64,000 nt of DNA from Bacteroidota bacterium (GTDB lineage Bacteria > Bacteroidota > Bacteroidia > Bacteroidales > FEN-979): the NCBI GenBank assembly GCA_026391835.1, contig JAPLDF010000034.1, positions 62,001-126,000 of the forward strand. The letters are read 5' to 3'. This document shows, piece after piece, positions 1 to 64,000 of this stretch (position 1 is the first letter of the stretch; each line of letters starts with the position of its first letter). The notes under the pieces are model-generated. The model had not been told where the DNA came from, did no database searches, and saw only the letters and a list, made by a program, of their open reading frames with translations. Made by a program: the position numbers and the translations under genes.

Positions 1-1
1 G

Positions 2-1708
2 TTCGATAACGATTACGGATCCAAAACGTCGGTGAATGTCGCCAGTACCCGGTTCCTTGATCTTTCTTCAGCTATTTCAGGAACCTCGCTCCAGCTGGGA
101 TTTCACGCTTTTCACATCAGGTTTAAAAACACCCAGGGTGTATGGTGTTCAACGCAGTCGGACATGTTTTATAAACACGGTACTGAAAATCAGAACAACC
201 TGACTTCGTATGAATACTGGTTCGACGACAACCCTGCAGCAAAAGTGTCTGTAGCGATAGCACATCAACCGGTTGCCGATTTAGTTGCCACAATCAATGC
301 AGCTGCCCTGCAGCCGGGGCTTCACAAAGCCCATGTGCGGTTCCAAAGTGGTGACCTTGAGAGTATCGTCTCTTCCGGCTACTTTTATAAAAGCGCAACG
401 GCAAACATTGCAGAAAATGTCATATCGGGATACCGTTACTGGTTCGACAACGACCAGGCAACCATGCGGGTGATCAGGCTGGCGCAACCCGCAGGCAGTA
501 TGACCCTGCTTGATTCGGTTGAACTGCCCTACCTGCCCCTTGGAAAACATATGATGAGCATGGAGTTCAGGGATACGGTTGGCAACTACAGCAGTGTTTC
601 CGGCGATTCGGTGGAGGTTTTCACTTGTCAGCCATACAGGGCCGGGAATATCAGCGGGAACAGCCTGGTTTGCAGCGGCATGAGCGGAGTAGCCTATTCC
701 ATCCCGGCCATCCTGAACGCCACCGGCTATTCATGGAGCCTGCCTCCGGGTGCAACCATTGTTTCCGGGAACAATACACGGTCAGTTACTGTGAACTTCA
801 CGCCGGTTGCGGTTTCGGGAATGATCACCGTATTTGGCACCAACCCCTGCGGTAGCGGAATTGGCAGGACACTTGAAATCAGTGTCACTCCTCCTCCTGT
901 TGCAACCATTTCGGGCGATACCGTTGTATGTTCCGGATCAACCGGGGTTTCATACCGGACGGAGGCCGGGAACACAGGCTATGCATGGACTGTCACACCA
1001 GGCGGGACCATTGCAGGCGGGTCGGGTTCGAATTCAGTCAGCGTCAACTGGACTGCTCCAGGCGGAATTCAAACGCTTACGGTAAGTTATGTAACCAATG
1101 CCGGCTGTTCTGCGACAAAAACGATCCATGTATCCGTGAAGCCTCTTCCTCCTTCAACGCGAACCCTGCCCGGGTATATTATACCAGCCGGACAAACACT
1201 CTGTTCAGATGCTACGGCGACCTTGATTGTTTCGGGTGGCGGCACCAGCCCCTTCCTGGTTCAGAATGGCGGATCAGCGATCCTGGTCGCTGGTGTAAAT
1301 ATAAAAATCAATCCAGGCGTGGTAGTGACACCAGGCGGATTCCTGCACGGCTATATAGCATCTGATTGTTTTTACTGCAATGCAGTTCCCCATACCCTTC
1401 CCCAGGTGCTTAAGGAAGAGTCATTTGCCGGAGTATCCGGTGAAGAACCATTCAAAACCACAGGAGACGGTTTTTTCAAGGTCTATCCGAACCCGACCTC
1501 CGGAAGTTTCACGCTGGAAATGACCGGCGGGGATTACCCTGGGTGTATGGTTGAGATGTATAGCATGCATGGTGAAAAACTGGTTGGCGAACAACTCCCG
1601 GAAGGCCGCAAACATGAACTTTCCCTGCATGACAGACCTGCGGGGATTTACATTATCCGGGTTGTTTCGCCGGAAATGTCAGGTACATCGAGAATAATGA
1701 AATATTGA
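2..1708 (+). CDS. T9SS-sorted secreted protein with PKD-like domains (5' partial)
   Basis: The reading frame is open from base 2, and the first residues (FDNDYGSK) continue the WFDND-type repeat seen later, so the true start lies upstream; the first ATG at 32 is internal. The visible part has at least three repeats around YWFD(D/N)(N/D), then two Ig/PKD-like domains of about 85 residues, each with a Cys near its start (LVCSG, VVCSG), and a C-terminal module with YPNPTSGSF and PAGIYIIRV. That module is typical of T9SS type A sorting domains, so the protein is probably exported through the outer membrane and kept at the surface or released. Its specific role is unknown. It converges with the thioredoxin-like gene at 1782 across a hairpin. 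Confidence 0.85.
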   Translation, partial: FDNDYGSKTSVNVASTRFLDLSSAISGTSLQLGFHAFHIRFKNTQGVWCSTQSDMFYKHGTENQNNLTSYEYWFDDNPAAKVSVAIAHQPVADLVATINAAALQPGLHKAHVRFQSGDLESIVSSGYFYKSATANIAENVISGYRYWFDNDQATMRVIRLAQPAGSMTLLDSVELPYLPLGKHMMSMEFRDTVGNYSSVSGDSVEVFTCQPYRAGNISGNSLVCSGMSGVAYSIPAILNATGYSWSLPPGATIVSGNNTRSVTVNFTPVAVSGMITVFGTNPCGSGIGRTLEISVTPPPVATISGDTVVCSGSTGVSYRTEAGNTGYAWTVTPGGTIAGGSGSNSVSVNWTAPGGIQTLTVSYVTNAGCSATKTIHVSVKPLPPSTRTLPGYIIPAGQTLCSDATATLIVSGGGTSPFLVQNGGSAILVAGVNIKINPGVVVTPGGFLHGYIASDCFYCNAVPHTLPQVLKEESFAGVSGEEPFKTTGDGFFKVYPNPTSGSFTLEMTGGDYPGCMVEMYSMHGEKLVGEQLPEGRKHELSLHDRPAGIYIIRVVSPEMSGTSRIMKY

Positions 1709-1785
1709 TATTTACGATCGGACAATTTACGATTTACGATTGATAAGCCTTAATCGTAAATCGTAAATTGTAAATCGTAAATCAA
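1709..1785. repeat. Hairpin of TCGTAAA-type units between convergent genes
   Basis: The 18-mer AATTTACGATTTACGATT (1724-1741) has a perfect inverted copy at 1752-1769 with a 10-nt loop. Both arms are built from the unit TTTACGA/TCGTAAA, with extra imperfect copies outside. It fills the gap between two stop codons (1708 plus, 1782 minus) and may act as a bidirectional transcript end. There is no long T-run. The same unit recurs at 12252-12279 and 56862-56895. Confidence 0.85.
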
Positions 1786-3149
1786 TTGATCAGGTTATGA
1801 TCTCTCAATGCCTGCTCCAGTTCCATCAGGGAGATGGGTTTGGCCAGGATTTTTTTCTCGCGGTCGAGTAAAAACATGGTAGGCGTGGCATATATGTTAT
1901 AATCATCGGCCGACTTGCCTGCAAAACCTTTCAGGTCCGAAACATTGATCCAGCTGACCTTCTGCTCCTTTAAAAAATTTGTCCATTCGGTACGGCTGGT
2001 ATCAATGGATACCGACATCACCTCAAACTTTTTAGGCTGCTGCTTGTCATACAGTTCCTTCAGCCTCGGTGTCATTGCCGCGCAATGCGGACAGGTACTT
2101 GCATAGAATACGATAAGTGTGTATTCTGAATTTATCCCGGCTAGTTTGACCGGCTTTCCTTTGACATCCGGCACTTCCAGGTCCGGCGCAATTTTGCCAA
2201 TGGCGATTTTCTTAAATGTATCGAGTTTTTTCTGAAGGGCCGATTTTCGTTCCTGGTCTTCACAGGACGAAGGATCCTGGAAATTGTCGGCAATATAGGT
2301 GATCACTTCATCGAAATGGTATTTGTCGAACCCGCCTACCAGGTAATCGAGCCAGAATTTATACACCACGGGGCTCACCGAAGCTGCGCTCAGCATAAGG
2401 GTGACCGCCTTGATGAATTCGGCTTCAAGCTGTTTCTGTGGCATGCGGTTGTTGCTGTACAACGACAGGTAGGCAATGGCTTTATTCACGAACACCATGC
2501 TTCGCAGCAGCGCTGTGTCGGTAAAGTCAACCCGGTCGAAATAGTGCTGTTTTAAGAAGGTGATCCGCTCCTCCTTGTTTAACCCGGCAGGGATAAAGGG
2601 GGTTTGATAGACTTTTGCCACGCGCACCGCAAAAGAATTCGGCGACAACCTGATCAGTGAATCAAGGAATCGCTGCTGCGACGTTTGGGTCAACTCCAAT
2701 TCCCGGGTTATGGAGGCATAAAAAGCATCCTTTACAGGATAAAAGTCGACAACAGGCATCAGCAATTGCAGTTTGGTCTGATTTATCCGGTCTAGCCTGG
2801 AATAGTTGAGGTTGATTATGTTTTCAAAGGAAGAGATAATGCGGAGGCTGTCTTCTGGGTTTTTTGCCGAGGTGACAAACGACACATCCTCCTGGTTCCA
2901 GATGAGGTCGACCATGCCGTCTTTGGCCCACTGAACCCGATACATTCCCGGCAGGCGGTTGCTGATCTTAAACTTGAGATGGCCTGAAGAATCAGTGGTC
3001 GTAGAATCGATGGCCTTCGATTTTTCACCATAGATGCTCATCAGGAAAACCTGTTTCCCGTTGCAGGTGAGAATGGTGCCATCTATTGTATTTTGAGCCT
3101 GGGCCAGGCTACCGGCCATCAGTAAAATATATACGAAATACTTTTTCAT
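1782..3149 (-). CDS. TlpA-like thioredoxin-fold protein, exported
   Basis: A 455-residue protein with an N-terminal signal peptide ending near AQAQ. A long N-terminal region of DUF4369/DUF5106 type, common in Bacteroidota, is followed by a C-terminal thioredoxin domain with the redox pair CPHC at 353-356 and the cis-proline motif ATP at 421-423. Such proteins reduce or shuffle disulfides in the periplasm. The start codon directly follows the stop codon of the upstream paralogue (TAA then ATG), so the two form an operon with the same architecture. CPHC is the DsbA-type dipeptide, unlike CSPC in the neighbour, so the pair may differ in redox potential (inference). Substrate unknown. Confidence 0.88.
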   Translation of the reverse strand: MKKYFVYILLMAGSLAQAQNTIDGTILTCNGKQVFLMSIYGEKSKAIDSTTTDSSGHLKFKISNRLPGMYRVQWAKDGMVDLIWNQEDVSFVTSAKNPEDSLRIISSFENIINLNYSRLDRINQTKLQLLMPVVDFYPVKDAFYASITRELELTQTSQQRFLDSLIRLSPNSFAVRVAKVYQTPFIPAGLNKEERITFLKQHYFDRVDFTDTALLRSMVFVNKAIAYLSLYSNNRMPQKQLEAEFIKAVTLMLSAASVSPVVYKFWLDYLVGGFDKYHFDEVITYIADNFQDPSSCEDQERKSALQKKLDTFKKIAIGKIAPDLEVPDVKGKPVKLAGINSEYTLIVFYASTCPHCAAMTPRLKELYDKQQPKKFEVMSVSIDTSRTEWTNFLKEQKVSWINVSDLKGFAGKSADDYNIYATPTMFLLDREKKILAKPISLMELEQALRDHNLIN

Positions 3150-4280
3150 TTATTTCCTTCTTATCGGCTTCTTTTCCTGGGTTGCCGGGCCAAGGACTTC
3201 TATAAGCTTGTTGATCAGATCTTCGCCGCGCAGGTTGCGTCCGATGATCTTCTGATCCCGGTCGAGAAGGACATTGGCGGGGATTGAGTTGACGCCATAA
3301 AGTTTCCCGGCCGCATTTGCCCATCCCTTCAGATCCGAAACATGGGTCCAGGTAAGCTTGTCGTCGCTCACAGCCTTGAGCCACTTTTCGCGGTTTGAAT
3401 CGAAAGAACAACCGAGAATTCCGAACCCCCTGTTACCGAACGCCAGGAATGCCTTGACGACGTTAGGGTTTTCGGCGCGGCAGGGGCTGCACCATGATGC
3501 CCAAAAATCGACAAGAATGATTTTTCCTTTCATCGAAGATAGTTTTACCGGCTTTCCGGTACTGTCGTTCATTTCGAAATCAGGTGCGATCTGGCCTACC
3601 GAAACACGCTTCAGGATATCTACCCGTTTCTGCAGGGCTTTCAGGTATTGTGAAGCGTTGAGATTCGTATCCATCGCATTCACAATTTCTTCCAATTCAG
3701 GAAGTTCAAACTGCCAGCTGTTGTGCATTACCAGGTAAGGTGAAACCACCGTTTTGTTGTTGGTTTTCGCAAACTTCTGAAGTTGTTCCTTCACTTCAGC
3801 ATCCAGCAGGTTTGAGATGGAATCGTTGCGCTTCATGCCAAGCGTATCATGGGCCACCCTGGCTTTTTTCCACTCCTGGTATACAACATCCATTTTTTTA
3901 TTGACGGCTTCATTCATCGACAAATACTTGTTGTAAATATCCTGGGTTGCCGATCCCCTGATGATTGATTTCTCAATGCTGTCAGGAAGAACCAGGACAT
4001 CGATCTTTGCATTTTCCATAAAAAGCTGAAGCGCCAATTGATTCTGTTTCAAGACAAGCTGCCACATCTCAGGAATGTCGACCTTTCCTGCAAATTCAAA
4101 TTCTCCCTTGTTAAGTTTCACCGAGTCGGCATCAACCCACTTTTCCTGGTCGTATTTCTGAAGAAAGATCATGCCCGTATCAATACCTTTCACACTGCCT
4201 GTGATTTTGAACTGGTCCTTGCTGCCCTGGCATGATGCAAGAAGTGAACTGATAATAAAAAAGAATAAATATTTTTTCAT
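3150..4280 (-). CDS. TlpA family disulfide reductase, lipoprotein
   Basis: A 376-residue protein. A lipobox (LLASC, Cys17) predicts a lipid-anchored envelope protein. Residues of about 22-120 look like the DUF4369 domain that precedes many Bacteroidota thioredoxins. The C-terminal AhpC/TSA-thioredoxin domain carries WASWCSPC (active Cys 264 and 267) and the cis-proline in NSIP (334). The likely role is periplasmic thiol reduction, as in cytochrome maturation or protein quality control. It is the first gene of a two-gene operon with 1782-3149, and a TACTTTTG promoter element lies 26 bp upstream of its ATG. Confidence 0.9.
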   Translation of the reverse strand: MKKYLFFFIISSLLASCQGSKDQFKITGSVKGIDTGMIFLQKYDQEKWVDADSVKLNKGEFEFAGKVDIPEMWQLVLKQNQLALQLFMENAKIDVLVLPDSIEKSIIRGSATQDIYNKYLSMNEAVNKKMDVVYQEWKKARVAHDTLGMKRNDSISNLLDAEVKEQLQKFAKTNNKTVVSPYLVMHNSWQFELPELEEIVNAMDTNLNASQYLKALQKRVDILKRVSVGQIAPDFEMNDSTGKPVKLSSMKGKIILVDFWASWCSPCRAENPNVVKAFLAFGNRGFGILGCSFDSNREKWLKAVSDDKLTWTHVSDLKGWANAAGKLYGVNSIPANVLLDRDQKIIGRNLRGEDLINKLIEVLGPATQEKKPIRRK

Positions 4281-4305
4281 TTAGTGCCCGCCTGTTATGT
4301 TTGCA

Positions 4306-4313
4306 CAAAAGTA
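4306..4313 (-). promoter_or_regulatory. -7 promoter element for the thioredoxin-like operon
   Basis: On the minus strand this reads TACTTTTG, a full match to the Bacteroidota -7 consensus TAnnTTTG. It lies 26 bp before the ATG at 4280, giving an expected leader of about 18 nt. No TTG -33 element at normal distance is evident. Confidence 0.6.
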
Positions 4314-4366
4314 ACTCTTTTTGAGAAATAAAATAAATCTCTAATTTTACAGGAAATACAATTATC

Positions 4367-7300
4367 ATGATGCGTCACTATTCCCTTGCGGCCGGACTCC
4401 TGCTATTAATGATCGGAAATGTTGTAAATGCCCAGCCGGAAACTGCTAAGCCTGCAACCCTTAAATTTGACATCTCCAGGGATCCGGTCCTCTATACAGT
4501 CGGGTATGCCCACCTTGATACGGAATGGCGTTGGGATTATGAAACAACGATCGATCAGTATCTTAAAAATACGCTGGATGAGAATTTCCAGCGTCTTGAA
4601 AAGTATAAATCGTATGTTTTCACATTTTCGGGGGCCCGCCGGTATAAAATGATGAAGGAGTATTATCCTGAAAAATATGATAGGCTCAAAAAATATGTCC
4701 TGCAGGGGCGTTGGTTTGTCGGGGGATCTTCAGTGGATGAATGTGATGCCAATATTCCGTCGCCGGAGTCGGTGATCCGCCAGGTCTTATACGGAAACGG
4801 ATACTTCAAGGCTGAATTTGGCAGGGAGAGTGTTGATTTCCTGCTCCCCGACTGCTTCGGGTTCCAGGCGCACATTCCATCTGCACTGGCACATGCAGGA
4901 TTGAAAGGATTCTCGACACAAAAACTTTCGTGGGGTTCGGCTGCCGGGATCCCGTTCAATATCGGCAACTGGACAGGCCCCGATGGCAAAGGCATCGTTG
5001 CAGCGCTTAATGCAACCGATTATGGCGGTGAGGTTAAAAAACGGCTTGACACATCATCCTATTGGGTGAACCGGGTATTGGAAAATGGAAAAAAATATGG
5101 TGTTTTTGCCGATTACCGGTATTACGGGGTTGGCGATGAAGGCGGTGCTCCCCGCGAAGAAGATGTAAAGAACGCTACCGGCAGTGTTGGGCAGCCGGAT
5201 GGGAAGATCAATGTATATCTCTGTTCATCGGACCAGCTGTTCCGCGATTTGACCGCGGAGCAAAAGAGCCAGCTTCCCTCCTACAGTGGCGACCTCCTCC
5301 TCACCGAGCATTCGTCGGGTTCGCTCACATCACAGGCATATATGAAACGGTGGAACCGTAAAAACGAACAACTTGCCCTTGCCACTGAACCCATCGCCGT
5401 AATGGCCGACTGGCTTGGAGGGCTGAAATACCCCCAGAAGTCACTCAACGAAGCCTGGTGGCTTGTTCTCGGAAGTCAAATGCATGACATCCTTCCGGGG
5501 ACCTGCATCCCGAAAGCATACGAGTATGCATGGAACGATGAGGTGCTTGCCCTGAATAAATTTTCGTCCGGGCTGGAAAGTTCGGCCGGTGCCGTGATCC
5601 GTGCCATGGACACCCGGGGGAAAGGCAAAACACTGGTGGTTTACAACCCGCTGTCGGTCAGCCGGAAAGATGTGATTGAAGCTGAATTATCCTACCCCGA
5701 AGGTGCACCGAAGGCAGTTAAGGTGTTCGATGCGTTAAACAACGAAGTGCCTGTCCAGATGGTGCAAGTCTCAAAAGAGAGCATCCGCATCCTGTTTCAA
5801 TGCACGATCCCGTCGCTGGGACTGGCATGCTATGATGTCCAGCAAACCAAAGATGAAACCCCAGCGAAAACATCCCTCTCGGTTTCCGAAAAAATGCTCG
5901 ACAATGAATTTTTAAAGGTTACGGTCAATGCAGCAGGCGACATCTCGAGCATCATTGACAAAAAATTGGGGAAAGAGATGTTGTCGGCCCCAATGAGGCT
6001 CGAATTCCAGAAAGAACATCCTCAATACTGGCCTGCCTGGAATATGGACTGGAACGACCGCAAAAATCCGCCCTGTGATTATGTGAAAGGCCCCGTGAAA
6101 GTTACAGTCCTTGAAAAAGGGCCGGTGCGGGGTACCATCAAAATCGAGCGCACCGCACGGAATTCGGTATTTACACAATATATCATGCTGGCGGCAGGCA
6201 AAGAGAACCTGGTCATCCGCAATATCATAAACTGGCAGTCGCGCGGTGTAAGTCTGAAGGCTTCATTTCCGCTTACAGCTTCAAACGGGGTGGCAACCTA
6301 CAACCTCGGCCTGGGAACCGAAGAACGGGAAAACAACAGCGAGAAAAAGTACGAGGTGCCTTCACGCGAGTGGTTTGACCTGACCGATAAATCAGGGAAT
6401 TTTGGCGTGACCATTTTTGAAGACTCCAAATTCGGATCCGACAAGCCCAACGACAAAACCCTGCGCCTGACTTTGCTGTATACCCCGGCAACCAATTTTT
6501 ACCATGACCAGGCCACCCAGGATTGGGGAATCCATGAAATTACATACGGATTCTACAGCCACAAGGGAGACTGGCGCACGGGGCTTTCGGAATGGCAGGG
6601 TAGAAGCCTGAATCAGCCGCTCCGGGTATTCCAGGTTCAGCAGCATGCCGGTTTCCTGGGGAAGAGCTTCTCGTTTGCCCAGGTGTCGGTGCCCCAGGTT
6701 GATATCCGCACCCTGAAAAAAGCTGAAAACGGCAAGGATGTGGTTGTCAGGTTGCAGGAGCTCGTCGGCAAGGATTTCCTGAACGTGGAGGTTTCGATGG
6801 CTTCAAAAATCGTAAAAGCCTGGGAAATAGACGGGCAGGAGCACCTGGTTGGCGAGGCGACCCTTAAAAACGGGAAACTGGTGACCGACATGAAGAAATT
6901 TGCCATCCGGAGTTATGCCCTGCAGCTGGAACCACCGGTTGAGAAATTTGCCGAGCCCACGTCATTTGCACTTCCGCTCGCCTATGACCAGGATGTGGTA
7001 TCAGGCACAAGAAACAAAAAGAACGGGCGGTTCGATCAGCAGGGGATCAGCCTCCCGGCCGAACTTTTACCGGAAACCCTGGTGGTGGATGGCGTTCAAT
7101 TCAATTTTGGCCCGACCGCCGACGGGAAAAACAATGTGTTGTCCTGCAAAGGACAAAAAATAAGTTTCCCGAAAACCGGGAACTTCAACCATGTATATAT
7201 CCTTGCCGCTGCACTAACTGATACTTCCGGCATCTTTAAAGTAGGCGGTTTGAAATCGACGTTGCGCATCCAGGGCTACCGTGGCAATATCGGGCAGTTC

Positions 7301-8218
7301 GACAACCGCACCTGGGATAAATTCGGGCGGATCACCGGGTTGCAGAAAGGATTCATCAAACGCGATGAAGTAGCGTGGTTCGCAACACATCTTCACCGCG
7401 ATACGACGAGGCTGCCATACCAGTATGCCTACATCTTCAAATACAGACTCGATGCAGGCCAGGCAAGTGAAACCCTGCAGCTTCCTGACAATGAAAGCAT
7501 AAAAATCTTCGCCATCTCCCTGGCCGACAATCCTTCCGACCAGGTTCAACTGGCACAGGCCCTGTACGATGATTTCACCGGGCGTCAAACACTGGCATTG
7601 AACCTCGCAAAAAGTTTCGTTACCGAAAACATGGCCCCTGCCGCCAAAGTGATGGCTTACAGCAACCGTAACCTGGCCAGGCTTCCCGCACGCCTCACCA
7701 TGAAAGATTATGCCGATATCCATCAGCCGAACGGGGTGACTTCACGCTACTATTTCAGCGATGCTGACACCACCCTTTCAGGGCTGATCACCGATGGGAT
7801 GAATGTGGCTGCAATCAACGACGGCATGTACGACATGCTCCCGGGCGACTCACTCAACGACAAATGGTCGGAAAAGGGGGAAGGGCGGATTTTGATGGAC
7901 CTGCAACAGGAGATCGAACTCGACAGCATCCACATTTTCACCGGGCAAAGCACGAGGCGGGGCGGACAATCCTTTTCACTCTGGGGCGCCACCGGTGAAA
8001 AAAATCCCGCTGTAAAAGGCGACCCAAAGGCTGCAGGGTGGAGTTTCATCGCTTTTGCCCCCCCCGAAGATATCTGGGGAAACAGCAAGGCACTCTACAC
8101 GGTCCTGCCGCTCCCCGAGAAATCGAAGCAATACCGGTACCTGCTGTGGGTTAGCGAAGATTCGCCGCACGGGCCGTTTTATTTCAGGGAAGTTGATGTT
8201 TTTGAAAAACAAAAATAA
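4367..8218 (+). CDS. Alpha-mannosidase, glycoside hydrolase family 38, exported
   Basis: A 1283-residue protein with a signal peptide (residues 1-22, ending NAQ). The GH38 catalytic domain starts with GYAHLDTEW (His49, Asp51 as zinc ligands) and has the nucleophile motif PDCFGF (Asp162). A GH38 helical-bundle signature (MHDILPGTC) follows near residue 370, then the large beta-sandwich half. GH38 enzymes remove terminal alpha-mannose by a retaining, metal-dependent mechanism; here this would happen in the periplasm on N-glycan or mannan fragments. The last 300 or so residues extend past the usual GH38 core. ATG codons at 4367 and 4370 are both possible starts. No SusCD or other CAZyme genes lie beside it; the ABC pair starts 8 bp downstream. 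Confidence 0.92.
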   Translation: MMRHYSLAAGLLLLMIGNVVNAQPETAKPATLKFDISRDPVLYTVGYAHLDTEWRWDYETTIDQYLKNTLDENFQRLEKYKSYVFTFSGARRYKMMKEYYPEKYDRLKKYVLQGRWFVGGSSVDECDANIPSPESVIRQVLYGNGYFKAEFGRESVDFLLPDCFGFQAHIPSALAHAGLKGFSTQKLSWGSAAGIPFNIGNWTGPDGKGIVAALNATDYGGEVKKRLDTSSYWVNRVLENGKKYGVFADYRYYGVGDEGGAPREEDVKNATGSVGQPDGKINVYLCSSDQLFRDLTAEQKSQLPSYSGDLLLTEHSSGSLTSQAYMKRWNRKNEQLALATEPIAVMADWLGGLKYPQKSLNEAWWLVLGSQMHDILPGTCIPKAYEYAWNDEVLALNKFSSGLESSAGAVIRAMDTRGKGKTLVVYNPLSVSRKDVIEAELSYPEGAPKAVKVFDALNNEVPVQMVQVSKESIRILFQCTIPSLGLACYDVQQTKDETPAKTSLSVSEKMLDNEFLKVTVNAAGDISSIIDKKLGKEMLSAPMRLEFQKEHPQYWPAWNMDWNDRKNPPCDYVKGPVKVTVLEKGPVRGTIKIERTARNSVFTQYIMLAAGKENLVIRNIINWQSRGVSLKASFPLTASNGVATYNLGLGTEERENNSEKKYEVPSREWFDLTDKSGNFGVTIFEDSKFGSDKPNDKTLRLTLLYTPATNFYHDQATQDWGIHEITYGFYSHKGDWRTGLSEWQGRSLNQPLRVFQVQQHAGFLGKSFSFAQVSVPQVDIRTLKKAENGKDVVVRLQELVGKDFLNVEVSMASKIVKAWEIDGQEHLVGEATLKNGKLVTDMKKFAIRSYALQLEPPVEKFAEPTSFALPLAYDQDVVSGTRNKKNGRFDQQGISLPAELLPETLVVDGVQFNFGPTADGKNNVLSCKGQKISFPKTGNFNHVYILAAALTDTSGIFKVGGLKSTLRIQGYRGNIGQFDNRTWDKFGRITGLQKGFIKRDEVAWFATHLHRDTTRLPYQYAYIFKYRLDAGQASETLQLPDNESIKIFAISLADNPSDQVQLAQALYDDFTGRQTLALNLAKSFVTENMAPAAKVMAYSNRNLARLPARLTMKDYADIHQPNGVTSRYYFSDADTTLSGLITDGMNVAAINDGMYDMLPGDSLNDKWSEKGEGRILMDLQQEIELDSIHIFTGQSTRRGGQSFSLWGATGEKNPAVKGDPKAAGWSFIAFAPPEDIWGNSKALYTVLPLPEKSKQYRYLLWVSEDSPHGPFYFREVDVFEKQK

Positions 8219-8226
8219 CCTGCCGT

Positions 8227-9720
8227 ATGAATACCCTCTCCTTGTTTTTCAGACTTGCCGGTCACCAGTGGAAAGAGGCCATACGCTCGTCATACTGGCA
8301 GAAAACCGTCCTGATCAACATCATCCTCGGGATTTTCCTGCTCTATTTTCTCATCAACCTCATTGTCCTGGGATTTTTTCTTGGTAAGATCCTGGTTTCC
8401 GCATTTCCCGGCACCGAACCGGTGTCGGCCCTTTCCGGGATCCTGCTCTATTATTTTATTGCCGACTTCCTGCTCCGGTTTTTCATGCAACCTGCCCCTG
8501 TGATTTCCGTGGTCCCATACCTTCACCTGCCGGTCAGGAAAAATTCAATATTCCATTTCCTGCTTATCAAGTCGGGGTTCAGCCTGTTCAATTTCTTCCC
8601 GGTTGTCGTCCTGTTGCCCTTCACGCTCCGTTACATCATCCCTGTCCACGCTGCAGGCCTGGGCCTGGCATGGATCTTCACCATCATCCTGCTGATCTTT
8701 TCCAGCAACTACCTTGCATTTTTCATAAAGAAACTGTTTTCCGCAAAACCGGCAGTCATTATCGCCCTGGCAGTTGTTACCGCAATTGTGGCCTGGGTGG
8801 ATTTTTCACATGACCGGGCGATCGCCCTACGCTTCGGGGATAGCCTGATGTATGTTGCATTGCACCCTGCCTGGATCATTGCCCCGGTTATCATCCTGTT
8901 CCTTTCCTATGGCCTTTCCTGGCTTTTCCTGCACCGGCAGCGCTACATGGAGGTAAAGGAAAAGCAGGAGAAACAGTATGCTTCGGCCGGCAGAACCCGC
9001 CATCTTGCCGAAATCTTCGGGGTGACCGGGACACTGGTAAGCCTGGAAATGAAGATGATCCTGCGGAACAACCGGCCACGATCGTACCTGGTACTGAGTG
9101 CATTGTTCATGTTTTATGGATTCATGATCTATCCGAAACTGCCTGTGTCGGGCGGGTTCGGAATGATGCTTTTTATAGGCCTGCTGCTCACTGGGATCAT
9201 GATGGTACAGTACGGGCAGCTTATTCTCTCATGGGAAAGCAGTTATTTTGACCGGTTGTGCACCGCCAATTTTTCAAGCCACGATTACTTTACTTCAAAA
9301 TACTGGCTCTTCTTCCTTTTCAACACCGTCACATTTGTTGTTACCCTCCCTTATGCCCTCTACGACTACAGGATCCTGCCGGTAAACCTTGCCGCCTGGC
9401 TTTTCAACTGCGGGATCAACATTTTCCTGATCCTTTACCTTGGAAGTTATAACACCAAACGGGTCGACATGAGCAAGGGTGCTTTTTTCAACTATGAAGG
9501 AGTCACCGCGGTTCATTTTTTCATGATCCTCCCCGTATTCGGACTTCCGATCCTGATTTCCTGGCTGGTATCCAACATCGTTTCCGATGCAGCAGGAGTT
9601 CTTGCAATCGGGTTGACAGGGCTGGCAGGAATCATTTTTCACCGGCAGCTTATCAATATTGTCACCAGGCAGTTCCTTGCCAGGAAACAGAATATTCTTC
9701 AAGGTTTCAGAAACGGATAA
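8227..9720 (+). CDS. DUF5687-type ABC transporter permease
   Basis: A 497-residue, very hydrophobic protein with about ten to twelve predicted membrane segments and a basic cytoplasmic stretch near residues 240-255 (RQRYMEVKEKQEK). The pattern, with an ATP-binding subunit gene directly downstream, fits the DUF5687 family of Bacteroidota exporter permeases, whose cargo is not known. It starts 8 bp after the mannosidase stop and ends 3 bp before the ATPase start, so the three are probably co-transcribed. A functional link to mannosidase is only suggested by position. Confidence 0.82.
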   Translation: MNTLSLFFRLAGHQWKEAIRSSYWQKTVLINIILGIFLLYFLINLIVLGFFLGKILVSAFPGTEPVSALSGILLYYFIADFLLRFFMQPAPVISVVPYLHLPVRKNSIFHFLLIKSGFSLFNFFPVVVLLPFTLRYIIPVHAAGLGLAWIFTIILLIFSSNYLAFFIKKLFSAKPAVIIALAVVTAIVAWVDFSHDRAIALRFGDSLMYVALHPAWIIAPVIILFLSYGLSWLFLHRQRYMEVKEKQEKQYASAGRTRHLAEIFGVTGTLVSLEMKMILRNNRPRSYLVLSALFMFYGFMIYPKLPVSGGFGMMLFIGLLLTGIMMVQYGQLILSWESSYFDRLCTANFSSHDYFTSKYWLFFLFNTVTFVVTLPYALYDYRILPVNLAAWLFNCGINIFLILYLGSYNTKRVDMSKGAFFNYEGVTAVHFFMILPVFGLPILISWLVSNIVSDAAGVLAIGLTGLAGIIFHRQLINIVTRQFLARKQNILQGFRNG

Positions 9721-9723
9721 CAT

Positions 9724-10419
9724 ATGATCAAGGTACAAGGGATTAAAAAGCAGTACAACAATGTCCTGGCGCTCGACATACCGGCCATGGAGATTGCAGC
9801 CGGTGAATCGTTCGGGCTGATCGGCAACAATGGTGCGGGAAAGACCACTTTTTTCCGCCTGATCCTCGACCTGCTTGCGGCCACATCCGGGGCGATCATG
9901 TCGAAGGATATACCGGTATCCCGGTCAGAAGCATGGAAGAAATATACCGGGTCATATCTCGACGAGGGGTTCCTGATCGAATATCTCTCCCCGGCCGAAT
10001 ACTTCGACTTCATCGGCTACCTGCACGGGATGAATGCGTCTGACAACATCAGCTTTTTCAACAGCCTCGACGGTTTTGCCACCGGGGAGCTCTGGGAAAA
10101 CCGGAAGCCCATCCGGACACTTTCACAGGGAAACAAGAGCAAAGTCGGGATCATGGCCGCACTGATGGGAAATCCCCAAATTGTCGTACTTGACGAACCC
10201 TTCGCCCATCTTGACCCGAGTTCACAGATCAGTCTGAAAAGGCTGTTGAAGCGGATCAGTGCCGAACAGCATGTCACGCTGCTGGTTTCAAGTCACGACC
10301 TTGCCCACGTTACAGAGGTGTGCAACCGCATCGTGCTGCTTGAATCGGGCCTGGTGATCAGGGATTTTGCCACGACAACCGACACATTGCGTGAACTGGA
10401 GACTTATTTTACAAGATAA
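9724..10419 (+). CDS. ABC transporter ATP-binding protein
   Basis: A 231-residue nucleotide-binding subunit with Walker A GNNGAGKT (34-41), signature LSQGN (133-137), Walker B VVLDEP (154-159) and switch His191 in SSHD. The signature has Gln in place of the usual Ser of LSGGQ, as in many CcmA-type export ATPases. It energises the permease encoded immediately upstream; substrate unknown. The gene closes the mannosidase-ABC operon and is followed by a 220-bp gap with a new promoter for recX. Confidence 0.93.
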   Translation: MIKVQGIKKQYNNVLALDIPAMEIAAGESFGLIGNNGAGKTTFFRLILDLLAATSGAIMSKDIPVSRSEAWKKYTGSYLDEGFLIEYLSPAEYFDFIGYLHGMNASDNISFFNSLDGFATGELWENRKPIRTLSQGNKSKVGIMAALMGNPQIVVLDEPFAHLDPSSQISLKRLLKRISAEQHVTLLVSSHDLAHVTEVCNRIVLLESGLVIRDFATTTDTLRELETYFTR

Positions 10420-10489
10420 GCCATTAGAAAACTGATCCTCCCGTATCATTTTTTTAATTTCATCTGTTGTTTTTCAGCAATTTTAGCAT

Positions 10490-10497
10490 TACCTTTA
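10490..10497 (+). promoter_or_regulatory. Probable promoter for recX leader ORF/recX/prfB
   Basis: TACCTTTA matches TAnnTTTG at seven of eight positions. A TTG at 10467-10469 lies 20 bp upstream, a normal -33 spacing. The start would fall near 10504, just before the small ORF at 10516. Confidence 0.45.
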
Positions 10498-10515
10498 CAT
10501 ATTATTCCAGGGATT

Positions 10516-10647
10516 ATGATAAACGCACCTTCAGCCAGTTTTGGTCTGACGATTTTTCTTTTTACGATGTGCCAGATCGTACAACCCATGCCCGGAAACC
10601 CTCTTCACTTCTGCGGGCAGTTTAATATCATTTATGTCATGACATGA
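10516..10647 (+). CDS. Small leader ORF (43 aa) overlapping the recX start
   Basis: Begins with ATG at 10516 and encodes 43 residues including MCQIVQPMPGNP. Its stop TGA (10645-10647) overlaps the recX ATG (10644) in an ATGA arrangement, the classic layout of translational coupling. It begins about 12 nt after the predicted transcription start. No family recognised. It could be a regulatory leader peptide, a real small protein, or chance; the middle is hydrophobic but too short to call a membrane segment confidently. Confidence 0.3.
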   Translation: MINAPSASFGLTIFLFTMCQIVQPMPGNPLHFCGQFNIIYVMT

Positions 10648-11132
10648 ATAAACCGGGCACCGACGATTCATTAAAAGACGACCTGGAAGCGATTCTTGCC
10701 AGAATTCAAAACTATTGCGCATACCAGGAACGATGCATCAAGGAGGTTGACAATAAACTCATGCTCTGGAAGGTGTCTGAAGCCAAGATTAAAAAGATCA
10801 AGCTCCAATTGACCAAGGAGGGCTTTATCAACGAAGAACGCTATGCCCGCCTCTTCGTGCGCAGTAAATTCCATGTCAATAAGTGGGGACGAACGAAAAT
10901 CCGGTATGAACTGAAAACCCGGACCATTCCCGAAAACCTGGTCCAAAAGGCAATGGAAGAGATTGGTGAGGATGATTACCTGAGCACCATCCGTGAACTG
11001 ATTCTTAAAAAAATGTCAGAAATAAAAACCTCAAAACATTTGAATATCCGCCAAAAAATCATCACTTTTGTCACAGGTAAAGGATTTGAATTTGACCTCA
11101 TCTTAAAAGTATTAACAGAACTTAAAATCTGA
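10644..11132 (+). CDS. recX: Regulatory protein RecX
   Basis: A 162-residue protein made of the three-helix tandem repeats of the RecX family; the hallmark stretch FINEERYARLFVRSK (about residues 55-69) is followed by GRTKIRYEL. RecX binds RecA filaments and limits or modulates recombinational repair. The usual partner recA is not in this window. The ATG at 10644 overlaps the stop of a 43-codon ORF. The recX stop is one base from the prfB start, so recX and prfB share a transcript. Confidence 0.88.
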   Translation: MNKPGTDDSLKDDLEAILARIQNYCAYQERCIKEVDNKLMLWKVSEAKIKKIKLQLTKEGFINEERYARLFVRSKFHVNKWGRTKIRYELKTRTIPENLVQKAMEEIGEDDYLSTIRELILKKMSEIKTSKHLNIRQKIITFVTGKGFEFDLILKVLTELKI

Positions 11133-11133
11133 C

Positions 11134-12226
11134 ATGGTAGCACCTGACCAGCTAAAAGACCTTCAGACAAGACTTGATGTCTTGAGGAGGTACCTTTGAC
11201 ATCGACAACAAACTTTCCCGGATAGCAGAAGAAGAAGAACTCTCGCAAGCCCCTGACTTCTGGAACAATCCGAAAGCGGCCGAACAGGCGCTGCGGGCGA
11301 TCCGCGATAAAAAACTATGGACAGATGCCTACCTGCTTGCTGTTTCAAGCCGCGATGACCTGCTGATCATGTGGGATTTTTTCATCCAGGGCGAAGGCAC
11401 CGAAGACGAACTCGAAAACAATTACCGGGAAACACTCCGACTGGTTGAGGATCTTGAATTCCGAAACATGCTGAGCGGCGAAGAGGATAAACTTGGTGCC
11501 ATCGTGCAGATCAACTCGGGTGCAGGAGGTACCGAATCGCAGGACTGGGCGGAAATGCTCATGCGCATGTACATCCGTTATGCCGAGCGCAGCAAATTTA
11601 AAATCACCGAAGTCGATTACCAGGAAGGCGATGTAGCCGGGATCAAATCGGTTACACTTGAATTTGACGGCGACTATGCCTATGGTTACCTCAAGGGTGA
11701 AAATGGCGTGCACCGCCTGGTGCGGCTTTCGCCCTTCGACTCCAACCACAAGCGCCATACTTCATTTGCATCGGTCTATGCCTACCCGATCATCAACGAT
11801 GACATCATCATCGAGATCAATCCATCCGACATCAGCTGGGATACCTTCAGAAGCAGCGGCCCCGGCGGGCAGAATGTGAACAAGGTGGAAACCGCGGTGC
11901 GGCTCAAACACGAACCCTCCGGCATTGTGATCGAATGCCAGGAGACACGGTCGCAGGGACAGAACCGCGAAAAAGCACTGAAATTGCTGAAATCGCAACT
12001 TTACGAAATAGAACTGCGCAAGCAGCGCGAGAAGATCAATGTGATCGAGAGCGGTAAGAAAAAGATCGAATGGGGCAGCCAGATCCGCAGCTACGTATTG
12101 CATCCGTATAAAATGGTGAAAGACCTTCGCACCAGCTTTGAAACTTCCGACACCCAGGCTGTGCTTGATGGTGACCTCACTGAATTCATCAAGGCATACC
12201 TGATGGAATACGGGAACGCCGGATAA
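11134..12226 (+). CDS. prfB: Peptide chain release factor 2 (programmed +1 frameshift)
   Basis: RF2 ends translation at UGA and UAA. The gene is in two frames: codons 1-21 (11134-11196) run into an in-frame TGA at 11197-11199, and reading resumes in the +1 frame from 11198 to the stop at 12226. The joined product is 363 residues, the family's normal length. The stop-recognition tripeptide SPF falls at 199-201 and the peptidyl-hydrolysis motif GGQ at 244-246, close to E. coli positions. If the shift were ignored, the gene would be called as starting at 11369 and lose its N-terminal 78 residues. Forms an operon with recX (1-nt gap). Confidence 0.97.
11185..11200 (+). promoter_or_regulatory. prfB programmed frameshift site
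   Basis: AGGAGG (11185-11190), TAC, CTT, TGA C: an internal Shine-Dalgarno-like sequence three bases before the slippery CTT codon, with the RF2 stop TGA followed by C. This is the classic autoregulatory arrangement: low RF2 lets the ribosome slip +1 past UGA and make more RF2. Confidence 0.96.
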
Positions 12227-12249
12227 GCATTGTGCCTGCTAAGCAACAA

Positions 12250-12281
12250 AATCGTAATTCGTAAATCGTAATTCGTAAATC
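12250..12281 (+). repeat. Tandem TCGTAATTCGTAAA units
   Basis: Two copies of the 14-mer TCGTAATTCGTAAA (12252-12279) in the 61-bp gap between prfB and the ArsC-family gene. The unit is the same TCGTAAA type as at 1724-1769 and 56862-56895, here without an inverted arm. Confidence 0.8.
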
Positions 12282-12287
12282 CTGACT

Positions 12288-12632
12288 ATGTTGCGAATAT
12301 ACCATAACCCATCCTGCAAAAAATCACGGGCCGGCCTGAAATTCCTCCAGGAATCAGGACAAAGTTTTGAGGTCATGGAATACCTGAAAAATCCGTTAAC
12401 GGAAAAAGAGCTGGAAAAACTCCTGGTGAAGCTGAATCTTAAACCTGCAGACATCTTGCGCACGCAGGAAGAGTATTACAGGCAGAACCTGAAGGGAAAG
12501 AATTTCGAAGATCATGAATTGGTCAAAATTATCCTGCAGTATCCGAAGCTATTGCAACGTCCTGTTGTAGAGGGGAAATACAAAGCGGTAGTTGGTGATC
12601 CTGTTGAAAATATCATACCCCTGTTAAAATGA
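12288..12632 (+). CDS. ArsC/Spx-family thioredoxin-fold protein
   Basis: A 114-residue protein of the ArsC family: HNPSCKKS near the N-terminus places the redox Cys at residue 10, and QRPVV near residue 94 carries the family arginine. Glutaredoxin-linked arsenate reductases have this layout, but many close homologues (YffB type) have no proven arsenate activity and no ars genes are nearby, so the substrate is open. It sits between prfB and fumC on the same strand, 31 bp before fumC. Confidence 0.85.
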
Positions 12633-12663
12633 ATCCAGAAAACTAACCATCCAACATTCCACC

Positions 12664-14061
12664 ATGAAAACACGCATCGAAAAAGACACCATGGGACCTA
12701 TCGAGGTTGACATGGACAAATACTGGGGAGCCCAGACACAACGTTCGCTCGGAAATTTCAAAATCGGGGAACCCGGTTCTATGCCCAAAGAGATGATCAG
12801 GGGCATGGCGATCCTGAAAAAGGCGGCTGCCATGGTCAATGCCGACCTGGGGGTGCTTACCGGGGAGAAGAAGGAACTCATTGTGAAAGCTTGCGACGAA
12901 ATCCTGGAGGGAAAGCTGGACGACCAGTTCCCGCTGGTGATCTGGCAAACCGGTTCGGGCACGCAAACCAACATGAACCTCAACGAGGTGATTGCCAACC
13001 GGTCGCATGTACTGCATGGCGGTCTGCTGGGCGGTGAAGGGAAAACCTTTATCCATCCGAATGATGATGTGAACAAATCACAGTCGTCAAATGATACCTT
13101 TCCGGCCGCGATGAGCATCGCTGCATATAAAATGGTTACAGGGGTTACCATCCCGGGCGTTGAACTTCTGAAAGGGACCCTTGCAAAAAAATCCGAGGAA
13201 TTCAGGGAGATCGTTAAAACCGGCCGCACCCACCTCATGGATGCCACGCCACTAACGCTTGGCCAGGAGTTTTCGGGGTACGTTTCACAACTTGAACATG
13301 GGTTGAAAACGCTGCGGAACAGCCTTCCCCACCTCTCGGAACTGGCACTCGGCGGCACCGCTGTCGGCACAGGTTTGAACGCACCAATGGGTTATGACGT
13401 GCTGGTGGCAAAAAAAATCGCCGACCTTACGGGACTGCCATTCGTAACTGCCGACAATAAATTTGAATCGCTTTCGGCACACGATGCCATGGTGGAAACT
13501 TCAGGAGCACTTAAAACACTCGCCGTTAGCCTGATGCACATTGCCTCCAACATACGGATGCTGGCTTCCGGTCCGCGCTGCGGCATCGGCGAACTGATGC
13601 TCCCCGAAAACGAGCCGGGATCAAGCATCATGCCCGGCAAGGTGAACCCTACCCAGCCCGAAGCCATGACCATGGTTTGCGCGCAGGTGCTGGGCAATGA
13701 TGTGGCAATCAACATCGGCGGAATCAGCGGCCATTTTCAGCTGAACGTGTTCAAACCCCTCATGATCTCAAACCTGCTCATGTCGGCACGCCTGCTCGGC
13801 GATGCCTGCGTATCCTTCAACGACAACTGCGCCGTCGGGATCGAACCAAACATGGCTGCCATCAATAAAAACCTGGAAAATTCACTGATGCTGGTTACAG
13901 CCCTCAACCCAATCATCGGGTACGATAATTCTGCCAAAATCGCCAAAAAAGCACACCAGGAACATAAAACCCTGCGGCAGGCGGCCATGGAATCGGGATT
14001 GATCTCAGAGGAGGATTTCAACAGGGCGGTGGATCCGAAGAAGATGGTGGGGCCGAAGTAG
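12664..14061 (+). CDS. fumC: Fumarate hydratase, class II
   Basis: A 465-residue homotetrameric, iron-independent fumarase that interconverts fumarate and L-malate in the citric acid cycle. The superfamily signature [13 protein letters not shown] begins at Gly319, with the catalytic serine in the flexible SS loop. [10 protein letters not shown] and [10 protein letters not shown] substrate-binding motifs are present, and length is standard. Some aspartases and argininosuccinate lyases share the fold, but the GTQTNMN motif and overall match favour fumarase. It converges with the GT39-like gene across a heptamer array. Confidence 0.96.
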
Positions 14062-14063
14062 GA

Positions 14064-14119
14064 GTGACAAATAACAAGTGACAAGTGACAAGTGACAAGT
14101 GACGAGTGACAACTGACAA
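14064..14119. repeat. Eight tandem GTGACAA heptamers
   Basis: Eight 7-bp units (GTGACAA with variants ATAACAA, GTGACGA, CTGACAA) fill the gap between the convergent fumC and GT39-like genes. The same unit occurs five times at 62840-62874 inside a coding region. Confidence 0.92.
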
Positions 14120-14139
14120 GTGGACTTGCCGGAGAGGGT

Positions 14140-15690
14140 TTACGGTGAAAAGACCATCTCCTTTTTCAGGTTTTTCATGCGGTAGACAAAGGCCTTTCTG
14201 ACGGTATCCTGCCTACGGGTAATGTAAATGGTATCGGCCGGCTGGATGGTGTCGAACAGGGTGCCGTATAAAGCAACAGGGTCTTCATAGTCATCGCTCA
14301 GGGCGATGTAATAGGCGTCGGAGCCTTTCCGGAGATTGCCATGAATTCGGTTGATCCAATGATATTTATGTATCCGCTCCAGGGTGCCCAGTGCATACAC
14401 AGGCAGACCGGTCTGCCGGCCTGCATAGTAGTCAAGATTCGCGGCAGGAAACCACCTGAAGGTGAAGATCGGGGAGCCTTTTTGCATACGCGCTCGCCGG
14501 GTATCCTGTTTTGCAACCACAGCAAATTTCTCCCCAAGTTGTTTCCAGCCTGTCATGTCGTGTGAAATGTCCTTTACTTTCCACCTTGAAAGCGGGACCC
14601 AGCCGTACCCGATCTGCCCGACGGCTGCCACGGCAACCAGCATCAGCAAAGCCAATGATAACACCAAAGGCCAGGGCACAAGGCGCATTTTTGAATGAGG
14701 ATGCGCCGGTTCCGACAGGTAAGCGGCTGCAATAAGGATGAACCCAAGATAACCGGGACCTGTCCAGTGAGGCAGGGTGCTCCGGAAAAGCGAGAATGAC
14801 ATGAATACCAGCACCAGCGGGACACTGATCCATAGAATGATCCTCCTGTAATCTGCCCGGATGAATTGTCTTCCCCGAATGAGTGCCACGAAGGCCGTAA
14901 TGATGATCACAACATTCACCGGATTGTTGTAGAATATTTCGCCTGCGATCTCTGTCAGAAAATATTGCAGCTGCAGCCCCGACGCTGTGATTCCCACGCG
15001 GTTTTCATGATAAGTAAAACTGATAAAATTATTTTCAATGTTCCACAATACCACGGGCGTGCAGAGCAGCAAATACAGCAGCAGGGCGCCATATGTCTCT
15101 GTCGCCCTGAACCATCGGCGGTTATAAATCAAGATATAGATAAAAACGCCGGTGATTAAAAAAACCGAATGATACTTCGACAACATAGCCAACCCTGCGG
15201 TAACGCCTGCCAGTAGAAGCAACCGCCTGCTTTCGGGCATCAGTTCGCGGTCGGGCAGCGCTTTCAGCGCCAGGAATAATGTAAGCAACCAGAAAACCAC
15301 CTGGGGTGTGTCGGGAAGGATGAAAGTTCCGCTGAGAATAAAACCGTAAAATGAGCCGGTAAAAAGCAAAGCCGCATACAATCCTGTGAGCGGGCCCTTT
15401 ATCTGCCTGCCTATCAGGAACATCAGCCCAGTGCTTATGGTTCCCAGCACGACCGATGCCAGCCGGATAAAAAATTCACTGCTGAAGGTGAGGTTAAACG
15501 TAAAAAGCTGGATCACCAACCCTACCATCGGTGGATGATCGAAATGGCTGAGTGCCGGAAATTCAGCATAAGTCAGGTAATAGACTTCATCATTTCCAAG
15601 CTCGATAAACCCGGCAATAAAACCGCGGACCAGGGCCGACAGAAAGAGCAGAATGAAAAAAGCCCAGTATATTTTACGGTTTGACGGCAT
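14140..15690 (-). CDS. GT39/ArnT-like membrane glycosyltransferase
   Basis: A 516-residue protein with about eleven predicted membrane segments. The first periplasmic loop carries the acidic pair GNDE (Asp34, Glu35) and SHFDHPPMVG (51-60), as in the PMT_2 group of dolichyl- or undecaprenyl-phosphate-sugar transferases. These enzymes move a sugar from a lipid-phosphate donor to an envelope acceptor such as lipid A or a protein. Acceptor and sugar cannot be told from sequence. Followed on the same strand at some distance by no obvious partner; waaA lies 3 kb away, which weakly suits a lipopolysaccharide role. Confidence 0.85.
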   Translation of the reverse strand: MPSNRKIYWAFFILLFLSALVRGFIAGFIELGNDEVYYLTYAEFPALSHFDHPPMVGLVIQLFTFNLTFSSEFFIRLASVVLGTISTGLMFLIGRQIKGPLTGLYAALLFTGSFYGFILSGTFILPDTPQVVFWLLTLFLALKALPDRELMPESRRLLLLAGVTAGLAMLSKYHSVFLITGVFIYILIYNRRWFRATETYGALLLYLLLCTPVVLWNIENNFISFTYHENRVGITASGLQLQYFLTEIAGEIFYNNPVNVVIIITAFVALIRGRQFIRADYRRIILWISVPLVLVFMSFSLFRSTLPHWTGPGYLGFILIAAAYLSEPAHPHSKMRLVPWPLVLSLALLMLVAVAAVGQIGYGWVPLSRWKVKDISHDMTGWKQLGEKFAVVAKQDTRRARMQKGSPIFTFRWFPAANLDYYAGRQTGLPVYALGTLERIHKYHWINRIHGNLRKGSDAYYIALSDDYEDPVALYGTLFDTIQPADTIYITRRQDTVRKAFVYRMKNLKKEMVFSP

Positions 15691-15740
15691 TTTTTAATCA
15701 ATTTTTTGAAAATGTATAATGGCTAAAGTCCCCTCATCCA

Positions 15741-15785
15741 CCTGTCCGCTTGTCCGCCTGTCCGCCTATCCGCCTGTCCCGCCCT
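15741..15785. repeat. Five tandem CCTGTCCG octamers
   Basis: Five 8-bp units (CCTGTCCG and one-base variants) lie at 15741-15780 in the gap between the Nramp stop and the GT39-like start. The same unit forms seven copies at 20007-20062. Confidence 0.9.
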
Positions 15786-15801
15786 GCAAAGTTAGTGATC
15801 C

Positions 15802-17064
15802 TCAAAAGAAACTGAAGAGCAATTTTATATTCAGGAAGACCACGATCGCACCAACGACCAGCAGCATTGCCTTGGTGGAAGTCGTATTGACATACTTCCC
15901 CATCACTTTCTTCGACGAGGTGAGATAGATCTGCAGGAAAATGGTAAATGGCAGCTGTATGCTGAGGATCATCTGCGAAATGATCAATCCCTGGTAAGGA
16001 TTGCTGATCACAAAAATGAGAAGCAGGGCAAGCACCAGCGAAATCAATACGCCCAGTCGTGAATGGCTGTCGTGGATGTCGTAGGGTTCGCCGAATATCC
16101 CGGCAAAAATACTGCCCCCCGCCATGCCTGAGGTGATGGTAGAGGCAATTCCGGCAAATAGGAGCGCAATGCCAAAGACTATGGCAGCATTGTTTCCCAG
16201 CAGCGGCTTCAGGATGCTTTCGGCCTGCTGCAACTCATTCACGGGAGTGCGGTGTATGAAAAATGCCGTGGCTGCCAGAAGGATGATGGCACTGTTGATC
16301 GCCCACCCTATCACCATGGAAAAGAGTGTATCGAACAGTTCGTAGTCCATCTGCCGCATGATCACTTTTTCATCTTCCAGGTTCCACTGGCGGCTCTGGA
16401 TGATTTCGGAATGAAGAAAGAGGTTGTGGGGCATCACCACTGCTCCAAGCACGCTCATGACAATGATCATCGAGCCTTGGGGAATACTGGGTTTCACCCA
16501 CCCGATGCCTGCCTGCACCCAGTTGATGTCGACCAGCGTCAGTTCATATAAGAAGGAGAGGCCGATGATGGATACAAAGGCAATGATGAATTTTTCAATT
16601 TTCTGGTAGGAATTTGTGAACAGCATGATCATCACTAAAATGAAAGCCATGATTGCTCCAGCAGGGATCGGAATGTCAAACAACATGTTGAGCGCAACGG
16701 CAGCACCCAGTATTTCGGCCAGGGATGTAGAGATGGATGCCCCCATGGCAGATATCAGCACGATTCGTGACACCAGCCTTGGCGTATGGATATTGGCGGC
16801 CTCGGAAAGGCACAACCCGGTGGCGATTCCAAGATGTGCCACATTGTGCTGCAGGATGATCAGCATGATGGTTGAGAGGGTGACCATCCAAAGCAACTCA
16901 TACCCGAATTCGGAACCGGCTGCTATGTTTGAAGCCCAGTTGCCCGGATCGATGAACCCAACGGTCACCAGAAGCCCCGGCCCGATATATTTCAGGATGT
17001 CAAGCCCGCCGAAACGGGGTTTGTGGTCACGACGCCTGAGGTCTTTAATGAAATCTAAAAACAT
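15802..17064 (-). CDS. Nramp family divalent metal transporter (MntH-like)
   Basis: A 420-residue, eleven-helix transporter that imports Mn(II)/Fe(II) with protons across the inner membrane. TM1 has DPGN (Asp39, Asn42) and TM6 has AVVMPHN (Ala208, Met211), the four residues that coordinate the metal in Nramp structures. The methionine marks selectivity for transition metals over Mg or Ca. No MntR or Fur box could be identified in the 95 bp upstream, which hold the aquaporin terminator. Confidence 0.92.
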   Translation of the reverse strand: MFLDFIKDLRRRDHKPRFGGLDILKYIGPGLLVTVGFIDPGNWASNIAAGSEFGYELLWMVTLSTIMLIILQHNVAHLGIATGLCLSEAANIHTPRLVSRIVLISAMGASISTSLAEILGAAVALNMLFDIPIPAGAIMAFILVMIMLFTNSYQKIEKFIIAFVSIIGLSFLYELTLVDINWVQAGIGWVKPSIPQGSMIIVMSVLGAVVMPHNLFLHSEIIQSRQWNLEDEKVIMRQMDYELFDTLFSMVIGWAINSAIILLAATAFFIHRTPVNELQQAESILKPLLGNNAAIVFGIALLFAGIASTITSGMAGGSIFAGIFGEPYDIHDSHSRLGVLISLVLALLLIFVISNPYQGLIISQMILSIQLPFTIFLQIYLTSSKKVMGKYVNTTSTKAMLLVVGAIVVFLNIKLLFSFF

Positions 17065-17092
17065 ACAATGCCGGGGTTCAGCTGAATATCAT

Positions 17093-17129
17093 AAAAAAAA
17101 TCGTCCTGCATCTTTTACCGGGATGCAGG
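17093..17129 (-). terminator. Rho-independent terminator after aqpZ
   Basis: On the minus strand, CCTGCATC (17122-17129) and GATGCAGG (17105-17112) form a stem, followed by a run of eight T (17100-17093). It lies 30-65 bp past the aqpZ stop and separates it from the Nramp gene. Confidence 0.85.
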
Positions 17130-17159
17130 GCGATGTACTGTGCGGTAAGGTAAAAAGTG

Positions 17160-17855
17160 TTATTCCTTCTCAAATCCAAATTTCCATACAATGGCAGCCA
17201 GCAGTGCACCAACAATCGGGGCAATGATAAACAGCCACAGTTGCATCAACGCTTTACCGCCGGCAAATATTGCAGGGCCGAGGCTGCGTGCAGGGTTTAC
17301 CGAAGTCCCTGTAACAGGGATCGCGACAAGGTGGATCAGCATCAGCGTAACGCCGATGGCAAGACCGGCCATGGTGCCGTTTCCGAATTTCGAGGTAACT
17401 GCAAGGATGACTAAAAGGAACAGGAAAGTCATCACGGTTTCGATAACGAAAGCGCTCATGGTGTTGTAACCACCAAGGTAACCTTCGCCCCAGCCGTTTG
17501 ACCCGAGGGCCCATTCGCCCATCTGGAAACCAGGCTGGCCGCTGCTGATCAGGTAAAGCACTCCTGCACCAAAAATAGCACCACTGCATTGCGCAATGAT
17601 ATATCCAATGGCATCTTTCACTTCCATTTTACCGGCAGCCAAAACCCCAATGGTAACAGCAGGGTTTATATGACACCCCGAGATGCCTCCGATGGCATAA
17701 GCCATCGCCACAACGGCAAAGCCAAAGGCAATGGATATCCCAAGCAAACCGATGCCGCTCGGGCCTGTTGAACTTATTCCGGCAATTGATGCCGCCCCGC
17801 AACCAAACAACACCAGGCTGAAGGTTCCGATCATTTCTGCGATATACTTTTTCAT
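17160..17855 (-). CDS. aqpZ: Aquaporin Z
   Basis: A 231-residue, six-helix water channel of the MIP family with both half-helix motifs, NPA at 64-66 and 187-189. The selectivity-filter residues are Phe44, His175, Thr184 and Arg190, the AqpZ set for water rather than glycerol. Single gene with its own -7 element upstream and a strong terminator downstream. Confidence 0.95.
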   Translation of the reverse strand: MKKYIAEMIGTFSLVLFGCGAASIAGISSTGPSGIGLLGISIAFGFAVVAMAYAIGGISGCHINPAVTIGVLAAGKMEVKDAIGYIIAQCSGAIFGAGVLYLISSGQPGFQMGEWALGSNGWGEGYLGGYNTMSAFVIETVMTFLFLLVILAVTSKFGNGTMAGLAIGVTLMLIHLVAIPVTGTSVNPARSLGPAIFAGGKALMQLWLFIIAPIVGALLAAIVWKFGFEKE

Positions 17856-17878
17856 AGGCTTTTCTGTTTAAATTTTCC

Positions 17879-17886
17879 CAAAATTA
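17879..17886 (-). promoter_or_regulatory. -7 promoter element for aqpZ
   Basis: The minus strand reads TAATTTTG, a full TAnnTTTG match 24 bp before the aqpZ ATG at 17855. No -33 TTG at usual distance. Confidence 0.5.
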
Positions 17887-18010
17887 AAAAAAATTCAAAT
17901 TGCCCGGGTTGAGGTTGCTTCACAAAAAAATTCAAAGCAAATAGCTACCAGGTAAAAAAAACCTCACATATATTCAGATCCTGCAGCATTAACAACCTGC
18001 AGGGCCTGCA

Positions 18011-18685
18011 TTATTTCTTTGCAGCAAATTTCAGCAGGCCGTATGTCTGCCAGTCTGCATATATGTATTGTGCAATATTCATTGCCGACTGATCAACATA
18101 CTGGGGATCTGTAACCGTTATATCGCCGGTCCATAAAGGATCCTTTGATCCATGGGTATACAGGCTGGCCTTCAGGTTTACAACAGCTGTGGTCGTCCAG
18201 TATCCCCCGGTTGAAACAGCACCGCCATAATAGCCGCCGCCACCGTAGTAACCGCCGCCATAATAGCCACCGCCCCAGTAACCGCCGCCCCAGTAACCGC
18301 CATATCCACCGGTAACATAGGTAGTTTGCGGAACATAACTCTCGGTTTTGTCTGTTCCTTTGTAGGCGAACACAAGGATCGCATCAGCACCCAGGCTGTC
18401 ACATTTCCGTTTGATATCATCAATCGGATATTTGATGTTCGGATTCAGAAAATCAAGAGAACCGATTGCCTTGAGCCCCTGCTTTTCAAAATAGGCATCT
18501 ACAGACTGTTCAAACGGTTTCATGTATTCCAGTTTGTCAAACAATGGCATCACCACCACTTTTGATATCTGCGATTTGTTATCCGGGTTCTTCCAGCTGG
18601 TCAGGGTGACCGGCGAACCACATGAAGTGAACATAAAGGCAGCAACGACCGCCAATAAACCAAAGTAAATTTTTCCTGTTTTCAT
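18011..18685 (-). CDS. Lipoprotein with Gly/Tyr-rich tract
   Basis: A 224-residue protein with a lipobox (FTSC, Cys22). The N-terminal half (VVVMPLFDKLEYMKPFEQ, about 43-60) resembles small envelope lipoproteins with a compact alpha/beta fold. Residues of about 128-160 are a run of YWGGG/YYGGG repeats made almost only of Gly and Tyr. A C-terminal beta-rich part (VVNLKASLYTH, KDPLWTGDI) follows, as in DUF4136-like lipoproteins. Function unknown. The low-complexity tract could be a surface-exposed, self-associating or flexible segment (inference). Single gene. Confidence 0.8.
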   Translation of the reverse strand: MKTGKIYFGLLAVVAAFMFTSCGSPVTLTSWKNPDNKSQISKVVVMPLFDKLEYMKPFEQSVDAYFEKQGLKAIGSLDFLNPNIKYPIDDIKRKCDSLGADAILVFAYKGTDKTESYVPQTTYVTGGYGGYWGGGYWGGGYYGGGYYGGGGYYGGAVSTGGYWTTTAVVNLKASLYTHGSKDPLWTGDITVTDPQYVDQSAMNIAQYIYADWQTYGLLKFAAKK

Positions 18686-18717
18686 AGATTCTGTTTTTGT
18701 TGTAAAGATAATAAAAT

Positions 18718-19965
18718 TTAGACAACCTGTTCAAGGTACTGCATGATCTTCTCTGTTGCTCCCTGGTTTCGCGTAACGTAGCTGCTGCAGATGGCCGATA
18801 AACGGCTGTGCTCCTGCCGGCTCCCGGTGATATCCCTTACTTTTTGATCCAGTGGTTCGGAAGAAGAGATGCAGAAAGCACCTTTCAGTGCAACGAGTTC
18901 ACGGGCCTCGCTGAATTTGTGATAGTTGGGACCAAAAAGAACCGGCACTCCAAAGGTGACGGGCTCCTGGATGTTGTGGATGCCGCTGCCAAATCCGCCG
19001 CCAATGAATGCAATGGTTGCATAGCGGTACAACCTGGACAGGATCCCTACCGAATCGATGAGCAAAACGTTCGTTGCCGTTGCATTATCACCATTCAGCT
19101 CAGAATAGCATACAACCGGAACATTGAGGTGTTCCCTGATAAACCTGATCCGGGCAGGCGAGGTATCATGCGGTGCGATGATAAACTTCATTTCCGTTTC
19201 CTGGCGATTTATCAGGGGGAGGAATACGGCTTCATCCGGCTCCCAGCTGCTGCCGGCAACAAATACCTGTTTCCCGTCACAGAATTTTTCGACAAGTGGC
19301 AATGACACGGGATGCGCTGCGATGGCAAAAACGCGGTCAAACCGTGTGTCGCCCGCTACGGTAACCTGTTCAATGCCTGCTGCCTTCAGCAAATCTCCTG
19401 ATTCGTTGTTCTGCACAAAAAAGTGGGACACATGCCGTAAATGACTGAGGAACCATTCCCCGTACCATTTAAAAAAGTGATGGTTTTTTCGGAACAATGC
19501 GGAGATGAAGTAAATCGGGATATGCAGGTCATGAATGGTTTTCATGTAGTTGAACCAAAAATCATACTTGACAAAAAACACCATCTCAGGTCGTACGATT
19601 TCCAGGAACATCCGGGCATTTGCGGGTGTATCAAGCGGCAGGTAAAAAACGAAGTCGGCAAGTTCATAGTGCCGCCGAACTTCATAACCTGAAGGTGAAA
19701 AAAAGGTCAGGAGTATTTTCTTTTCCGGCCATCGTTTTCTGAAGGCTTCAATGACAGGCCTCCCCTGTTCGAATTCACCCAGCGAGGAGACATGAAACCA
19801 AACGACGGGGGTTTTCCTGCGGTCAACCTGGCGCAATGCAGCTTCCAGGCTGACGAACAACCCGCGCCGCCCGGCAACCCACTGCCGTGCTTTCAGGTTG
19901 AATCGCGCCGCAATCCGAAGGAAAAGTCCATAACAATAAACCAGAAACGAATATATCAGCCGCAT
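18718..19965 (-). CDS. waaA: 3-deoxy-D-manno-octulosonic acid (Kdo) transferase
   Basis: A 415-residue GT30 enzyme that adds Kdo from CMP-Kdo to lipid IVA, an essential early step of lipopolysaccharide core synthesis at the cytoplasmic face of the inner membrane. An N-terminal hydrophobic anchor is followed by HVSSLGEFEQGRP, where Glu64 matches the catalytic base of Aquifex WaaA. The C-terminal half contains the CMP-binding GGGFGSGIHNIQEP. Length and motifs are normal. Its presence shows the organism makes Kdo-containing LPS. Confidence 0.95.
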   Translation of the reverse strand: MRLIYSFLVYCYGLFLRIAARFNLKARQWVAGRRGLFVSLEAALRQVDRRKTPVVWFHVSSLGEFEQGRPVIEAFRKRWPEKKILLTFFSPSGYEVRRHYELADFVFYLPLDTPANARMFLEIVRPEMVFFVKYDFWFNYMKTIHDLHIPIYFISALFRKNHHFFKWYGEWFLSHLRHVSHFFVQNNESGDLLKAAGIEQVTVAGDTRFDRVFAIAAHPVSLPLVEKFCDGKQVFVAGSSWEPDEAVFLPLINRQETEMKFIIAPHDTSPARIRFIREHLNVPVVCYSELNGDNATATNVLLIDSVGILSRLYRYATIAFIGGGFGSGIHNIQEPVTFGVPVLFGPNYHKFSEARELVALKGAFCISSSEPLDQKVRDITGSRQEHSRLSAICSSYVTRNQGATEKIMQYLEQVV

Positions 19966-20006
19966 GTTTGGTTTTTAATATTTTGAATTGCGCAGCTACA
20001 GTCAAT

Positions 20007-20068
20007 CCGCCCGTCCGCCTGTCCGCCCGTCCGCCTGTCTGCCTGTCCGCCTGTCCGCCCGTCCGCCC
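20007..20068. repeat. Seven tandem CCGCCTGT/CCGCCCGT octamers
   Basis: Seven 8-bp units alternating CCGCCCGT and CCGCCTGT, plus a partial copy, fill the gap between the waaA start and the stop of the next gene upstream. Same unit as at 15741-15785, more than 4 kb away. Confidence 0.93.
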
Positions 20069-20072
20069 AAAA

Positions 20073-20834
20073 TCAATACATGTAAAACTCCTTCGGTGCC
20101 CTCCTGTAAAGCGGAATAATCCAGCAAACTTTAAAGGTATAAAACTGGCTGCTCAATTTGCGGGTGTCCTGCCTGCCTGTATCGAAATCCCGTTTCCGGT
20201 ATGGTGTGGTCCAGGCCTGCATGAATTCAAAGGAAACCGAAAAATTCACCAGCCGCATGTTGCTCAGGTACATGTACCCCAGTGAACCGGTAACTGCGGG
20301 TCCCCCGTTTAACCGGTCATACCCTTTTTTATAATCGCCAAGGAGTTGCGGGGCGGTGTTCCCGGGGTTGTGTATCCTTATCTTATCCTGTATATATCCG
20401 GCCCCGGCAACGAGGGTAAACCCGCAATTGGGATTTGGTGATAACAAAGGAATCACCTTTCCGAATTTTGCAAAGAAATTGAAACCGCGCTCATAATAGA
20501 CCATATCGGCATAGAACCCGTTTGCATCGATGATGAAACCATCCCTGGTGGAAATGTTACTAAGGAGGGAATCTGTATTTCGCACCGACTGGCCGAACAT
20601 GAAATTTCCCTCCGCACCAAACAGCCAGTTTTTCTTTGTTTTTAGCATAAAGCCTCCGCCAATGCTGGAGTTGCTTCCAAATTGCTTCGCCAGGTCGCCT
20701 CCCGGGAACTGGTATCCGTAAGTGGCGTAGATCAGTGGCGTGAAAATGGTGGAATCATGAATGTTTACCTGGGCAAACAAACAGGAAGTTGTAAGGACAA
20801 GCGCGGCAATAAAGGAAATAATTTTGCGGTACAT
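20073..20834 (-). CDS. Putative outer-membrane beta-barrel protein
   Basis: A 253-residue protein with a signal peptide ending near LFAQ. The mature part has alternating hydrophobic/aromatic strands (YGYQFPGGD, WLFGAEGNFMFG, GFNFFAKFGKVIPL, LGYMYLSNMRLVNFSVSFEF) typical of small beta-barrels. The C-terminal residues include VCWIIPLYRR. Function unknown. A full -7 element with TTG (CAA on the plus strand at 20905-20907) lies upstream, so it starts a unit that may run into waaA. Confidence 0.72.
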   Translation of the reverse strand: MYRKIISFIAALVLTTSCLFAQVNIHDSTIFTPLIYATYGYQFPGGDLAKQFGSNSSIGGGFMLKTKKNWLFGAEGNFMFGQSVRNTDSLLSNISTRDGFIIDANGFYADMVYYERGFNFFAKFGKVIPLLSPNPNCGFTLVAGAGYIQDKIRIHNPGNTAPQLLGDYKKGYDRLNGGPAVTGSLGYMYLSNMRLVNFSVSFEFMQAWTTPYRKRDFDTGRQDTRKLSSQFYTFKVCWIIPLYRRAPKEFYMY

Positions 20835-20872
20835 ATAAGGGCAATTAGATAGTTACAACCCATAATTCACTA

Positions 20873-20880
20873 CAAAATTA
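20873..20880 (-). promoter_or_regulatory. Promoter for the outer-membrane protein gene (and perhaps waaA)
   Basis: Minus strand TAATTTTG (full TAnnTTTG match) with TTG at 20907-20905, 24 bp further upstream. The ATG is 38 bp downstream. Confidence 0.55.
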
Positions 20881-20967
20881 CATTTTTTAGCCATGCCGTA
20901 TCCGCAATAATTTCAAAACCTTATTCAACAAGTTGTTATGTTGGTGAACCTGTCATGAATTTTTTTG

Positions 20968-20975
20968 TACTTTTG
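20968..20975 (+). promoter_or_regulatory. Promoter for the C69 dipeptidase gene
   Basis: TACTTTTG, a full TAnnTTTG match, with TTG at 20941-20943, 24 bp upstream. The ATG is at 21044, giving a leader of about 60 nt. Confidence 0.55.
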
Positions 20976-21043
20976 ACAACAAAAACAGCGAAATATCAAA
21001 CCTTCGAAATTCAGTCATTCAATCATTCAATAATTCATTCTCT

Positions 21044-22720
21044 ATGCGGAAATCTTTGTTTATCCTGTTCCTGCTGCTTGCAGGCTTCACTTATCATTCA
21101 ATGGCCTGTACCAACTTTCTTTTCACGAAGGGATCCACTACCGATGGCTCCGTGATGATAACCTATTCGGCCGACTCACACACCCTGTACGGTGAATTAT
21201 ACCACTGGCCCGCCCGTGACTGGCCTGCCGGTTCGATGCTCGACGTAACAGAATGGGATACCGGGAAACCATTGGGAAAAATCGCCCAGGTAAAACACAC
21301 CTACAATGTGATCGGCAACATGAATGAGTACCAGGTTGCCATCGGGGAAACAACCTACGGCGGCCGGGAAGAGCTGCAAACGCAAAAAGGGGCCATCGTT
21401 GATTACGGTTCCCTGATCTATATTGCACTGCAGCGCTCAAAAACTGCACGTGAAGCTATCAAGGTCTTTGGGGAACTCACGGAAAAGTATGGTTATGCAA
21501 GCGAAGGAGAATCATTCTCCATTTCCGATGCCAACGAAGTATGGATCCTTGAGATGATCGGCAAAGGCGAAGGCCAGGTCGGTGCTGTATGGGTCGCCCT
21601 GCGGATCCCTGACGGGTATGTATGCGGCCATGCCAACCAGGCACGTATAACTACTTTTCCGCTGAACGATCCTGAAAATTGTATTTATGCAAAGGATGTC
21701 ATCTCATTTGCCCGCTCAAAAGGCTATTTTGACGGAAAAGATGCCGAATTCAGTTTCTCCGACACCTATGCGCCGGTATCTTTCAGCGGCGCACGTGCCT
21801 GCGAAGCCCGCGTATGGTCTATGTTCAACCGTTTAAATTCCAGCATGGGGCAATACCAGGATTATGCCATGGGACATCTTACCAAGGGCACCTGGGGATA
21901 CACGACCAACCGTATGCCTTTGTGGGTAAAACCTGATAAAAAAATCAGCGTGCATGATGTGATGAACCTGATGCGCGACCACTACGAAGGAACCAAAATG
22001 GATATGACCAAGGATATCGGGGCAGGTCCTTTCGAATGCCCCTACCGCTGGCGCCCGATGACGCTCAAGGTCGACAGCATCGCCTATGTGCAGGAACGTG
22101 CCACCTCCACGCAGCAAACCGGGTTTGTTTTTGTTGCCCAGTCACGCAGTTGGGTGCCCGCCCCCCTTGGCGGAATTTTCTGGTTTGGCGTTGATGATAC
22201 ATATACCATGGTCTTTTCACCCATGTACAGCGGCATGACGAAAGTTCCCGAGGCCTACAAGGTTGGGAATGGTGATATGCTCCATTATTCGCCCACTTCC
22301 GCATTCTGGACATTCAGCATGGTGTCGAACTGGGCTTATACCAAGTACAATTATATGATCAAGGATATCCAGCCCGTTCAGCAGGAACTTGAGCAGAAAT
22401 ACATCGCCGAAACAGCAGGGATCGACAAAAAAGCAGCAGAACTCTATAAAAAAGACAAGGCTGCCGCTGTCAAATATATTACCGACTATTCCGTGAAAAC
22501 GGGACAGGCAACTGTGAAACGCTGGCAGGAGATGTACCAGTACCTCCTGGTAAAATACATTGACGGCAACATCAAGAAGGAAAAGGATGGAAAATTCGAA
22601 ACCAATCCCTACAACATGCCTGTGATGCCGTCGCAACCAGGTTATCCCGAATGGTGGCTGAAAGAGATCGTAAGACAACATGGCGATGTGCTGAAACAGA
22701 TCGGGCCTGCAGGACACTAA
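21044..22720 (+). CDS. C69 family dipeptidase, exported
   Basis: A 558-residue Ntn-type hydrolase. The signal peptide ends in SMA, directly before Cys22 in ACTNFLF, which would become the N-terminal nucleophile after cleavage, as expected for peptidase family C69. The following KGSTTDGSVMITYSADSH matches the family start (Cys, then DGS, then S/E-D). Such enzymes cut dipeptides and short peptides in the periplasm or outside. Single gene, ended by a strong terminator. Confidence 0.88.
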   Translation: MRKSLFILFLLLAGFTYHSMACTNFLFTKGSTTDGSVMITYSADSHTLYGELYHWPARDWPAGSMLDVTEWDTGKPLGKIAQVKHTYNVIGNMNEYQVAIGETTYGGREELQTQKGAIVDYGSLIYIALQRSKTAREAIKVFGELTEKYGYASEGESFSISDANEVWILEMIGKGEGQVGAVWVALRIPDGYVCGHANQARITTFPLNDPENCIYAKDVISFARSKGYFDGKDAEFSFSDTYAPVSFSGARACEARVWSMFNRLNSSMGQYQDYAMGHLTKGTWGYTTNRMPLWVKPDKKISVHDVMNLMRDHYEGTKMDMTKDIGAGPFECPYRWRPMTLKVDSIAYVQERATSTQQTGFVFVAQSRSWVPAPLGGIFWFGVDDTYTMVFSPMYSGMTKVPEAYKVGNGDMLHYSPTSAFWTFSMVSNWAYTKYNYMIKDIQPVQQELEQKYIAETAGIDKKAAELYKKDKAAAVKYITDYSVKTGQATVKRWQEMYQYLLVKYIDGNIKKEKDGKFETNPYNMPVMPSQPGYPEWWLKEIVRQHGDVLKQIGPAGH

Positions 22721-22765
22721 GCAGACAATGCAGGCAATGCAGTCAATGTAAATAATGCATGCAAT
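22721..22765. repeat. Five 9-bp units (GCAGGCAAT type)
   Basis: GCAGACAAT, GCAGGCAAT, GCAGTCAAT, GTAAATAAT and GCATGCAAT follow directly after the dipeptidase stop codon. A tandem array without an inverted arm. Confidence 0.75.
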
Positions 22766-22783
22766 GTTTGGTTTACAACTAAG

Positions 22784-22819
22784 CAGGATTTAACGGTCGT
22801 TAAATCCTGTTTTTGTTTT
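22784..22819 (+). terminator. Rho-independent terminator after the dipeptidase gene
   Basis: Perfect 11-bp stem CAGGATTTAAC (22784-22794) and GTTAAATCCTG (22799-22809) with loop GGTC, followed by TTTTTGTTTT. It abuts the promoter of the next gene. Confidence 0.9.
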
Positions 22820-22826
22820 ATCTTTG
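22819..22826 (+). promoter_or_regulatory. -7 element for coiled-coil protein/pfk unit
   Basis: TATCTTTG, a full TAnnTTTG match, starting at the end of the preceding terminator's T-tract and 30 bp before the ATG at 22856. Confidence 0.5.
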
Positions 22827-22855
22827 CGCCATAATTCAGGAAAATTCTGCTTCAC

Positions 22856-23755
22856 ATGGAAGAATCAAACTCTTCATCGCGTAAATACAAGATTTATTTG
22901 TCCATCATCGCACTCCTTTTACTGGTGCTTCTGTTCTGGCTTTTCATCCAGCGCTCACAGTTGATGAAACTGGTAAAGGAAAAGGAGACCGAGAAGGTCG
23001 CTCTGCAGCACAACCTGGATTCACTCATGACCGAACACAATAAGATCAAGGTCTCGTATGGCGCCCTTTCAGATTCCCTGAAGGCCAAAGACAGCCTCAT
23101 CCAGGTCAATGCGCTGGAAATCAAAAAGCTGCTCGACAATCAATGGGATTACAACACCATCCATAAAAAGTTTGAACGCCTGCAAAAGGTAGCCCAGGGC
23201 TATGTTCACCAGATGGACTCACTCTACACGGTGAACCGGGAACTTACTGCCGAGAATGACCGGATCCGGCAGGTTGTGAAGACCGAACAGAACCGGAATC
23301 AGAACCTGATGAAGGACAAGGAGGAGCTCAAGGAAAAGATGAACCAGGCTGCCTACATCAAAGCATATGATGTTACAGCCATCCCGTATAAACTGAAATC
23401 GGGGGGTACAAAAGAACAGGTTACCGATAAAGCCAGCCGTACCGACCGCATCAGGGTTTGCTTTACCATCGGGGAGAACCCGCTCGTTCCCGCCGGGAAA
23501 AAAAATGTTTACATCCGCCTTGTCCGCCCCGACAATGTTGTGGTGCTCAAAAGCAAATATGACACCTTTGTTTTCAACGGGCAGACACTTCCATTTTCAC
23601 TTCGTGAAGATGTTGACTACCAGGGAAAAGCAATGAAAGTTTGTGTGGACTGGACCAAGAAGGACACCGACAAGCAGGCAATGAAGGGAAAGTATATGAT
23701 TACCGTGTTTGCTGATGACAAAGAGATAGGGACCGGTTCATTCGATTTGAAATAA
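22856..23755 (+). CDS. Membrane-anchored coiled-coil protein, unknown function
   Basis: A 299-residue protein. One hydrophobic helix (about residues 14-32, LSIIALLLLVLLFWLFI) is followed by a charged, heptad-rich coiled coil (about 35-160) and a C-terminal beta-rich domain (about 190-299, with RIRVCFTIGENPLVPAGKK and VVVLKSKYDTFVF). The topology suggests a periplasmic domain on a rod. Not recognised as a named family; similar Bacteroidota proteins are sometimes labelled as chromosome-partition related, for which I see no evidence. It shares a promoter with pfk (10-bp gap), yet its product looks unrelated to glycolysis. Confidence 0.75.
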   Translation: MEESNSSSRKYKIYLSIIALLLLVLLFWLFIQRSQLMKLVKEKETEKVALQHNLDSLMTEHNKIKVSYGALSDSLKAKDSLIQVNALEIKKLLDNQWDYNTIHKKFERLQKVAQGYVHQMDSLYTVNRELTAENDRIRQVVKTEQNRNQNLMKDKEELKEKMNQAAYIKAYDVTAIPYKLKSGGTKEQVTDKASRTDRIRVCFTIGENPLVPAGKKNVYIRLVRPDNVVVLKSKYDTFVFNGQTLPFSLREDVDYQGKAMKVCVDWTKKDTDKQAMKGKYMITVFADDKEIGTGSFDLK

Positions 23756-23765
23756 TTCCATTATT

Positions 23766-24788
23766 ATGCGAATTGGCATTTTAACGGCCGGAGGCGATTG
23801 CCCCGGTATCAATGCAGCCATCAGGGGAGTAGGCAAAACAGCCATCCTCGAGTACGGCATGGAGGTCATTGGCATCTCTTCGGGTTTCCTGGGGCTTATC
23901 AATGAGGAGTATGTCAACCTCGACGAGAACGTGCTATCCGGTATCCTTACCCTGGGAGGCACCATCCTCGGAACATCCCGCGAAAATCCTTTTAAGAAAA
24001 GCAATACATTCAATGCCATTGATAAGCCGAAGCTCATCAAGAAACACTACCAGGAACTTGGACTGGATGCCTTGGTGTGCATTGGCGGGAATGGCACCCA
24101 GCGAACTGCCGCACAACTTTCGGAGGTCGGGCTCAATGTGATCGGGATACCCAAAACCATCGACAATGATGTGTGGGGAACGGATATTACATTTGGTTTT
24201 GACTCAGCACTATGGATCGCCACCGAAGCCATCGACAGGCTCCATACCACGGCCAACAGCCACAAACGCATCATGGTTATCGAAGTGATGGGACATCATG
24301 CAGGGTGGCTTGCCCTCTATTCGGGGATGGCCAGCGGCGGTGATGTGATCCTGCTCCCAGAAATCAATTTCGACATCAACCAGGTTGCCAGGTGCCTGAA
24401 AAAACGGGCCATCAACAAAAAACCCTATTCCATCGTCGTTGTTGCCGAAGGAATCCCCACACCCAAGGGAGAAGGGGCAGGCCGGTATGTGGCAAACAGC
24501 ATCAAGGAACTGACCGGACTCGAAACCAGGGAAACCATCCTTGGTTACATCCAGCGCGGGGGCAGCCCTTCGCCCATGGACCGTGTACTGGCCACCCGTT
24601 ACGGGGCCTATGCTGTGGAGTTGATCGCGCAGAAAAGATTCGGCGAAATGGTATCGCTCAAAGGCGACACGGTTACTTCGGTTTCCCTAGCTGAAGTTGG
24701 TGGCAAGTTAAGGCTTGTACCCGAAGACCATCCGCTGATTGAAAAAGCGCGCCGGATGGGTGTGTGTTTCGGAACAGATGCCTGTTAA
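23766..24788 (+). CDS. 6-phosphofructokinase
   Basis: A 340-residue PFK that phosphorylates fructose 6-phosphate to the 1,6-bisphosphate in glycolysis. Seen: GGDCPG (9-14), SREN (Arg72), GGNGTQ (107-112) and PKTIDNDV (129-136) with catalytic Asp133. Relative to E. coli numbering, position 104 is Gly (Gly110, as in ATP enzymes), 124 is Lys (Lys130, as in PPi-type and ATP-using X-type enzymes) and the Mg-binding Asp103 is Asn (Asn109). The phosphoryl donor therefore cannot be assigned with certainty; ATP is more likely given Gly110. The stop overlaps the recJ stop on the other strand. Confidence 0.92.
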   Translation: MRIGILTAGGDCPGINAAIRGVGKTAILEYGMEVIGISSGFLGLINEEYVNLDENVLSGILTLGGTILGTSRENPFKKSNTFNAIDKPKLIKKHYQELGLDALVCIGGNGTQRTAAQLSEVGLNVIGIPKTIDNDVWGTDITFGFDSALWIATEAIDRLHTTANSHKRIMVIEVMGHHAGWLALYSGMASGGDVILLPEINFDINQVARCLKKRAINKKPYSIVVVAEGIPTPKGEGAGRYVANSIKELTGLETRETILGYIQRGGSPSPMDRVLATRYGAYAVELIAQKRFGEMVSLKGDTVTSVSLAEVGGKLRLVPEDHPLIEKARRMGVCFGTDAC

Positions 24789-26533
24789 TCAGCGAACTTG
24801 ATGTCTTTGATGTTGAGCTGGAGGTTAACTGAACCATTCCACTCGTTTTCCTCGATGTGATAACAGATGTTGAAGGGTATCTGTTTTTCAATCAACCCGA
24901 AACGTTCGCCCTGCTGGAAAGCGATGGCTGAAAATGGTCCGCCGGCAATATCCGGGTGTACCACGGAGAGTTTCAGGTGATTTTTTCCCACAATTCTCGA
25001 TCCGCCGGCATCCATCACACCTTTTGTCATAAACAGCGGCGCCATGTTCCCCGGCCCGAACGGCGCAAACTGCTTCAGTATGCCATAAAACCGGGAATTG
25101 ATTTTATTCAGCGGAAGCGCGGCATCCACCTCCAGCACGGGAACAAGTTCGATCCCCTGCAAACGCTCCCGGACGACTGATTCAAAACGTGCGCTGAAAG
25201 CCTCGAGATTTTCCGGTTTGAGCGAAAGTCCCGCTGCAAATTTATGTCCGCCAAAATGTTCCAGCAGGTCGCTGCACGCATCCACCGCCTCATAAATATC
25301 AAAATCCCTGACACTGCGCGCCGAACCTGTAATCAGCCCGTTTGAAAGTGTCAGGACGATGGTTGGACGGTAGTATGTTTCGGTGAGACGCGACGCCACA
25401 ATCCCGATCACCCCTTTGTGCCAGTCGGGGTGATAAATAACCGTTGACCTGGCCGATTTAAGCCGGGCATCCGCCCCGATCATCCCGATGGCCTGCTGCG
25501 TGGCAAAGGTGTCAAGTGTTTTCCGCTCAGTGTTGTGGGCATTGATCTGCACCGCCACATGTTTGGCGTCTTCCAGGTCTTTGGTAATGAGCAGCCTGAC
25601 TGAATTTTTCCCGCTTTCGATCCTGCCTGCGGCATTGATGCGGGGGCCGATCATGAAAACCAGGTCGGTGATGGTAAGTTCACGGATGAACACACAGCCG
25701 CCCAGGCCGTCATCATTTTTCATCATCGCCGAATAACGCAGCAATGCTTCCAGGCCCGGCCTTGGCCTCGTGTTGATCAGCTTCAGCCCGAAATAGGCAA
25801 GAATACGGTTTTCACCGGTAATGTCGACAATATCTGAAGCAATGCTGATTGCCACCAGGTCGAGGTATTGGGTGAGATTTTCGAACGGAAGGTTGTTAAA
25901 TTGCGAATACGCCTGTATCAGTTTAAATCCGATGCCGCATCCCGATAATTCCTTGTAGGGATAGGGGCAGTCGATTTGCTTGGGATCAAGAACCGCAACG
26001 GCGGCAGGTATTTCGGCGCCCGGCCGGTGATGATCGCATATGATAAAGTCGACGCCTTTGGACGAGGCATAGGCCACTTTTTCAACTGCCTTGATCCCGC
26101 AGTCAAGCGCAATGATAAGCTTGACATTGGTTTCAGCCGCAAAGTCGATGCCTTTGATTGAAATGCCATAGCCTTCGTCGTAACGGTCGGGAATGTAAAA
26201 ATCGATCTCTGCATGAAAAACATGGAGGAACGTATATACCAGCGATACAGCTGAGGTTCCGTCGACATCGTAATCGCCGTACACAAGGATCTGCTCCTTA
26301 TTTTCAATGGCCCGGATGATGCGGGCAATGGCCTTGTCCATATCCTTCATCAGGAACGGATCAAAAAGGTTATCCAGCGTGGGCCTGAAAAAGGTCTTTG
26401 CCTCATCGAAGGTAGTGATCCCGCGTTGTACCAAAAGCTCGGCCAGAGACTGGTCAATACCAAGCTCCTTTGATATTTCATTAACTTCTTTGGGATCCCC
26501 CGGTGGTTTCAGCACCCAACACTTATCCATCAT
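24785..26533 (-). CDS. recJ: Single-stranded-DNA-specific exonuclease RecJ
   Basis: A 5'-3' ssDNA exonuclease of the DHH phosphoesterase family, used in recombination and mismatch/base-excision repair. Motifs DYDVDGTSA (motif I), DCGIKAVEKV, and the family DHH in IICDHHRPG are present, followed by the DHHA1 region with GGHKFAAG. I start it at 26533 (MMDKCWVLKPP; 26530 is equally possible), giving 582 residues. The frame extends in-frame upstream to 26653, but those extra 40 codons run toward the hairpin repeat and do not resemble RecJ. Confidence 0.93.
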   Translation of the reverse strand: MMDKCWVLKPPGDPKEVNEISKELGIDQSLAELLVQRGITTFDEAKTFFRPTLDNLFDPFLMKDMDKAIARIIRAIENKEQILVYGDYDVDGTSAVSLVYTFLHVFHAEIDFYIPDRYDEGYGISIKGIDFAAETNVKLIIALDCGIKAVEKVAYASSKGVDFIICDHHRPGAEIPAAVAVLDPKQIDCPYPYKELSGCGIGFKLIQAYSQFNNLPFENLTQYLDLVAISIASDIVDITGENRILAYFGLKLINTRPRPGLEALLRYSAMMKNDDGLGGCVFIRELTITDLVFMIGPRINAAGRIESGKNSVRLLITKDLEDAKHVAVQINAHNTERKTLDTFATQQAIGMIGADARLKSARSTVIYHPDWHKGVIGIVASRLTETYYRPTIVLTLSNGLITGSARSVRDFDIYEAVDACSDLLEHFGGHKFAAGLSLKPENLEAFSARFESVVRERLQGIELVPVLEVDAALPLNKINSRFYGILKQFAPFGPGNMAPLFMTKGVMDAGGSRIVGKNHLKLSVVHPDIAGGPFSAIAFQQGERFGLIEKQIPFNICYHIEENEWNGSVNLQLNIKDIKFAD

Positions 26534-26612
26534 ACAATATCTTATGGCTAAATTACTAATTTTTCCGGAACGGGAACCTATTCCTTTAAGAAACTGGTGT
26601 TCTTTTTTAAAT

Positions 26613-26712
26613 GGTGAGCAGGTAAACGGGTAAACGGGTGAACTGAAAATCATTATAATCCACCACTTCCCGGCTCACCTGTTTACCCGTTTACCCGTTT
26701 ACCCCGTTACCC
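26613..26712. repeat. Hairpin of GGTAAACG-type octamers between asnS and recJ
   Basis: The left arm (26613-26643) carries GGTAAACG units and the right arm (26672-26712) carries the complementary CCCGTTTA units, with an unrelated 28-nt loop. Same unit as the array at 60131-60210. Confidence 0.88.
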
Positions 26713-26723
26713 AACACTATTCC

Positions 26724-28121
26724 CTAAAACTCCGCATTCTTCGGCGTCCTTGGGAAAGGAATCACATCCCGGATATTCGACATCCCGGTTACAAACAGGA
26801 TCAGCCGTTCGAAACCAAGCCCAAACCCGGCATGCGGGGCTGTCCCGAATTTGCGGGTATCGAGGTACCACCACACATCCTTCTCGGGAATGTTCATCTC
26901 GTGAATCCGCTTCAGCAAAGCATCCAGGTTTTCTTCGCGCTGGCTTCCGCCTATGATCTCCCCGATCTTCGGGAATAGCACATCCATGGCGCGAACCGTT
27001 TTGCCATCCTCGTTCATCTTCATGTAAAAAGCCTTGATGTCTTTCGGGTAACCGGTAAGGATGACGGGTTTGCCAAAATGCTTCTCCACGAGGTACCGTT
27101 CATGCTCGGCCTGGAGATCTGTGCCCCAGTCCACTGGGAATTCCCAGGTTTGACCGGAAGCCATCAGGATTTCAACGGCTTCGGTATAGGTTACCCGTTC
27201 GAATTTGCCGCTGATCACCTGCTTCAGGCGGTCGATCAGTTCATTGTCGTACATTTTGTTGAGAAACTCAAGGTCATCATAGCAATGTTCGAGGGCATAC
27301 TGCATGAGGTATTTCAGGAAATCCTCCGCGAGGTCCATGTTGTCGTTGATGTCGTAAAATGCCATCTCCGGTTCGATCATCCAGAACTCGGCAAGGTGGC
27401 GCGGGGTATTTGAGTTTTCGGCCCTGAATGTCGGGCCGAAGGTGTATACCAGCGACAATGCCATGGCCCCGAGTTCCCCTTCAAGCTGGCCGCTCACGGT
27501 GAGCTTGGTCTCTTTTCCAAAGAAATCCTGGCTGTAATCGACCTGGCCGTCAGGTAGCAGCGGCGGATTTTTGTCATCCAGGGTGGTTACCCGGAACATC
27601 GCCCCAGCCCCTTCGGCGTCGGAGCCGGTGATGATCGGTGCATGGATATAGTAAAAACCCTGGTCGTTGTAATATTTATGAATGGCAAATGCCATGGCAT
27701 GACGGATGCGCAACACGGCGCCAAAGGTATTGGTGCGCGGCCTCAGATGGGCGATCTCGCGCAGGAATTCCAGTCCATGTCCCTTCTTCTGCAAAGGATA
27801 GGTTTCGGGATCGGCTGTACCGTAAACTTCGATGTGCTTTGCCTGGATTTCAACACTCTGCCCCTGCCCCACCGATTCTACAAGAATCCCCTTCACGGCA
27901 ATGCAACTTCCTGTTGTGACAAGCTTCAACACCTCTTCACTGAAATTCGCAACCTCTGCAACAACCTGTATATGATGGATCACCGAGCCGTCATTGATGG
28001 CGATAAAATTGATATTCTTATTCCCTCTCTTTGTACGCACCCAGCCTTTGACCAGTACTTCACTTCCGTATTCTTTCGATTTCAGTAAATCGACGATCTT
28101 ATTTCTTCTAGTATGTTCCAT
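26724..28121 (-). CDS. asnS: Asparaginyl-tRNA synthetase
   Basis: A 465-residue class IIb synthetase that charges tRNA-Asn in the cytosol. An N-terminal OB-fold anticodon-binding domain (about 15-110, [21 protein letters not shown]) precedes the catalytic core with motif 2 ([21 protein letters not shown]) and motif 3 ([13 protein letters not shown] near the C-terminus). The [13 protein letters not shown] form is characteristic of AsnRS, not AspRS. Upstream is a full -7 element and, further on, an imperfect hairpin repeat. Confidence 0.97.
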
Positions 28122-28142
28122 TGGATTTGATTATTGAATCGG

Positions 28143-28150
28143 CAAATTTA
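28143..28150 (-). promoter_or_regulatory. -7 element for asnS
   Basis: Minus strand TAAATTTG, a full TAnnTTTG match 22 bp before the asnS ATG at 28121. Confidence 0.5.
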
Positions 28151-28171
28151 CTCAAATGCCGGGAATTTTAA

Positions 28172-28254
28172 ACCACTTAAACACCAAGATCACCCAGAAA
28201 CACCCGCAAAAAACCAGTCCTTAGTGTATCTGCGTGTTCTAAGTGCCTTAGTGG
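28172..28254. repeat. Imperfect hairpin of CCACTAAGGCAC type
   Basis: Left arm 28172-28202 (CCACTTAAACACCAAGA...) and right arm 28226-28254 (...TCTAAGTGCCTTAGTGG) are imperfect inverted copies, in the gap between divergent asnS and the 28342 gene. The same sequence type recurs at 33297-33386, 39940-39966, 56708-56782 and 60297-60365. Confidence 0.8.
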
Positions 28255-28295
28255 TAATAGTTTTTCATTACTCCGACACATCCGGATTGCTTCCG

Positions 28296-28303
28296 TAACT
28301 TTG
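28296..28303 (+). promoter_or_regulatory. -7 element for the membrane protein gene
   Basis: TAACTTTG, a full TAnnTTTG match, 39 bp before the ATG at 28342. Confidence 0.5.
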
Positions 28304-28341
28304 TATCTTTCCCTGCGTCAAAGAAAACAATCTATACCACC

Positions 28342-28830
28342 ATGAAAAATCATTGCAACGAAAACATGCCTTCCTGGGCCCAGCGGACCGATGCCTGGGG
28401 CCGCAAGCATTGGGACAAGGCGAAGCCGTTAAAATCAAGGAACGGCGAATACATCAGTGCCATTATCTTCAACCTGGTATTTTTATGGATCGTCAACCAC
28501 ATTCCCGGCTGGAACCTTGGTTTTATCAAAGACAACTTCATGGTGGTGCTGTGGATCCTCAATGTCAATATTTTAGTACAAATCGGCGGAAATGCGCTGA
28601 TGCTCCTTTCGGGACTACCAACGATCCGGTACATAGTACAGATCATCATTGAATCAGCAAGTTTTGTGACTCAAATGGTGCTTTTTTATATTTATCCCTT
28701 TGATTTTTCACATTTCCACGGGTTGTTCTGGCTCGACTGGTTCCTTCCCATCGCCCTCATCATCGGTATGGTCGTGTCGGCAATTAAAGTCTTTTCGAAT
28801 CTCTGGAAATTGATTTTCCGGCGAAGCTGA
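28342..28830 (+). CDS. Integral membrane protein, unknown function
   Basis: A 162-residue protein. A basic N-terminal stretch of about 35 residues (AWGRKHWDKAKPLKSRNGEY) precedes four likely membrane helices (starting near FLWIVNHIPG, VVLWILNVNIL, ASFVTQMVLFYIY and WFLPIALIIGMVV). Not recognised as a named family. It ends 7 bp before the -7 element of the next gene and is probably its own short transcript. Confidence 0.75.
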   Translation: MKNHCNENMPSWAQRTDAWGRKHWDKAKPLKSRNGEYISAIIFNLVFLWIVNHIPGWNLGFIKDNFMVVLWILNVNILVQIGGNALMLLSGLPTIRYIVQIIIESASFVTQMVLFYIYPFDFSHFHGLFWLDWFLPIALIIGMVVSAIKVFSNLWKLIFRRS

Positions 28831-28836
28831 AATCAG

Positions 28837-28844
28837 TACCTTTG
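28837..28844 (+). promoter_or_regulatory. Promoter for DAHP synthase/chorismate mutase; predicted leaderless start
   Basis: TACCTTTG (full match) with TTG at 28810-28812, 24 bp upstream. Only six bases separate the element from the ATG at 28851, so transcription should begin at or within a few bases of the start codon. Confidence 0.55.
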
Positions 28845-28850
28845 CATTCC

Positions 28851-29945
28851 ATGACCGCTACACTAAACATCACACCTTTCGAAGAATGGTTGCCGGGTTC
28901 GGCACAGCCGATGATCATTGCCGGCCCATGCAGCGCCGAAACCGAAGAGCAGGTGATGGAGACGGCATTCGGCATTGCCTCGATCCCGCAGGTGAAGATC
29001 TTCAGGGCAGGCATCTGGAAACCCCGTACGCGCCCAGGGGCTTTTGAAGGAGTCGGAACAAAAGGGCTGCAGTGGCTGCAAAAGGTGAAGGAGCAAACCG
29101 GGTTGCTGGTGACGGTCGAAGTGGCCAATCCAAGACACGTACAGGAAGCACTTGATCACGGCATCGACATCCTATGGATCGGTGCCCGTACTGTCGTAAA
29201 TCCTTTCGCCGTGCAGGAAATCGCTGAAGCTATCGGTGACCGTGATGTCCCGGTACTGATCAAAAACCCGCTGAACCCCGACCTGACAACATGGATGGGT
29301 GCCATTGAGCGGCTGAACCGGGTGGGCCTGAAAAAACTGGTTGCAGTACATCGCGGATTTTCATTTTTCAACCGTACTCCCTATCGCAACGCCCCCATGT
29401 GGGAGATCCCCATCGAACTCAAACGGCTTCATCCGAACCTGCCCATTGTTGTCGACCCCAGCCATATTTGCGGAAACCGTGAACTGATCCCGGCCACGAT
29501 CCAGAAGGCGCTGGACCTGGAGATGAACGGGGTGATGATCGAAACACACATCAGTCCTTCAAAGGCCCTGACAGATAAAAACCAGCAGGTCACGCCGGCA
29601 CACCTGGAGGAAATCCTTTCCAGGCTTATCCTGCGAAGGGAAACAGGAAGCAGTGAACTTTCCTATAAACTTGAAGAGTTACGGTCGGAAATCGACAAAC
29701 TGGATGAAGAACTGATCGACATCCTTGCCCGGCGGATGAAGGTGGTCGAAGAAATAGGAATCTATAAAAAGGTAAACAAGGTCACCATTCTCCAGCTAAA
29801 AAGATGGAACCAGCTGAAACAGGACCGTATTGAAGCTGGCATCAAAATGGGGCTGAGCCGTGAATTCATCCTGAAATTGCTTGAATCGGTACACGAGGAG
29901 GGCATCAGGCGGCAGATAGAAGTCATGAACAGGGATGAACCCTGA
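28851..29945 (+). CDS. Bifunctional DAHP synthase/chorismate mutase (type II)
   Basis: A 364-residue fusion. Residues of about 1-265 are a KDO8P/DAHP-synthase barrel (IAGPCSAET, RAGIWKPRTRPGAF, VDPSHICGNR) that condenses phosphoenolpyruvate and erythrose 4-phosphate to start aromatic amino acid synthesis. About 270-360 is an AroQ chorismate mutase (LRSEIDKLDEELIDILARRM) that makes prephenate. The fusion allows feedback control of the first step by the branch enzyme and is common in Bacteroidota. I place the start at ATG 28851; TTG at 28842 is in-frame but is part of the promoter element. Confidence 0.93.
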   Translation: MTATLNITPFEEWLPGSAQPMIIAGPCSAETEEQVMETAFGIASIPQVKIFRAGIWKPRTRPGAFEGVGTKGLQWLQKVKEQTGLLVTVEVANPRHVQEALDHGIDILWIGARTVVNPFAVQEIAEAIGDRDVPVLIKNPLNPDLTTWMGAIERLNRVGLKKLVAVHRGFSFFNRTPYRNAPMWEIPIELKRLHPNLPIVVDPSHICGNRELIPATIQKALDLEMNGVMIETHISPSKALTDKNQQVTPAHLEEILSRLILRRETGSSELSYKLEELRSEIDKLDEELIDILARRMKVVEEIGIYKKVNKVTILQLKRWNQLKQDRIEAGIKMGLSREFILKLLESVHEEGIRRQIEVMNRDEP

Positions 29946-29951
29946 TACCGG

Positions 29952-30863
29952 TCACATCCATTTCTTCATCTTGAAATAGACGAACATTACCACGGCGATA
30001 CCAAGCATGATCCCCGAAACGATCACAAAGGAATAGGCATGGTCCTGGATCGGGAGTTTGATGTTCATGCCATACAGGCTGGCGATAAATGTAAGCGGCA
30101 GCAATACAGATGATACCAGGGTTAAAATTTTCATCACCTCGTTGGTTTTATTCACCTGCAGCGAATCAAAGGTCATCGAATAGCCTTTGATCAACTCCCC
30201 GTCATCCTCCACCATGTCCCAGATCTTCTGGTAGTAGTCCATGATGTTGCCCCAGTAATCTTCCATGTTTTCGGCAAACCCCTTGATCACCCCGCTTTGC
30301 AATTTATTAAACAAAACCATCTGCGGCTTGAACATGGTGTTCAGCAGGATGACATTCTTACGCGTCATTGATATCTTTTCAATGGTAGCCTCGGCTTTCC
30401 TGGAGAAGAGTGACCTTCCGCAATCATCCACATCCTTGTCCACCTTTTCGACAAGCCGTTGCGTGTCTTTCATCAGGTGATCGAGAATTTCATACAACAA
30501 GGCATCGCTGCTGCCAACCTCCATCCTCCCGGAGGCAGGCGATTTGACCTTTTCTCGGTTGAACAGGTCTTTGAGCATCCATTGCGACTTACCAATGCTG
30601 ATGAGGTAATCCTTGCCCCAGAAAAATTTTATTTCCCTGATTTCAACAAACTGCTCGGTGACGCCGAAATCAGGAAAATGGAGGATGATAAAATGGTAAT
30701 CGTCATAAATATCAATCTTTGGGCGGAGGTTCACCTCGGTGCGGCAATCTTCAAGGTCGAGCGGATGGAAATGGTAGCGCTCCTGCAACGCCAGAAGGTC
30801 ATCTTCGGTAGGCCGAACGATGTGCGACCACTTGAGGGTTCCGAATTTGATGGTTTCAATCAC
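29952..30863 (-). CDS. corA: CorA family magnesium transporter
   Basis: A 303-residue pentameric Mg(II)/Co(II) channel. A long cytoplasmic N-domain is followed by two C-terminal membrane helices; the signature YGMN (264-267) ends the first, with the usual acidic-to-neutral loop after it. Ends with a basic tail KMKKWM, as typical. It lies 6 bp after the carboxypeptidase gene on the same strand, so the two may be co-transcribed, without an evident functional link. Confidence 0.93.
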   Translation of the reverse strand: MIETIKFGTLKWSHIVRPTEDDLLALQERYHFHPLDLEDCRTEVNLRPKIDIYDDYHFIILHFPDFGVTEQFVEIREIKFFWGKDYLISIGKSQWMLKDLFNREKVKSPASGRMEVGSSDALLYEILDHLMKDTQRLVEKVDKDVDDCGRSLFSRKAEATIEKISMTRKNVILLNTMFKPQMVLFNKLQSGVIKGFAENMEDYWGNIMDYYQKIWDMVEDDGELIKGYSMTFDSLQVNKTNEVMKILTLVSSVLLPLTFIASLYGMNIKLPIQDHAYSFVIVSGIMLGIAVVMFVYFKMKKWM

Positions 30864-30869
30864 AGCAGT

Positions 30870-33275
30870 TTACATTGTAGGATGAGTGATGACTAGTTTT
30901 TTTACCTGGGTTGAGCCAAAGGTACCAATAATCCTGTAAAAATATAATCCTGCCGGGAGATCTTTCACGCTGAAAGAGATCCGCTCCAGGTAAGGCGAAA
31001 CGGGAAAGGTCGCCGCTTCGATGCCACGTGCGTCGGTCAGGACAAGGGTTGCGTTTGTATTGCCGGCAGCGGCCAGTTCGTAACGGATGGTAACCTGGCC
31101 TGTTGCAGGATTGGGGACCGGGTCAAACAATTTCACCTGTGCAGGCGATCCGGGCTCCAGGCCGACTTTTGTCATATCCACGACCGTCACGGTAACATCG
31201 TCAAAGTAAAATCCGTCGTAGTTGAGCCCTCCGTCGCTTTTCAACAGGAACTGCATCTTCATGGCCTGGCTGGCAAATGCAGTGGTGGTGATCTGTTCCT
31301 CGACCCATGAAGGCTGGTTGCCGTCGTACAGGGGTTGCCCGGCTGCTTCCAGGTAAAACCCCGTTTTGGTAAACCTTCCCTTCTGCGGCACCCAGGTCCC
31401 GTTGCTTCCCGACAGGTTAAACTGAACATAATCATATCCCTGTTCCGTTCTCCATTTTGCCCAGTAACTGATCACCGCAACGGGTGAATTTTGCAGGTCT
31501 AATCCGTTGATGGTGCTGACCGCGGCATTTGAATTATTGCTGTAATTGCCGGTGCGTGAATCGGTAATGGAGCCGGGTGCGGAGTGATACTGTGTTTCCG
31601 ACACACTCCATTTTGTGGATACCCAGTTGGCCATGGTGGATGCGCTGTCGCGGAAAATGACAAGCGGCGGGCCGAAATATTTTGTCACTGTATCGCGGAA
31701 GGTGTATGCTCCATTGTTAATCTCATAGACGAACCGGATTACATCGCCGGAAGTGACCCCTGGTTTCAGCAAATAGGCAATTGAATCGGGACAGGGCTGG
31801 AGTTGGACAGGATTCAGAAATGTCTTTGGTCCGCCGGTCGAAACAAACTGGCTCATGTCGAGGGGATGAAGTGAGACGGTATAATTGGCCGGGTTGTCCA
31901 TGCCATAGCGCATAAAATCAAACTTAAAATACCCCTGTCTGTCCGAAAGGATGACCGGCGACCGGTCGTGCGCCTCGGCATACCGAAGTGCGAAATGGGC
32001 AATCATCAGGTTGGAGAACACGTTCTCCTGCGAAAGGGGAATGATGCGGCTGGCAAAAGGCCAGAAACCATCTGAGTCTTTCCCGATCTCTGATGTAAAA
32101 CAGAGAACTTTGGGTTTAAGGAGCGTATCGCCATACTGCCAGTCAAGGGCATCACCATTGGTGTTGTATAAAATCTGGCCGGGCATGCCGCTCAGGTACC
32201 CGTTTTGCTTCGTCAGGTAAGAGGCATAGGTTACCTGCAGCGCACTGTCGGAGGTGATGGCTGTTTGCCAGCACCACGGGTACAGGGTATAATCACTGTA
32301 GGTGTGGTAATTCATTGACAGGCTTAAGGTAGTTGCTGCACAGAAATCACGGATGACCTGTGTTTCAGGTTCAGAAAAAGCGCTGGTTCCCCGGTAGGTC
32401 TCATCCGCAGGAAACGGAGAGGATCCTATGTTGTCGTACCCCCATTTGTAACTGAAATTGCGGTTCAGATCGACACCAATATCCCCGCTTCCGCTGACGC
32501 GCCGGTTTTTACGCCACTGGCCTCCCCCGCCCGGGGAGATGGCATGGTTAAACTCATACCCGTCGGGATTCGCCACCGGGATAAAACAGAGTTCGAGGTT
32601 GTCAACGAGGTATTTGACCTCATCGCTGGTGTTGTAATTTTCAAGGAGGTACCACATGAAAAAGATCAGCTGCTGCATGCCCATCGGTTCGCGTGCATGG
32701 ATCAGGGCGTTATACAGCACCTTGGGCTTGCCGGTAACCTGGTTCGGGGTATTTGAAATCCTGACATAATACACCGGCCTCCCTTCAATGGTATTGTTGT
32801 TCCCTGCCGCCATCTTAACAGAAATGAGGTTTGGATAGTGCAGCCGCATGCTGTCGAGCTCGTCAAGCACCTCCTGGAGATGAAGGAACCCGCCCATGGA
32901 GCCAAGGCGGAAATGCTGGGGAACGGTATAATCAGCCTGGTCAGGACTGGCGAATTCCTCCTTATGCCCGTTGATATACCCGACCTTGTACTGCATGGCC
33001 TCGTTACGGCCGGCAATATACCTGGTATAATCCGCATGCACGATTTCAATGCGAAAGCCGGCATCCCTGGCTTTTTTCAGTTCATCCGCGGATAACACGG
33101 TTGTCCAGGTGTCGTCTTTTCCATGAAAGCCATCTTCAACCGCCAATCCCAGCTTCGCCAGTTGCAGGAACCCCTGGGCCCCGGCATGGACCTTCACCTC
33201 CGAATAGGTCGGTGTTTGTGCGCTGATGTGCGCGGCTGTTGCAAGCAAAAATAAAATGAACAAGACATTTTTCAT
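30870..33275 (-). CDS. M14 zinc carboxypeptidase with T9SS sorting domain
   Basis: Starting at 33275 (MKNVLFILFLL...) gives 801 residues with a clean signal peptide ending ISAQ. The M14 domain has zinc ligands His193 and Glu196 (HAREPMG) and His324 (MNYHTYSDY), and catalytic Glu396 (FTSEIGKD). A jelly-roll domain (about 545-700) follows, and then a C-terminal T9SS type A module (PVPNPATGQVTIRY, LPAGLYFYRI). The enzyme should be secreted to digest proteins or peptides from the C-terminus. The in-frame ATG-like start at 33311 would add 12 residues before the signal peptide and is less likely. Confidence 0.93.
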   Translation of the reverse strand: MKNVLFILFLLATAAHISAQTPTYSEVKVHAGAQGFLQLAKLGLAVEDGFHGKDDTWTTVLSADELKKARDAGFRIEIVHADYTRYIAGRNEAMQYKVGYINGHKEEFASPDQADYTVPQHFRLGSMGGFLHLQEVLDELDSMRLHYPNLISVKMAAGNNNTIEGRPVYYVRISNTPNQVTGKPKVLYNALIHAREPMGMQQLIFFMWYLLENYNTSDEVKYLVDNLELCFIPVANPDGYEFNHAISPGGGGQWRKNRRVSGSGDIGVDLNRNFSYKWGYDNIGSSPFPADETYRGTSAFSEPETQVIRDFCAATTLSLSMNYHTYSDYTLYPWCWQTAITSDSALQVTYASYLTKQNGYLSGMPGQILYNTNGDALDWQYGDTLLKPKVLCFTSEIGKDSDGFWPFASRIIPLSQENVFSNLMIAHFALRYAEAHDRSPVILSDRQGYFKFDFMRYGMDNPANYTVSLHPLDMSQFVSTGGPKTFLNPVQLQPCPDSIAYLLKPGVTSGDVIRFVYEINNGAYTFRDTVTKYFGPPLVIFRDSASTMANWVSTKWSVSETQYHSAPGSITDSRTGNYSNNSNAAVSTINGLDLQNSPVAVISYWAKWRTEQGYDYVQFNLSGSNGTWVPQKGRFTKTGFYLEAAGQPLYDGNQPSWVEEQITTTAFASQAMKMQFLLKSDGGLNYDGFYFDDVTVTVVDMTKVGLEPGSPAQVKLFDPVPNPATGQVTIRYELAAAGNTNATLVLTDARGIEAATFPVSPYLERISFSVKDLPAGLYFYRIIGTFGSTQVKKLVITHPTM

Positions 33276-33296
33276 CAGGGTTGATTTTAAATTTTT

Positions 33297-33386
33297 GCCA
33301 CTATGACACAAACGCTCAAAGATTCACCAGGAATATTTTCCTTATTATTTTCTTTGTGGTCCTTTGTGTCCCGGTGCCTTTGTGGC
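33297..33386. repeat. Imperfect hairpin, CCACAAAGGCACC type, running into gldD
   Basis: Left arm 33297-33332 and right arm 33351-33386 are imperfect inverted copies (GCCAC... / ...TTTGTGGC) of the same unit type as at 28172 and 60297. The right arm covers the last codons of gldD. Confidence 0.78.
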
Positions 33387-33959
33387 TTTATTTTTCCAAC
33401 GGAACGTACTGATCATGTGCTCCATATCGGATTTTAAAAAATCAATGACCGGAGCAAGTGAATCGTTGTTGGGGACATGGTTGAAATAGAGCGCTCCCCT
33501 CACAAATTCCGTGATGCTGTCGGTCAGGTAGAACTGGTATGGAGAAGCGGCATCGGCACCCCTTATATCGTACACCAGCCCGAACACCCTGTTGGCGGGA
33601 TCAATAAATTCGCGCTGGCTGATTGCATTTGCCTTCGGAATATGCTTGTTGACCAGGGTGCGTGCATCATCCAGGTATTTTTCCAGGTTGCCATTGACGA
33701 CCTTATAGCTGAAGTGGAGGGTGGCATTGAACGGTTTATACCTGATATTAATCCAGTAGGGCTCGGCCATTTTGCTGCTGTCCGCAGAAATTTCAGCATA
33801 ACCGGGATATTCAAATGTAAATGGGAAGGTAGTATCAAAAACCCTGTAAGAGCGTTCGGGCAGGTCGATGCGAAAATAGCCCCTCGGTTTCGGGGTGTAA
33901 CTGTCCGTACAGGAAGCAATCAGCAGGAAGGAAAAACAGGTAAATGCGATCAGTCTCAT
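33345..33959 (-). CDS. gldD: Gliding motility lipoprotein GldD
   Basis: A 204-residue lipoprotein (lipobox IASC, Cys17) recognised by the family start YTPKPRGYFRIDLPER and by the pattern FEYPGYAEI, PYWINIRY and REF...VFGLVYDI. GldD is needed for gliding in Flavobacterium and is linked to T9SS function, fitting the T9SS cargo genes here. The start at 33959 puts the signal peptide at the N-terminus; an upstream in-frame start at 34007 lies in a repeat. The last 14 or so residues (KATKAPGHKGPQRK) are encoded by a hairpin repeat arm. The usual neighbour gldE is absent; ssb is present. Confidence 0.92.
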   Translation of the reverse strand: MRLIAFTCFSFLLIASCTDSYTPKPRGYFRIDLPERSYRVFDTTFPFTFEYPGYAEISADSSKMAEPYWINIRYKPFNATLHFSYKVVNGNLEKYLDDARTLVNKHIPKANAISQREFIDPANRVFGLVYDIRGADAASPYQFYLTDSITEFVRGALYFNHVPNNDSLAPVIDFLKSDMEHMISTFRWKNKATKAPGHKGPQRK

Positions 33960-33965
33960 AAGGAA

Positions 33966-34018
33966 ATAGCGAAACAGCGAAATGGTGAAACAGCGAAATT
34001 TCGCCATTTCACCATTTC
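33966..34018. repeat. Hairpin of GCGAAATGGTGAAACA-type units between ssb and gldD
   Basis: Units such as GCGAAACA, GCGAAATG and GTGAAACA on the left are matched by TTTCGCCATTTCACCATTTCG on the right, forming an inverted repeat with a tiny loop. It fills the ssb-gldD gap and keeps the frame open upstream of gldD. Confidence 0.85.
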
Positions 34019-34026
34019 GTTATTTA

Positions 34027-34458
34027 TTAAAACGGAAGATCATCATCGGGGGTGTTCGCCACCGAAATATCCTCTTTTGAAGTTTCACCGGTTTGCGGGG
34101 CACCGTTTCCTTCTTCCCTTCGTGGCCCGCCACCCAGCATCTGCATGGAATCGCCCAGGATTTCGTAGATGAACTTTTTCTGTCCTTCCTTGTCTTCGTA
34201 TTCACGTTTGCGAATACGTCCCTCTACGTAAATTGTGCTGCCTTTTTTGAGAAAACGCTCGGCCACATCGGCAAGGCCACGCCACATCACGATGTTGTGC
34301 CATTCGGTATGTGTTGTTTTTTCGCCGTCTTTGCCTTTGTATGCTTCGGTTGTGGCAAGCGTGAAAGCAGCTTTTTTTACGCCGTTTTCAAAATTCTGAA
34401 CTTCCGGATCCCGTCCCAGATTCCCGATCAAAATTACCTTGTTAACTCCAGTTGCCAT
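34027..34458 (-). CDS. ssb: Single-stranded DNA-binding protein
   Basis: A 143-residue SSB: OB fold in about the first 105 residues (VNKVILIGNLGRDPEV, FTLATTEAYK, WHNIVMWRGLADVAE), a short linker rich in Gly/Glu, and the acidic tip DDDLPF that recruits repair and replication partners. Coats ssDNA in replication and repair. First gene of an ssb-gldD unit, with a full -7 element upstream. Confidence 0.96.
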   Translation of the reverse strand: MATGVNKVILIGNLGRDPEVQNFENGVKKAAFTLATTEAYKGKDGEKTTHTEWHNIVMWRGLADVAERFLKKGSTIYVEGRIRKREYEDKEGQKKFIYEILGDSMQMLGGGPRREEGNGAPQTGETSKEDISVANTPDDDLPF

Positions 34459-34490
34459 GATGAATTAATTTAAGTTAATAACTCCGTGAA

Positions 34491-34498
34491 CAAAAGTA
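34491..34498 (-). promoter_or_regulatory. -7 element for ssb-gldD
   Basis: Minus strand TACTTTTG, a full TAnnTTTG match, 33 bp before the ssb ATG at 34458. Confidence 0.55.
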
Positions 34499-34674
34499 CT
34501 CATTTTATATGCTTAATCGGGTTTGGGGGCAAAAGGTAATACGTAAAAAGGAAATTTTTTTTATTTTTCTGAATAATATTCTCAAATTTGCATGAACCAT
34601 CTCCTTGTCCCGGACTGTTTATCGACATCGTTTTTACGCATATACATCTATATAACAAACGTTTACATTAAAAA

Positions 34675-36816
34675 ATGAGCCAAACCACCCGTACCATTGC
34701 CGGAGTCCTATTTTTATTTCTTTCAATAGCTGCCATTTCCTTTATCCGGATCAACCCAACTTCATCGACCCCGACGAGGTCGACTGAGTCGCGTACGGCA
34801 GGCATCATGGAAGGCGTGGTACAGGGCATCATCATTACCCAGGAACTCACCTCCATCAAGGATTACTGGAGTGCAGTGGAACTTGTATTTACACATTCCG
34901 GCAGGAGCAATTCCAACGAGAATACCATTTTACTGCTCGATGCCGGTTACAAGACACTCTTTAAGGAGAGTTTTTCTTCAGGCAATGTCAAAGACGGCGC
35001 GTTAACCACATTCCGGTTCGATAAATCCATTTTTATCGGAAAGGGAAACAAGGTGCTTCTATGCCTGTTTTCGAACGATGGAACCCCGACAAATGCGATT
35101 TCGCCCCTGCTGAACCAGACTGACTCACTCGGCCCGCTGCATATATCAAAAGTTAACGGGAGCGACCTGGTCAATTCTGTCAAAAACAAGGTAAGGAGAT
35201 ACCGGGGCAGCCTCATGCTCAGAACCTATGAAACCGACAGCAGCCAGTTCTGGCTGATGAAGGGATTTCTCTATTTCATCGGGCTTGTCATAGCAACTGT
35301 TATCATCTTTTTTGCTCAAATCAGGTCTCTCCTGGCCAGGACCAGGATCGTCCCGGAATGGATTTTTCTTTTCATCGCCCTCCCGGCAGCAACAATATTT
35401 GCCTTTATCACACCTCCATTGCAGGTTCCCGACGAGGGGAGCCATTTTTCAAGGGCCTACGAGATTGCAGAGTTCAACTTTTTCAACAAGGATCAGACAG
35501 GGCCTGCATCGATGACCAGGCTCGACTCGGCTTTCGGGCACCTGCACTTTTTGGCCGGTGAAAAAACAAGCCTGGCCGATATTAAAAAGCACATCGGCGT
35601 TAAGCTAGAACCGGCATTAAGAGTCCCCATCTCGCCACCGGCCTACACACTCCCCTATTTACCCCAGGCCCTCGGGATTTTTATCGGCAGGGTGACCGAT
35701 TCTTCTCCCCTGGCCCTGATGTACCTGGGAAGAATTTTCAACCTGCTCATTTCCATTCTCATCATGTTTTTTGCCATCAGGATCATCCCGCAATTCAAAT
35801 GGATTTTCCTCCTTCTCGCCCTGATGCCAAAAACGCTGTTCCTGTTCGGATCCCTTTCGTACGACAGCCTCACCATCAGTCTCTCGTTTTTTACCACTGC
35901 TGTCTTCTTCTATTATGCCTTTGCCTGTGAACGAAACATCCGGATAAAAGACCTTGCCGTAATGGCCTTCCTGGTTTTGCTGCTGCTCTTTTGCAAACCG
36001 CCCTATTTTATCCTGGCGCTGCTGTTCTTTTTCATCCCTCCCAAAAAATTCGGATACCTCTATAAATACATCCTTATTTCAATCGGGGTGGTTGTCATTC
36101 TCCTGGTCGTCCTGAAAGGAGGCCCGATCGCACTCAACTACTTTTCCGGACCGGATGCAGCCCAGCAGGTCAATGCGGCAACCCCGGCCGATTCAACTAT
36201 AAAACTGCCCGTCATCAGGCCCGACGACCAGATAAAACTCATCAAAAGTGATATCCCTGCATATTTCAAACTCATTCTCAGGAGCGGGTTTGACTATTAC
36301 CGGGCCTACATCCTGAAAAGTTTTGTCGGCGTGCTGGGATGGATCGATGTTGAACTGCCCGACCTGCTTACCTACACCTACCTCCTGCTGATCTTGTTTT
36401 CGGCGCTGGCTCTTTCCGGCGATAATGTCAAACTCGGGCTGACAAAAAAGACGCTGCTGCTCATCCTGCTGGCAATCACCTTTGTGATTGTTGAAACCGC
36501 CATGTACGTATATGCGACGCGCCCCGGCAGGGACAGGGTATTCGGTGTGCAGGGACGGTATTTTATTCCCATGGCACCGCTCTTTTTCATGCTGTTCTAC
36601 AACCGGTACCTCAATCCGATGCTTAACCTGCTGTTCAGCATGCGCCGGGCCGAGTACAACAAGGCAAAACCCAAGGTGAAACCTGTCATCTACCAGGAAA
36701 TCCTGGTAAAAGAGCAGCTTTTCGACAAGTCATTGTACCTTTTACTGACCTGTTTCACTTTGTTTACGCTGCTTTATTCAATTTACATGACGTTGATACG
36801 ATATTATAATATCTGA
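34675..36816 (+). CDS. DUF2142-family polytopic membrane protein
   Basis: A 713-residue protein. After one N-terminal membrane helix comes a 170-residue soluble region, then about eleven helices. The motif VPDEGSHFSRAYEIAEF (about 251-267) is the acidic loop signature of DUF2142, a GT-C-like family seen in polysaccharide and teichoic acid loci. It may transfer sugars from lipid carriers (inference from fold class). The glycosyltransferase at 36833 starts 16 bp downstream and is likely in the same operon. Confidence 0.85.
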   Translation: MSQTTRTIAGVLFLFLSIAAISFIRINPTSSTPTRSTESRTAGIMEGVVQGIIITQELTSIKDYWSAVELVFTHSGRSNSNENTILLLDAGYKTLFKESFSSGNVKDGALTTFRFDKSIFIGKGNKVLLCLFSNDGTPTNAISPLLNQTDSLGPLHISKVNGSDLVNSVKNKVRRYRGSLMLRTYETDSSQFWLMKGFLYFIGLVIATVIIFFAQIRSLLARTRIVPEWIFLFIALPAATIFAFITPPLQVPDEGSHFSRAYEIAEFNFFNKDQTGPASMTRLDSAFGHLHFLAGEKTSLADIKKHIGVKLEPALRVPISPPAYTLPYLPQALGIFIGRVTDSSPLALMYLGRIFNLLISILIMFFAIRIIPQFKWIFLLLALMPKTLFLFGSLSYDSLTISLSFFTTAVFFYYAFACERNIRIKDLAVMAFLVLLLLFCKPPYFILALLFFFIPPKKFGYLYKYILISIGVVVILLVVLKGGPIALNYFSGPDAAQQVNAATPADSTIKLPVIRPDDQIKLIKSDIPAYFKLILRSGFDYYRAYILKSFVGVLGWIDVELPDLLTYTYLLLILFSALALSGDNVKLGLTKKTLLLILLAITFVIVETAMYVYATRPGRDRVFGVQGRYFIPMAPLFFMLFYNRYLNPMLNLLFSMRRAEYNKAKPKVKPVIYQEILVKEQLFDKSLYLLLTCFTLFTLLYSIYMTLIRYYNI

Positions 36817-36832
36817 CCTCAATTATAAACAA

Positions 36833-37717
36833 ATGCTTTCTGAATTCCAGCTTACTGTAATCATTCCTGCATTCAATGAGGTTGAAAACCTTGAGGTTTT
36901 CCTGCCTCCCCTGATTGATCATTGCAGGGAAAACAACTGGCAGGTTATTCTTGTCAACGATGGTTCGCAGGACCAAACCAAAGCATACCTGAAACTTTTC
37001 GAACAGGAGCCTTTGTTTTCTGTCATCCATCACAAGCTGAACAAAGGTTATGGGGCAGCGATAAAATCAGGCATCAGGGCATGCGAAACCGAATACCTCA
37101 TCACGTTCGACGCCGACGGGCAACACTACCTGGAGGATATTGACAAATTGCGCCGCCGCCTGATGGAAAATGATGCAGACATGGTGGTTGGCTCGCGCAA
37201 AGGCCTCAAATCATCATCCCACTTCAGGGGATTCGGAAAAAGCATCATCCGCCTGATTGCACGGATCATGATGACAGTTCCGGTGCACGATATCAACTCC
37301 GGGATGAAGATCTACCGCACCGACCTTGCAAAAAAATACCTTTACCTTACCACCGATACCATGTCGTTCAGCGACGTGATCACCCTGGTATTCATCAACA
37401 ACCGCCACCTGGTGCTCGAGGAGCCTATCAGCATCAAGGAAAGAACTACCGGGAAGAGCACCATCGGGTTTCAGACGGCCTTTCAGACAGTGATGGAGAT
37501 CCTCCACATTGTGATCCTTTTCAATCCCATGAAAATCTTCCTGCCATTGTCAATTCTGTGTTTTTTCCTGACCGGGCTGTGGGGCATCCCGCTGATTATC
37601 GAAGGCAGGGGGCTGAGTATTGGCAGCCTGCTGGGTGTGATCATGGGAATTTTGCTGTTTCTCCTCGGGCTGATCGCGGAACAACTGTCGCTGATCCGGA
37701 GAAACCAGCACGCCTGA
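36833..37717 (+). CDS. GT2 glycosyltransferase, polyprenyl-phosphate sugar type
   Basis: A 294-residue protein. A GT-A domain (IIPAFNEVENL, VNDGSQDQT, FDADGQH with the metal-binding DxD near residue 87) resembles dolichol-phosphate-mannose synthases; NSGMKIYR is also a typical motif. Two C-terminal membrane helices (about 230-285) anchor it. It likely makes a polyprenyl-phosphate-linked sugar, a donor that the adjacent GT-C-like DUF2142 protein could use. Converges with the next gene (6-bp gap). Confidence 0.9.
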   Translation: MLSEFQLTVIIPAFNEVENLEVFLPPLIDHCRENNWQVILVNDGSQDQTKAYLKLFEQEPLFSVIHHKLNKGYGAAIKSGIRACETEYLITFDADGQHYLEDIDKLRRRLMENDADMVVGSRKGLKSSSHFRGFGKSIIRLIARIMMTVPVHDINSGMKIYRTDLAKKYLYLTTDTMSFSDVITLVFINNRHLVLEEPISIKERTTGKSTIGFQTAFQTVMEILHIVILFNPMKIFLPLSILCFFLTGLWGIPLIIEGRGLSIGSLLGVIMGILLFLLGLIAEQLSLIRRNQHA

Positions 37718-37723
37718 AACAGT

Positions 37724-38539
37724 TTATTGCCCTGAACCGAAAATCGCCTGCCCTTTTTGCAGGAGGCCGTATATAAACACGATCAGCCTGATTTTCACAC
37801 GGTGTTTCAACAACCGCCCACGGTTTTGATCATACCGCAGGTGGATCCGGTATTGCTCTTCAAACTGCTTCCTGTAATTGATGGAGCTGATCGACTTGCG
37901 GTGCACCCTGAAACAGGCCAGGTCGCTGTTGATATAGCCGGGATCGCCCAGTTTTGCCAGCCGCAGCCATAAATCATAATCCATGGCCGTGGGCAGCCCC
38001 AGGTCGACAGGGCCTGCTGCCTGCAGCGCCTTTCGGCGCATAAATACGGCAGGCTGCGAAATGAAATTTTCGGTGAGCAGCTTCTCCAGGCTGTATTTCC
38101 CGGACATCCTGTTTTTATAGGCCGTGATCCATTTCCTCACTTCGTGATCATGCTCATCAATCATGCGACAATTTCCATAGAGCCATAAACAATCGGGATG
38201 CAGGTCAAAAAAGGCTGCCACTTTCTGCAAAGCTCCGGGCAGGTACGTGTCGTCGGAGTTGAGCCACCCTATGATATCCCCGGTGGCCAGGGCAAACCCT
38301 TTATTCAGGGCATCCTGCATGCCCCGGTCAGGCTCCGAAACATAGCTGATGGTGTCGCGATGCATGGCAAGGACATCCAGGGTGCCATCCGTTGACCCCC
38401 CGTCAATCACGATATGCTCAACCGGAACATCAACCCGCTGGCCCCGGATACTCTGCAAGGTCCGTTCAATAAACTCCGCCTGGTTAAATGTGGGGGTGAC
38501 GACCGAGATTTTACTGCTTTGCTGCATGGATGGCTTCAA
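37724..38539 (-). CDS. GT2 family glycosyltransferase
   Basis: A 271-residue soluble enzyme with SVVTPTFNQAEFIERTLQS, IVIDGGSTDGT and WLNSDD (the DxD-type metal site, about residue 95). Probably adds a sugar to a surface polysaccharide intermediate. It overlaps the GT4 gene by 29 bp if it starts at 38539; ATG at 38527 is an alternative start right before the conserved part. Sugar specificity unknown. Confidence 0.88.
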   Translation of the reverse strand: MKPSMQQSSKISVVTPTFNQAEFIERTLQSIRGQRVDVPVEHIVIDGGSTDGTLDVLAMHRDTISYVSEPDRGMQDALNKGFALATGDIIGWLNSDDTYLPGALQKVAAFFDLHPDCLWLYGNCRMIDEHDHEVRKWITAYKNRMSGKYSLEKLLTENFISQPAVFMRRKALQAAGPVDLGLPTAMDYDLWLRLAKLGDPGYINSDLACFRVHRKSISSINYRKQFEEQYRIHLRYDQNRGRLLKHRVKIRLIVFIYGLLQKGQAIFGSGQ

Positions 38540-39755
38540 TATATACTGTGATCAGTTTCCCTGCCACCACGTCGATGGAAAAATTCTCCACTGCCCTGGT
38601 GCGTGAGGCTGCCGAGAGTTGGCGGTGCCGGGATTCATCCGCGGTGATCCAGGCAATTCCCCGCGCGAGGTCGGCGGGATCAAAAGGTGTTGCAAGATAG
38701 CCCGTTTCTTTGTGTTTCACAATATCAGGGAGCCCGGTTTGCGCAAATGCCACCACCGGCGTTCCGCATGCCATGGCTTCACTTGCCGCCTGGCCAAAAA
38801 CCTCCTGGTACGAAGGTACGGCAACCACATCTGCGGCATTGTAGAGCCTGACTAGTTTCGCCTCGTCGGTGACGGTTCCGAAAAAATGTGCCTTAACATT
38901 CAGTGGTCTTTCCAAATCGGATTCCACCGAACCGAAAATGATGAGTTCGTACCGGTCAGGGTCGAGCTGGTGAAGTGCTTTTTCAAGCAGGTCAAACCCC
39001 TTGATGGTGTTTTTCACGCCACGGATGGCCCCGAAAAGGATCAGCTTCCTGTTTTCAGGAAATCCAAAACTCCTGCGTATCAGTTTTTTATCGCCGGGCT
39101 TGTAGAGCGAAGTGTCGAGCCCGTTGGGAATAACCACCACGCGCTTGTTGCCAAGCAGCGGGCTCTCGCGGGCACAGTTCCCGAGCCAGCTGCTGGGTGT
39201 GGTGACCGTCAGGTCGCGGATGGCGGCATACGTTTTCGCCTTGCGCAGGAAAATCCTGCGGCTCAGGTCATTTTCACGGGCAGAATGCAAAACCGGGCAG
39301 CTCCCGCATGCCTGCAGGTACCTTGTGCATTCAGCCGTATAGTGGCATCCCCCGGTAAAACCCCACATGTCGTGCAGGGTCCATACCACCGGACGGCGGA
39401 TCTTTGCCAACGTTTCGATGCTGACAAAGCCACCGGTGACCCAATTCAAATGTACCACATCGGGGTTGATATGGTCGATCGCTTCGACCAGCCTGTCGGG
39501 GATCATGGAGGAGGAAAAAAGGACCCGCCTGCGTGTCTGGATCAGCGGGATCGCAAAATCAAGGTAGGGCCTGAGCGGATTAAGCAACCCGGACAACGGT
39601 GAGGGGACCACCACGACATCCCTGTCATCCGACCTTTTCTCCTGCACCAGCATCTTCACCTCCATTCCCTTGCTGCGCAACCCCTCAAAAAGCCTCCATG
39701 TGGCCCGGGCCGCCCCTCCCCTTAGATCATAGGTATTTACAATCAGTATCTTCAT
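38511..39755 (-). CDS. GT4 family glycosyltransferase
   Basis: A 414-residue GT-B enzyme. The start DLRGGAARATWRLF is typical of GT4 donors' acceptor-domain loop, and the C-terminal domain has the E-x7-E type motif in FGQAASEAMACGTPVVAFAQTGLPDIV. A cysteine-rich insertion (CHYTAECTRYLQACGSCPVL) near residue 130 is common in wall/capsule GT4 enzymes and may bind metal or shape the acceptor site. Part of the minus-strand glycosyltransferase run. Confidence 0.9.
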   Translation of the reverse strand: MKILIVNTYDLRGGAARATWRLFEGLRSKGMEVKMLVQEKRSDDRDVVVVPSPLSGLLNPLRPYLDFAIPLIQTRRRVLFSSSMIPDRLVEAIDHINPDVVHLNWVTGGFVSIETLAKIRRPVVWTLHDMWGFTGGCHYTAECTRYLQACGSCPVLHSARENDLSRRIFLRKAKTYAAIRDLTVTTPSSWLGNCARESPLLGNKRVVVIPNGLDTSLYKPGDKKLIRRSFGFPENRKLILFGAIRGVKNTIKGFDLLEKALHQLDPDRYELIIFGSVESDLERPLNVKAHFFGTVTDEAKLVRLYNAADVVAVPSYQEVFGQAASEAMACGTPVVAFAQTGLPDIVKHKETGYLATPFDPADLARGIAWITADESRHRQLSAASRTRAVENFSIDVVAGKLITVYIEAIHAAKQ

Positions 39756-39807
39756 TTCCCTTTTCTTTTCCTGAGTCCATTCTGAAAAGTATATGTTCGC
39801 TAAAAAG

Positions 39808-39903
39808 TCACAAAGTTACAAAGTCACAGAGTCACAAAGTCAAAGAGTCACAAAGTCACAAAGTCACAAAGTCACAGAGTCACAAAGTCACAGAGTCACA
39901 AAG
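39808..39903. repeat. Twelve tandem TCACAAAG octamers
   Basis: Twelve 8-bp units (TCACAAAG with variants TTACAAAG, TCACAGAG, TCAAAGAG) without spacers, in the 278-bp gap upstream of the GT4 gene. The rest of that gap (39904-40033) is AT-rich and contains a half-copy of the CCACCAAG-type element. Confidence 0.95.
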
Positions 39904-39939
39904 TTAATCAGGCATTTACTGCGATGTTTACACTTTATT

Positions 39940-39966
39940 TTTCTTAGTGTCCTGGTGGCTTGGTGG
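39940..39966. repeat. Half copy of the CCACCAAG...CACTAAG element
   Basis: Reads CTTAGTGTCCTGGTGGCTTG on the plus strand, i.e. the complement of the element seen at 28172, 33297 and 60297. Only one arm is visible. Confidence 0.6.
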
Positions 39967-40033
39967 CATTTTTTTGTTTTATTACTTTTTGAGCAGGCTC
40001 AACTTCAAATTTTCAAATTAAAAAATCTTCAAA

Positions 40034-40804
40034 TTATCCCAATCGTGCCGCCCTGTGCATGAGTTTTTCAGGCAACAGCCTGTATCCCAGCGAAACCAGG
40101 CTAACCCATGCGATGAACCCGGCATGGTACAGCTTTTCGGGTAGCGACAGTTTCCTGTATTTCCTGACGATCTCATACTGTTCCCGTGCCGACCCGGCCA
40201 TGTTCCGGTTTGACTCTCCGGCAATATTGACAAGGGCTACCGGCCAGGGTACATGCAGGAACCGGCAACCCTGCGCCTTCAGTTTCAGTAGCTGGTCATA
40301 ATCGGCACCGATCCTGTATTGCAGGTCAAACCTTGCCTTTTTCGCAAGATGGGTCCTCACAAATACCGACTGATGGCATACAACCATACCACGGTCAAGG
40401 TCTTCGGGCGAACCTGCCTTTTTCAGTACAGGTCCCTGGCGATAGGCCGCCAGCGTATCCCCGTAAGCCACCCCGACGTCCGGCAGATCTGAAGCCATCA
40501 GCTTTGAAACTGCTGTGGTCTCTGCAAAAACATCCCCTGCATTCATGAAATTCACCCATTCCCCGGTCGCCTTGTCCAGCCCTTTGTTCATGGCATCGTA
40601 ACAACCGGCATCCGGCTCACTGACGGCAATGGCAATCCTGTCGCCCAGTTGTTTGACAGCTTCCGCAGTTCCGTCTGAAGAACCCCCGTCGATCACGATC
40701 CATTCAATTCCAGGGTAATCCTGCCCCATGATGCTTCGCGCGGTTTTTTCAAACCCCGCCTTGTCATCCAGGACAACCGTAATGATGGAAACGGTTCTGT
40801 TCAT
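40034..40804 (-). CDS. GT2 family glycosyltransferase
   Basis: A 256-residue enzyme with SIITVVLDD, WIVIDGGSSDGT and NAGDVF (metal-site region). The N-terminus follows the WcaA-like amylovoran/colanic transferase pattern. I start it at 40804 because this ATG overlaps the upstream stop as ATGA, showing translational coupling with 40801-41724; an in-frame start at 40846 would overlap that gene by 46 bp. Sugar specificity unknown. Confidence 0.88.
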   Translation of the reverse strand: MNRTVSIITVVLDDKAGFEKTARSIMGQDYPGIEWIVIDGGSSDGTAEAVKQLGDRIAIAVSEPDAGCYDAMNKGLDKATGEWVNFMNAGDVFAETTAVSKLMASDLPDVGVAYGDTLAAYRQGPVLKKAGSPEDLDRGMVVCHQSVFVRTHLAKKARFDLQYRIGADYDQLLKLKAQGCRFLHVPWPVALVNIAGESNRNMAGSAREQYEIVRKYRKLSLPEKLYHAGFIAWVSLVSLGYRLLPEKLMHRAARLG

Positions 40805-41724
40805 AGCCGGTTTATCAGTTTTCTGGCAAGTGTATTTGCAAACCACAGGGTATTCAACCCGTATTCCCCATGATTTTTAAGAAAAAACCGCATGTGCTGC
40901 GCCAGGGTGCTGTTCCCGGCATGGACTTCCACCAGGAAATTGTTCTGGTCATCTATTGCATGCGGATAAATTGATTCCAGTTCTTTCATCAGGGCAGCTT
41001 CATCATCCGATGCCGGCCTGTGTTCCTGCAACAGCCGCCGGATCCAGTCCCGGTATAGGGTAACCGCCTCCAGCCGTTGCACCACATCCCCGCCCGCCGA
41101 TACCTGGTACACCGACTTACGCCATGAAACAAGAGGTTCAGGGCAACAGGCGATCCCGCCATCCAGGGCAAGGGTAAACCAGGTTAAATCATCGGTTCCC
41201 CAGGCCAGCGGAAGGGCGATAAAGCCCCCGGCCTCGCGGAGTTTCGCTGTTCTGCACATAAAATCCGGGGCGAACTGCAGCCGCTGCCCTTTCATCCGGT
41301 TCAGGATGAACTCAGGGCCCGTCTCAAAAACAGGGCACGGCGCAGACACCCGGATCAGGTTTCCTTCCTGGTCGATCTCCCGGACCCTGCAATGGAAGAC
41401 ATTGCAGGAAGGAGCAGCTTCAGGCAGCCTGATCATCTCCTCCAGGAACCTGGGATCGTACAGATCGTCATCGGCAAACAGGATGAAATATTCACCCGTT
41501 GCCAGCGAAAGCACCTTGTTCCAGTTCTCTACGATGGGCAGGGCATCGCCTTCAACATACCGTATCCTGGCATCGCTGAATGTACCGGCAACAGACCGGA
41601 TCGCTTCATTCCTCCCACTGTTGACAATGATCAGTTCAAACCCGGTCCAGGTCTGATCCAGAACGCTCCGGATCGCCACTGCAAGGAATTGTGGTTTAAA
41701 TGCCGGTAACCCGATACTGATCAT
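40801..41724 (-). CDS. GT2 family glycosyltransferase
   Basis: A 307-residue enzyme with SIGLPAFKPQFLAVAIRSVLDQT, LIIVNSG and LFADDDLYDP (DDD metal site near residue 80). Probably transfers a sugar during surface polysaccharide synthesis. The stop overlaps the start of the next GT2 gene (ATGA), so the pair is translated together. It lies 39 bp downstream of the unclassified glycosyltransferase-like gene. Confidence 0.88.
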   Translation of the reverse strand: MISIGLPAFKPQFLAVAIRSVLDQTWTGFELIIVNSGRNEAIRSVAGTFSDARIRYVEGDALPIVENWNKVLSLATGEYFILFADDDLYDPRFLEEMIRLPEAAPSCNVFHCRVREIDQEGNLIRVSAPCPVFETGPEFILNRMKGQRLQFAPDFMCRTAKLREAGGFIALPLAWGTDDLTWFTLALDGGIACCPEPLVSWRKSVYQVSAGGDVVQRLEAVTLYRDWIRRLLQEHRPASDDEAALMKELESIYPHAIDDQNNFLVEVHAGNSTLAQHMRFFLKNHGEYGLNTLWFANTLARKLINRL

Positions 41725-41763
41725 CTGCCTGCTGTTTTTTTCTCCTGTTTTTTCATTTTAATA

Positions 41764-42867
41764 CTACCTGCTTTCCAGGGCACGGTATATCTGCGAATGC
41801 TCAATGCTGTTTTTGAAATATTCACCGGTCAGTTTCTCCTTACCCGGCATTGCAGCGAGATACCGGTGTGCCTCGTGCACGAGGTCCATGTCATCCGCTT
41901 TTCCGGCCGCTTCATCCATCGATTTGAAATACAGGGGATAACCATCGCCAAGATATTCCACAACCGCCTCAAGCGGGTTGACGAGCAGGGGTGTATTGCG
42001 TGCAATGCATTCGATCACCGCGTTGCTGGCGCTTGCATCGAACAGGTCGAGGAACACGATGTTCTCCGACAGCCACTGGTCATATTTCCTGTCGGACAAA
42101 AAACCCGTTTTCTCTACGCTGTGTAATTCCCTGTTGCCCAATTTATCGCCAAGCTGAAGGTGTTCAAGCTCAAGTTTCATATTCATCTCGGCATCGGCGT
42201 CCTGTTTCATCAGCACGAACTTGCGATAATTTTTCACTTCAAGCAAGTAAATGGAGGTGACCTTGCGGAGCCACCAGCCAGACTGGATGATCTTTTTATC
42301 CCGGTTTGCCGAAAACCGTTCCGGGCTCCATGTCAGATCAGGAAACGCGGTGGGATGGATGAGATGCTCTACCGGGAAGTCAAACAAAGGGTTGAGATGC
42401 TTCTGGTGGTAAGCCGACAGCGTATACAACCCGCGGCAAAACGGCACGCTTTGCTTCCATTCAGGTGTGGCAAAAATCGCTTCATTGGACTGCTGCGAAT
42501 GAAGCCATTCGGGCACCTGCGGGGGTACATGGATGAACCCGACCCAGGGTTCGGAATAGGTTGTCCTGCGAACGGAATCGGCGGCAAAAGTCCGGTCGAT
42601 GAAGGCATCCACCAAAATTCCGCCGGGATTGTGCAGCTCACGCAGGCTGGTAACAGCAAAACTCCATCCGCTCCGGTGCGAACCATACATCCGGCCCGCC
42701 TGCCCTGCCAGGTTTATCTTTCCATCGCTCTTCCCGGTTGAAAAAAGGGTTCCGGGAAAGATCCTTTTCAGCAGGCTGTTCAGGTCGCCCCGCACCTCAT
42801 AAAGGAAATAGCGGAGCAACGCCTTTTTTTTATCAGACCGCACAAAGGAAATGAAACGATGATACAT
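41764..42867 (-). CDS. Glycosyltransferase-like protein, unclassified
   Basis: A 367-residue protein I cannot place in a named GT family. The N-terminal third has GSHRSGWSFAVTSL, recalling donors' glycine loops. The C-terminal part, FLSDRKYDQWLSENIVFLDLF and ECIARNTPLLVNPLEAVVEYL, resembles the donor-binding end of GT-B enzymes, with an acidic residue before the variable loop. Position at the head of the minus-strand GT run supports a polysaccharide role. No membrane helices or signal peptide. Confidence 0.7.
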   Translation of the reverse strand: MYHRFISFVRSDKKKALLRYFLYEVRGDLNSLLKRIFPGTLFSTGKSDGKINLAGQAGRMYGSHRSGWSFAVTSLRELHNPGGILVDAFIDRTFAADSVRRTTYSEPWVGFIHVPPQVPEWLHSQQSNEAIFATPEWKQSVPFCRGLYTLSAYHQKHLNPLFDFPVEHLIHPTAFPDLTWSPERFSANRDKKIIQSGWWLRKVTSIYLLEVKNYRKFVLMKQDADAEMNMKLELEHLQLGDKLGNRELHSVEKTGFLSDRKYDQWLSENIVFLDLFDASASNAVIECIARNTPLLVNPLEAVVEYLGDGYPLYFKSMDEAAGKADDMDLVHEAHRYLAAMPGKEKLTGEYFKNSIEHSQIYRALESR

Positions 42868-42953
42868 GTCGCAGGATATAATACCATGGTAAAAATAGAC
42901 AAATTTCCGAAAAACCCCGGGCTATTATTTCATCTCCCGCTACTGCACTTTTA

Positions 42954-43433
42954 TCAGAGCATTTTCAATGCCATCACAACCGGGTAGATCATCCCGGTAA
43001 TCAGGAGCAGCGTGATGAACGGGCGGTTTATATTCTGCCATCTGTAGTTCTTTCGTTTCACTGCATCAACTGCATGGTTGATTCCCGAAAAAAAGAAAAA
43101 GAAAATAAAGGCAAAAAAGATGGTAAGCTCAGCTTTGATGCCCCAGCCGGTGAACCAGGTGATGACCGCAATGACTGCATAGGAAAGGAGTGCAATCGAC
43201 GATTGCCGCTGGTAGTTGCTTCCCACCTCAAAACCTTTGGCTGCTGCCGACTTATCTGCAAACATCACTCCTTCAAAACCCGAGATCCCCGCAATGGCAA
43301 CAATAATCAGCGGGATCATAAAATGCAGCTGGGCTATTGGATCATAGCCATTTGCATAACCAATGCGGTATCCAAAAAAGAAAACCGCCGAAACAATTAA
43401 CATTCTTAAAATGTCAAGGATTTTAATGATCAT
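42954..43433 (-). CDS. Small integral membrane protein, unknown function
   Basis: A 159-residue protein with about five hydrophobic helices (for example AVFFFGYRIGYANGY, FMIPLIIVAIAGISGFEGVMF, LTIFFAFIFFFFFSGINHAVD and ITLLLITGMIYPVVMAL). The loop KRKNYRWQNINRPF is basic and probably cytoplasmic. Not recognised as a named family. It follows the glycosyltransferase locus on the same strand but has 86 bp of its own spacing. Confidence 0.72.
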   Translation of the reverse strand: MIIKILDILRMLIVSAVFFFGYRIGYANGYDPIAQLHFMIPLIIVAIAGISGFEGVMFADKSAAAKGFEVGSNYQRQSSIALLSYAVIAVITWFTGWGIKAELTIFFAFIFFFFFSGINHAVDAVKRKNYRWQNINRPFITLLLITGMIYPVVMALKML

Positions 43434-43501
43434 GGCGATGCGTGTTAATGGTTGGTGTATTAAGATGAAATCATGATTGGTTTTTCACGACACACTGGGT
43501 T

Positions 43502-44734
43502 TTATCTGGTAAGGCTTACCTTTGTGAGCACCCCGAAATGGTCCGAAACATTCCCGACCACATCACCGGTAAAGATGATCTGCGAATCAACCACCCGGAG
43601 GCGGGGGTTTTTCTTCACGAAGATATAGTCGATCCTGCCGGGAAGACTGCCGCCGATGGTGTTGTAGGTGCTTTGGGCCGGCTTCTGGTTGGCTCCCGGG
43701 TATATTTCCAGGAAACTGTCTGAAAAATCGCCACTCCTCACCATGGTGTTATACCCTTCACTCCAGGGATAATCGCTCGTGGGGTTGCCATTAAAATCGC
43801 CGCCCACAATCGAAACAGCACCTGGCACCAGGGAATCTTTTTCCGCAACCATCGATTTGATCCTGCTGACCTGTCTGTTTTGTTCTTCATCCGAAACTGT
43901 GGTCCGCCAGTGCGTATGTGCCGAGAAAATGTTAAACAGCCCTCCGGGTGACTGGCATGAGGCGAAGATCACTTTTCGGGAAGTGATGCTTCCTTTGTTT
44001 GTATCGGACGAGATATACCTGTCCTGCGATTGAATGACCGGGTACTTTGTCATGACGGCAACGCCCTCTTCCCAGATGTCCCAGCCGTAATGCGACCAGT
44101 TCCACACAAAATGATAGTTGGCATGATACTTTTCGCTGATCTTGTCAGAAATTACAAGCGCCATGTTGTTTGCCCGGATGATCCCTGAGGAGATCACCGC
44201 ATTTTTATACTGGGCACATTCCTGGAAACTGATAAAATCAACATCCATCCTGCCAATGACATCCGTGATCATGTTGATCTTTTTATTTTGTTCCGTCTCC
44301 TGGTAGGTGTGTAAATTGAGCGTGAGGATGAGGTATTCATTGGCTGCCGTTTTGAACATGCCGGGCCTGATATTTACCAGGGAGGTCTCTTTGAAATCCG
44401 GCGAAACGGCAACACGGCGGGTGGTGGTGTCCCCGGAATTATCCCGGGCGGTGACCACCACGTTGTAGGTCGCCGGGTCTTCGAACGCATGGCTAACTGT
44501 GAAATCCGCCGGATTATTTCCGGTGATGTGCCCGCTGGCGTTATCGCCCCATTCTATGGTAACATCGGTGACGGTTCCGTCGGCATCGGTCGCGCTGCCT
44601 TTGAGGGTGACAACAAGGCCATCAGCCGATTGACTTACATTTAAAGCAGGCTTTTGATTGACATGTGCCGGTTCCTTGGCACAGCCGGCCAGCAGCAATA
44701 TTGTGAATGTCAATGATGAGAGCCCCGTTTTCAT
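43502..44734 (-). CDS. Endonuclease/exonuclease/phosphatase-family lipoprotein with PKD domain
   Basis: A 410-residue lipoprotein (lipobox LLAGC, Cys18). Residues of about 28-112 form an Ig/PKD domain (TVTDVTIEWGDNASGH, ARDNSGDTTTRRV). The rest is an EEP-fold hydrolase: ISFQECAQ (metal-binding Glu), SAHTHW, GGDFNGNP (Asp/Asn pair) and a terminal SDHFGV (catalytic His). The fold covers DNase I, sphingomyelinase and inositol phosphatases, so the substrate is undetermined; it acts outside the cytoplasm. A full -7 element lies upstream. Confidence 0.88.
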   Translation of the reverse strand: MKTGLSSLTFTILLLAGCAKEPAHVNQKPALNVSQSADGLVVTLKGSATDADGTVTDVTIEWGDNASGHITGNNPADFTVSHAFEDPATYNVVVTARDNSGDTTTRRVAVSPDFKETSLVNIRPGMFKTAANEYLILTLNLHTYQETEQNKKINMITDVIGRMDVDFISFQECAQYKNAVISSGIIRANNMALVISDKISEKYHANYHFVWNWSHYGWDIWEEGVAVMTKYPVIQSQDRYISSDTNKGSITSRKVIFASCQSPGGLFNIFSAHTHWRTTVSDEEQNRQVSRIKSMVAEKDSLVPGAVSIVGGDFNGNPTSDYPWSEGYNTMVRSGDFSDSFLEIYPGANQKPAQSTYNTIGGSLPGRIDYIFVKKNPRLRVVDSQIIFTGDVVGNVSDHFGVLTKVSLTR

Positions 44735-44771
44735 GATTTCTGTTGTGATAGTCGTGCCATCGAATAAAAGG

Positions 44772-44779
44772 CAAAGTTA
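44772..44779 (-). promoter_or_regulatory. -7 element for the EEP lipoprotein gene
   Basis: Minus strand TAACTTTG, a full TAnnTTTG match, 38 bp before the ATG at 44734. Confidence 0.5.
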
Positions 44780-44804
44780 TGAATATTGAAACCTGTCCCT
44801 AACC

Positions 44805-45917
44805 TTACCCGGCCATGGTCACCCCGATTATTTTGCCGATGCCAAACGTTATTGCTGCGGCAGCCAGGCCAAAAAGCACCTGCCTGAATCCGGAATACCA
44901 TACATTTTTCCCGGTGAACAAGGTGATTGCCGCACCTATCAGGAACAACCCTGTTGCGCTGAAAGCGACACTGATGGCCACTGCGGTCATTCCGCTTGCA
45001 AACATGAACGGAATGACAGGGATGACAGCACCGATGGAAAAAAGTCCAAAGGAATATAACGCGGCCTCAATGGCAGAGCCTTGCAGCTCTTCGGTATTGA
45101 TGCCAAGCTCTTCCTGTACAAGGAATTGATGGGCCTGGCCTTTATTTTTGATCAGATCGGTGGCCATCTGGTGCGCCTGGGCTTCGGGAATTCCTTTGGC
45201 CATGTAAATCAGGACAACCTCCTGCCGCTCTCCCTCCGGGTTTGTGTCCAGTTCCTCTCTTTCCAGTTCTATTTGATTTTCATAAAGTTCTTTGGAACTT
45301 TTCACCGAGATCCATTCCCCGAGGGCCATCGACAATGCCCCTGCCAGCAATCCTGCCAGGCCAGCCAGCAGCACGGCACTGTTTCCTGAAGTTGCCCCCG
45401 CAATACCCATGATCAGGCTGAAATTGGAAACCAGCCCGTCATTCCCGCCCAAAACAGCTGCCCTAACGGCATTTCCGCCAACTGAACGGTGCCGGCTTTC
45501 AAATTTCGACAACTGTTTCCCGGTAACTTTCACTTCATTGTCAAGAATTGACTGCAGGATCTGCACATGATTTGTTTCGTTCCCGGTGATCTCAAGTTTA
45601 TTCTTTTTCCTGGCGGAGATAATGGAAGAGGAGATGGTTTTTTCAGTCTCCATCACAACACCCAGCACATAATCATACCCGAATACCTTCCCGATGCCGT
45701 TGAGGGTTTTGGCCCGCCAGGAAGGTTGTACCAGGTTTTTGAGGCTGATGTTCTCCTTCTTTGCCAACGCCTCTGCATGGCCTTTTTCAATTCCGCTCAT
45801 TTTTTCAAACACCTTCGCAATGAGGGGGTCTTTTTCGTGGGCTGCCAATACCGTGTATAAATAGCTGGTATCTATTTCTGTCTGGAGATTTTTATTTTTC
45901 ATTGCCGGAATTTTCAT
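44805..45917 (-). CDS. Ferritin-like domain fused to VIT1/CCC1-family iron/manganese transporter
   Basis: A 370-residue protein from the start at 45917 (chosen because the -7 element ends at 45938, implying a start near 45931). The N-terminal 140 residues form a rubrerythrin-like four-helix domain with ExxH motifs (EKGH, ETNH) suited to a di-iron site. The C-terminal half is a VIT1-type membrane domain (GGNDGLVSNFSLIMGIAGA, SMALGEWISVKS). This layout matches MbfA-type iron exporters, where the ferritin-like part senses or oxidises iron. Probable role: iron or manganese detoxification across the inner membrane. Confidence 0.88.
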   Translation of the reverse strand: MKIPAMKNKNLQTEIDTSYLYTVLAAHEKDPLIAKVFEKMSGIEKGHAEALAKKENISLKNLVQPSWRAKTLNGIGKVFGYDYVLGVVMETEKTISSSIISARKKNKLEITGNETNHVQILQSILDNEVKVTGKQLSKFESRHRSVGGNAVRAAVLGGNDGLVSNFSLIMGIAGATSGNSAVLLAGLAGLLAGALSMALGEWISVKSSKELYENQIELEREELDTNPEGERQEVVLIYMAKGIPEAQAHQMATDLIKNKGQAHQFLVQEELGINTEELQGSAIEAALYSFGLFSIGAVIPVIPFMFASGMTAVAISVAFSATGLFLIGAAITLFTGKNVWYSGFRQVLFGLAAAAITFGIGKIIGVTMAG

Positions 45918-45937
45918 TGGCTGTATTGCCATCTTAA

Positions 45938-45945
45938 CAAATGTA
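45938..45945 (-). promoter_or_regulatory. -7 element for the ferritin-like/VIT1 gene
   Basis: Minus strand TACATTTG, a full TAnnTTTG match. It lies inside the longer in-frame extension of the gene, which argues against the upstream start at 46013. Confidence 0.5.
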
Positions 45946-46059
45946 GTGAAATTCAACGGATTTAAGGTTTTAGTTCTTGCCATCATGCCACAAGGCATTG
46001 CCGGTGCAGACAATGGAAAGATTTTTCATGCAGCCTGGCGGATGGCTTTCCAAAATTAA

Positions 46060-46067
46060 TACCTTTG
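46060..46067 (+). promoter_or_regulatory. -7 element for the MBL-fold hydrolase gene
   Basis: TACCTTTG, a full TAnnTTTG match, ending 18 bp before the ATG at 46086. An in-frame TTG (46065) is part of this element and is therefore not the start codon. Confidence 0.55.
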
Positions 46068-46085
46068 GGGCCTGACGGTAAAAAA

Positions 46086-46799
46086 ATGAAAACCTGGATC
46101 TCAGGGAGTGGCTGCAGGATCACAAGGATCATCCTTGGGCGCTCAAATGTTTACCTGCTTTCGAATGACATTTACGGAATCCTTATCGACACAGGGATAT
46201 CCGGTGACGGGAAGAAACTGTTAAAAAGGCTAGGAAACACTGGCATCAGGCCGGATGTCGTGATCATGACACACACCCATTTCGATCATGCCGGCAATGC
46301 AGGCCTTATCCAGGAAAAGTACGCTCCGCTGGTCATCGTCCAGGAAAAGGAAAAGGAATTTCTCGAAAGCGGCAACAGCCCTCTCCCCAAAGGGACCAGG
46401 GCCTGGACACGCTTCCTCTACAACCTCGGGGCGGAACGTGTTCCGCAGTGGTTTCATGTGCAGGGGGTAAAGAACCCGGTCACCTTCGGCGAAAGATATG
46501 ACCTTTCACATTTCGGGTTCAATGCCTGTGTACTCCACACCCCAGGGCATTCAGCCGGATCTTCATGTGTCATCGTGGATGATGAGGTCGCCCTGGTAGG
46601 CGATACGATGGCAGGCCTGCCGGCTTCAACCTTTCCGCCATGGGGAGATGATGCCGCGGCAATAGTTGCCAGCTGGCATAAGCTGCTAAATACCGGCTGC
46701 CGGGTGTTTCACCCCGCGCACGGGTTCCCCGTAAAACGGGAAAGGCTGGAACGCGCATTTAAATTCCTTGAAAATTCATATACTTCGGGCAGCAACTAA
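46086..46799 (+). CDS. MBL-fold metallo-hydrolase
   Basis: A 237-residue metallo-beta-lactamase-fold hydrolase with HTHFDH (His63, His65, Asp67, His68) and later metal ligands in HTPGHSAG, LVGDTMAG and HPAHG. The fold covers lactonases, glyoxalase II and other thioesterases; the closest pattern is a glyoxalase II/lactonase-like enzyme, so substrate is open. No signal peptide. It lies 11 bp before the large T9SS gene on the same strand. Confidence 0.9.
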   Translation: MKTWISGSGCRITRIILGRSNVYLLSNDIYGILIDTGISGDGKKLLKRLGNTGIRPDVVIMTHTHFDHAGNAGLIQEKYAPLVIVQEKEKEFLESGNSPLPKGTRAWTRFLYNLGAERVPQWFHVQGVKNPVTFGERYDLSHFGFNACVLHTPGHSAGSSCVIVDDEVALVGDTMAGLPASTFPPWGDDAAAIVASWHKLLNTGCRVFHPAHGFPVKRERLERAFKFLENSYTSGSN

Positions 46800-46810
46800 C
46801 TCCTCACAAT

Positions 46811-49800
46811 ATGAAAAAGCAATCTCTCCTGGTTATTTTTGCCATTCTTATCGCCATTTCCGGTTATTCCCAGACCAGGGAACCGAAGGCCCAGCGCATG
46901 GTAACAACGTTTGAGAAAAGCACGGAGGTGGAATTCCAACCCGGGAAAAACATCCCTCAAACACTGTTTCCGGTACCGGCTGCCTCGCCCCTTACCCCTT
47001 CGCTCAACTGGCAGGCTACCGATGCCGCCGCCATCGACAATTGTGTGAAAGTTTCGTCGCAGAGCCAGAAAACGGCTGCAGGATGGGGACTGAACAACCA
47101 GCGGCTTTCCCTTTACGGCAGCTCCAATGTGCCCGACTGGGAAGTGCCGTTTACCATCAGCGGCTGGGACGAGGTGATCGACATGACCGAGGACGGCACC
47201 AGGATTGTCAACGGGGTGAATGACCAGGTGGAAATATACGGGCCGGGTTCGGCCCTTCCCGTTTGGGCAGCAACGCTTTCACGGACAGTCAGGGGAGTCC
47301 AGATACGGAATGACGGCCAGCAGGTTTTTGTTGCAGCAGTGAACCAGGCTACGCAGGATTCTTCGTTCATTTATTGTTTCAATGTCGGCCAGGGCACGCC
47401 CGCCTGGGTTAAATCTTTTGCCGGTAACTATACAGCCCTTGTACTGAGCAAAAGCGGGAACCGGCTCCTGCTGGGAGAATACGGCGGCGTGAATAACAAA
47501 TTATTTGTGCTGAACACCGCCACCGGCGCACAGATTTTCCAGACTGTTTTTGCCGACCAATACCCGCCGGCCATCTCGGATGACGGGAAATACATTGTAA
47601 GCGGTGATTTCAGCGGGCATGTTTTTTTACTCGAATACAGTGAAACCGCCGCAACCTATTCCGAACGATGGAATTATACCGTAAACGGGGCCAGCACCTG
47701 GGTTGCCGGGATGGGCATTTCGGGCGATGGCAGCACCATTGCAGTCGGAACGCTCATCTTTACCGCGGCCGGCGGATATGACGGCGAGTTGTATGTGTTC
47801 AACAACTATTCACCTGTGCCTTTGTGGATCTACCCAAACATGGGCGACATGGTGCAATGCGTGGATCTCAGTTCCGACGGATCGGTCATTGCCGCCGCAG
47901 GCTGGGGACCGGTTAACAATTCATCACCGGATATCCTGCTGTTCCGCAAACAAAGCAATGTTCCCTTCCTGTCTGTCAATTCCCCCGGATCGAATTTTTG
48001 CCTGGACCTTTCGGCTGACGGGAAACAATGTGTTGCCGGGGGAAAGGCAATACATGCCCGTGCTTTCGGCAGTGGCGGGAAACTTTTCAACATCAGTTCC
48101 GACCCGGGAGGAGGAACACTGGGCGGCCTTGCCGTAAAATCAGGTGCAACCCAGCAGGCCGGCGTAAGGGTTGAGATTGTCGGGATGAGCGACTATTTCA
48201 CCTTTTCCAATGAATCTTCAGCCTATGTCCTGAAATATATCCCGGCCGGCACCTATACCGTGCATTACCGTGCAGCCGGGTATATTACAAGAGAGCTAAC
48301 CGGTGTCGTTATTGCCGACGGCCAGGTTACAACCCGCGATGTCACGCTCGATCCGGCAGGTATACCGGCATCGAACCTCACGGCAACCCAGGGAGCAAGC
48401 CTTAATGTTGACCTGCACTGGCAGCCATCCCCCTCCCCGGGAATCACCGGCTACAACATCTACCGCAAACAATATGCATTTGATTTTTACCCGTCAGCAC
48501 CCTTGGGAACTGTTGGGGCAGGTCAGTTTACCTACACCGACAATACGGCCCTTCCGCTAACCCATTACTTTTATACTGTCACCGCACAGCTTCCCGGCCT
48601 CCTTGAAACCCCGTATTCCAACGATGCCGAGGGCTGGACCGCCACCGGCTTTATCACCAGTGAGATCAGCGCATGGGTGGGTTCAACACCTGTTATCGAC
48701 GGTGTGATCAACCCCGGGGAATGGAGCGATGCATTTGAGGTTGACATCTCAAATTTCCTGGGGAGAAGGGATAACATTCTCAGGCCGGTCGGCAGCGTGA
48801 TGGCCTGGTTCAAGGTAAATGCAGCCAAAACCTCACTCTATGTGGCGGTCGACAATACCTATGATGCAGTACTTGAAGACCATGATGAAATTGCACTGTA
48901 TGTCGACGACAACAACGACGGTGTCTACCCGGCACCGGGCGACAGCACCGAAGGGAATTACTGGGCCGCACATTATGCCTCGGGGGACGTGATCAAATTC
49001 CGCCCGATCTATAACAACGGCGGGGTGGGTTCCACATTCTACCTTCCCGCTCCGCAGATCAAGGTATCGGCAGCGACAGGACATGTAGTCTATGAATTTG
49101 CAATCCCGCTGGGAACTGCTTCAAACTGGCAGCTGGGGTTCAACAGCCAGAGCCAGAGCGGCATTTTTATTTTCGGGCTCGACGACCCCGCCAATTATGA
49201 TGGCTGGTGGCCCTGCCTCAACCAGAATATCTTCACAGCCGAGGGGTATGGCGTGATCACCTTCGGAGCCGTTGACGGGATACCGCCTCCGCCGCTGAAC
49301 CTTGCCCTTGTAAACCCGGTGGCCCAGGATATCATGCTGCTCTGGGACCAGCCGCAGATCACCGATTTCGACCATTTCAACATTTACTGGTCAACCGATG
49401 GGGGGATTACCTTTCCAATACTTGACAGCACCATCGGGGTTCAGTATTTCCTTACAGTTCCCTCAAACGGGTTGTACAAGTTTTATGTTACAACGGTTGA
49501 CAGGGCAGGCCATGAGTCGGTGCCGTCAAACATTGTCGGTACCAATGTGGTGATCGGCATCACGGAGCAGGGAATGGTCAACGGCCTTACCATGGTCAAA
49601 ATGGGTCCCAATCCGTTTAACCGGCAACTCGACATTGATTTCAAACTCCCGGGTGACTCCCGTCTTACCATCCGGGTTTTCGATATCAATGGCCAACAGG
49701 TGAATACCCTGTACGATTCGGAAATTTCGGCAGGCAGGCATCATATTGCCTGGAATGGGTATGATCGTGACGGAAATGAGTTGTCTCCCGGTATTTATAT

Positions 49801-49861
49801 GGTCAGGTTCTGCACGGCAAACGGGAATCCGGTATCTGTAAAGGTGGTGAGGAGCAGGTGA
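46811..49861 (+). CDS. Large multidomain secreted protein with beta-propeller, CBM9-like and FlgD-like sorting domains
   Basis: A 1016-residue protein with a signal peptide (ending GYSQ). In order: a WD/PQQ-like beta-propeller (about 60-390, repeats such as SKSGNRLLLGEYG and SGDGSTIAVG), a CarboxypepD-regulatory-like domain (about 430-515), a fibronectin III domain (520-600), a CBM9-like domain (about 610-815, VIDGVINPGEWSDAFEVDIS), another Fn3 (820-910), and a C-terminal FlgD-like Ig domain (about 930-1016, GPNPFNRQLDIDFKLPG, LSPGIYMVRF). The last is a known T9SS sorting-domain type. Probably a surface binding or adhesive protein; target unknown. Confidence 0.86.
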   Translation: MKKQSLLVIFAILIAISGYSQTREPKAQRMVTTFEKSTEVEFQPGKNIPQTLFPVPAASPLTPSLNWQATDAAAIDNCVKVSSQSQKTAAGWGLNNQRLSLYGSSNVPDWEVPFTISGWDEVIDMTEDGTRIVNGVNDQVEIYGPGSALPVWAATLSRTVRGVQIRNDGQQVFVAAVNQATQDSSFIYCFNVGQGTPAWVKSFAGNYTALVLSKSGNRLLLGEYGGVNNKLFVLNTATGAQIFQTVFADQYPPAISDDGKYIVSGDFSGHVFLLEYSETAATYSERWNYTVNGASTWVAGMGISGDGSTIAVGTLIFTAAGGYDGELYVFNNYSPVPLWIYPNMGDMVQCVDLSSDGSVIAAAGWGPVNNSSPDILLFRKQSNVPFLSVNSPGSNFCLDLSADGKQCVAGGKAIHARAFGSGGKLFNISSDPGGGTLGGLAVKSGATQQAGVRVEIVGMSDYFTFSNESSAYVLKYIPAGTYTVHYRAAGYITRELTGVVIADGQVTTRDVTLDPAGIPASNLTATQGASLNVDLHWQPSPSPGITGYNIYRKQYAFDFYPSAPLGTVGAGQFTYTDNTALPLTHYFYTVTAQLPGLLETPYSNDAEGWTATGFITSEISAWVGSTPVIDGVINPGEWSDAFEVDISNFLGRRDNILRPVGSVMAWFKVNAAKTSLYVAVDNTYDAVLEDHDEIALYVDDNNDGVYPAPGDSTEGNYWAAHYASGDVIKFRPIYNNGGVGSTFYLPAPQIKVSAATGHVVYEFAIPLGTASNWQLGFNSQSQSGIFIFGLDDPANYDGWWPCLNQNIFTAEGYGVITFGAVDGIPPPPLNLALVNPVAQDIMLLWDQPQITDFDHFNIYWSTDGGITFPILDSTIGVQYFLTVPSNGLYKFYVTTVDRAGHESVPSNIVGTNVVIGITEQGMVNGLTMVKMGPNPFNRQLDIDFKLPGDSRLTIRVFDINGQQVNTLYDSEISAGRHHIAWNGYDRDGNELSPGIYMVRFCTANGNPVSVKVVRSR

Positions 49862-49877
49862 CGTTACCCACCGAATT

Positions 49878-50717
49878 TCATAGTTCCGCCAGCGCGAAGC
49901 TCTCTTTCAGCCTGACCCCCTTCTCCGTCGCTTCCACGGTACAGCACTCCCGGTAGAGGTCGTGCTCAAGAAACAGCACAAAGCCGTTTTGCGCCGCTTC
50001 GGCCATGAAGGCCTCTTTCTCCTTTAGCGTTATCAATGGCCGGGTGTCATAGCTCATCACCCAGGGCAGTGGAATATGGGCCGCCGATGGAAGGAGGTCG
50101 GCCATGTATACAACTGTTTTATCCTTGTAACTGATAAAGGGGATCACCTGCCCGTCGGTATGGCCGTTGAAGATGCGGACGGAGACATTCGGAAAGAGTT
50201 CCGTATCGCCTTCAAACAGTTCAAGCCTTCCCTTTGCACGGATGGGCAGGATGTTCTCCCTGAGAAAAGATGCCTTTTCACGGTTGTTCGGACTGGTAGC
50301 CCACTCCCATTGCTGGCGGCTTGTATGGTACGTTGCGTTTTTAAACGTAACTTCATAGTCAGTCCGGTCGTTATTCCAGCGAACCGCGCCCCCCACATGG
50401 TCAAAATGGAGGTGGGTGAGGATCACGTCGGTGATGTCATCGACAGTAAATCCATGCACTGCAAGGGATTTTTCAAGTGAATCGTCCCCGTTGAGATAAT
50501 AGTTCGAAAAGAATTTTTCGGATTGCTTTTCACCGATGCCGCAATCGACCAGGATCCTGCGGCCGCCATCAACGATCAGCAGGCAGCGCATCGACCAGTT
50601 GCAGAGGTTGTTTTCATCGCTGGGATACGATTTGCCCCAGATTACCTTGGGCACCACGCCGAACATGGCTCCGCCGTCGAGTTTGAGGTTGCCGGTATTT
50701 ATTGCATATAGGTTCAT
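49878..50717 (-). CDS. MBL-fold metallo-hydrolase
   Basis: A 279-residue metallo-beta-lactamase-fold protein with HLHFDH (His102, His104, Asp106, His107) and FNGHTDGQV, YMADLLPSAAHI. The N-terminal part (LDGGAMFGVVPK, then CLLIVDGGRRILVDCGIG) resembles the quorum-quenching-lactonase/AttM-like group, but the physiological substrate is unknown. It sits 123 bp after the butyrate kinase gene on the same strand, separated by a hairpin repeat. Confidence 0.88.
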   Translation of the reverse strand: MNLYAINTGNLKLDGGAMFGVVPKVIWGKSYPSDENNLCNWSMRCLLIVDGGRRILVDCGIGEKQSEKFFSNYYLNGDDSLEKSLAVHGFTVDDITDVILTHLHFDHVGGAVRWNNDRTDYEVTFKNATYHTSRQQWEWATSPNNREKASFLRENILPIRAKGRLELFEGDTELFPNVSVRIFNGHTDGQVIPFISYKDKTVVYMADLLPSAAHIPLPWVMSYDTRPLITLKEKEAFMAEAAQNGFVLFLEHDLYRECCTVEATEKGVRLKESFALAEL

Positions 50718-50742
50718 AGGTTACTTCAGTATTAATGCTATA

Positions 50743-50830
50743 AATGCAAAATGCAAAATTAAAATGCAAATATTCAGTGACTGGTCAGCTATCACTATAG
50801 TTTTGCATTTTACCCTTGCACTTTACATTT
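50743..50830. repeat. Hairpin of AAATGCAAA-type units
   Basis: Left arm 50743-50770 (AATGCAAAATGCAAAATT...) and right arm 50800-50830 (TTTTGCATTTTACCCTTGCA...) are imperfect inverted copies, in the gap between butyrate kinase and the MBL-fold gene. Confidence 0.82.
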
Positions 50831-50840
50831 TGATTTTTTA

Positions 50841-51917
50841 TCAAATGTACTCCTGCACCGTCATCTCCCCCTTCAGCACCCGCAAGGCGTTCCCTGCCAT
50901 TGCCTGGAGCTCGTTGTCGCCGGGGTAGAGGAAGATCGGGGCGAATTTTTCAACATGTTCAATGATGTTCTGCACCACGAACTGGCTGTGGGCAATGTCG
51001 CCGGTAATGAGGATGGCATCCACATCGCCTTTGAGCACGGCAAACATCTCGCCAATGCATTTGGACACCTGGTAAGCCATCGCCTCCATGATCAGTTTGG
51101 CATATTCATCCCCGTTGTTGATGCGTGATTCGATGGCATTGATGTCGCGTGTTCCCAGGTAGGCGGTCACACCTGCACAATGGGTGAGCAGGCACAACAT
51201 TTCATCGAGTGTTTTCTGCCCGCTGTAGCACATTTTCACCACATCACCCATTGGCAATGAGCCGCTGCGAACCATTGAAAACGGGCCGTCGCCTTCAAAC
51301 CCCTGGTTTACGTCGATTACGCGTCCCTTGCGATGGGCGCCAACGGTGGTTCCGTTTCCGATGTGTGCCACGATGAGGTTGAGTTCCTCGTATTTCCGCT
51401 TGTGTGTTTCGGCATGCATCTTGGCCACAGCCTTCTGGTTGAGGGCATGGAAAATCGATTTGCGCTTGATTTCGGGTGAACCGGTAATCCTGGCGAGGTC
51501 ATGAAACTCATCCACCACCGTGGGGTCGGCGATCATGGCCCGGGCCCCCGGGATTTCCGTTGCAATCGCATCGGCCAGCAACCCGGCAATGTTGATGACA
51601 TCCTCTCCCACCGGGCTGTGGAGCAGATCCTGTTTCAACAGGTCATTCACTTCAAAAACCCCCGATTGCACCGGCTTGATCAACCCGCCGCGTGAAATGA
51701 CGATCTTCAGTTCATCCATGCTGAATTCATTGTTCCTGATCTCCCTCAGCACACTCTCCTTGCGAAACTGAACCTGGTCATAGACGGTTTTGAACGGGGA
51801 CAACTCCTCTGCCGAATGCTTCCGGCTGATCATGTAAAGAAGTTTGTGATTCTGGTAAACAGCTACCTGGGTAAGGTAATCCTTTGGATTGACAACCAGG
51901 ATGTTAAACAGTGTCAT
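50841..51917 (-). CDS. buk: Butyrate kinase
   Basis: A 358-residue ASKHA-fold kinase of the acetokinase family that interconverts butyrate plus ATP and butyryl phosphate. The family is marked by HIGNGTTVGAHRKGR, GFEGDGPFSM, GSLPMGDV and GDIAHSQF. The start at 51917 (MTLFNILVVNPKDY) matches the family N-terminus; an in-frame start at 51980 would overlap the icmF stop. Branched acids (isobutyrate, isovalerate) are also used by some homologues. The usual partner phosphotransbutyrylase is not in this window. It starts 20 bp after icmF, so it is in the same operon. Confidence 0.94.
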   Translation of the reverse strand: MTLFNILVVNPKDYLTQVAVYQNHKLLYMISRKHSAEELSPFKTVYDQVQFRKESVLREIRNNEFSMDELKIVISRGGLIKPVQSGVFEVNDLLKQDLLHSPVGEDVINIAGLLADAIATEIPGARAMIADPTVVDEFHDLARITGSPEIKRKSIFHALNQKAVAKMHAETHKRKYEELNLIVAHIGNGTTVGAHRKGRVIDVNQGFEGDGPFSMVRSGSLPMGDVVKMCYSGQKTLDEMLCLLTHCAGVTAYLGTRDINAIESRINNGDEYAKLIMEAMAYQVSKCIGEMFAVLKGDVDAILITGDIAHSQFVVQNIIEHVEKFAPIFLYPGDNELQAMAGNALRVLKGEMTVQEYI

Positions 51918-51936
51918 TTGTCTGAATTTTAATATT

Positions 51937-54900
51937 TTACATACTGCGCCGGTATTGTCCGCCAACTTCGAACAATGCATCGGTGATCTGCCCGATGGAA
52001 CAGTATTTGGTTGCCTCCATCAGGCTCTCAAAGATATTACTATTTTTTGTTGCAGCCCGCCTGAGATTTTCAATCATTTCACCTGCCTTGGCAGCATTGG
52101 TTTTATGCAGGTTTTCAAGCATGGTGATCTGGTATTCCTTCTCCTCTTCGGTGGCACGGATCACTTCGCCCGGGAGAACCGTCGGGGAACCTTTGCTCGA
52201 AAGAAAAGTGTTTACGCCAATGATCGGCAGTTTCCCTGAGTGTTTGAGCGTTTCGTAGTAGAGGCTCTCTTCCTGGATCCGGCTGCGCTGGTACATCGTT
52301 TCCATGGCACCCAGCACGCCTCCGCGTTCTGAAATCCGCTCGAACTCAAGCATCACGGCCTCTTCAACAAGGTCGGTCAGCTCTTCGATGATAAAGGCGC
52401 CCTGCAGCGGATTCTGATTTTTGGCAAGCCCCAGTTCGTTGTTGATGATCATCTGGATGGCGATTGCACGGCGTACGGAGTTCTCGGTGGGGGTGGTGAT
52501 GGCTTCATCATAGGCATTGGTATGCAGCGAGTTGCAATTGTCATAAATGGCATAGAGCGCCTGCAGGGTGGTCCGGATGTCGTTGAAGTCGATCTCCTGG
52601 GCATGCAATGACCTGCCTGAAGTCTGGATGTGGTATTTCAGCATCTGCGACCTGGCATCGGCCTTGTATTTGAACTTCATCGCCTTGGCCCAGATAAGCC
52701 TGGCCACGCGCCCGATCACCGAATATTCGGGATCGACGCCATTGGAGAAGAAGAAGGAGAGGTTGGGTGCAAATTTGTTGACATCCATCCCGCGTGAAAC
52801 ATAATATTCCACATAAGTGAACCCGTTGGAGAGCGTAAATGCAAGCTGCGAAATGGGGTTGGCACCTGCCTCGGCGATATGGTATCCCGAAATGGATACG
52901 GAATAGAAGTTCCTGACACTGTTGTCGTTGAAATACTGCTGGATGTCGCCCATCATTTTCAGGGCGAAATCGATCGAGAAAATGCAGGTGTTCTGCGCCT
53001 GGTCCTCCTTGAGGATGTCGGCCTGCACCGTTCCGCGTACCTGGGTCAGTGCCTCTTTTTTGATCTTTTCATACACCGCCGGCGGCAGTACCTGGTCGCC
53101 GGTAACACCCAGCAGCATCAGCCCCAGCCCGTCGTGGCCGTTTGGCAGGTCTCCCTGGTACCGGGGCCGCTGTGTTCCTGCCTTGTGATAAATTGCAGCA
53201 ATTTTTTTATCAACCTCTTCTGCCATGTCATGCTGCCGGATATATTTCTCACATTGCTGGTCGATGGCCGCGTTCATGAAATATCCCACCATCGCAGGGG
53301 CCGGCCCGTTGATGGTCATTGAAACGGAAGTATTCGGGTTGACAAGGTCAAAGCCGGAGTAGAGTTTTTTTGCATCGTCGAGGCAGGCGATGGAAACCCC
53401 GGCATTGCCGATTTTCCCATAGATGTCGGGCCTCATTCCCGGGTCAAAGCCATACAGGGTAACCGAATCATAGGCCGTTGAAAGACGCACGAAGGGCATG
53501 CCGAAAGAGACGTAGTGAAACCGCTTGTTGGTACGCTCCGGTCCGCCTTCCCCGGCAAACATGCGGGTGGGATCTTCGCTTTCGCGCTTGAACGGGAAAA
53601 CACCGCCGGCATAGGGAAATTCACCCGGCACATTCTCACGCAGGTTCCATTTCAGGATGTCGCCCCAGGCTTCGTAACGCGGCATCGAAATTTTCGGGAT
53701 CTTCAGCCGTGAAAGTGATTCGGTATGCGTCTCCACTTTTATTTCCTTGTCCCTGACCTTGTAGATGTAGTAATCATCTTTATACGATTTTACCTTTTCA
53801 TTCCAGTTTTTAAGGATATCGTGGTTGGCCGGATCGAGGTTTTTGAGTGTTTGCTCAAACAGCAGATCCAGCTCCAGGAGCATGCCGGTCTTGTTGCAGC
53901 TGCCCCCCGTCACACCGTCAGGGGGTTTGGACCCGTCGGGATGGGTGTTCCTTAAAGTTTCAATGGTCTGGGCGATGCCGTAGAGTTGCTGGGCAACCTT
54001 TGATTGTGCCGTGGTCCATTGATTGTAGGTGCGCACGGTCTCAGCAATTTCGGCCAGGTAACGGGTCCTGGAAGGAGGAATGATGAATATTTTCTCCGGC
54101 TGGTCAACGCCTGCTTCAACCTGGCTGGGCAATTCAATGGTTGTCCTGGTTTTAACCGTATGAATGAGCGCCCTGTAGAGTTCATTCACCCCGGGGTCGT
54201 TAAACTGCGACGCCACGGTGCCATAAACAGGCATCTCTTCAACCGGCCTGTCGAACGACTTGTGGTTCCGCTGGTATTGTTTCTTTACATCGCGCAGGGC
54301 ATCGAGGGCCCCGCGTTTGTCGAATTTATTGATCGCCACCAGGTCGGCAAAATCGAGCATGTCGATCTTTTCAAGCTGGCTGGCCGCGCCATATTCCGGC
54401 GTCATCACATAGAGTGTCACGTCGCTGTGATCGACAATCTCGGTGTCGGATTGCCCGATGCCCGACGTTTCAACGATCACAAGGTCAAACCCCGCCACTT
54501 TTGCAACATTGATGGCATCTTTCACATATTTCGAAAGGGCCAGGTTCGACTGCCGCGTTGCCAGTGAACGCATGTACACCCTGGGGTTGAAGATGGCATT
54601 CATCCGGATGCGGTCGCCGAGCAGTGCGCCCCCGGTTTTCCGTTTGGAGGGATCGATGGAGATGATGGCCAGTGTTTTATCCGGCAGATCAGCAAGAAAC
54701 CTGCGTACGATCTCATCGACCAGCGACGATTTCCCCGCGCCACCGGTCCCGGTGATCCCGAGAACGGGAATATTCTTCAGCAGGGCCTCTTTTGAGATGT
54801 CTTCAAAAAGTGCCAGCCCCTTTTCGGGATAATTTTCGGCAGCGGAGATCAGGCCGGCAATCTCCCTGTAATCCTTGTTGCGAACCTTCTCCAGGTCGAA

Positions 54901-55356
54901 ATTATCCTGGTCGCCAACCGGGAAATCGCATTTCATCAGCAAATCGTTGATCATCCCCTGCAATGACATTTCGCGGCCATCATCGGGCGAATAGATCCGG
55001 GCAATGCCGTATTCCTGCAACTCCCTGATCTCCTGCGGCAGGATCACACCTCCGCCCCCGCCAAAAATCCGGATATGACCACAGTTCCGTTCATGCAGCA
55101 GGTCGAACATGTATTTAAAATACTCCATGTGTCCGCCCTGGTAGGAAGTGATGGCAATTGCCTGAACATCTTCCTGGATGGCGCAATCGACCACCTCCAG
55201 CACCGAACGGTTATGCCCCAGGTGGATGACCTCGGCGCCGCTGGCCTGGAGGATCCGTCGCATGATGTTGATCGCCGCATCGTGGCCGTCGAACAGGGAT
55301 GCTGCTGTGACAATACGTATATGGTTCTGAGGCTTATACACTTCAGGAATATTCAT
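51937..55356 (-). CDS. icmF: Fused isobutyryl-CoA mutase IcmF
   Basis: A 1139-residue B12-dependent enzyme that interconverts isobutyryl-CoA and n-butyryl-CoA. Order: B12-binding domain (DGHDAA, Asp23/His25 as the base-off cobalamin site; SYQGGH; FGGGGG), a central G-protein chaperone domain with Walker A GTGGAGKS (203-210), and the mutase barrel (from about residue 560) with [17 protein letters not shown]. This order and the AGEGGPERT motif mark IcmF rather than methylmalonyl-CoA mutase. I start it at 55356 ([10 protein letters not shown]); the frame extends further upstream only through a repeat. Same operon as acyl-CoA dehydrogenase and butyrate kinase. Confidence 0.94.
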
Positions 55357-55390
55357 AAAAACTTTTTCAAATATGGGTTTAACTGATTTT

Positions 55391-55486
55391 AGAATTTGAA
55401 AATTTGAGAATTTGAAGATTTGAAAATGCGGTGTCAACTGGCCGTTCATTTTCAAATTTTCAAATCTCCAAATCTTCAAATCTTTT
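55391..55486. repeat. Hairpin of AATTTGAAG-type units between acyl-CoA dehydrogenase and icmF
   Basis: Left arm 55391-55428 (AATTTGAAAATTTGAG...GATTTGAAAATG) and right arm 55447-55486 (CATTTTCAAATTTTCAAATC...) are inverted copies made of 8-9 bp units. It lies inside the presumed acd-icmF-buk operon. Confidence 0.85.
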
Positions 55487-56627
55487 AATCGTTCATAATT
55501 GCACGTGAGATGATCATCAGCTGGATTTCGCTGGTACCTTCGTAGATCTGGGTAAGCTTGGCTTCACGCATCAGGCGCTCCACATGGTATTCCTTCACAT
55601 ACCCATACCCGCCGTGGATCTGAACCGCTTCGGTGGTAACGTACATGGCTGTTTCGGCGGCATCGTATTTGGCCATCGCGCTTGCCGTACCGTAAGGTTT
55701 CCCCTCATCTTTCAGCCATGCGGCTTTCAGGCAAAAATAGCGTGCAGCCTCGATACGGGTGCGCATTTTTGCAAGTTTGAAGGCAACATCCTGGTGGTTG
55801 ATCAGTTCAGTGCCAAAGGCTTTGCGGTCCTTTGAATACTGCAGGGCCCGGTCAAAGGCTCCCTGCGCAATGCCGAGTGCCTGTGAAGCGATGCCGATGC
55901 GGCCTCCCTCGAGCGTTTTCATGGCAAATTTGAACCCGAACCCGTCCTCACCGATGCGGTTTTCCTTCGGTACGATCACATCGGTGAACATGACAGAGTG
56001 GGTGTCGCTGCTGCGCATGCCCATCTTGTCCTCATGCGGCCCGAGGGTGATGCCCGGCGAATGGCGGTCGACCAGCAGGGCATTGATGCCCTTATGCCCC
56101 TTTTCGGGGTTGGTTTGGGCAATCAAAATGTAGGTGGAGGCCGAATTCGCGCTTGTGATCCAGTTTTTTACGCCGTTTACGACATAATGGTCGCCCTTGT
56201 CGATGGCCGTGGTACGCTGTGAAGTGGCATCGGATCCGGCTTCAGGTTCCGACAACAGGAATGCGCCGATCTTTTCACCGCGGGCAAGCGGTTTCAGCCA
56301 CTTTTCCTTCTGTTCCTCATTACAATAAGCTTCAATGCCATAGCAAACCAAAGAATTGTTGACGGACATGATCACGGAAACGGAGCTGTCAATTTTTGAA
56401 ATCTCTTCCATTGCCAGCACGTAGGAAATTGTATCCATGCCGCCCCCGTCATATTTTGTGTCGACCAGCATCCCCAGGAATCCCAGTTCGGCAAGCGCTT
56501 TAACATGTTGCGTCGGAAATTCGGCTTTGGCGTCGCGTTCCAAAACGTCTTTGATCAACTCGCGCTGGGCATAATCCCGCGCCGACTGCTGGATCATGAT
56601 CTGTTCTTCGGTAAATTCGAAATTCAT
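55485..56627 (-). CDS. Short-chain acyl-CoA dehydrogenase
   Basis: A 380-residue FAD-dependent dehydrogenase that forms a 2,3-double bond in short acyl-CoAs. The FAD/substrate motifs [11 protein letters not shown] and [10 protein letters not shown] are present, and the catalytic base is Glu363 in YEGTSE, the position used by short-chain (butyryl-CoA) dehydrogenases; isovaleryl and isobutyryl enzymes vary. No etfAB genes are in the window. First gene of the operon with icmF and buk, which makes butyryl-CoA or isobutyryl-CoA the most likely substrate (inference). Confidence 0.94.
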
Positions 56628-56707
56628 GGTTTTAGCTTATAAAATGTTTATTATTAATGACCTGGACTTTTCTGAATATAAATTTGATCCTGCTTCGATG
56701 CTTTTTT

Positions 56708-56782
56708 TACCGCGAAGACGCCAAGACGCTAAATTCTATTTAATTATAAATGAATCATTTGCGTCTTTGCGTCTTCGCGGTA
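56708..56782. repeat. Nearly perfect 26-bp inverted repeat (CCGCGAAGACGC type)
   Basis: Left arm 56708-56734 (TACCGCGAAGACGCCAAGACG...) and right arm 56757-56782 (...GCGTCTTTGCGTCTTCGCGG...) differ at about two positions. It lies upstream of the acyl-CoA dehydrogenase gene, in its likely leader or promoter region. Confidence 0.88.
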
Positions 56783-56825
56783 GAATAAGTTTTCAGAATG
56801 GAACCAAAAATACAAATTAAAATTG

Positions 56826-56854
56826 ATAAAAAAAACCCGCCGGTGGGCGGGTTT
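56826..56854 (-). terminator. Rho-independent terminator after the small lipoprotein gene
   Basis: On the minus strand AAACCCGCC/GGCGGGTTT (56833-56841 and 56846-56854) form a 9-bp stem with a 4-nt loop, followed by a T-tract (56827-56835). It ends the lipoprotein transcript before the acyl-CoA dehydrogenase operon. Confidence 0.93.
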
Positions 56855-56861
56855 CAGCATA

Positions 56862-56895
56862 AAATCGTAAATCGAAAATTATAAATCGTAAATCC
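56862..56895. repeat. TCGTAAA-type tandem units
   Basis: ATCGTAAATCG followed by ATAAATCGTAAATC: the same unit as at 1724-1769 and 12252-12279. It abuts the stop codon of the small lipoprotein gene. Confidence 0.7.
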
Positions 56896-57410
56896 TACTG
56901 TTGTTTCTCGTAAGTAATTTTAATGTCCCCAACGGGAGCATGCTCGATGACAACGATTTGTACCTTGCTGATCTCAAGGATCTCAATGGTGAATTTCATT
57001 TTATTCTCGATGTTTTTTGCCACGATCAGGGTGCCCTGGCCTTTCATTTTCCAGGTCGCATGCAATGGTTTGCCGGGAAAGTTTTTAATGGCGGTTTTAT
57101 TGGCAAAGATCTCCATGGTGGCACGCATCTCCGACTGGACGAGCCTGTCGAGCGTGGCATCTTTTCGGGAGGCACCGCCTTCACCGGCAGGCTTGCCTGT
57201 TTTTGACTGTTTCTGGGCTGAATTTCCGGCCTGCGTGGCTGCAGCCTTCAGCGCAACGGAGTCGACAATTTTTTCAACTTTGACGGGTTTCCATGTTCCC
57301 ACAATGAGTTTCTCGTTGGGGTGGGACGTAGCTGCACAGGAAGCAAAGATCACGACAGCAATAAAAAAGGCAATAAGGTTAACGTGTTTGTTTTTATTCA
57401 TGTTCATCAA
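56895..57410 (-). CDS. Small lipoprotein, unknown function
   Basis: A 171-residue lipoprotein (lipobox FASC, Cys25). The start of the mature part, KLIVGTWKPVKVE, and the short following strands (MRATMEIFANKTAIKNFPG, HATWKMKGQGTLIVA, KMKFTIEILEISKVQIVVIEH) suggest a lipocalin-like barrel of the kind many Bacteroidota secrete. A charged low-complexity insert sits at about 60-85 (QAGNSAQKQSKTGKPAGEGG). Single gene with terminator; function unknown. Confidence 0.75.
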   Translation of the reverse strand: MMNMNKNKHVNLIAFFIAVVIFASCAATSHPNEKLIVGTWKPVKVEKIVDSVALKAAATQAGNSAQKQSKTGKPAGEGGASRKDATLDRLVQSEMRATMEIFANKTAIKNFPGKPLHATWKMKGQGTLIVAKNIENKMKFTIEILEISKVQIVVIEHAPVGDIKITYEKQQ

Positions 57411-57440
57411 ATTTTGTGTTAAAACGAATAGTTTGGTTAA

Positions 57441-60128
57441 TTATTTTAATTCTTTTGAAACATCAACGGTCGAATCATGGGTATTTACTTTTACTTCGAA
57501 CCCCCGTTTGCGGAAAACGGCGATCATGCGCTGGTTGTCGGTGGTGGTCTGGGCCACGATTTTCTTCAGTTTCCCGCCTTCGATCACTTCAAGGCAAAAA
57601 TCGGTGATGATGTTCCCAAGATCCTTTTGCTGCCAGGCATCCGCGATCAGTATGGCATACTCAACCGTTTCGTGATCGGGATCAGCGACGAGACGGCCGA
57701 TGCCGATCAGCTTTTTTTGTCCATCCTCGAGGATTTCAGCCACGATCGCGATTTCGCGGTCATAGTCAATGTAGCAATACCGTGTAGCTACTTCATGGGT
57801 CTCCCAGTGAAAAAAATAGCGGAACCGGCTGTAAAGCGACTCCTTTGAACAGGCCCCGAGCATCGCCAGCCACAGGGGCTCATCCTCCGGCTTGATGGGG
57901 CGTAAAAGAACCGCCGTGCCATCCTGGAGCGTGGTTGATTTTACATATTTCTCAGGATAGGGATGCAACGCAAGATGGGAATAGGGATCATCTTCCCTCC
58001 TTGCAGCCAGCGGATCCACAACAATGCGGGCATCAAGGGCGATGACATCTTCGGGGGTGACAAGCAACGGGTTGATGTCGAGTTCGGTGATCTCGGGGTA
58101 GTCGGCAGCAAGATATGACAGCCTGATCAGAACCTGGATCAGTTTTTCGATATTCTTTGCAGGGGTGCCGCGATATCCCCTGAGCAGGGGATAGATCTTG
58201 AGCGATTCGATCATATGGCGCGCCAGCCGTTCGTTCAGCGGCGGAAATCCCAGCGCCTTGTCGCCAAACAGATCGGCCGTGATCCCGCCCATGCCAACCA
58301 TGAGTACCGTGCCGAAAACTTTGTCTTTCTTGATGCCAAGGATCATCTCCACCGAATCTTTGGCCGGGGCCATCTTTTGAACGGTCACCCCTTCGATCCG
58401 GGCTTCGGGACGTTTCAGTTTGGCCGTTTCCATGATCCGTTCAAATGCAGCCCTGACGAGTTTTTCAGTGCCAAGATCAAGTTGCACCCCTCCCACATCC
58501 GACTTATGGGTAATATCGGGGGAGTGAATTTTAAGTACCACCGGGTAGCCGATGCGGCCGGATATTTCAACCGCATCCTCAGCACTGGCTGCAAAATAAG
58601 GTTTGGTCGTGGAGATCCCAAAGTTTTCAAGGATGGTCTTGGAGGTGTTTTCAGGGAGTACTGTCTCCTGCCCTGCAATGAGTTGATTGAATGATTCCCT
58701 CAGTTGCCGGCGGTCGAGGGTGAATTCAACCGGGATATCTTTGGGCGTTTCATAAAGTGTTGCCAGGTTCCGGTTGTACGCCACCATGGTCATAAATGCC
58801 CTGATGGCCTGCTCGGGTGTTTTATACGACGGGATGCCGTGCTCAACAAGTATGTCATCGGCCGCATGCATGCTCTGCCCGCCGAGCCAGGCTGCAAGGA
58901 TTGGTTTCCGGGTGGTGGAGACAAGGGCGCTGATCTCCTTTGCCGTGGCATCCGGGTTGGTCATGGCCTGGGGCGTGAGGATAACCAGCACGGCATCCAC
59001 CCCTTCGTCGGCAAGAACGATCTGGGTGGCTTTGGCAATGCGCTTTGCACGGGCGTCTCCCAGCACATCCACCGGGTTGCCGTGCGACCAGTAAGCGGGG
59101 AGGTTTTCATTGAGCAGGAGCATGGTTTGATCCGAGAGTTCCGCCAGTACCCCGTGTGCTGCGATCAGGGCATCCGTAGCCATCACGCCCGGTCCGCCGG
59201 CATTGGTGATGATCCCCAGCCGGGGCCCCTGCGGGAATTTACCGCGTCCGATCATCTCCGCCACGCTGAAGATGTCGCCGATTTCATACACCCTGGCCAA
59301 CCCTGCCCGCTGAAAGGCAGCATCATAAACGGCATCTTCAGAAGCCATGGCCCCGGTGTGCGAAGCTGCAACCTGTGCCGACTCGGGGAACCTCCCGGCT
59401 TTATAAACGATGATAGGCTTTTTACGGGCAAAAGCCCGCGCAGCGGTCATGAATTTCCGTGCATTTTTGATCGATTCAATATAGAGGATGATGCAGTGTG
59501 TCTGCTCATCTTCACCAAAATAGTCAATCAGGTCGCCAAACTCGACATCGATGCTGTTCCCGATGGAGACAAACTGCGAAAACCCGATTTTCCCTTCAAT
59601 GGCCCAGTCAAGAACCGAGGTACACAGGGCGCCCGACTGCGAAATGAAGGCAATGCTCCCCGGTTTCGGCATGTCGGTCGCAAATGAGGCGTTCAGCTTA
59701 AGCCCCGGAACGATGATTCCCAGGCAGTTCGGCCCGATGGCACGCATGCCTTCGTATTTGCGGATTTCCGCACTGATCATTTCTTCAAGCCTGTTTCCCT
59801 CTTCACCGGTCTCCTTAAACCCGGCCGACATGATGATGATCCCACGGATACCAAAATCTCCGCACTCCCTGATCACGGATAAAACTTTTTCGGCAGCCGA
59901 ACAGATAATCGCAAGGTCAGGGATTTTGGGCAAGGATGTCACCGAAGGATAACAAGGAATCCCCATCACGGCTTCATGGTCAGGGTTGACAGGGTAAACC
60001 ACTCCCCTGAAGCCGCCGCTGACAAGGTTTATCAGCACCTTCCCGCTCACACTGTTGGGATTGGTGGTGACACCGATCAGTGCGATCCGCTGGGGGTTGA
60101 AGATGTTGTTGAGTTTGTGGATGTTCAT
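57441..60128 (-). CDS. ADP-forming acyl-CoA ligase fused to GNAT acetyltransferase
   Basis: An 895-residue protein. It has a CoA-binding domain (about 10-110, NPNSVSGKVLINLVSGGF), the ligase domain with phospho-His257 in SHTGAMAS, an ATP-grasp domain (about 500-715) and a C-terminal GNAT domain (about 740-895). Fusions of this type are known either as ADP-forming acyl-CoA synthetases or as lysine acetyltransferases (Pat-like) regulating acyl-CoA enzymes. Because a short-chain acyl-CoA operon lies next to it, either reading fits. A -7 element at 60248 places an octamer array in its leader. Confidence 0.9.
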   Translation of the reverse strand: MNIHKLNNIFNPQRIALIGVTTNPNSVSGKVLINLVSGGFRGVVYPVNPDHEAVMGIPCYPSVTSLPKIPDLAIICSAAEKVLSVIRECGDFGIRGIIIMSAGFKETGEEGNRLEEMISAEIRKYEGMRAIGPNCLGIIVPGLKLNASFATDMPKPGSIAFISQSGALCTSVLDWAIEGKIGFSQFVSIGNSIDVEFGDLIDYFGEDEQTHCIILYIESIKNARKFMTAARAFARKKPIIVYKAGRFPESAQVAASHTGAMASEDAVYDAAFQRAGLARVYEIGDIFSVAEMIGRGKFPQGPRLGIITNAGGPGVMATDALIAAHGVLAELSDQTMLLLNENLPAYWSHGNPVDVLGDARAKRIAKATQIVLADEGVDAVLVILTPQAMTNPDATAKEISALVSTTRKPILAAWLGGQSMHAADDILVEHGIPSYKTPEQAIRAFMTMVAYNRNLATLYETPKDIPVEFTLDRRQLRESFNQLIAGQETVLPENTSKTILENFGISTTKPYFAASAEDAVEISGRIGYPVVLKIHSPDITHKSDVGGVQLDLGTEKLVRAAFERIMETAKLKRPEARIEGVTVQKMAPAKDSVEMILGIKKDKVFGTVLMVGMGGITADLFGDKALGFPPLNERLARHMIESLKIYPLLRGYRGTPAKNIEKLIQVLIRLSYLAADYPEITELDINPLLVTPEDVIALDARIVVDPLAARREDDPYSHLALHPYPEKYVKSTTLQDGTAVLLRPIKPEDEPLWLAMLGACSKESLYSRFRYFFHWETHEVATRYCYIDYDREIAIVAEILEDGQKKLIGIGRLVADPDHETVEYAILIADAWQQKDLGNIITDFCLEVIEGGKLKKIVAQTTTDNQRMIAVFRKRGFEVKVNTHDSTVDVSKELK

Positions 60129-60130
60129 GT

Positions 60131-60210
60131 AAACAGGTAAACAAGTGAACAGGTAAACGGGTAAACGGGTGAACAGGTAAACGGGTGAACGGGTAAACGG
60201 GTGAACGGGT
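60131..60210. repeat. Ten tandem GGTAAACG/GGTGAACA octamers in the leader of the acyl-CoA ligase gene
   Basis: Ten 8-bp units (AAACAGGT, AAACGGGT, GAACGGGT variants) begin 2 bases from the start codon at 60128 and run back to 60210. With the -7 element at 60248-60255 the array would be transcribed as most of the 5' leader. Same unit as the hairpin at 26613-26712. The rest of the 341-bp gap up to 60469 holds the promoter and a hairpin. Confidence 0.93.
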
Positions 60211-60247
60211 AATTCCGGGTTTTGTCGTAATGTTGTTCCTTCGGGGG

Positions 60248-60255
60248 CAAATTTA
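60248..60255 (-). promoter_or_regulatory. Promoter for the acyl-CoA ligase/GNAT gene
   Basis: Minus strand TAAATTTG, a full TAnnTTTG match, with TTG on the minus strand at 60276-60274, 18 bp upstream. It predicts a leader of about 110 nt that contains the octamer array. Confidence 0.55.
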
Positions 60256-60296
60256 GGGTTAATTTCCGGAACACAAAAGGGTTATGGTTTGGCTTT

Positions 60297-60365
60297 TACC
60301 ACCAAGGCACTAAGGGCACTTAGAAACACTTAGTGAATCTTTGTGTTCTACGTGCCTTAGTGGTT
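60297..60365. repeat. Imperfect hairpin, CCACCAAGGCACTAAG type
   Basis: Left arm 60297-60330 (ACCACCAAGGCACTAAGGG...) and right arm 60333-60365 (...GTGCCTTAGTGGTT) are imperfect inverted copies in the divergent gap. Same type as at 28172, 33297 and 56708. Confidence 0.85.
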
Positions 60366-60469
60366 CCTTTCGTTGTCTTCTTAGCGCCTCAATGGCTGAT
60401 ATCCTGTTATCAAAATCACAATTGCAAAAAAAATCGCACCTTTGCATCCGATTTTCAAAACCGGCACTT

Positions 60470-61897
60470 ATGAAACACCTGTTATTCATTACTTTATCTT
60501 TTTTTCTCGGAACATTCCAACTCCTGGCTCAAAACCCTGCACCAAAAACCGAACCTGGCGCAAAACAGGATGCCGCAGAAGCAAAGAAAGCGCCGCTTTT
60601 CGGCATCCATTTTTCGGGGTATGTCAACACGGATATTTTCTTTGATACACGCCAGACCGTGATGGCACGGGAGGGGCAGTGGCTTTTTTATCCCGAAAAG
60701 ATGAAACTTGATCCCGATGGAAAAGATATCAACGCAAAAGGCACGTATAACATCCTGAGCATCCAGACCAGGGTATCGGGAAACATCACCGGTCCTGATA
60801 TATTCAATGCCAAAACCTCGGGTTTGATTGAAGGGGAGTTTTATGGAAACATCAATGTCAACATCAATTCATTCAGGCTCAGGCACGCTTTTGTCAAATT
60901 AAACTGGGCCAAAACAGAGCTGTTGCTGGGACAGACGTGGCACCCCCTGTATGTGCCGGCATGCACGCCCGAACCCGTTTCGCTGAATGCCGGCGCCCCG
61001 TTCGTCATCTTTACACGCAACCCGCAGGTTCGGGTTACCCGGCAACTGGGTAATTTCAAACTGCTCCTGGCAGCTGTCTCGCAGGTGGATGCCACCAGTA
61101 CAGGGCCCGACGGCCCCAGCCCGAAATACCTGCGCAACTCAATTGTTCCCGAACTGGCTTTCCAGGTGCAATACGGGTTGATCAATGCTGAGAGGAAAAC
61201 CGAATTCATGATTGGTGCCAGTGTTGATTACCTGATGTTGACCCCACGGCTGGGAACCAAAGTTGTGGTCAGGCCTGCGTATGACTCTGTAAAAAACAAT
61301 GTAGTGGTCCATGCTGATGCGGTCATTGTGAATTACAAAACCACCGCCAAATCCACCGCCCTTACAGCCAACTTCTTTGCAAAGCTGAAATTGCCAAAAA
61401 TCACCATGAAAGTTGGTGGTGTTTACGGGGAAAATTGTTACGCATTCAACATGATTGGCGGATATGCCGTTAAAAGCGTGACGGACCCCCTGAAAGGCAT
61501 TGTTGATTATGCTCCCATCCGTACCGCATCCATATGGGGCGAATTCAAGACCAACGGCCCGAAATGGTCAGCAGGCATCTATGCGGCGTACAGCAAAAAC
61601 TTCGGTGCCGGAACAGGCCTCTGTTATGTGAAAAATGCCGACCTTTTCCAGGTTCTCCCGATCGCCGGATCAGTTCCCGCAAACATTGCCGAACCGTTCT
61701 ATTCGCGCGGCGCAAACATCGATTACCTCTATCGTGTAGCCCCAAGGCTTGTGCTTACGGTCAGCAAACTTAAAATCGCGGGGGAACTTGACTACACCGT
61801 GGCGGCTTATGGCAAGATAACCGACAAAGGGCTGGTCTCCGACTCGAAAGAGATCGGGAACCTCAGGATCCTGCTTGGGGTTTACTACTATTTTTAA
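60470..61897 (+). CDS. Porin-like outer-membrane protein
   Basis: A 475-residue protein from the start at 60470 (MKHLLFITLSFFLGTFQLLAQ, a clear signal peptide). The mature part is rich in alternating strands ending in aromatics (FSGYVNTDIFFDTRQTV, INSFRLRHAFVKLNW, KLLLAAVSQVD) and ends in a C-terminal LLGVYYYF, typical of outer-membrane barrels. A short charged linker (PAPKTEPGAKQDAAEAKK) follows the signal. Substrate unknown. A near-match -7 element (CACCTTTG, 60437-60444) lies upstream. In-frame starts from 60341 lie in or before the hairpin and are unlikely. Confidence 0.8.
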   Translation: MKHLLFITLSFFLGTFQLLAQNPAPKTEPGAKQDAAEAKKAPLFGIHFSGYVNTDIFFDTRQTVMAREGQWLFYPEKMKLDPDGKDINAKGTYNILSIQTRVSGNITGPDIFNAKTSGLIEGEFYGNINVNINSFRLRHAFVKLNWAKTELLLGQTWHPLYVPACTPEPVSLNAGAPFVIFTRNPQVRVTRQLGNFKLLLAAVSQVDATSTGPDGPSPKYLRNSIVPELAFQVQYGLINAERKTEFMIGASVDYLMLTPRLGTKVVVRPAYDSVKNNVVVHADAVIVNYKTTAKSTALTANFFAKLKLPKITMKVGGVYGENCYAFNMIGGYAVKSVTDPLKGIVDYAPIRTASIWGEFKTNGPKWSAGIYAAYSKNFGAGTGLCYVKNADLFQVLPIAGSVPANIAEPFYSRGANIDYLYRVAPRLVLTVSKLKIAGELDYTVAAYGKITDKGLVSDSKEIGNLRILLGVYYYF

Positions 61898-61957
61898 ACA
61901 CTTTTCATTTCCGGGTATTACCTTTTCATTCTTTTCCCGATTAAGCAGGAAAAGAAT

Positions 61958-62398
61958 ATGGAAAACAAGCTTTCTGTTTCAGAAGAGCTGCTGGTTCAAC
62001 GAATTTTTTCGATTAGGGGAAGGAAAATAATGCTGGACTTTGATCTGGCAATGTTGTATGGTGTGGAAACACGTGCACTCAAACAACAGGTGAAAAGGAA
62101 CCTTGAAAGATTCCCCATCGATTTTATGTTCCAGTTGACAAAAGCCGAATGGGATGAACTTATCACAAATTGTGATAAGTTCCCTGTAAAAATCCGGCAC
62201 TACCCATTGCCTCCTCTTGCTTTTACCGAACAGGGCGTTGCAATGCTTTCCAGTGTATTACGATCAAAAAGAGCCATCATGGTCAACATTGCCATTATGC
62301 GCGCATTTGTCAATCTCCGCCAGCTGATCGATGCCAACAAAAACCTGCTGAAACGGATCGACTCCCTGGAAGAAAAACTGATTCACTTAACCAGGTAA
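61958..62398 (+). CDS. ORF6N domain protein
   Basis: A 146-residue protein with the ORF6N DNA-binding-type domain: [33 protein letters not shown], then [11 protein letters not shown] and the second half [24 protein letters not shown]. Family members in phages act as antirepressors; chromosomal Bacteroidota copies usually run to 170-190 residues, so this one is short and ends in [10 protein letters not shown]. Its last 16 bases overlap the 3' end of the convergent thioredoxin-like gene. No phage genes nearby. Confidence 0.85.
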
Positions 62399-62904
62399 GT
62401 AGCCGGATCCACCGCCTTTACACTCCACATTTTAAGAAAGGTGACCACTTTGGCGGTGTCATATCCCTTTACCTGGCAGTGTTCCAGTATGCCTGAATCC
62501 TGGATGTGCAGAACCTTCCCGTCGCCATTGAGGATGACGAAAACCGGGTAGCCAAATCGGTTGGGATACCCGAATTCACGGAAAAGCCCGTAATCTCTCT
62601 TTTTCTTATCCTGCGATACGTTGGCCATCATGTAAACATAATCCGCCTTTATCAGCGAATCAATAGGCTGCGCCCCATTGGCCATCGCGTGAAACCTGAG
62701 GCACCACGGGCACCAGTTGCCGCCGAACTGGATCAGGACATGCTTGTTCTCTTTTTTGGCGAGTGCCGTCGCCTTTTTCAGGTCGGCACGGATATCCTGG
62801 TTTTCGTTATAGGGTTTGGCCGGCGTTTGGGCTGATACAGTGACAAGTGACAGGTGACAAATGACAAATGACAGGATGGCTATGGAGTTGATTATTTGTT
62901 TCAT
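62383..62904 (-). CDS. Exported thioredoxin-like protein
   Basis: A 173-residue protein with signal peptide (core [15 protein letters not shown]) and a thioredoxin-like domain with GGNWCPWC (Cys65, Cys68). The fold resembles DsbD-C/thioredoxin_7 proteins that reduce periplasmic thiols. The hydrophobic core of the signal peptide is encoded by five tandem GTGACAA-type heptamers (62840-62874). The gene's 3' end overlaps the ORF6N gene by 16 bp on the opposite strand. Confidence 0.88.
62840..62874. repeat. Five GTGACAA-type heptamers inside a signal-peptide coding region
   Basis: GTGACAA, GTGACAG, GTGACAA, ATGACAA, ATGACAG on the plus strand. On the minus strand they are read as codons for about residues 10-22 of the thioredoxin-like protein. 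The unit equals that of the intergenic array at 14064-14119. Confidence 0.93.
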
Positions 62905-62982
62905 ATTGCGTGTGTTTTTGGGTTGCTAAGATAAGAAAAAGGCTTTTCGGTGCATGATTAAAACGGACCAGGTTTTTTCATG

Positions 62983-64000
62983 TTACATTTTACCCTTTCC
63001 CTTTGGTTTGAACACATTCCTGATGCTGAGGTAATCAAGGTAATAGAGCACTCTCAGCGAAAAGCTGTTCGACTGCGGCGCACGGAGGGTGTTGCCAAGG
63101 TCGGCAAAGTAGCTGTGAACCAGCTGGCCGTCATTGGTATTGATGGCATTCTTCCACACAACGCTGATCTCGCTTCCCGGGGCGAAATACCATACAACCT
63201 GCAGGTCGATCGTAAAGGCATTGAAGTTGATATCCTTGCCGCTGATGAACCGGGTTGGGGACAGCGACCCGTCTGCTTCAAGGGTGTTGAAGGAGAGGTA
63301 TTTTGCCTGCGACCAGTAGTGCCGGGCACGCAGGGTGACGGAAGCTTTGGTATTGAAAATGTAGCGGATATTCAGGATGTTGCTGAGTGTTGTGATATCG
63401 CGGCGGCCAAAACAGATGACCGGGTTGTTCAGCGAATCGAAACTTGTTTCTGCCCATCCGTTGTTGTTCAGGTCCTTCTCAAACTGGATGTCGAAGGTCA
63501 CCGACAGCCGGTCGCTGAAGCGGACACGGGGCGTAAACCCTGCATAATACCTGAAATTGTGGTTTTGCGGACTGTTCATGAACCCGAAGTTGTGGTGATA
63601 CCGGAAACTCTTCCGGTCGTTGGATGCGATGCGCCATTCGCCGGAATAGTTGAGAGGCATTTCATACACCCGGCCCCACACCCTTGGTTCATAGTAGTCG
63701 TTGAACCCAAGGGGCTGAATGTCGGCAACCAGCGCATTGATCCAGTAGCTTGTAAAAGTGATTGAATTGTTAATGTTCAAATCCACCGTTTTGAAATCGT
63801 AAGGCTTGTAAAGGGTGAGGTAGAGCAGCGCCAGGTCGGTTTGGGAATTGACGATCTTCCCTTTGGGATCGAAATCATACCATGAAAGCCGGAGCCGGTT
63901 GTAGGTCTCATTGTTGTAGGTAATGAACCCCATGTCGTTCGGATCGTATGTATCTCCGGTTTCCTGCCTGAGCAGCTGGCACTGGAACCTGCCGCTGGGT
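62983..64000 (-). CDS. DUF5916-type protein (5' partial)
   Basis: The frame is open to the end of the window; the residues just before the ATG at 63933 (TYDPND) match the family, so the gene starts beyond 64000. The visible 338 residues look like the large C-terminal beta-barrel part of DUF5916 proteins (WINALVADIQPLGFNDYYEPRVW, YAGFTPRVRFSDRLSVTF, FSLRVLYYLDYLSI). Family members have an N-terminal CBM9-like domain, not visible here, and are probably outer-membrane associated. Function unknown. Confidence 0.82.
   Translation of the reverse strand, partial: PSGRFQCQLLRQETGDTYDPNDMGFITYNNETYNRLRLSWYDFDPKGKIVNSQTDLALLYLTLYKPYDFKTVDLNINNSITFTSYWINALVADIQPLGFNDYYEPRVWGRVYEMPLNYSGEWRIASNDRKSFRYHHNFGFMNSPQNHNFRYYAGFTPRVRFSDRLSVTFDIQFEKDLNNNGWAETSFDSLNNPVICFGRRDITTLSNILNIRYIFNTKASVTLRARHYWSQAKYLSFNTLEADGSLSPTRFISGKDINFNAFTIDLQVVWYFAPGSEISVVWKNAINTNDGQLVHSYFADLGNTLRAPQSNSFSLRVLYYLDYLSIRNVFKPKGKGKM

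Follow-up and report, generated by a model that had tools for sequence, protein, structure and literature searches.

Repeat arrays of the window and of the host genome

The window, that is, the whole 64,000-nt stretch of DNA that was analyzed, contains nineteen sites at which the first-pass annotation had recorded tandem arrays or hairpins built of short units; the described content is present at these sites, with positions good to a few bases (Table 1). One gap each is shared by the sites at 39808 and 39940, 56708 and 56862, and 60131 and 60297. All sites had been taken as intergenic, but the array at 62840 is coding, since it lies inside ORF 62383-62904 and encodes a signal-peptide-like N-terminal stretch of its product. 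A search of the window against Rfam matched no family.

Table 1. Arrays and hairpins of the window (G numbers denote related genomes in which the orthologous gap was compared).
Feature	Position	Strand	Context
ATTTACG array	1709..1741	+	Touches stop of gene 32-1708; faces array 1752..1783
ATTTACG array	1752..1783	-	Reaches end of gene 1782-3149(-); same-unit facing pair with 1709..1741
AWTTACG array	12249..12281	-	AWTTACG and a facing GAGGTAGC array in G009; none in G013, G005
AAGTGAC array	14063..14122	+	1 bp past stop of fumarase/aspartase-family gene 12664-14061; AAGTGAC also in G009, none in G015
GGCGGACR array	15737..15779	-	TAAGTTGG in G009; GATGTGAT facing GGTGAACG in G013
GGCGGACR array	20006..20068	-	4 bp from stop of 20073-20834(-); TGAAATGG in G015, GAGGTAGC in G009, 3-bp gap in G013, none in G005
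AATGCARRC (9-bp) array	22721..22766	+	Immediately 3' of stop of 21044-22720; AATGCARRC in G015, G005 and G009 (degenerate, with facing copy); 15-mer array in G013
GGTRAACR array	26613..26643	+	Faces array 26677..26712
GGTRAACR array	26677..26712	-	GAGTGGGC-type array in G013; 13-nt remnant in G009; none in G015, G005
CACNAAGR-type hairpin	28172..28255	.	Separate class; ends ACCAC...GTGGT
CACNAAGR-type hairpin	33297..33386	.	Separate hairpin class
CGAAAYRG facing pair	33963..34019	.	
ARAGTCAC array, 12.6 copies	39804..39904	+	Faced by CACNAAGR-type arm 39940..39967
CACNAAGR-type arm	39940..39967	-	Faces ARAGTCAC array at 39804
ATTTGAAR array	40004..40035	-	Reaches stop of 40034-40804(-)
AAATGCA facing pair	50742..50822	.	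TGAAATGG facing pair in G015; array-free gaps of 12 and 36 bp in G013 and G005
RATTTGAA facing pair	55386..55484	.	GATGTGAA facing RATTTGAA in G009; none in G015, G013, G005
CGCNAAGA hairpin	56708..56780	.	Separate hairpin class
ATTTACG array	56862..56894	-	Touches stop of 56895-57407(-)
GGTRAACR array	60129..60212	+	Abuts start codon of 57441-60128(-); GAGTGGGC in G013
CACNAAGR-type hairpin	60297..60365	.	Kept in G013
AAGTGAC array	62839..62873	+	Minus-strand coding, 11 protein letters near N-terminus of ORF 62383-62904(-)

The abundance of arrays was determined in 1.24 Mb of the host genome, over the 569 gaps that measure 40 bp or more (119,379 bp in total), with 20 dinucleotide-preserving shuffles per gap as the null model. 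Genes were called by a custom script that is blind to RNA genes, and all gap and edge counts depend on these calls. In these gaps there are 174 non-redundant arrays with a period of 7-9 (109 of period 7, 55 of 8 and 10 of 9), whereas the shuffles average 2.05 and never exceed 6, and the annotation's proviso that shuffled gaps of the same composition might be equally dense does not apply. The same excess places the arrays among tandem 5-11 bp units more frequent than expected by chance, as in STRR and LSSR.

The arrays fall into about twenty dispersed unit families of varying copy number, in agreement with the annotation's observation that units recur kilobases apart. The unit of the 1709 site, GTAAATCGTAAATCGTAAAT, has 327 overlapping matches with at most two mismatches in the 5.35-Mb genome, and none when read backward. 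ATTTACG arrays start at (G)ATTT in 50 of 61 cases and end at ATTT(A) in 54 of 61; with TRF boundaries the figures are 36 of 51 and 41 of 51, and the tendency is weaker in other unit families. Unit mismatches form no gradient along the arrays (p = 0.40), and so there is no age gradient.

Polarity of arrays and array pairs at gene edges

Units were assigned signs by eye, with the inverted pairs of the first 840 kb as a guide; later units were signed by likeness. Among 149 arrays in gaps of at least 90 bp, a gene lies no more than 15 bp from the 5' end of the polar strand 80 times and from its 3' end 4 times. The polar strand thus reads 5' to 3' away from the gene that it touches, at starts and at stops alike. 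The bias has the same direction in each of the ten unit groups (p < 0.05 in five, 0.06-0.12 in four and 0.38 in one), with ratios of 15:1 for ATTTACG/AATTACG, 9:0 for TAAAAAT and 5:0 for GGCGGACR, and anchoring does not depend on array length (rho 0.004). The polarity of single arrays was 53:20 and 44:12 (p = 7e-9), 32 of the 129 being on the "wrong" side.

One can expect such a bias if arrays arise in both orientations and only the stop-bearing strand is tolerated after stops and the ATG/GTG-free strand before starts. The polar strand of many units does contain TGA or TAA, and of 84 arrays at stops, 20 have an in-phase repeat triplet as the stop codon itself (2.6 expected). However, the polar strand of ATTTACG lacks stop codons as well as ATG and GTG, GGCGGACR lacks them on both strands, and TAAAAAT has TAA on both, and yet all three obey the rule. 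The polarity of AATTACG is moreover reversed in Cyanobacteria, among the matches listed. A translation filter is therefore already contradicted for these units, and as a general account it is extremely improbable. Arrays also occupy enzyme loops, which hold species-specific units, in one case at unchanged loop length; new loops, C-termini and signal peptides of proteins may originate from arrays.

Several other sources of polarity were considered and rejected. Array-free gaps have no consistent base skew (outward-strand G over C is +0.11 at starts and -0.06 at stops), which speaks against a general skew of gap edges. The purine-rich strand, taken as a family-free sign, agreed for 55 of 80 singles in the host, where pairs were +- 18 times and -+ 6 times. 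The corresponding values were 25/30 and 11:0 in G013, 7/8 and 4:0 in G015 and G009 together, 9/15 and 3:0 in G025, 5/7 and 4:1 in G067, and 0/3 and 1:0 in Akkermansia. This sign thus holds only in part; ATTTACG is not purine-rich. Inspection also led us to drop C-rich RNA recognized by Rho at rut sites, as ATTTACG has as much C as G and ARAGTCAC has the wrong sign.

Where two arrays share a gap, they face each other 47:1 (28:1 in the host and 19:0 in three same-genus relatives, counts that are non-independent because of shared ancestry). The lone exception is a host pair, GAAATGC/AATTACG, with a tRNA-Gln gene between the arrays. Pairs of unlike units, some of which were already known before the formal count, face 25:0, or 25:1 if this exception is counted as unlike. 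In 400 kb of host DNA fetched after the families had been defined, facing was 10:1 with the hairpin class included, and the one -+ case belongs to that class; a further -+ case consists of two hairpin-class elements within one gap.

Arms of the same unit pair strongly (15 pairs), while unlike arms, which make up 20 of the 35 facing pairs tested, pair no better than re-paired arms (p = 0.94). Hairpin pairing is thus rejected as the cause of polarity. For the same reason the hairpin, which the annotation had treated as part of the architecture, is not its base form; this is a strand-polar array anchored at a gene edge, alone or facing another.

The idea of a single class united by architecture more than by sequence stands for the arrays, but the CCAAGGCACTAAG-type sites at 28172, 33297, 39940, 56708 and 60297 form a second, hairpin class that is better kept separate. 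Small mobile elements of REPIN or MITE type, i.e., inverted doublets moved by a transposase and leaving singlets as relics, were considered as another origin. CGCNAAGA hairpins do lie within a 113-122 bp element with TGTCTYAAAAG ends and a shared interior, present in seven copies in 1.24 Mb. The arrays, too, occur as extragenic facing doublets and singlets, and REPINs, which are linked to RAYT, are inverted doublets that occur with singlets in many copies (PMC3116915). On the other hand, REP units are palindromic and their doublets of one type, whereas the units studied here are non-palindromic by inspection and more than half of the facing pairs tested are unlike; the spacers between arms look unrelated by eye. 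No Y1 transposase (PF01797) was detected in G008, G011, G012, G016, G021, G031 and G034, all with ATTTACG matches, although it is present in 19 of 24 order-mates with 0 or 1 match. Membership in a REP family, raised by the annotation as a possible objection, thus fails on palindromic units, same-type doublets and Y1 association, and we regard a mobile-element origin of the arrays as highly improbable.

A regulatory role at the RNA or DNA level (as terminators, UTR elements or G-quadruplexes), with selection retaining opposite strands ahead of starts and behind stops, would account for the tie to start and stop codons and for the strong pairing of same-unit arms. GGGNATC repeats, which can form quadruplexes, obey the same rule (PMC4692102). 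Yet the rule holds for ATTTACG/AATTACG and TAAAAAT, which have no G-runs, unlike arms do not pair, and units are lost or replaced between species (see below). In the host genome, arrays are carried by 15 of 109 divergent, 20 of 94 convergent and 97 of 613 co-directional gaps, so that divergent gaps are about as array-rich as co-directional ones; arrays at starts and in divergent gaps are also not what intrinsic terminators would give. We consider a regulatory origin decidedly unlikely.

Unit turnover and the same heptamer in other phyla

Orthologous gaps were compared between the host and relatives with mostly 70-82% DNA identity to it. In 29 gap-by-genome comparisons over nine gaps, classed by eye, 13 were array-free, 8 had an identical or similar unit (in one case a 13-nt remnant) and 8 had another unit (one a 15-mer). 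This comparison, which the annotation had proposed, shows that species of the same genus often lack the array or have one built of another unit; units at gene edges are replaced between species. The suggestion that a unit is copied and then amplified accounts for the repeated unit families, but not for this replacement. It is also a warning that, in genomes of this kind, the non-coding DNA at gene edges is rewritten within a single genus.

The heptamer AATTACG was scanned across phyla; the figures refer to the matches listed, with several contigs for some species (e.g., Nostoc mirabile and Planktothrix paucivesiculata). Among these matches, the 5' end is nearer to the gene in 5 of 33 cyanobacterial arrays vs. 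24 of 29 arrays of Bacteroidota/Ignavibacteria (p = 1e-7). Cyanobacterial arrays thus follow the edge rule with the opposite sign, among the matches listed, and composition does not set polarity. One -+ pair was seen among the matches listed for loci of other phyla, and Akkermansia arrays of the shared heptamer break the polarity rule.

Bacterial short tandem repeats are usually attributed to slippage. Polymerase slippage with ectopic copying, in which recombination spreads units that are kept where tolerated and polarity is a by-product of some asymmetry, agrees with the variable copy numbers, with arrays in tolerant loops and in the signal-peptide-like stretch, and with the prevalence of period 7, as for LSSR (PMC4679880, introduction). 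It predicts neither fixed polarity nor the 25:0 facing of unlike pairs, neither 5'-end anchoring (80:4) nor opposite AATTACG polarities in two phyla, and we hold it to be possible but rather doubtful. An edge polarity common to unrelated units and reversed for AATTACG between phyla is hard to explain by slippage, structure or translation alike.

Relation to known repeats and a possible mode of origin

Cyanobacteria reportedly contain short tandem repeats beyond chance with a peak at 7 bp, described as STRR about 1990. LSSR are likewise short tandem repeats in excess of chance with a 7-bp peak (Mrazek et al. 2007, via the introduction of PMC4679880); unlike the present arrays, they are described in that introduction without a polarity or anchoring rule. 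The GGGNATC/GGGGAYT heptamer repeats of Xanthomonas and Nostoc form intergenic arrays (Rehm et al. 2015, PMC4692102) that vary in sequence between related species and lie nearer to the 5' neighboring ORF regardless of its direction, antisense before starts and sense after stops, with stops overlapped and a preference for four units. The present arrays share this anchoring (80 vs. 4). They differ in that ATTTACG, TAAAAAT and AATGCARRC have, by inspection, no runs of three G, and in that about twenty units occur, with unlike facing pairs and unit replacement, whereas that report describes one G-rich unit per genome, discussed in terms of quadruplexes. The GGGNATC repeats are also scarcer between divergent ORFs (PMC4692102), where the present arrays are not depleted.

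TAACTGA repeats of Beggiatoaceae, Cyanobacteria and some Bacteroidetes (MacGregor 2015, PMC4679880) are mostly found directly before start codons in a single orientation; one Flexibacter set directly follows a stop and is reversed, as expected from the present rule. That system has one unit, whose copies the study takes for possible sites at which a post-transcriptional regulator acts, and in Bacteroidetes other heptamer repeats accompany it (PMC4679880). The annotation's view that no named family fits was too strong, since LSSR/STRR and the GGGNATC repeats are relatives in kind (PMC4692102) and single-unit relatives, the latter with the same edge rule, had been published. In the literature searched we did not find the facing-pair rule, the replacement rule or the phylum reversal described.

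We tentatively propose, as a reading with a reasonable chance of being right, though short of probable, strand-specific template-copied addition of repeats at DNA ends by gene edges. DNA adjacent to a gene would be broken or trimmed back, recurrently and locally, and purifying selection would halt this at a stop codon, a few bp short of a start codon or within a protein loop that tolerates change. A short single-stranded template would then be copied again and again onto the 3' end that points outward from the gene, which would restrict writing to a single strand of each unit, and both sides would be rejoined; use of a different template would change the unit. Such a telomere-like "trim and add" cycle would jointly give anchoring, polarity, unlike facing pairs and unit replacement, and the facing, anchoring and phylum reversal seen in the genomes are consistent with one-strand writing at 3' ends. 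The in-phase stop codons and the units in enzyme loops also favor this reading, whereas the lack of a mismatch gradient, the wrong-side single arrays, the deviating Akkermansia arrays and the gene searches reported below speak against it.

A more specific version, which we put forward as unlikely, is that a telomerase-like activity, templated by RNA or single-stranded DNA and perhaps not of the RVT_1 type, writes repeats on chromosomal 3' ends at gene edges. Arrays would be its footprints, templates and strands would be lineage-specific, and AATTACG would be written from opposite strands in Bacteroidota and Cyanobacteria. In any case, the long-standing puzzle of heptamer repeats in cyanobacteria and other bacteria becomes testable in terms of template and strand. 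DRT10 reverse transcriptases copy a template into single-stranded short tandem repeats, of 9 nt in one system, through a telomerase-like A-B-A' cycle (PMC12632851, preprint), which may be analogous to the process envisaged here. DRT10 is antiviral and protein-primed, writing on the chromosome is not stated in the part of the preprint cited, and no DRT10 gene was identified in this analysis.

The search for a shared protein gene, advised by the annotation, gave a negative outcome for three candidates: neither reverse transcriptase nor Ku nor the Y1 transposase tracks the counts of ATTTACG, the sole unit counted across genomes. The reverse transcriptase domain PF00078 was not found in 13 family members with ATTTACG matches (G011, G012, G014, G020, G023, G025, G028-G031, G033, G035 and G036), and the two host reverse transcriptases look like group II intron proteins. 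Ku is absent from all 61 genomes searched, which counts against the rejoining step. For a DnaE-type polymerase, considered as a further correlate, close relatives occur in 14 of 15 same-genus genomes but also in order-mates G041 and G043; 72 kb from G043, G041, G039 and G037 yielded just six short rows of period 7-9.

Tandem arrays and, as a second class, hairpins

All 19 window sites at which the first-pass annotation had reported short-unit arrays or hairpins are present, and the window is one portion of a genome of 86 contigs and 5.35 Mb. In 1.24 Mb of this genome, the 569 gaps with a length of 40 bp or more carry 174 arrays of period 7-9. The density is above that of shuffled gaps (mean of 2.05 arrays, maximum of 6, in 20 dinucleotide shuffles). 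Periods 7 and 8 were prominent among rows scoring at least 40 in the first 840 kb, with 76 and 38 rows; one Markov shuffle of this stretch yielded no row of period 7-9. The roughly 20 recurrent unit families, grouped by us, include ATTTACG/AATTACG, AAGTGAC, TAAAAAT, GGTRAACR, GGCGGACR, AATGCARRC, RATTTGAA and ARAGTCAC.

The earlier view that all sites form one class, sharing architecture more than sequence, was kept for the arrays and given up for the CACNAAGR/CGCNAAGA hairpins (five window sites). These were set apart as a second class and excluded from the counts of the 174 arrays, of neighboring-array orientations and of anchoring, except where stated. Outside the window, the genome has seven hairpins of this kind within a MITE-like element of 113-122 bp, one copy of which has a left arm shorter by 8 bp. 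The arms of the ACCAC-NAAGR...CTTNGTGGT hairpins at 60297-60365 of the window and at similar sites are periodic at 8-9 bp; the former hairpin is retained, with diverged arms, in the same-genus genome G013. An Rfam search of the window returned 0 matches.

Copies of the 113-122-bp element (ends TGTCTYAAAAG...CTTTTGAGACA, CGCNAAGA hairpin interior)
Contig	Position
C12	29595
C12	127093
C12	142287
C12	345551
C86	311686
C72	102864
C41	20585

Polarity and anchoring at gene edges

Each family's "+" strand was defined by the inverted pairs within that family or by its resemblance to a family so defined; counting came afterwards. In our genome, neighboring arrays (same gap, less than 300 bp apart) were oriented +- 28 times, -+ once, ++ 3 times and -- 4 times; the sole -+ pair has between its arrays a tRNA-Gln gene, which is invisible to the gene caller used. 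The corresponding numbers in fetched DNA of three same-genus genomes (G009, G013 and G015) were 19, 0, 2 and 4. In DNA obtained after the families had been defined, the ratio of +- to -+ was 10:1 in 400 kb of our genome, with the hairpin class counted and supplying the exception, and 1:0 in 400 kb of G025, a family member.

Selection for hairpins could be invoked for such facing pairs, and the arms of the 15 of 35 pairs built of the same unit do pair far above re-paired arms (0 of 2000 permutations equally low). The other 20 pairs consist of unlike units. Since their arms pair no better than re-paired arms (p = 0.94), the facing orientation is not due to hairpin selection.

For the 149 arrays (ten unit groups) in gaps of at least 90 bp, a gene was no more than 15 bp from the 5′ end of the "+" strand in 80 cases, compared with 4 cases for the 3′ end. 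All ten groups lean the same way, the smaller ones being individually non-significant. Gene starts and gene stops both serve as anchors, with the AAGTGAC, GGCGGACR, AATGCARRC and GAGTGGRC groups anchored at stops only, and every gap type contains arrays. Most offsets of 220 arrays group between roughly -10 and +5 bp for stops and 4-14 bp for starts, with tails of 60 bp or more comprising 13 and 30 arrays; gene distance is independent of array length. The stop codon is an in-phase repeat triplet in 20 of 84 stop-side arrays (2.6 expected, maximum of 8 in 2000 trials), and all 20 belong to the 36 arrays that reach beyond the stop according to TRF.

Turnover between species and arrays in coding sequence

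Nine array-containing gaps from window positions 8200-28150 and 46800-63900 were compared with their orthologs in same-genus genomes (flanking protein identity of 60-97%). Out of 29 gap-by-genome cases, 13 had no array (two of these gaps measure 3 and 12 bp), 8 had a unit that was unchanged or closely similar (in one case as a 13-nt remnant) and 8 a different unit (one a 15-mer). Replacement by opposite polarity on the same side of a gap was not seen by eye in these 29 cases. The G013 gap orthologous to window 22721-22855 (L118) contains a 15-bp tandem repeat of about 4 copies where our genome and three other species have a 9-bp array.

In-frame arrays were also found within loops of conserved enzymes. 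In ADP-heptose 6-epimerase (identified by TIGR02197, with a score exceeding the cut-off; ten species compared), the loop unit is GGCGGACR in our genome, GGTGGACR in G014, AGGGGACR in G003 and AAGTGGGC in G013; G002 has a repeat loop of normal length, and the loops of G004 and G012 are without a repeat. The variable loops of a DnaE-type polymerase (L075, C35:44001-46994, and orthologs L453-L462) in several cases contain in-frame units that vary among the ten aligned species. The GTGACAA array at 62839-62873 of the window encodes a hydrophobic, signal-peptide-like N-terminal stretch of 11 residues, which extends to 15 residues in the G015 ortholog (L107). Judging from these sequences, repeat arrays may act as seeds of export signals.

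Other phyla, published repeats and a possible origin

A scan for four tandem copies of AWTTACG retrieved at least 115 stretches, those listed coming from Cyanobacteria, Bacteroidota, Verrucomicrobiota, Chloroflexota, Desulfobacterota, Acidobacteriota and others. Orientation was counted among the matches listed, omitting seven Akkermansia stretches. In Bacteroidota and Ignavibacteria (43 loci, 47 arrays), the end near a gene was the 5′ end 24 times and the 3′ end twice, with 12 +- and 3 -- pairs; in Cyanobacteria (42 loci, 35 arrays), these numbers were 2 and 13, with 3 -+ pairs; and in other phyla (23 loci, 18 arrays), 9 and 1, with 4 +- pairs and 1 -+ pair. For exact AATTACG among the matches listed, the 5′ end was closer to the gene in 5/33 cyanobacterial arrays versus 24/29 in Bacteroidota/Ignavibacteria (Fisher p = 1e-7). 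Thus, both groups show polarity of AATTACG but in opposite directions, which argues against causes residing in the unit sequence, such as quadruplexes, purine content or stop/start codons. The 7 AATTACG and 8 ATTTACG arrays listed for other phyla are insufficient in number to assign a sign. In a Pyrinomonadaceae genome (full listing, 58 matches), 7/7 readable close pairs were +-.

In 165 kb of fetched Akkermansia DNA, arrays are short, unanchored and mostly on one strand across about 50 kb. In G062 and G061 (L429-L437), ATTTACG/ATGTACG arrays of about 30 bp lie nearly all on one strand, often two per gap. They look like a chromosome-arm-oriented motif distinct from gene-edge arrays.

Rehm et al. 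(PMC4692102) describe for a single unit, a G-rich heptamer of two Xanthomonas and Nostoc, an edge rule identical to that of the present arrays, and leave its function open. MacGregor (PMC4679880) reports TAACTGA arrays ahead of starts and one reversed set behind a stop. Text searches of the papers covered gave, for six repeat strings, one match only, in an unrelated fish paper, and none for signal-peptide strings. In the part of the literature covered, we found no published account of a single rule shared by many units, of arrays of unlike units facing each other, of units being replaced in orthologous gaps or of a reversal between phyla.

Slippage accounts for the periods and copy-number changes but leaves polarity unaccounted for. 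A possible mechanism, which we infer, is a writer that would extend a 3′ end directed away from the gene by copying a short single-stranded template. Such a writer would account for the use of a single strand of each unit, for anchoring, for facing arrays of unlike units, for replacement and for lineage reversal; trimming back as far as selection permits would then lead to anchoring at stops and shortly before starts. Bacteria are capable of RNA-templated writing of short tandem repeats, according to the account of DRT10 (PMC12632851). Counting against a template-copying writer, a search of 13 family members having ATTTACG matches detected no RVT_1, Ku was found in 0/61 genomes, and there is no age gradient along arrays.

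IMG/VR viral contigs contain 81 stretches with three tandem copies of AWTTACG and 36 with three of RTGACAR, which are candidate phage arrays.
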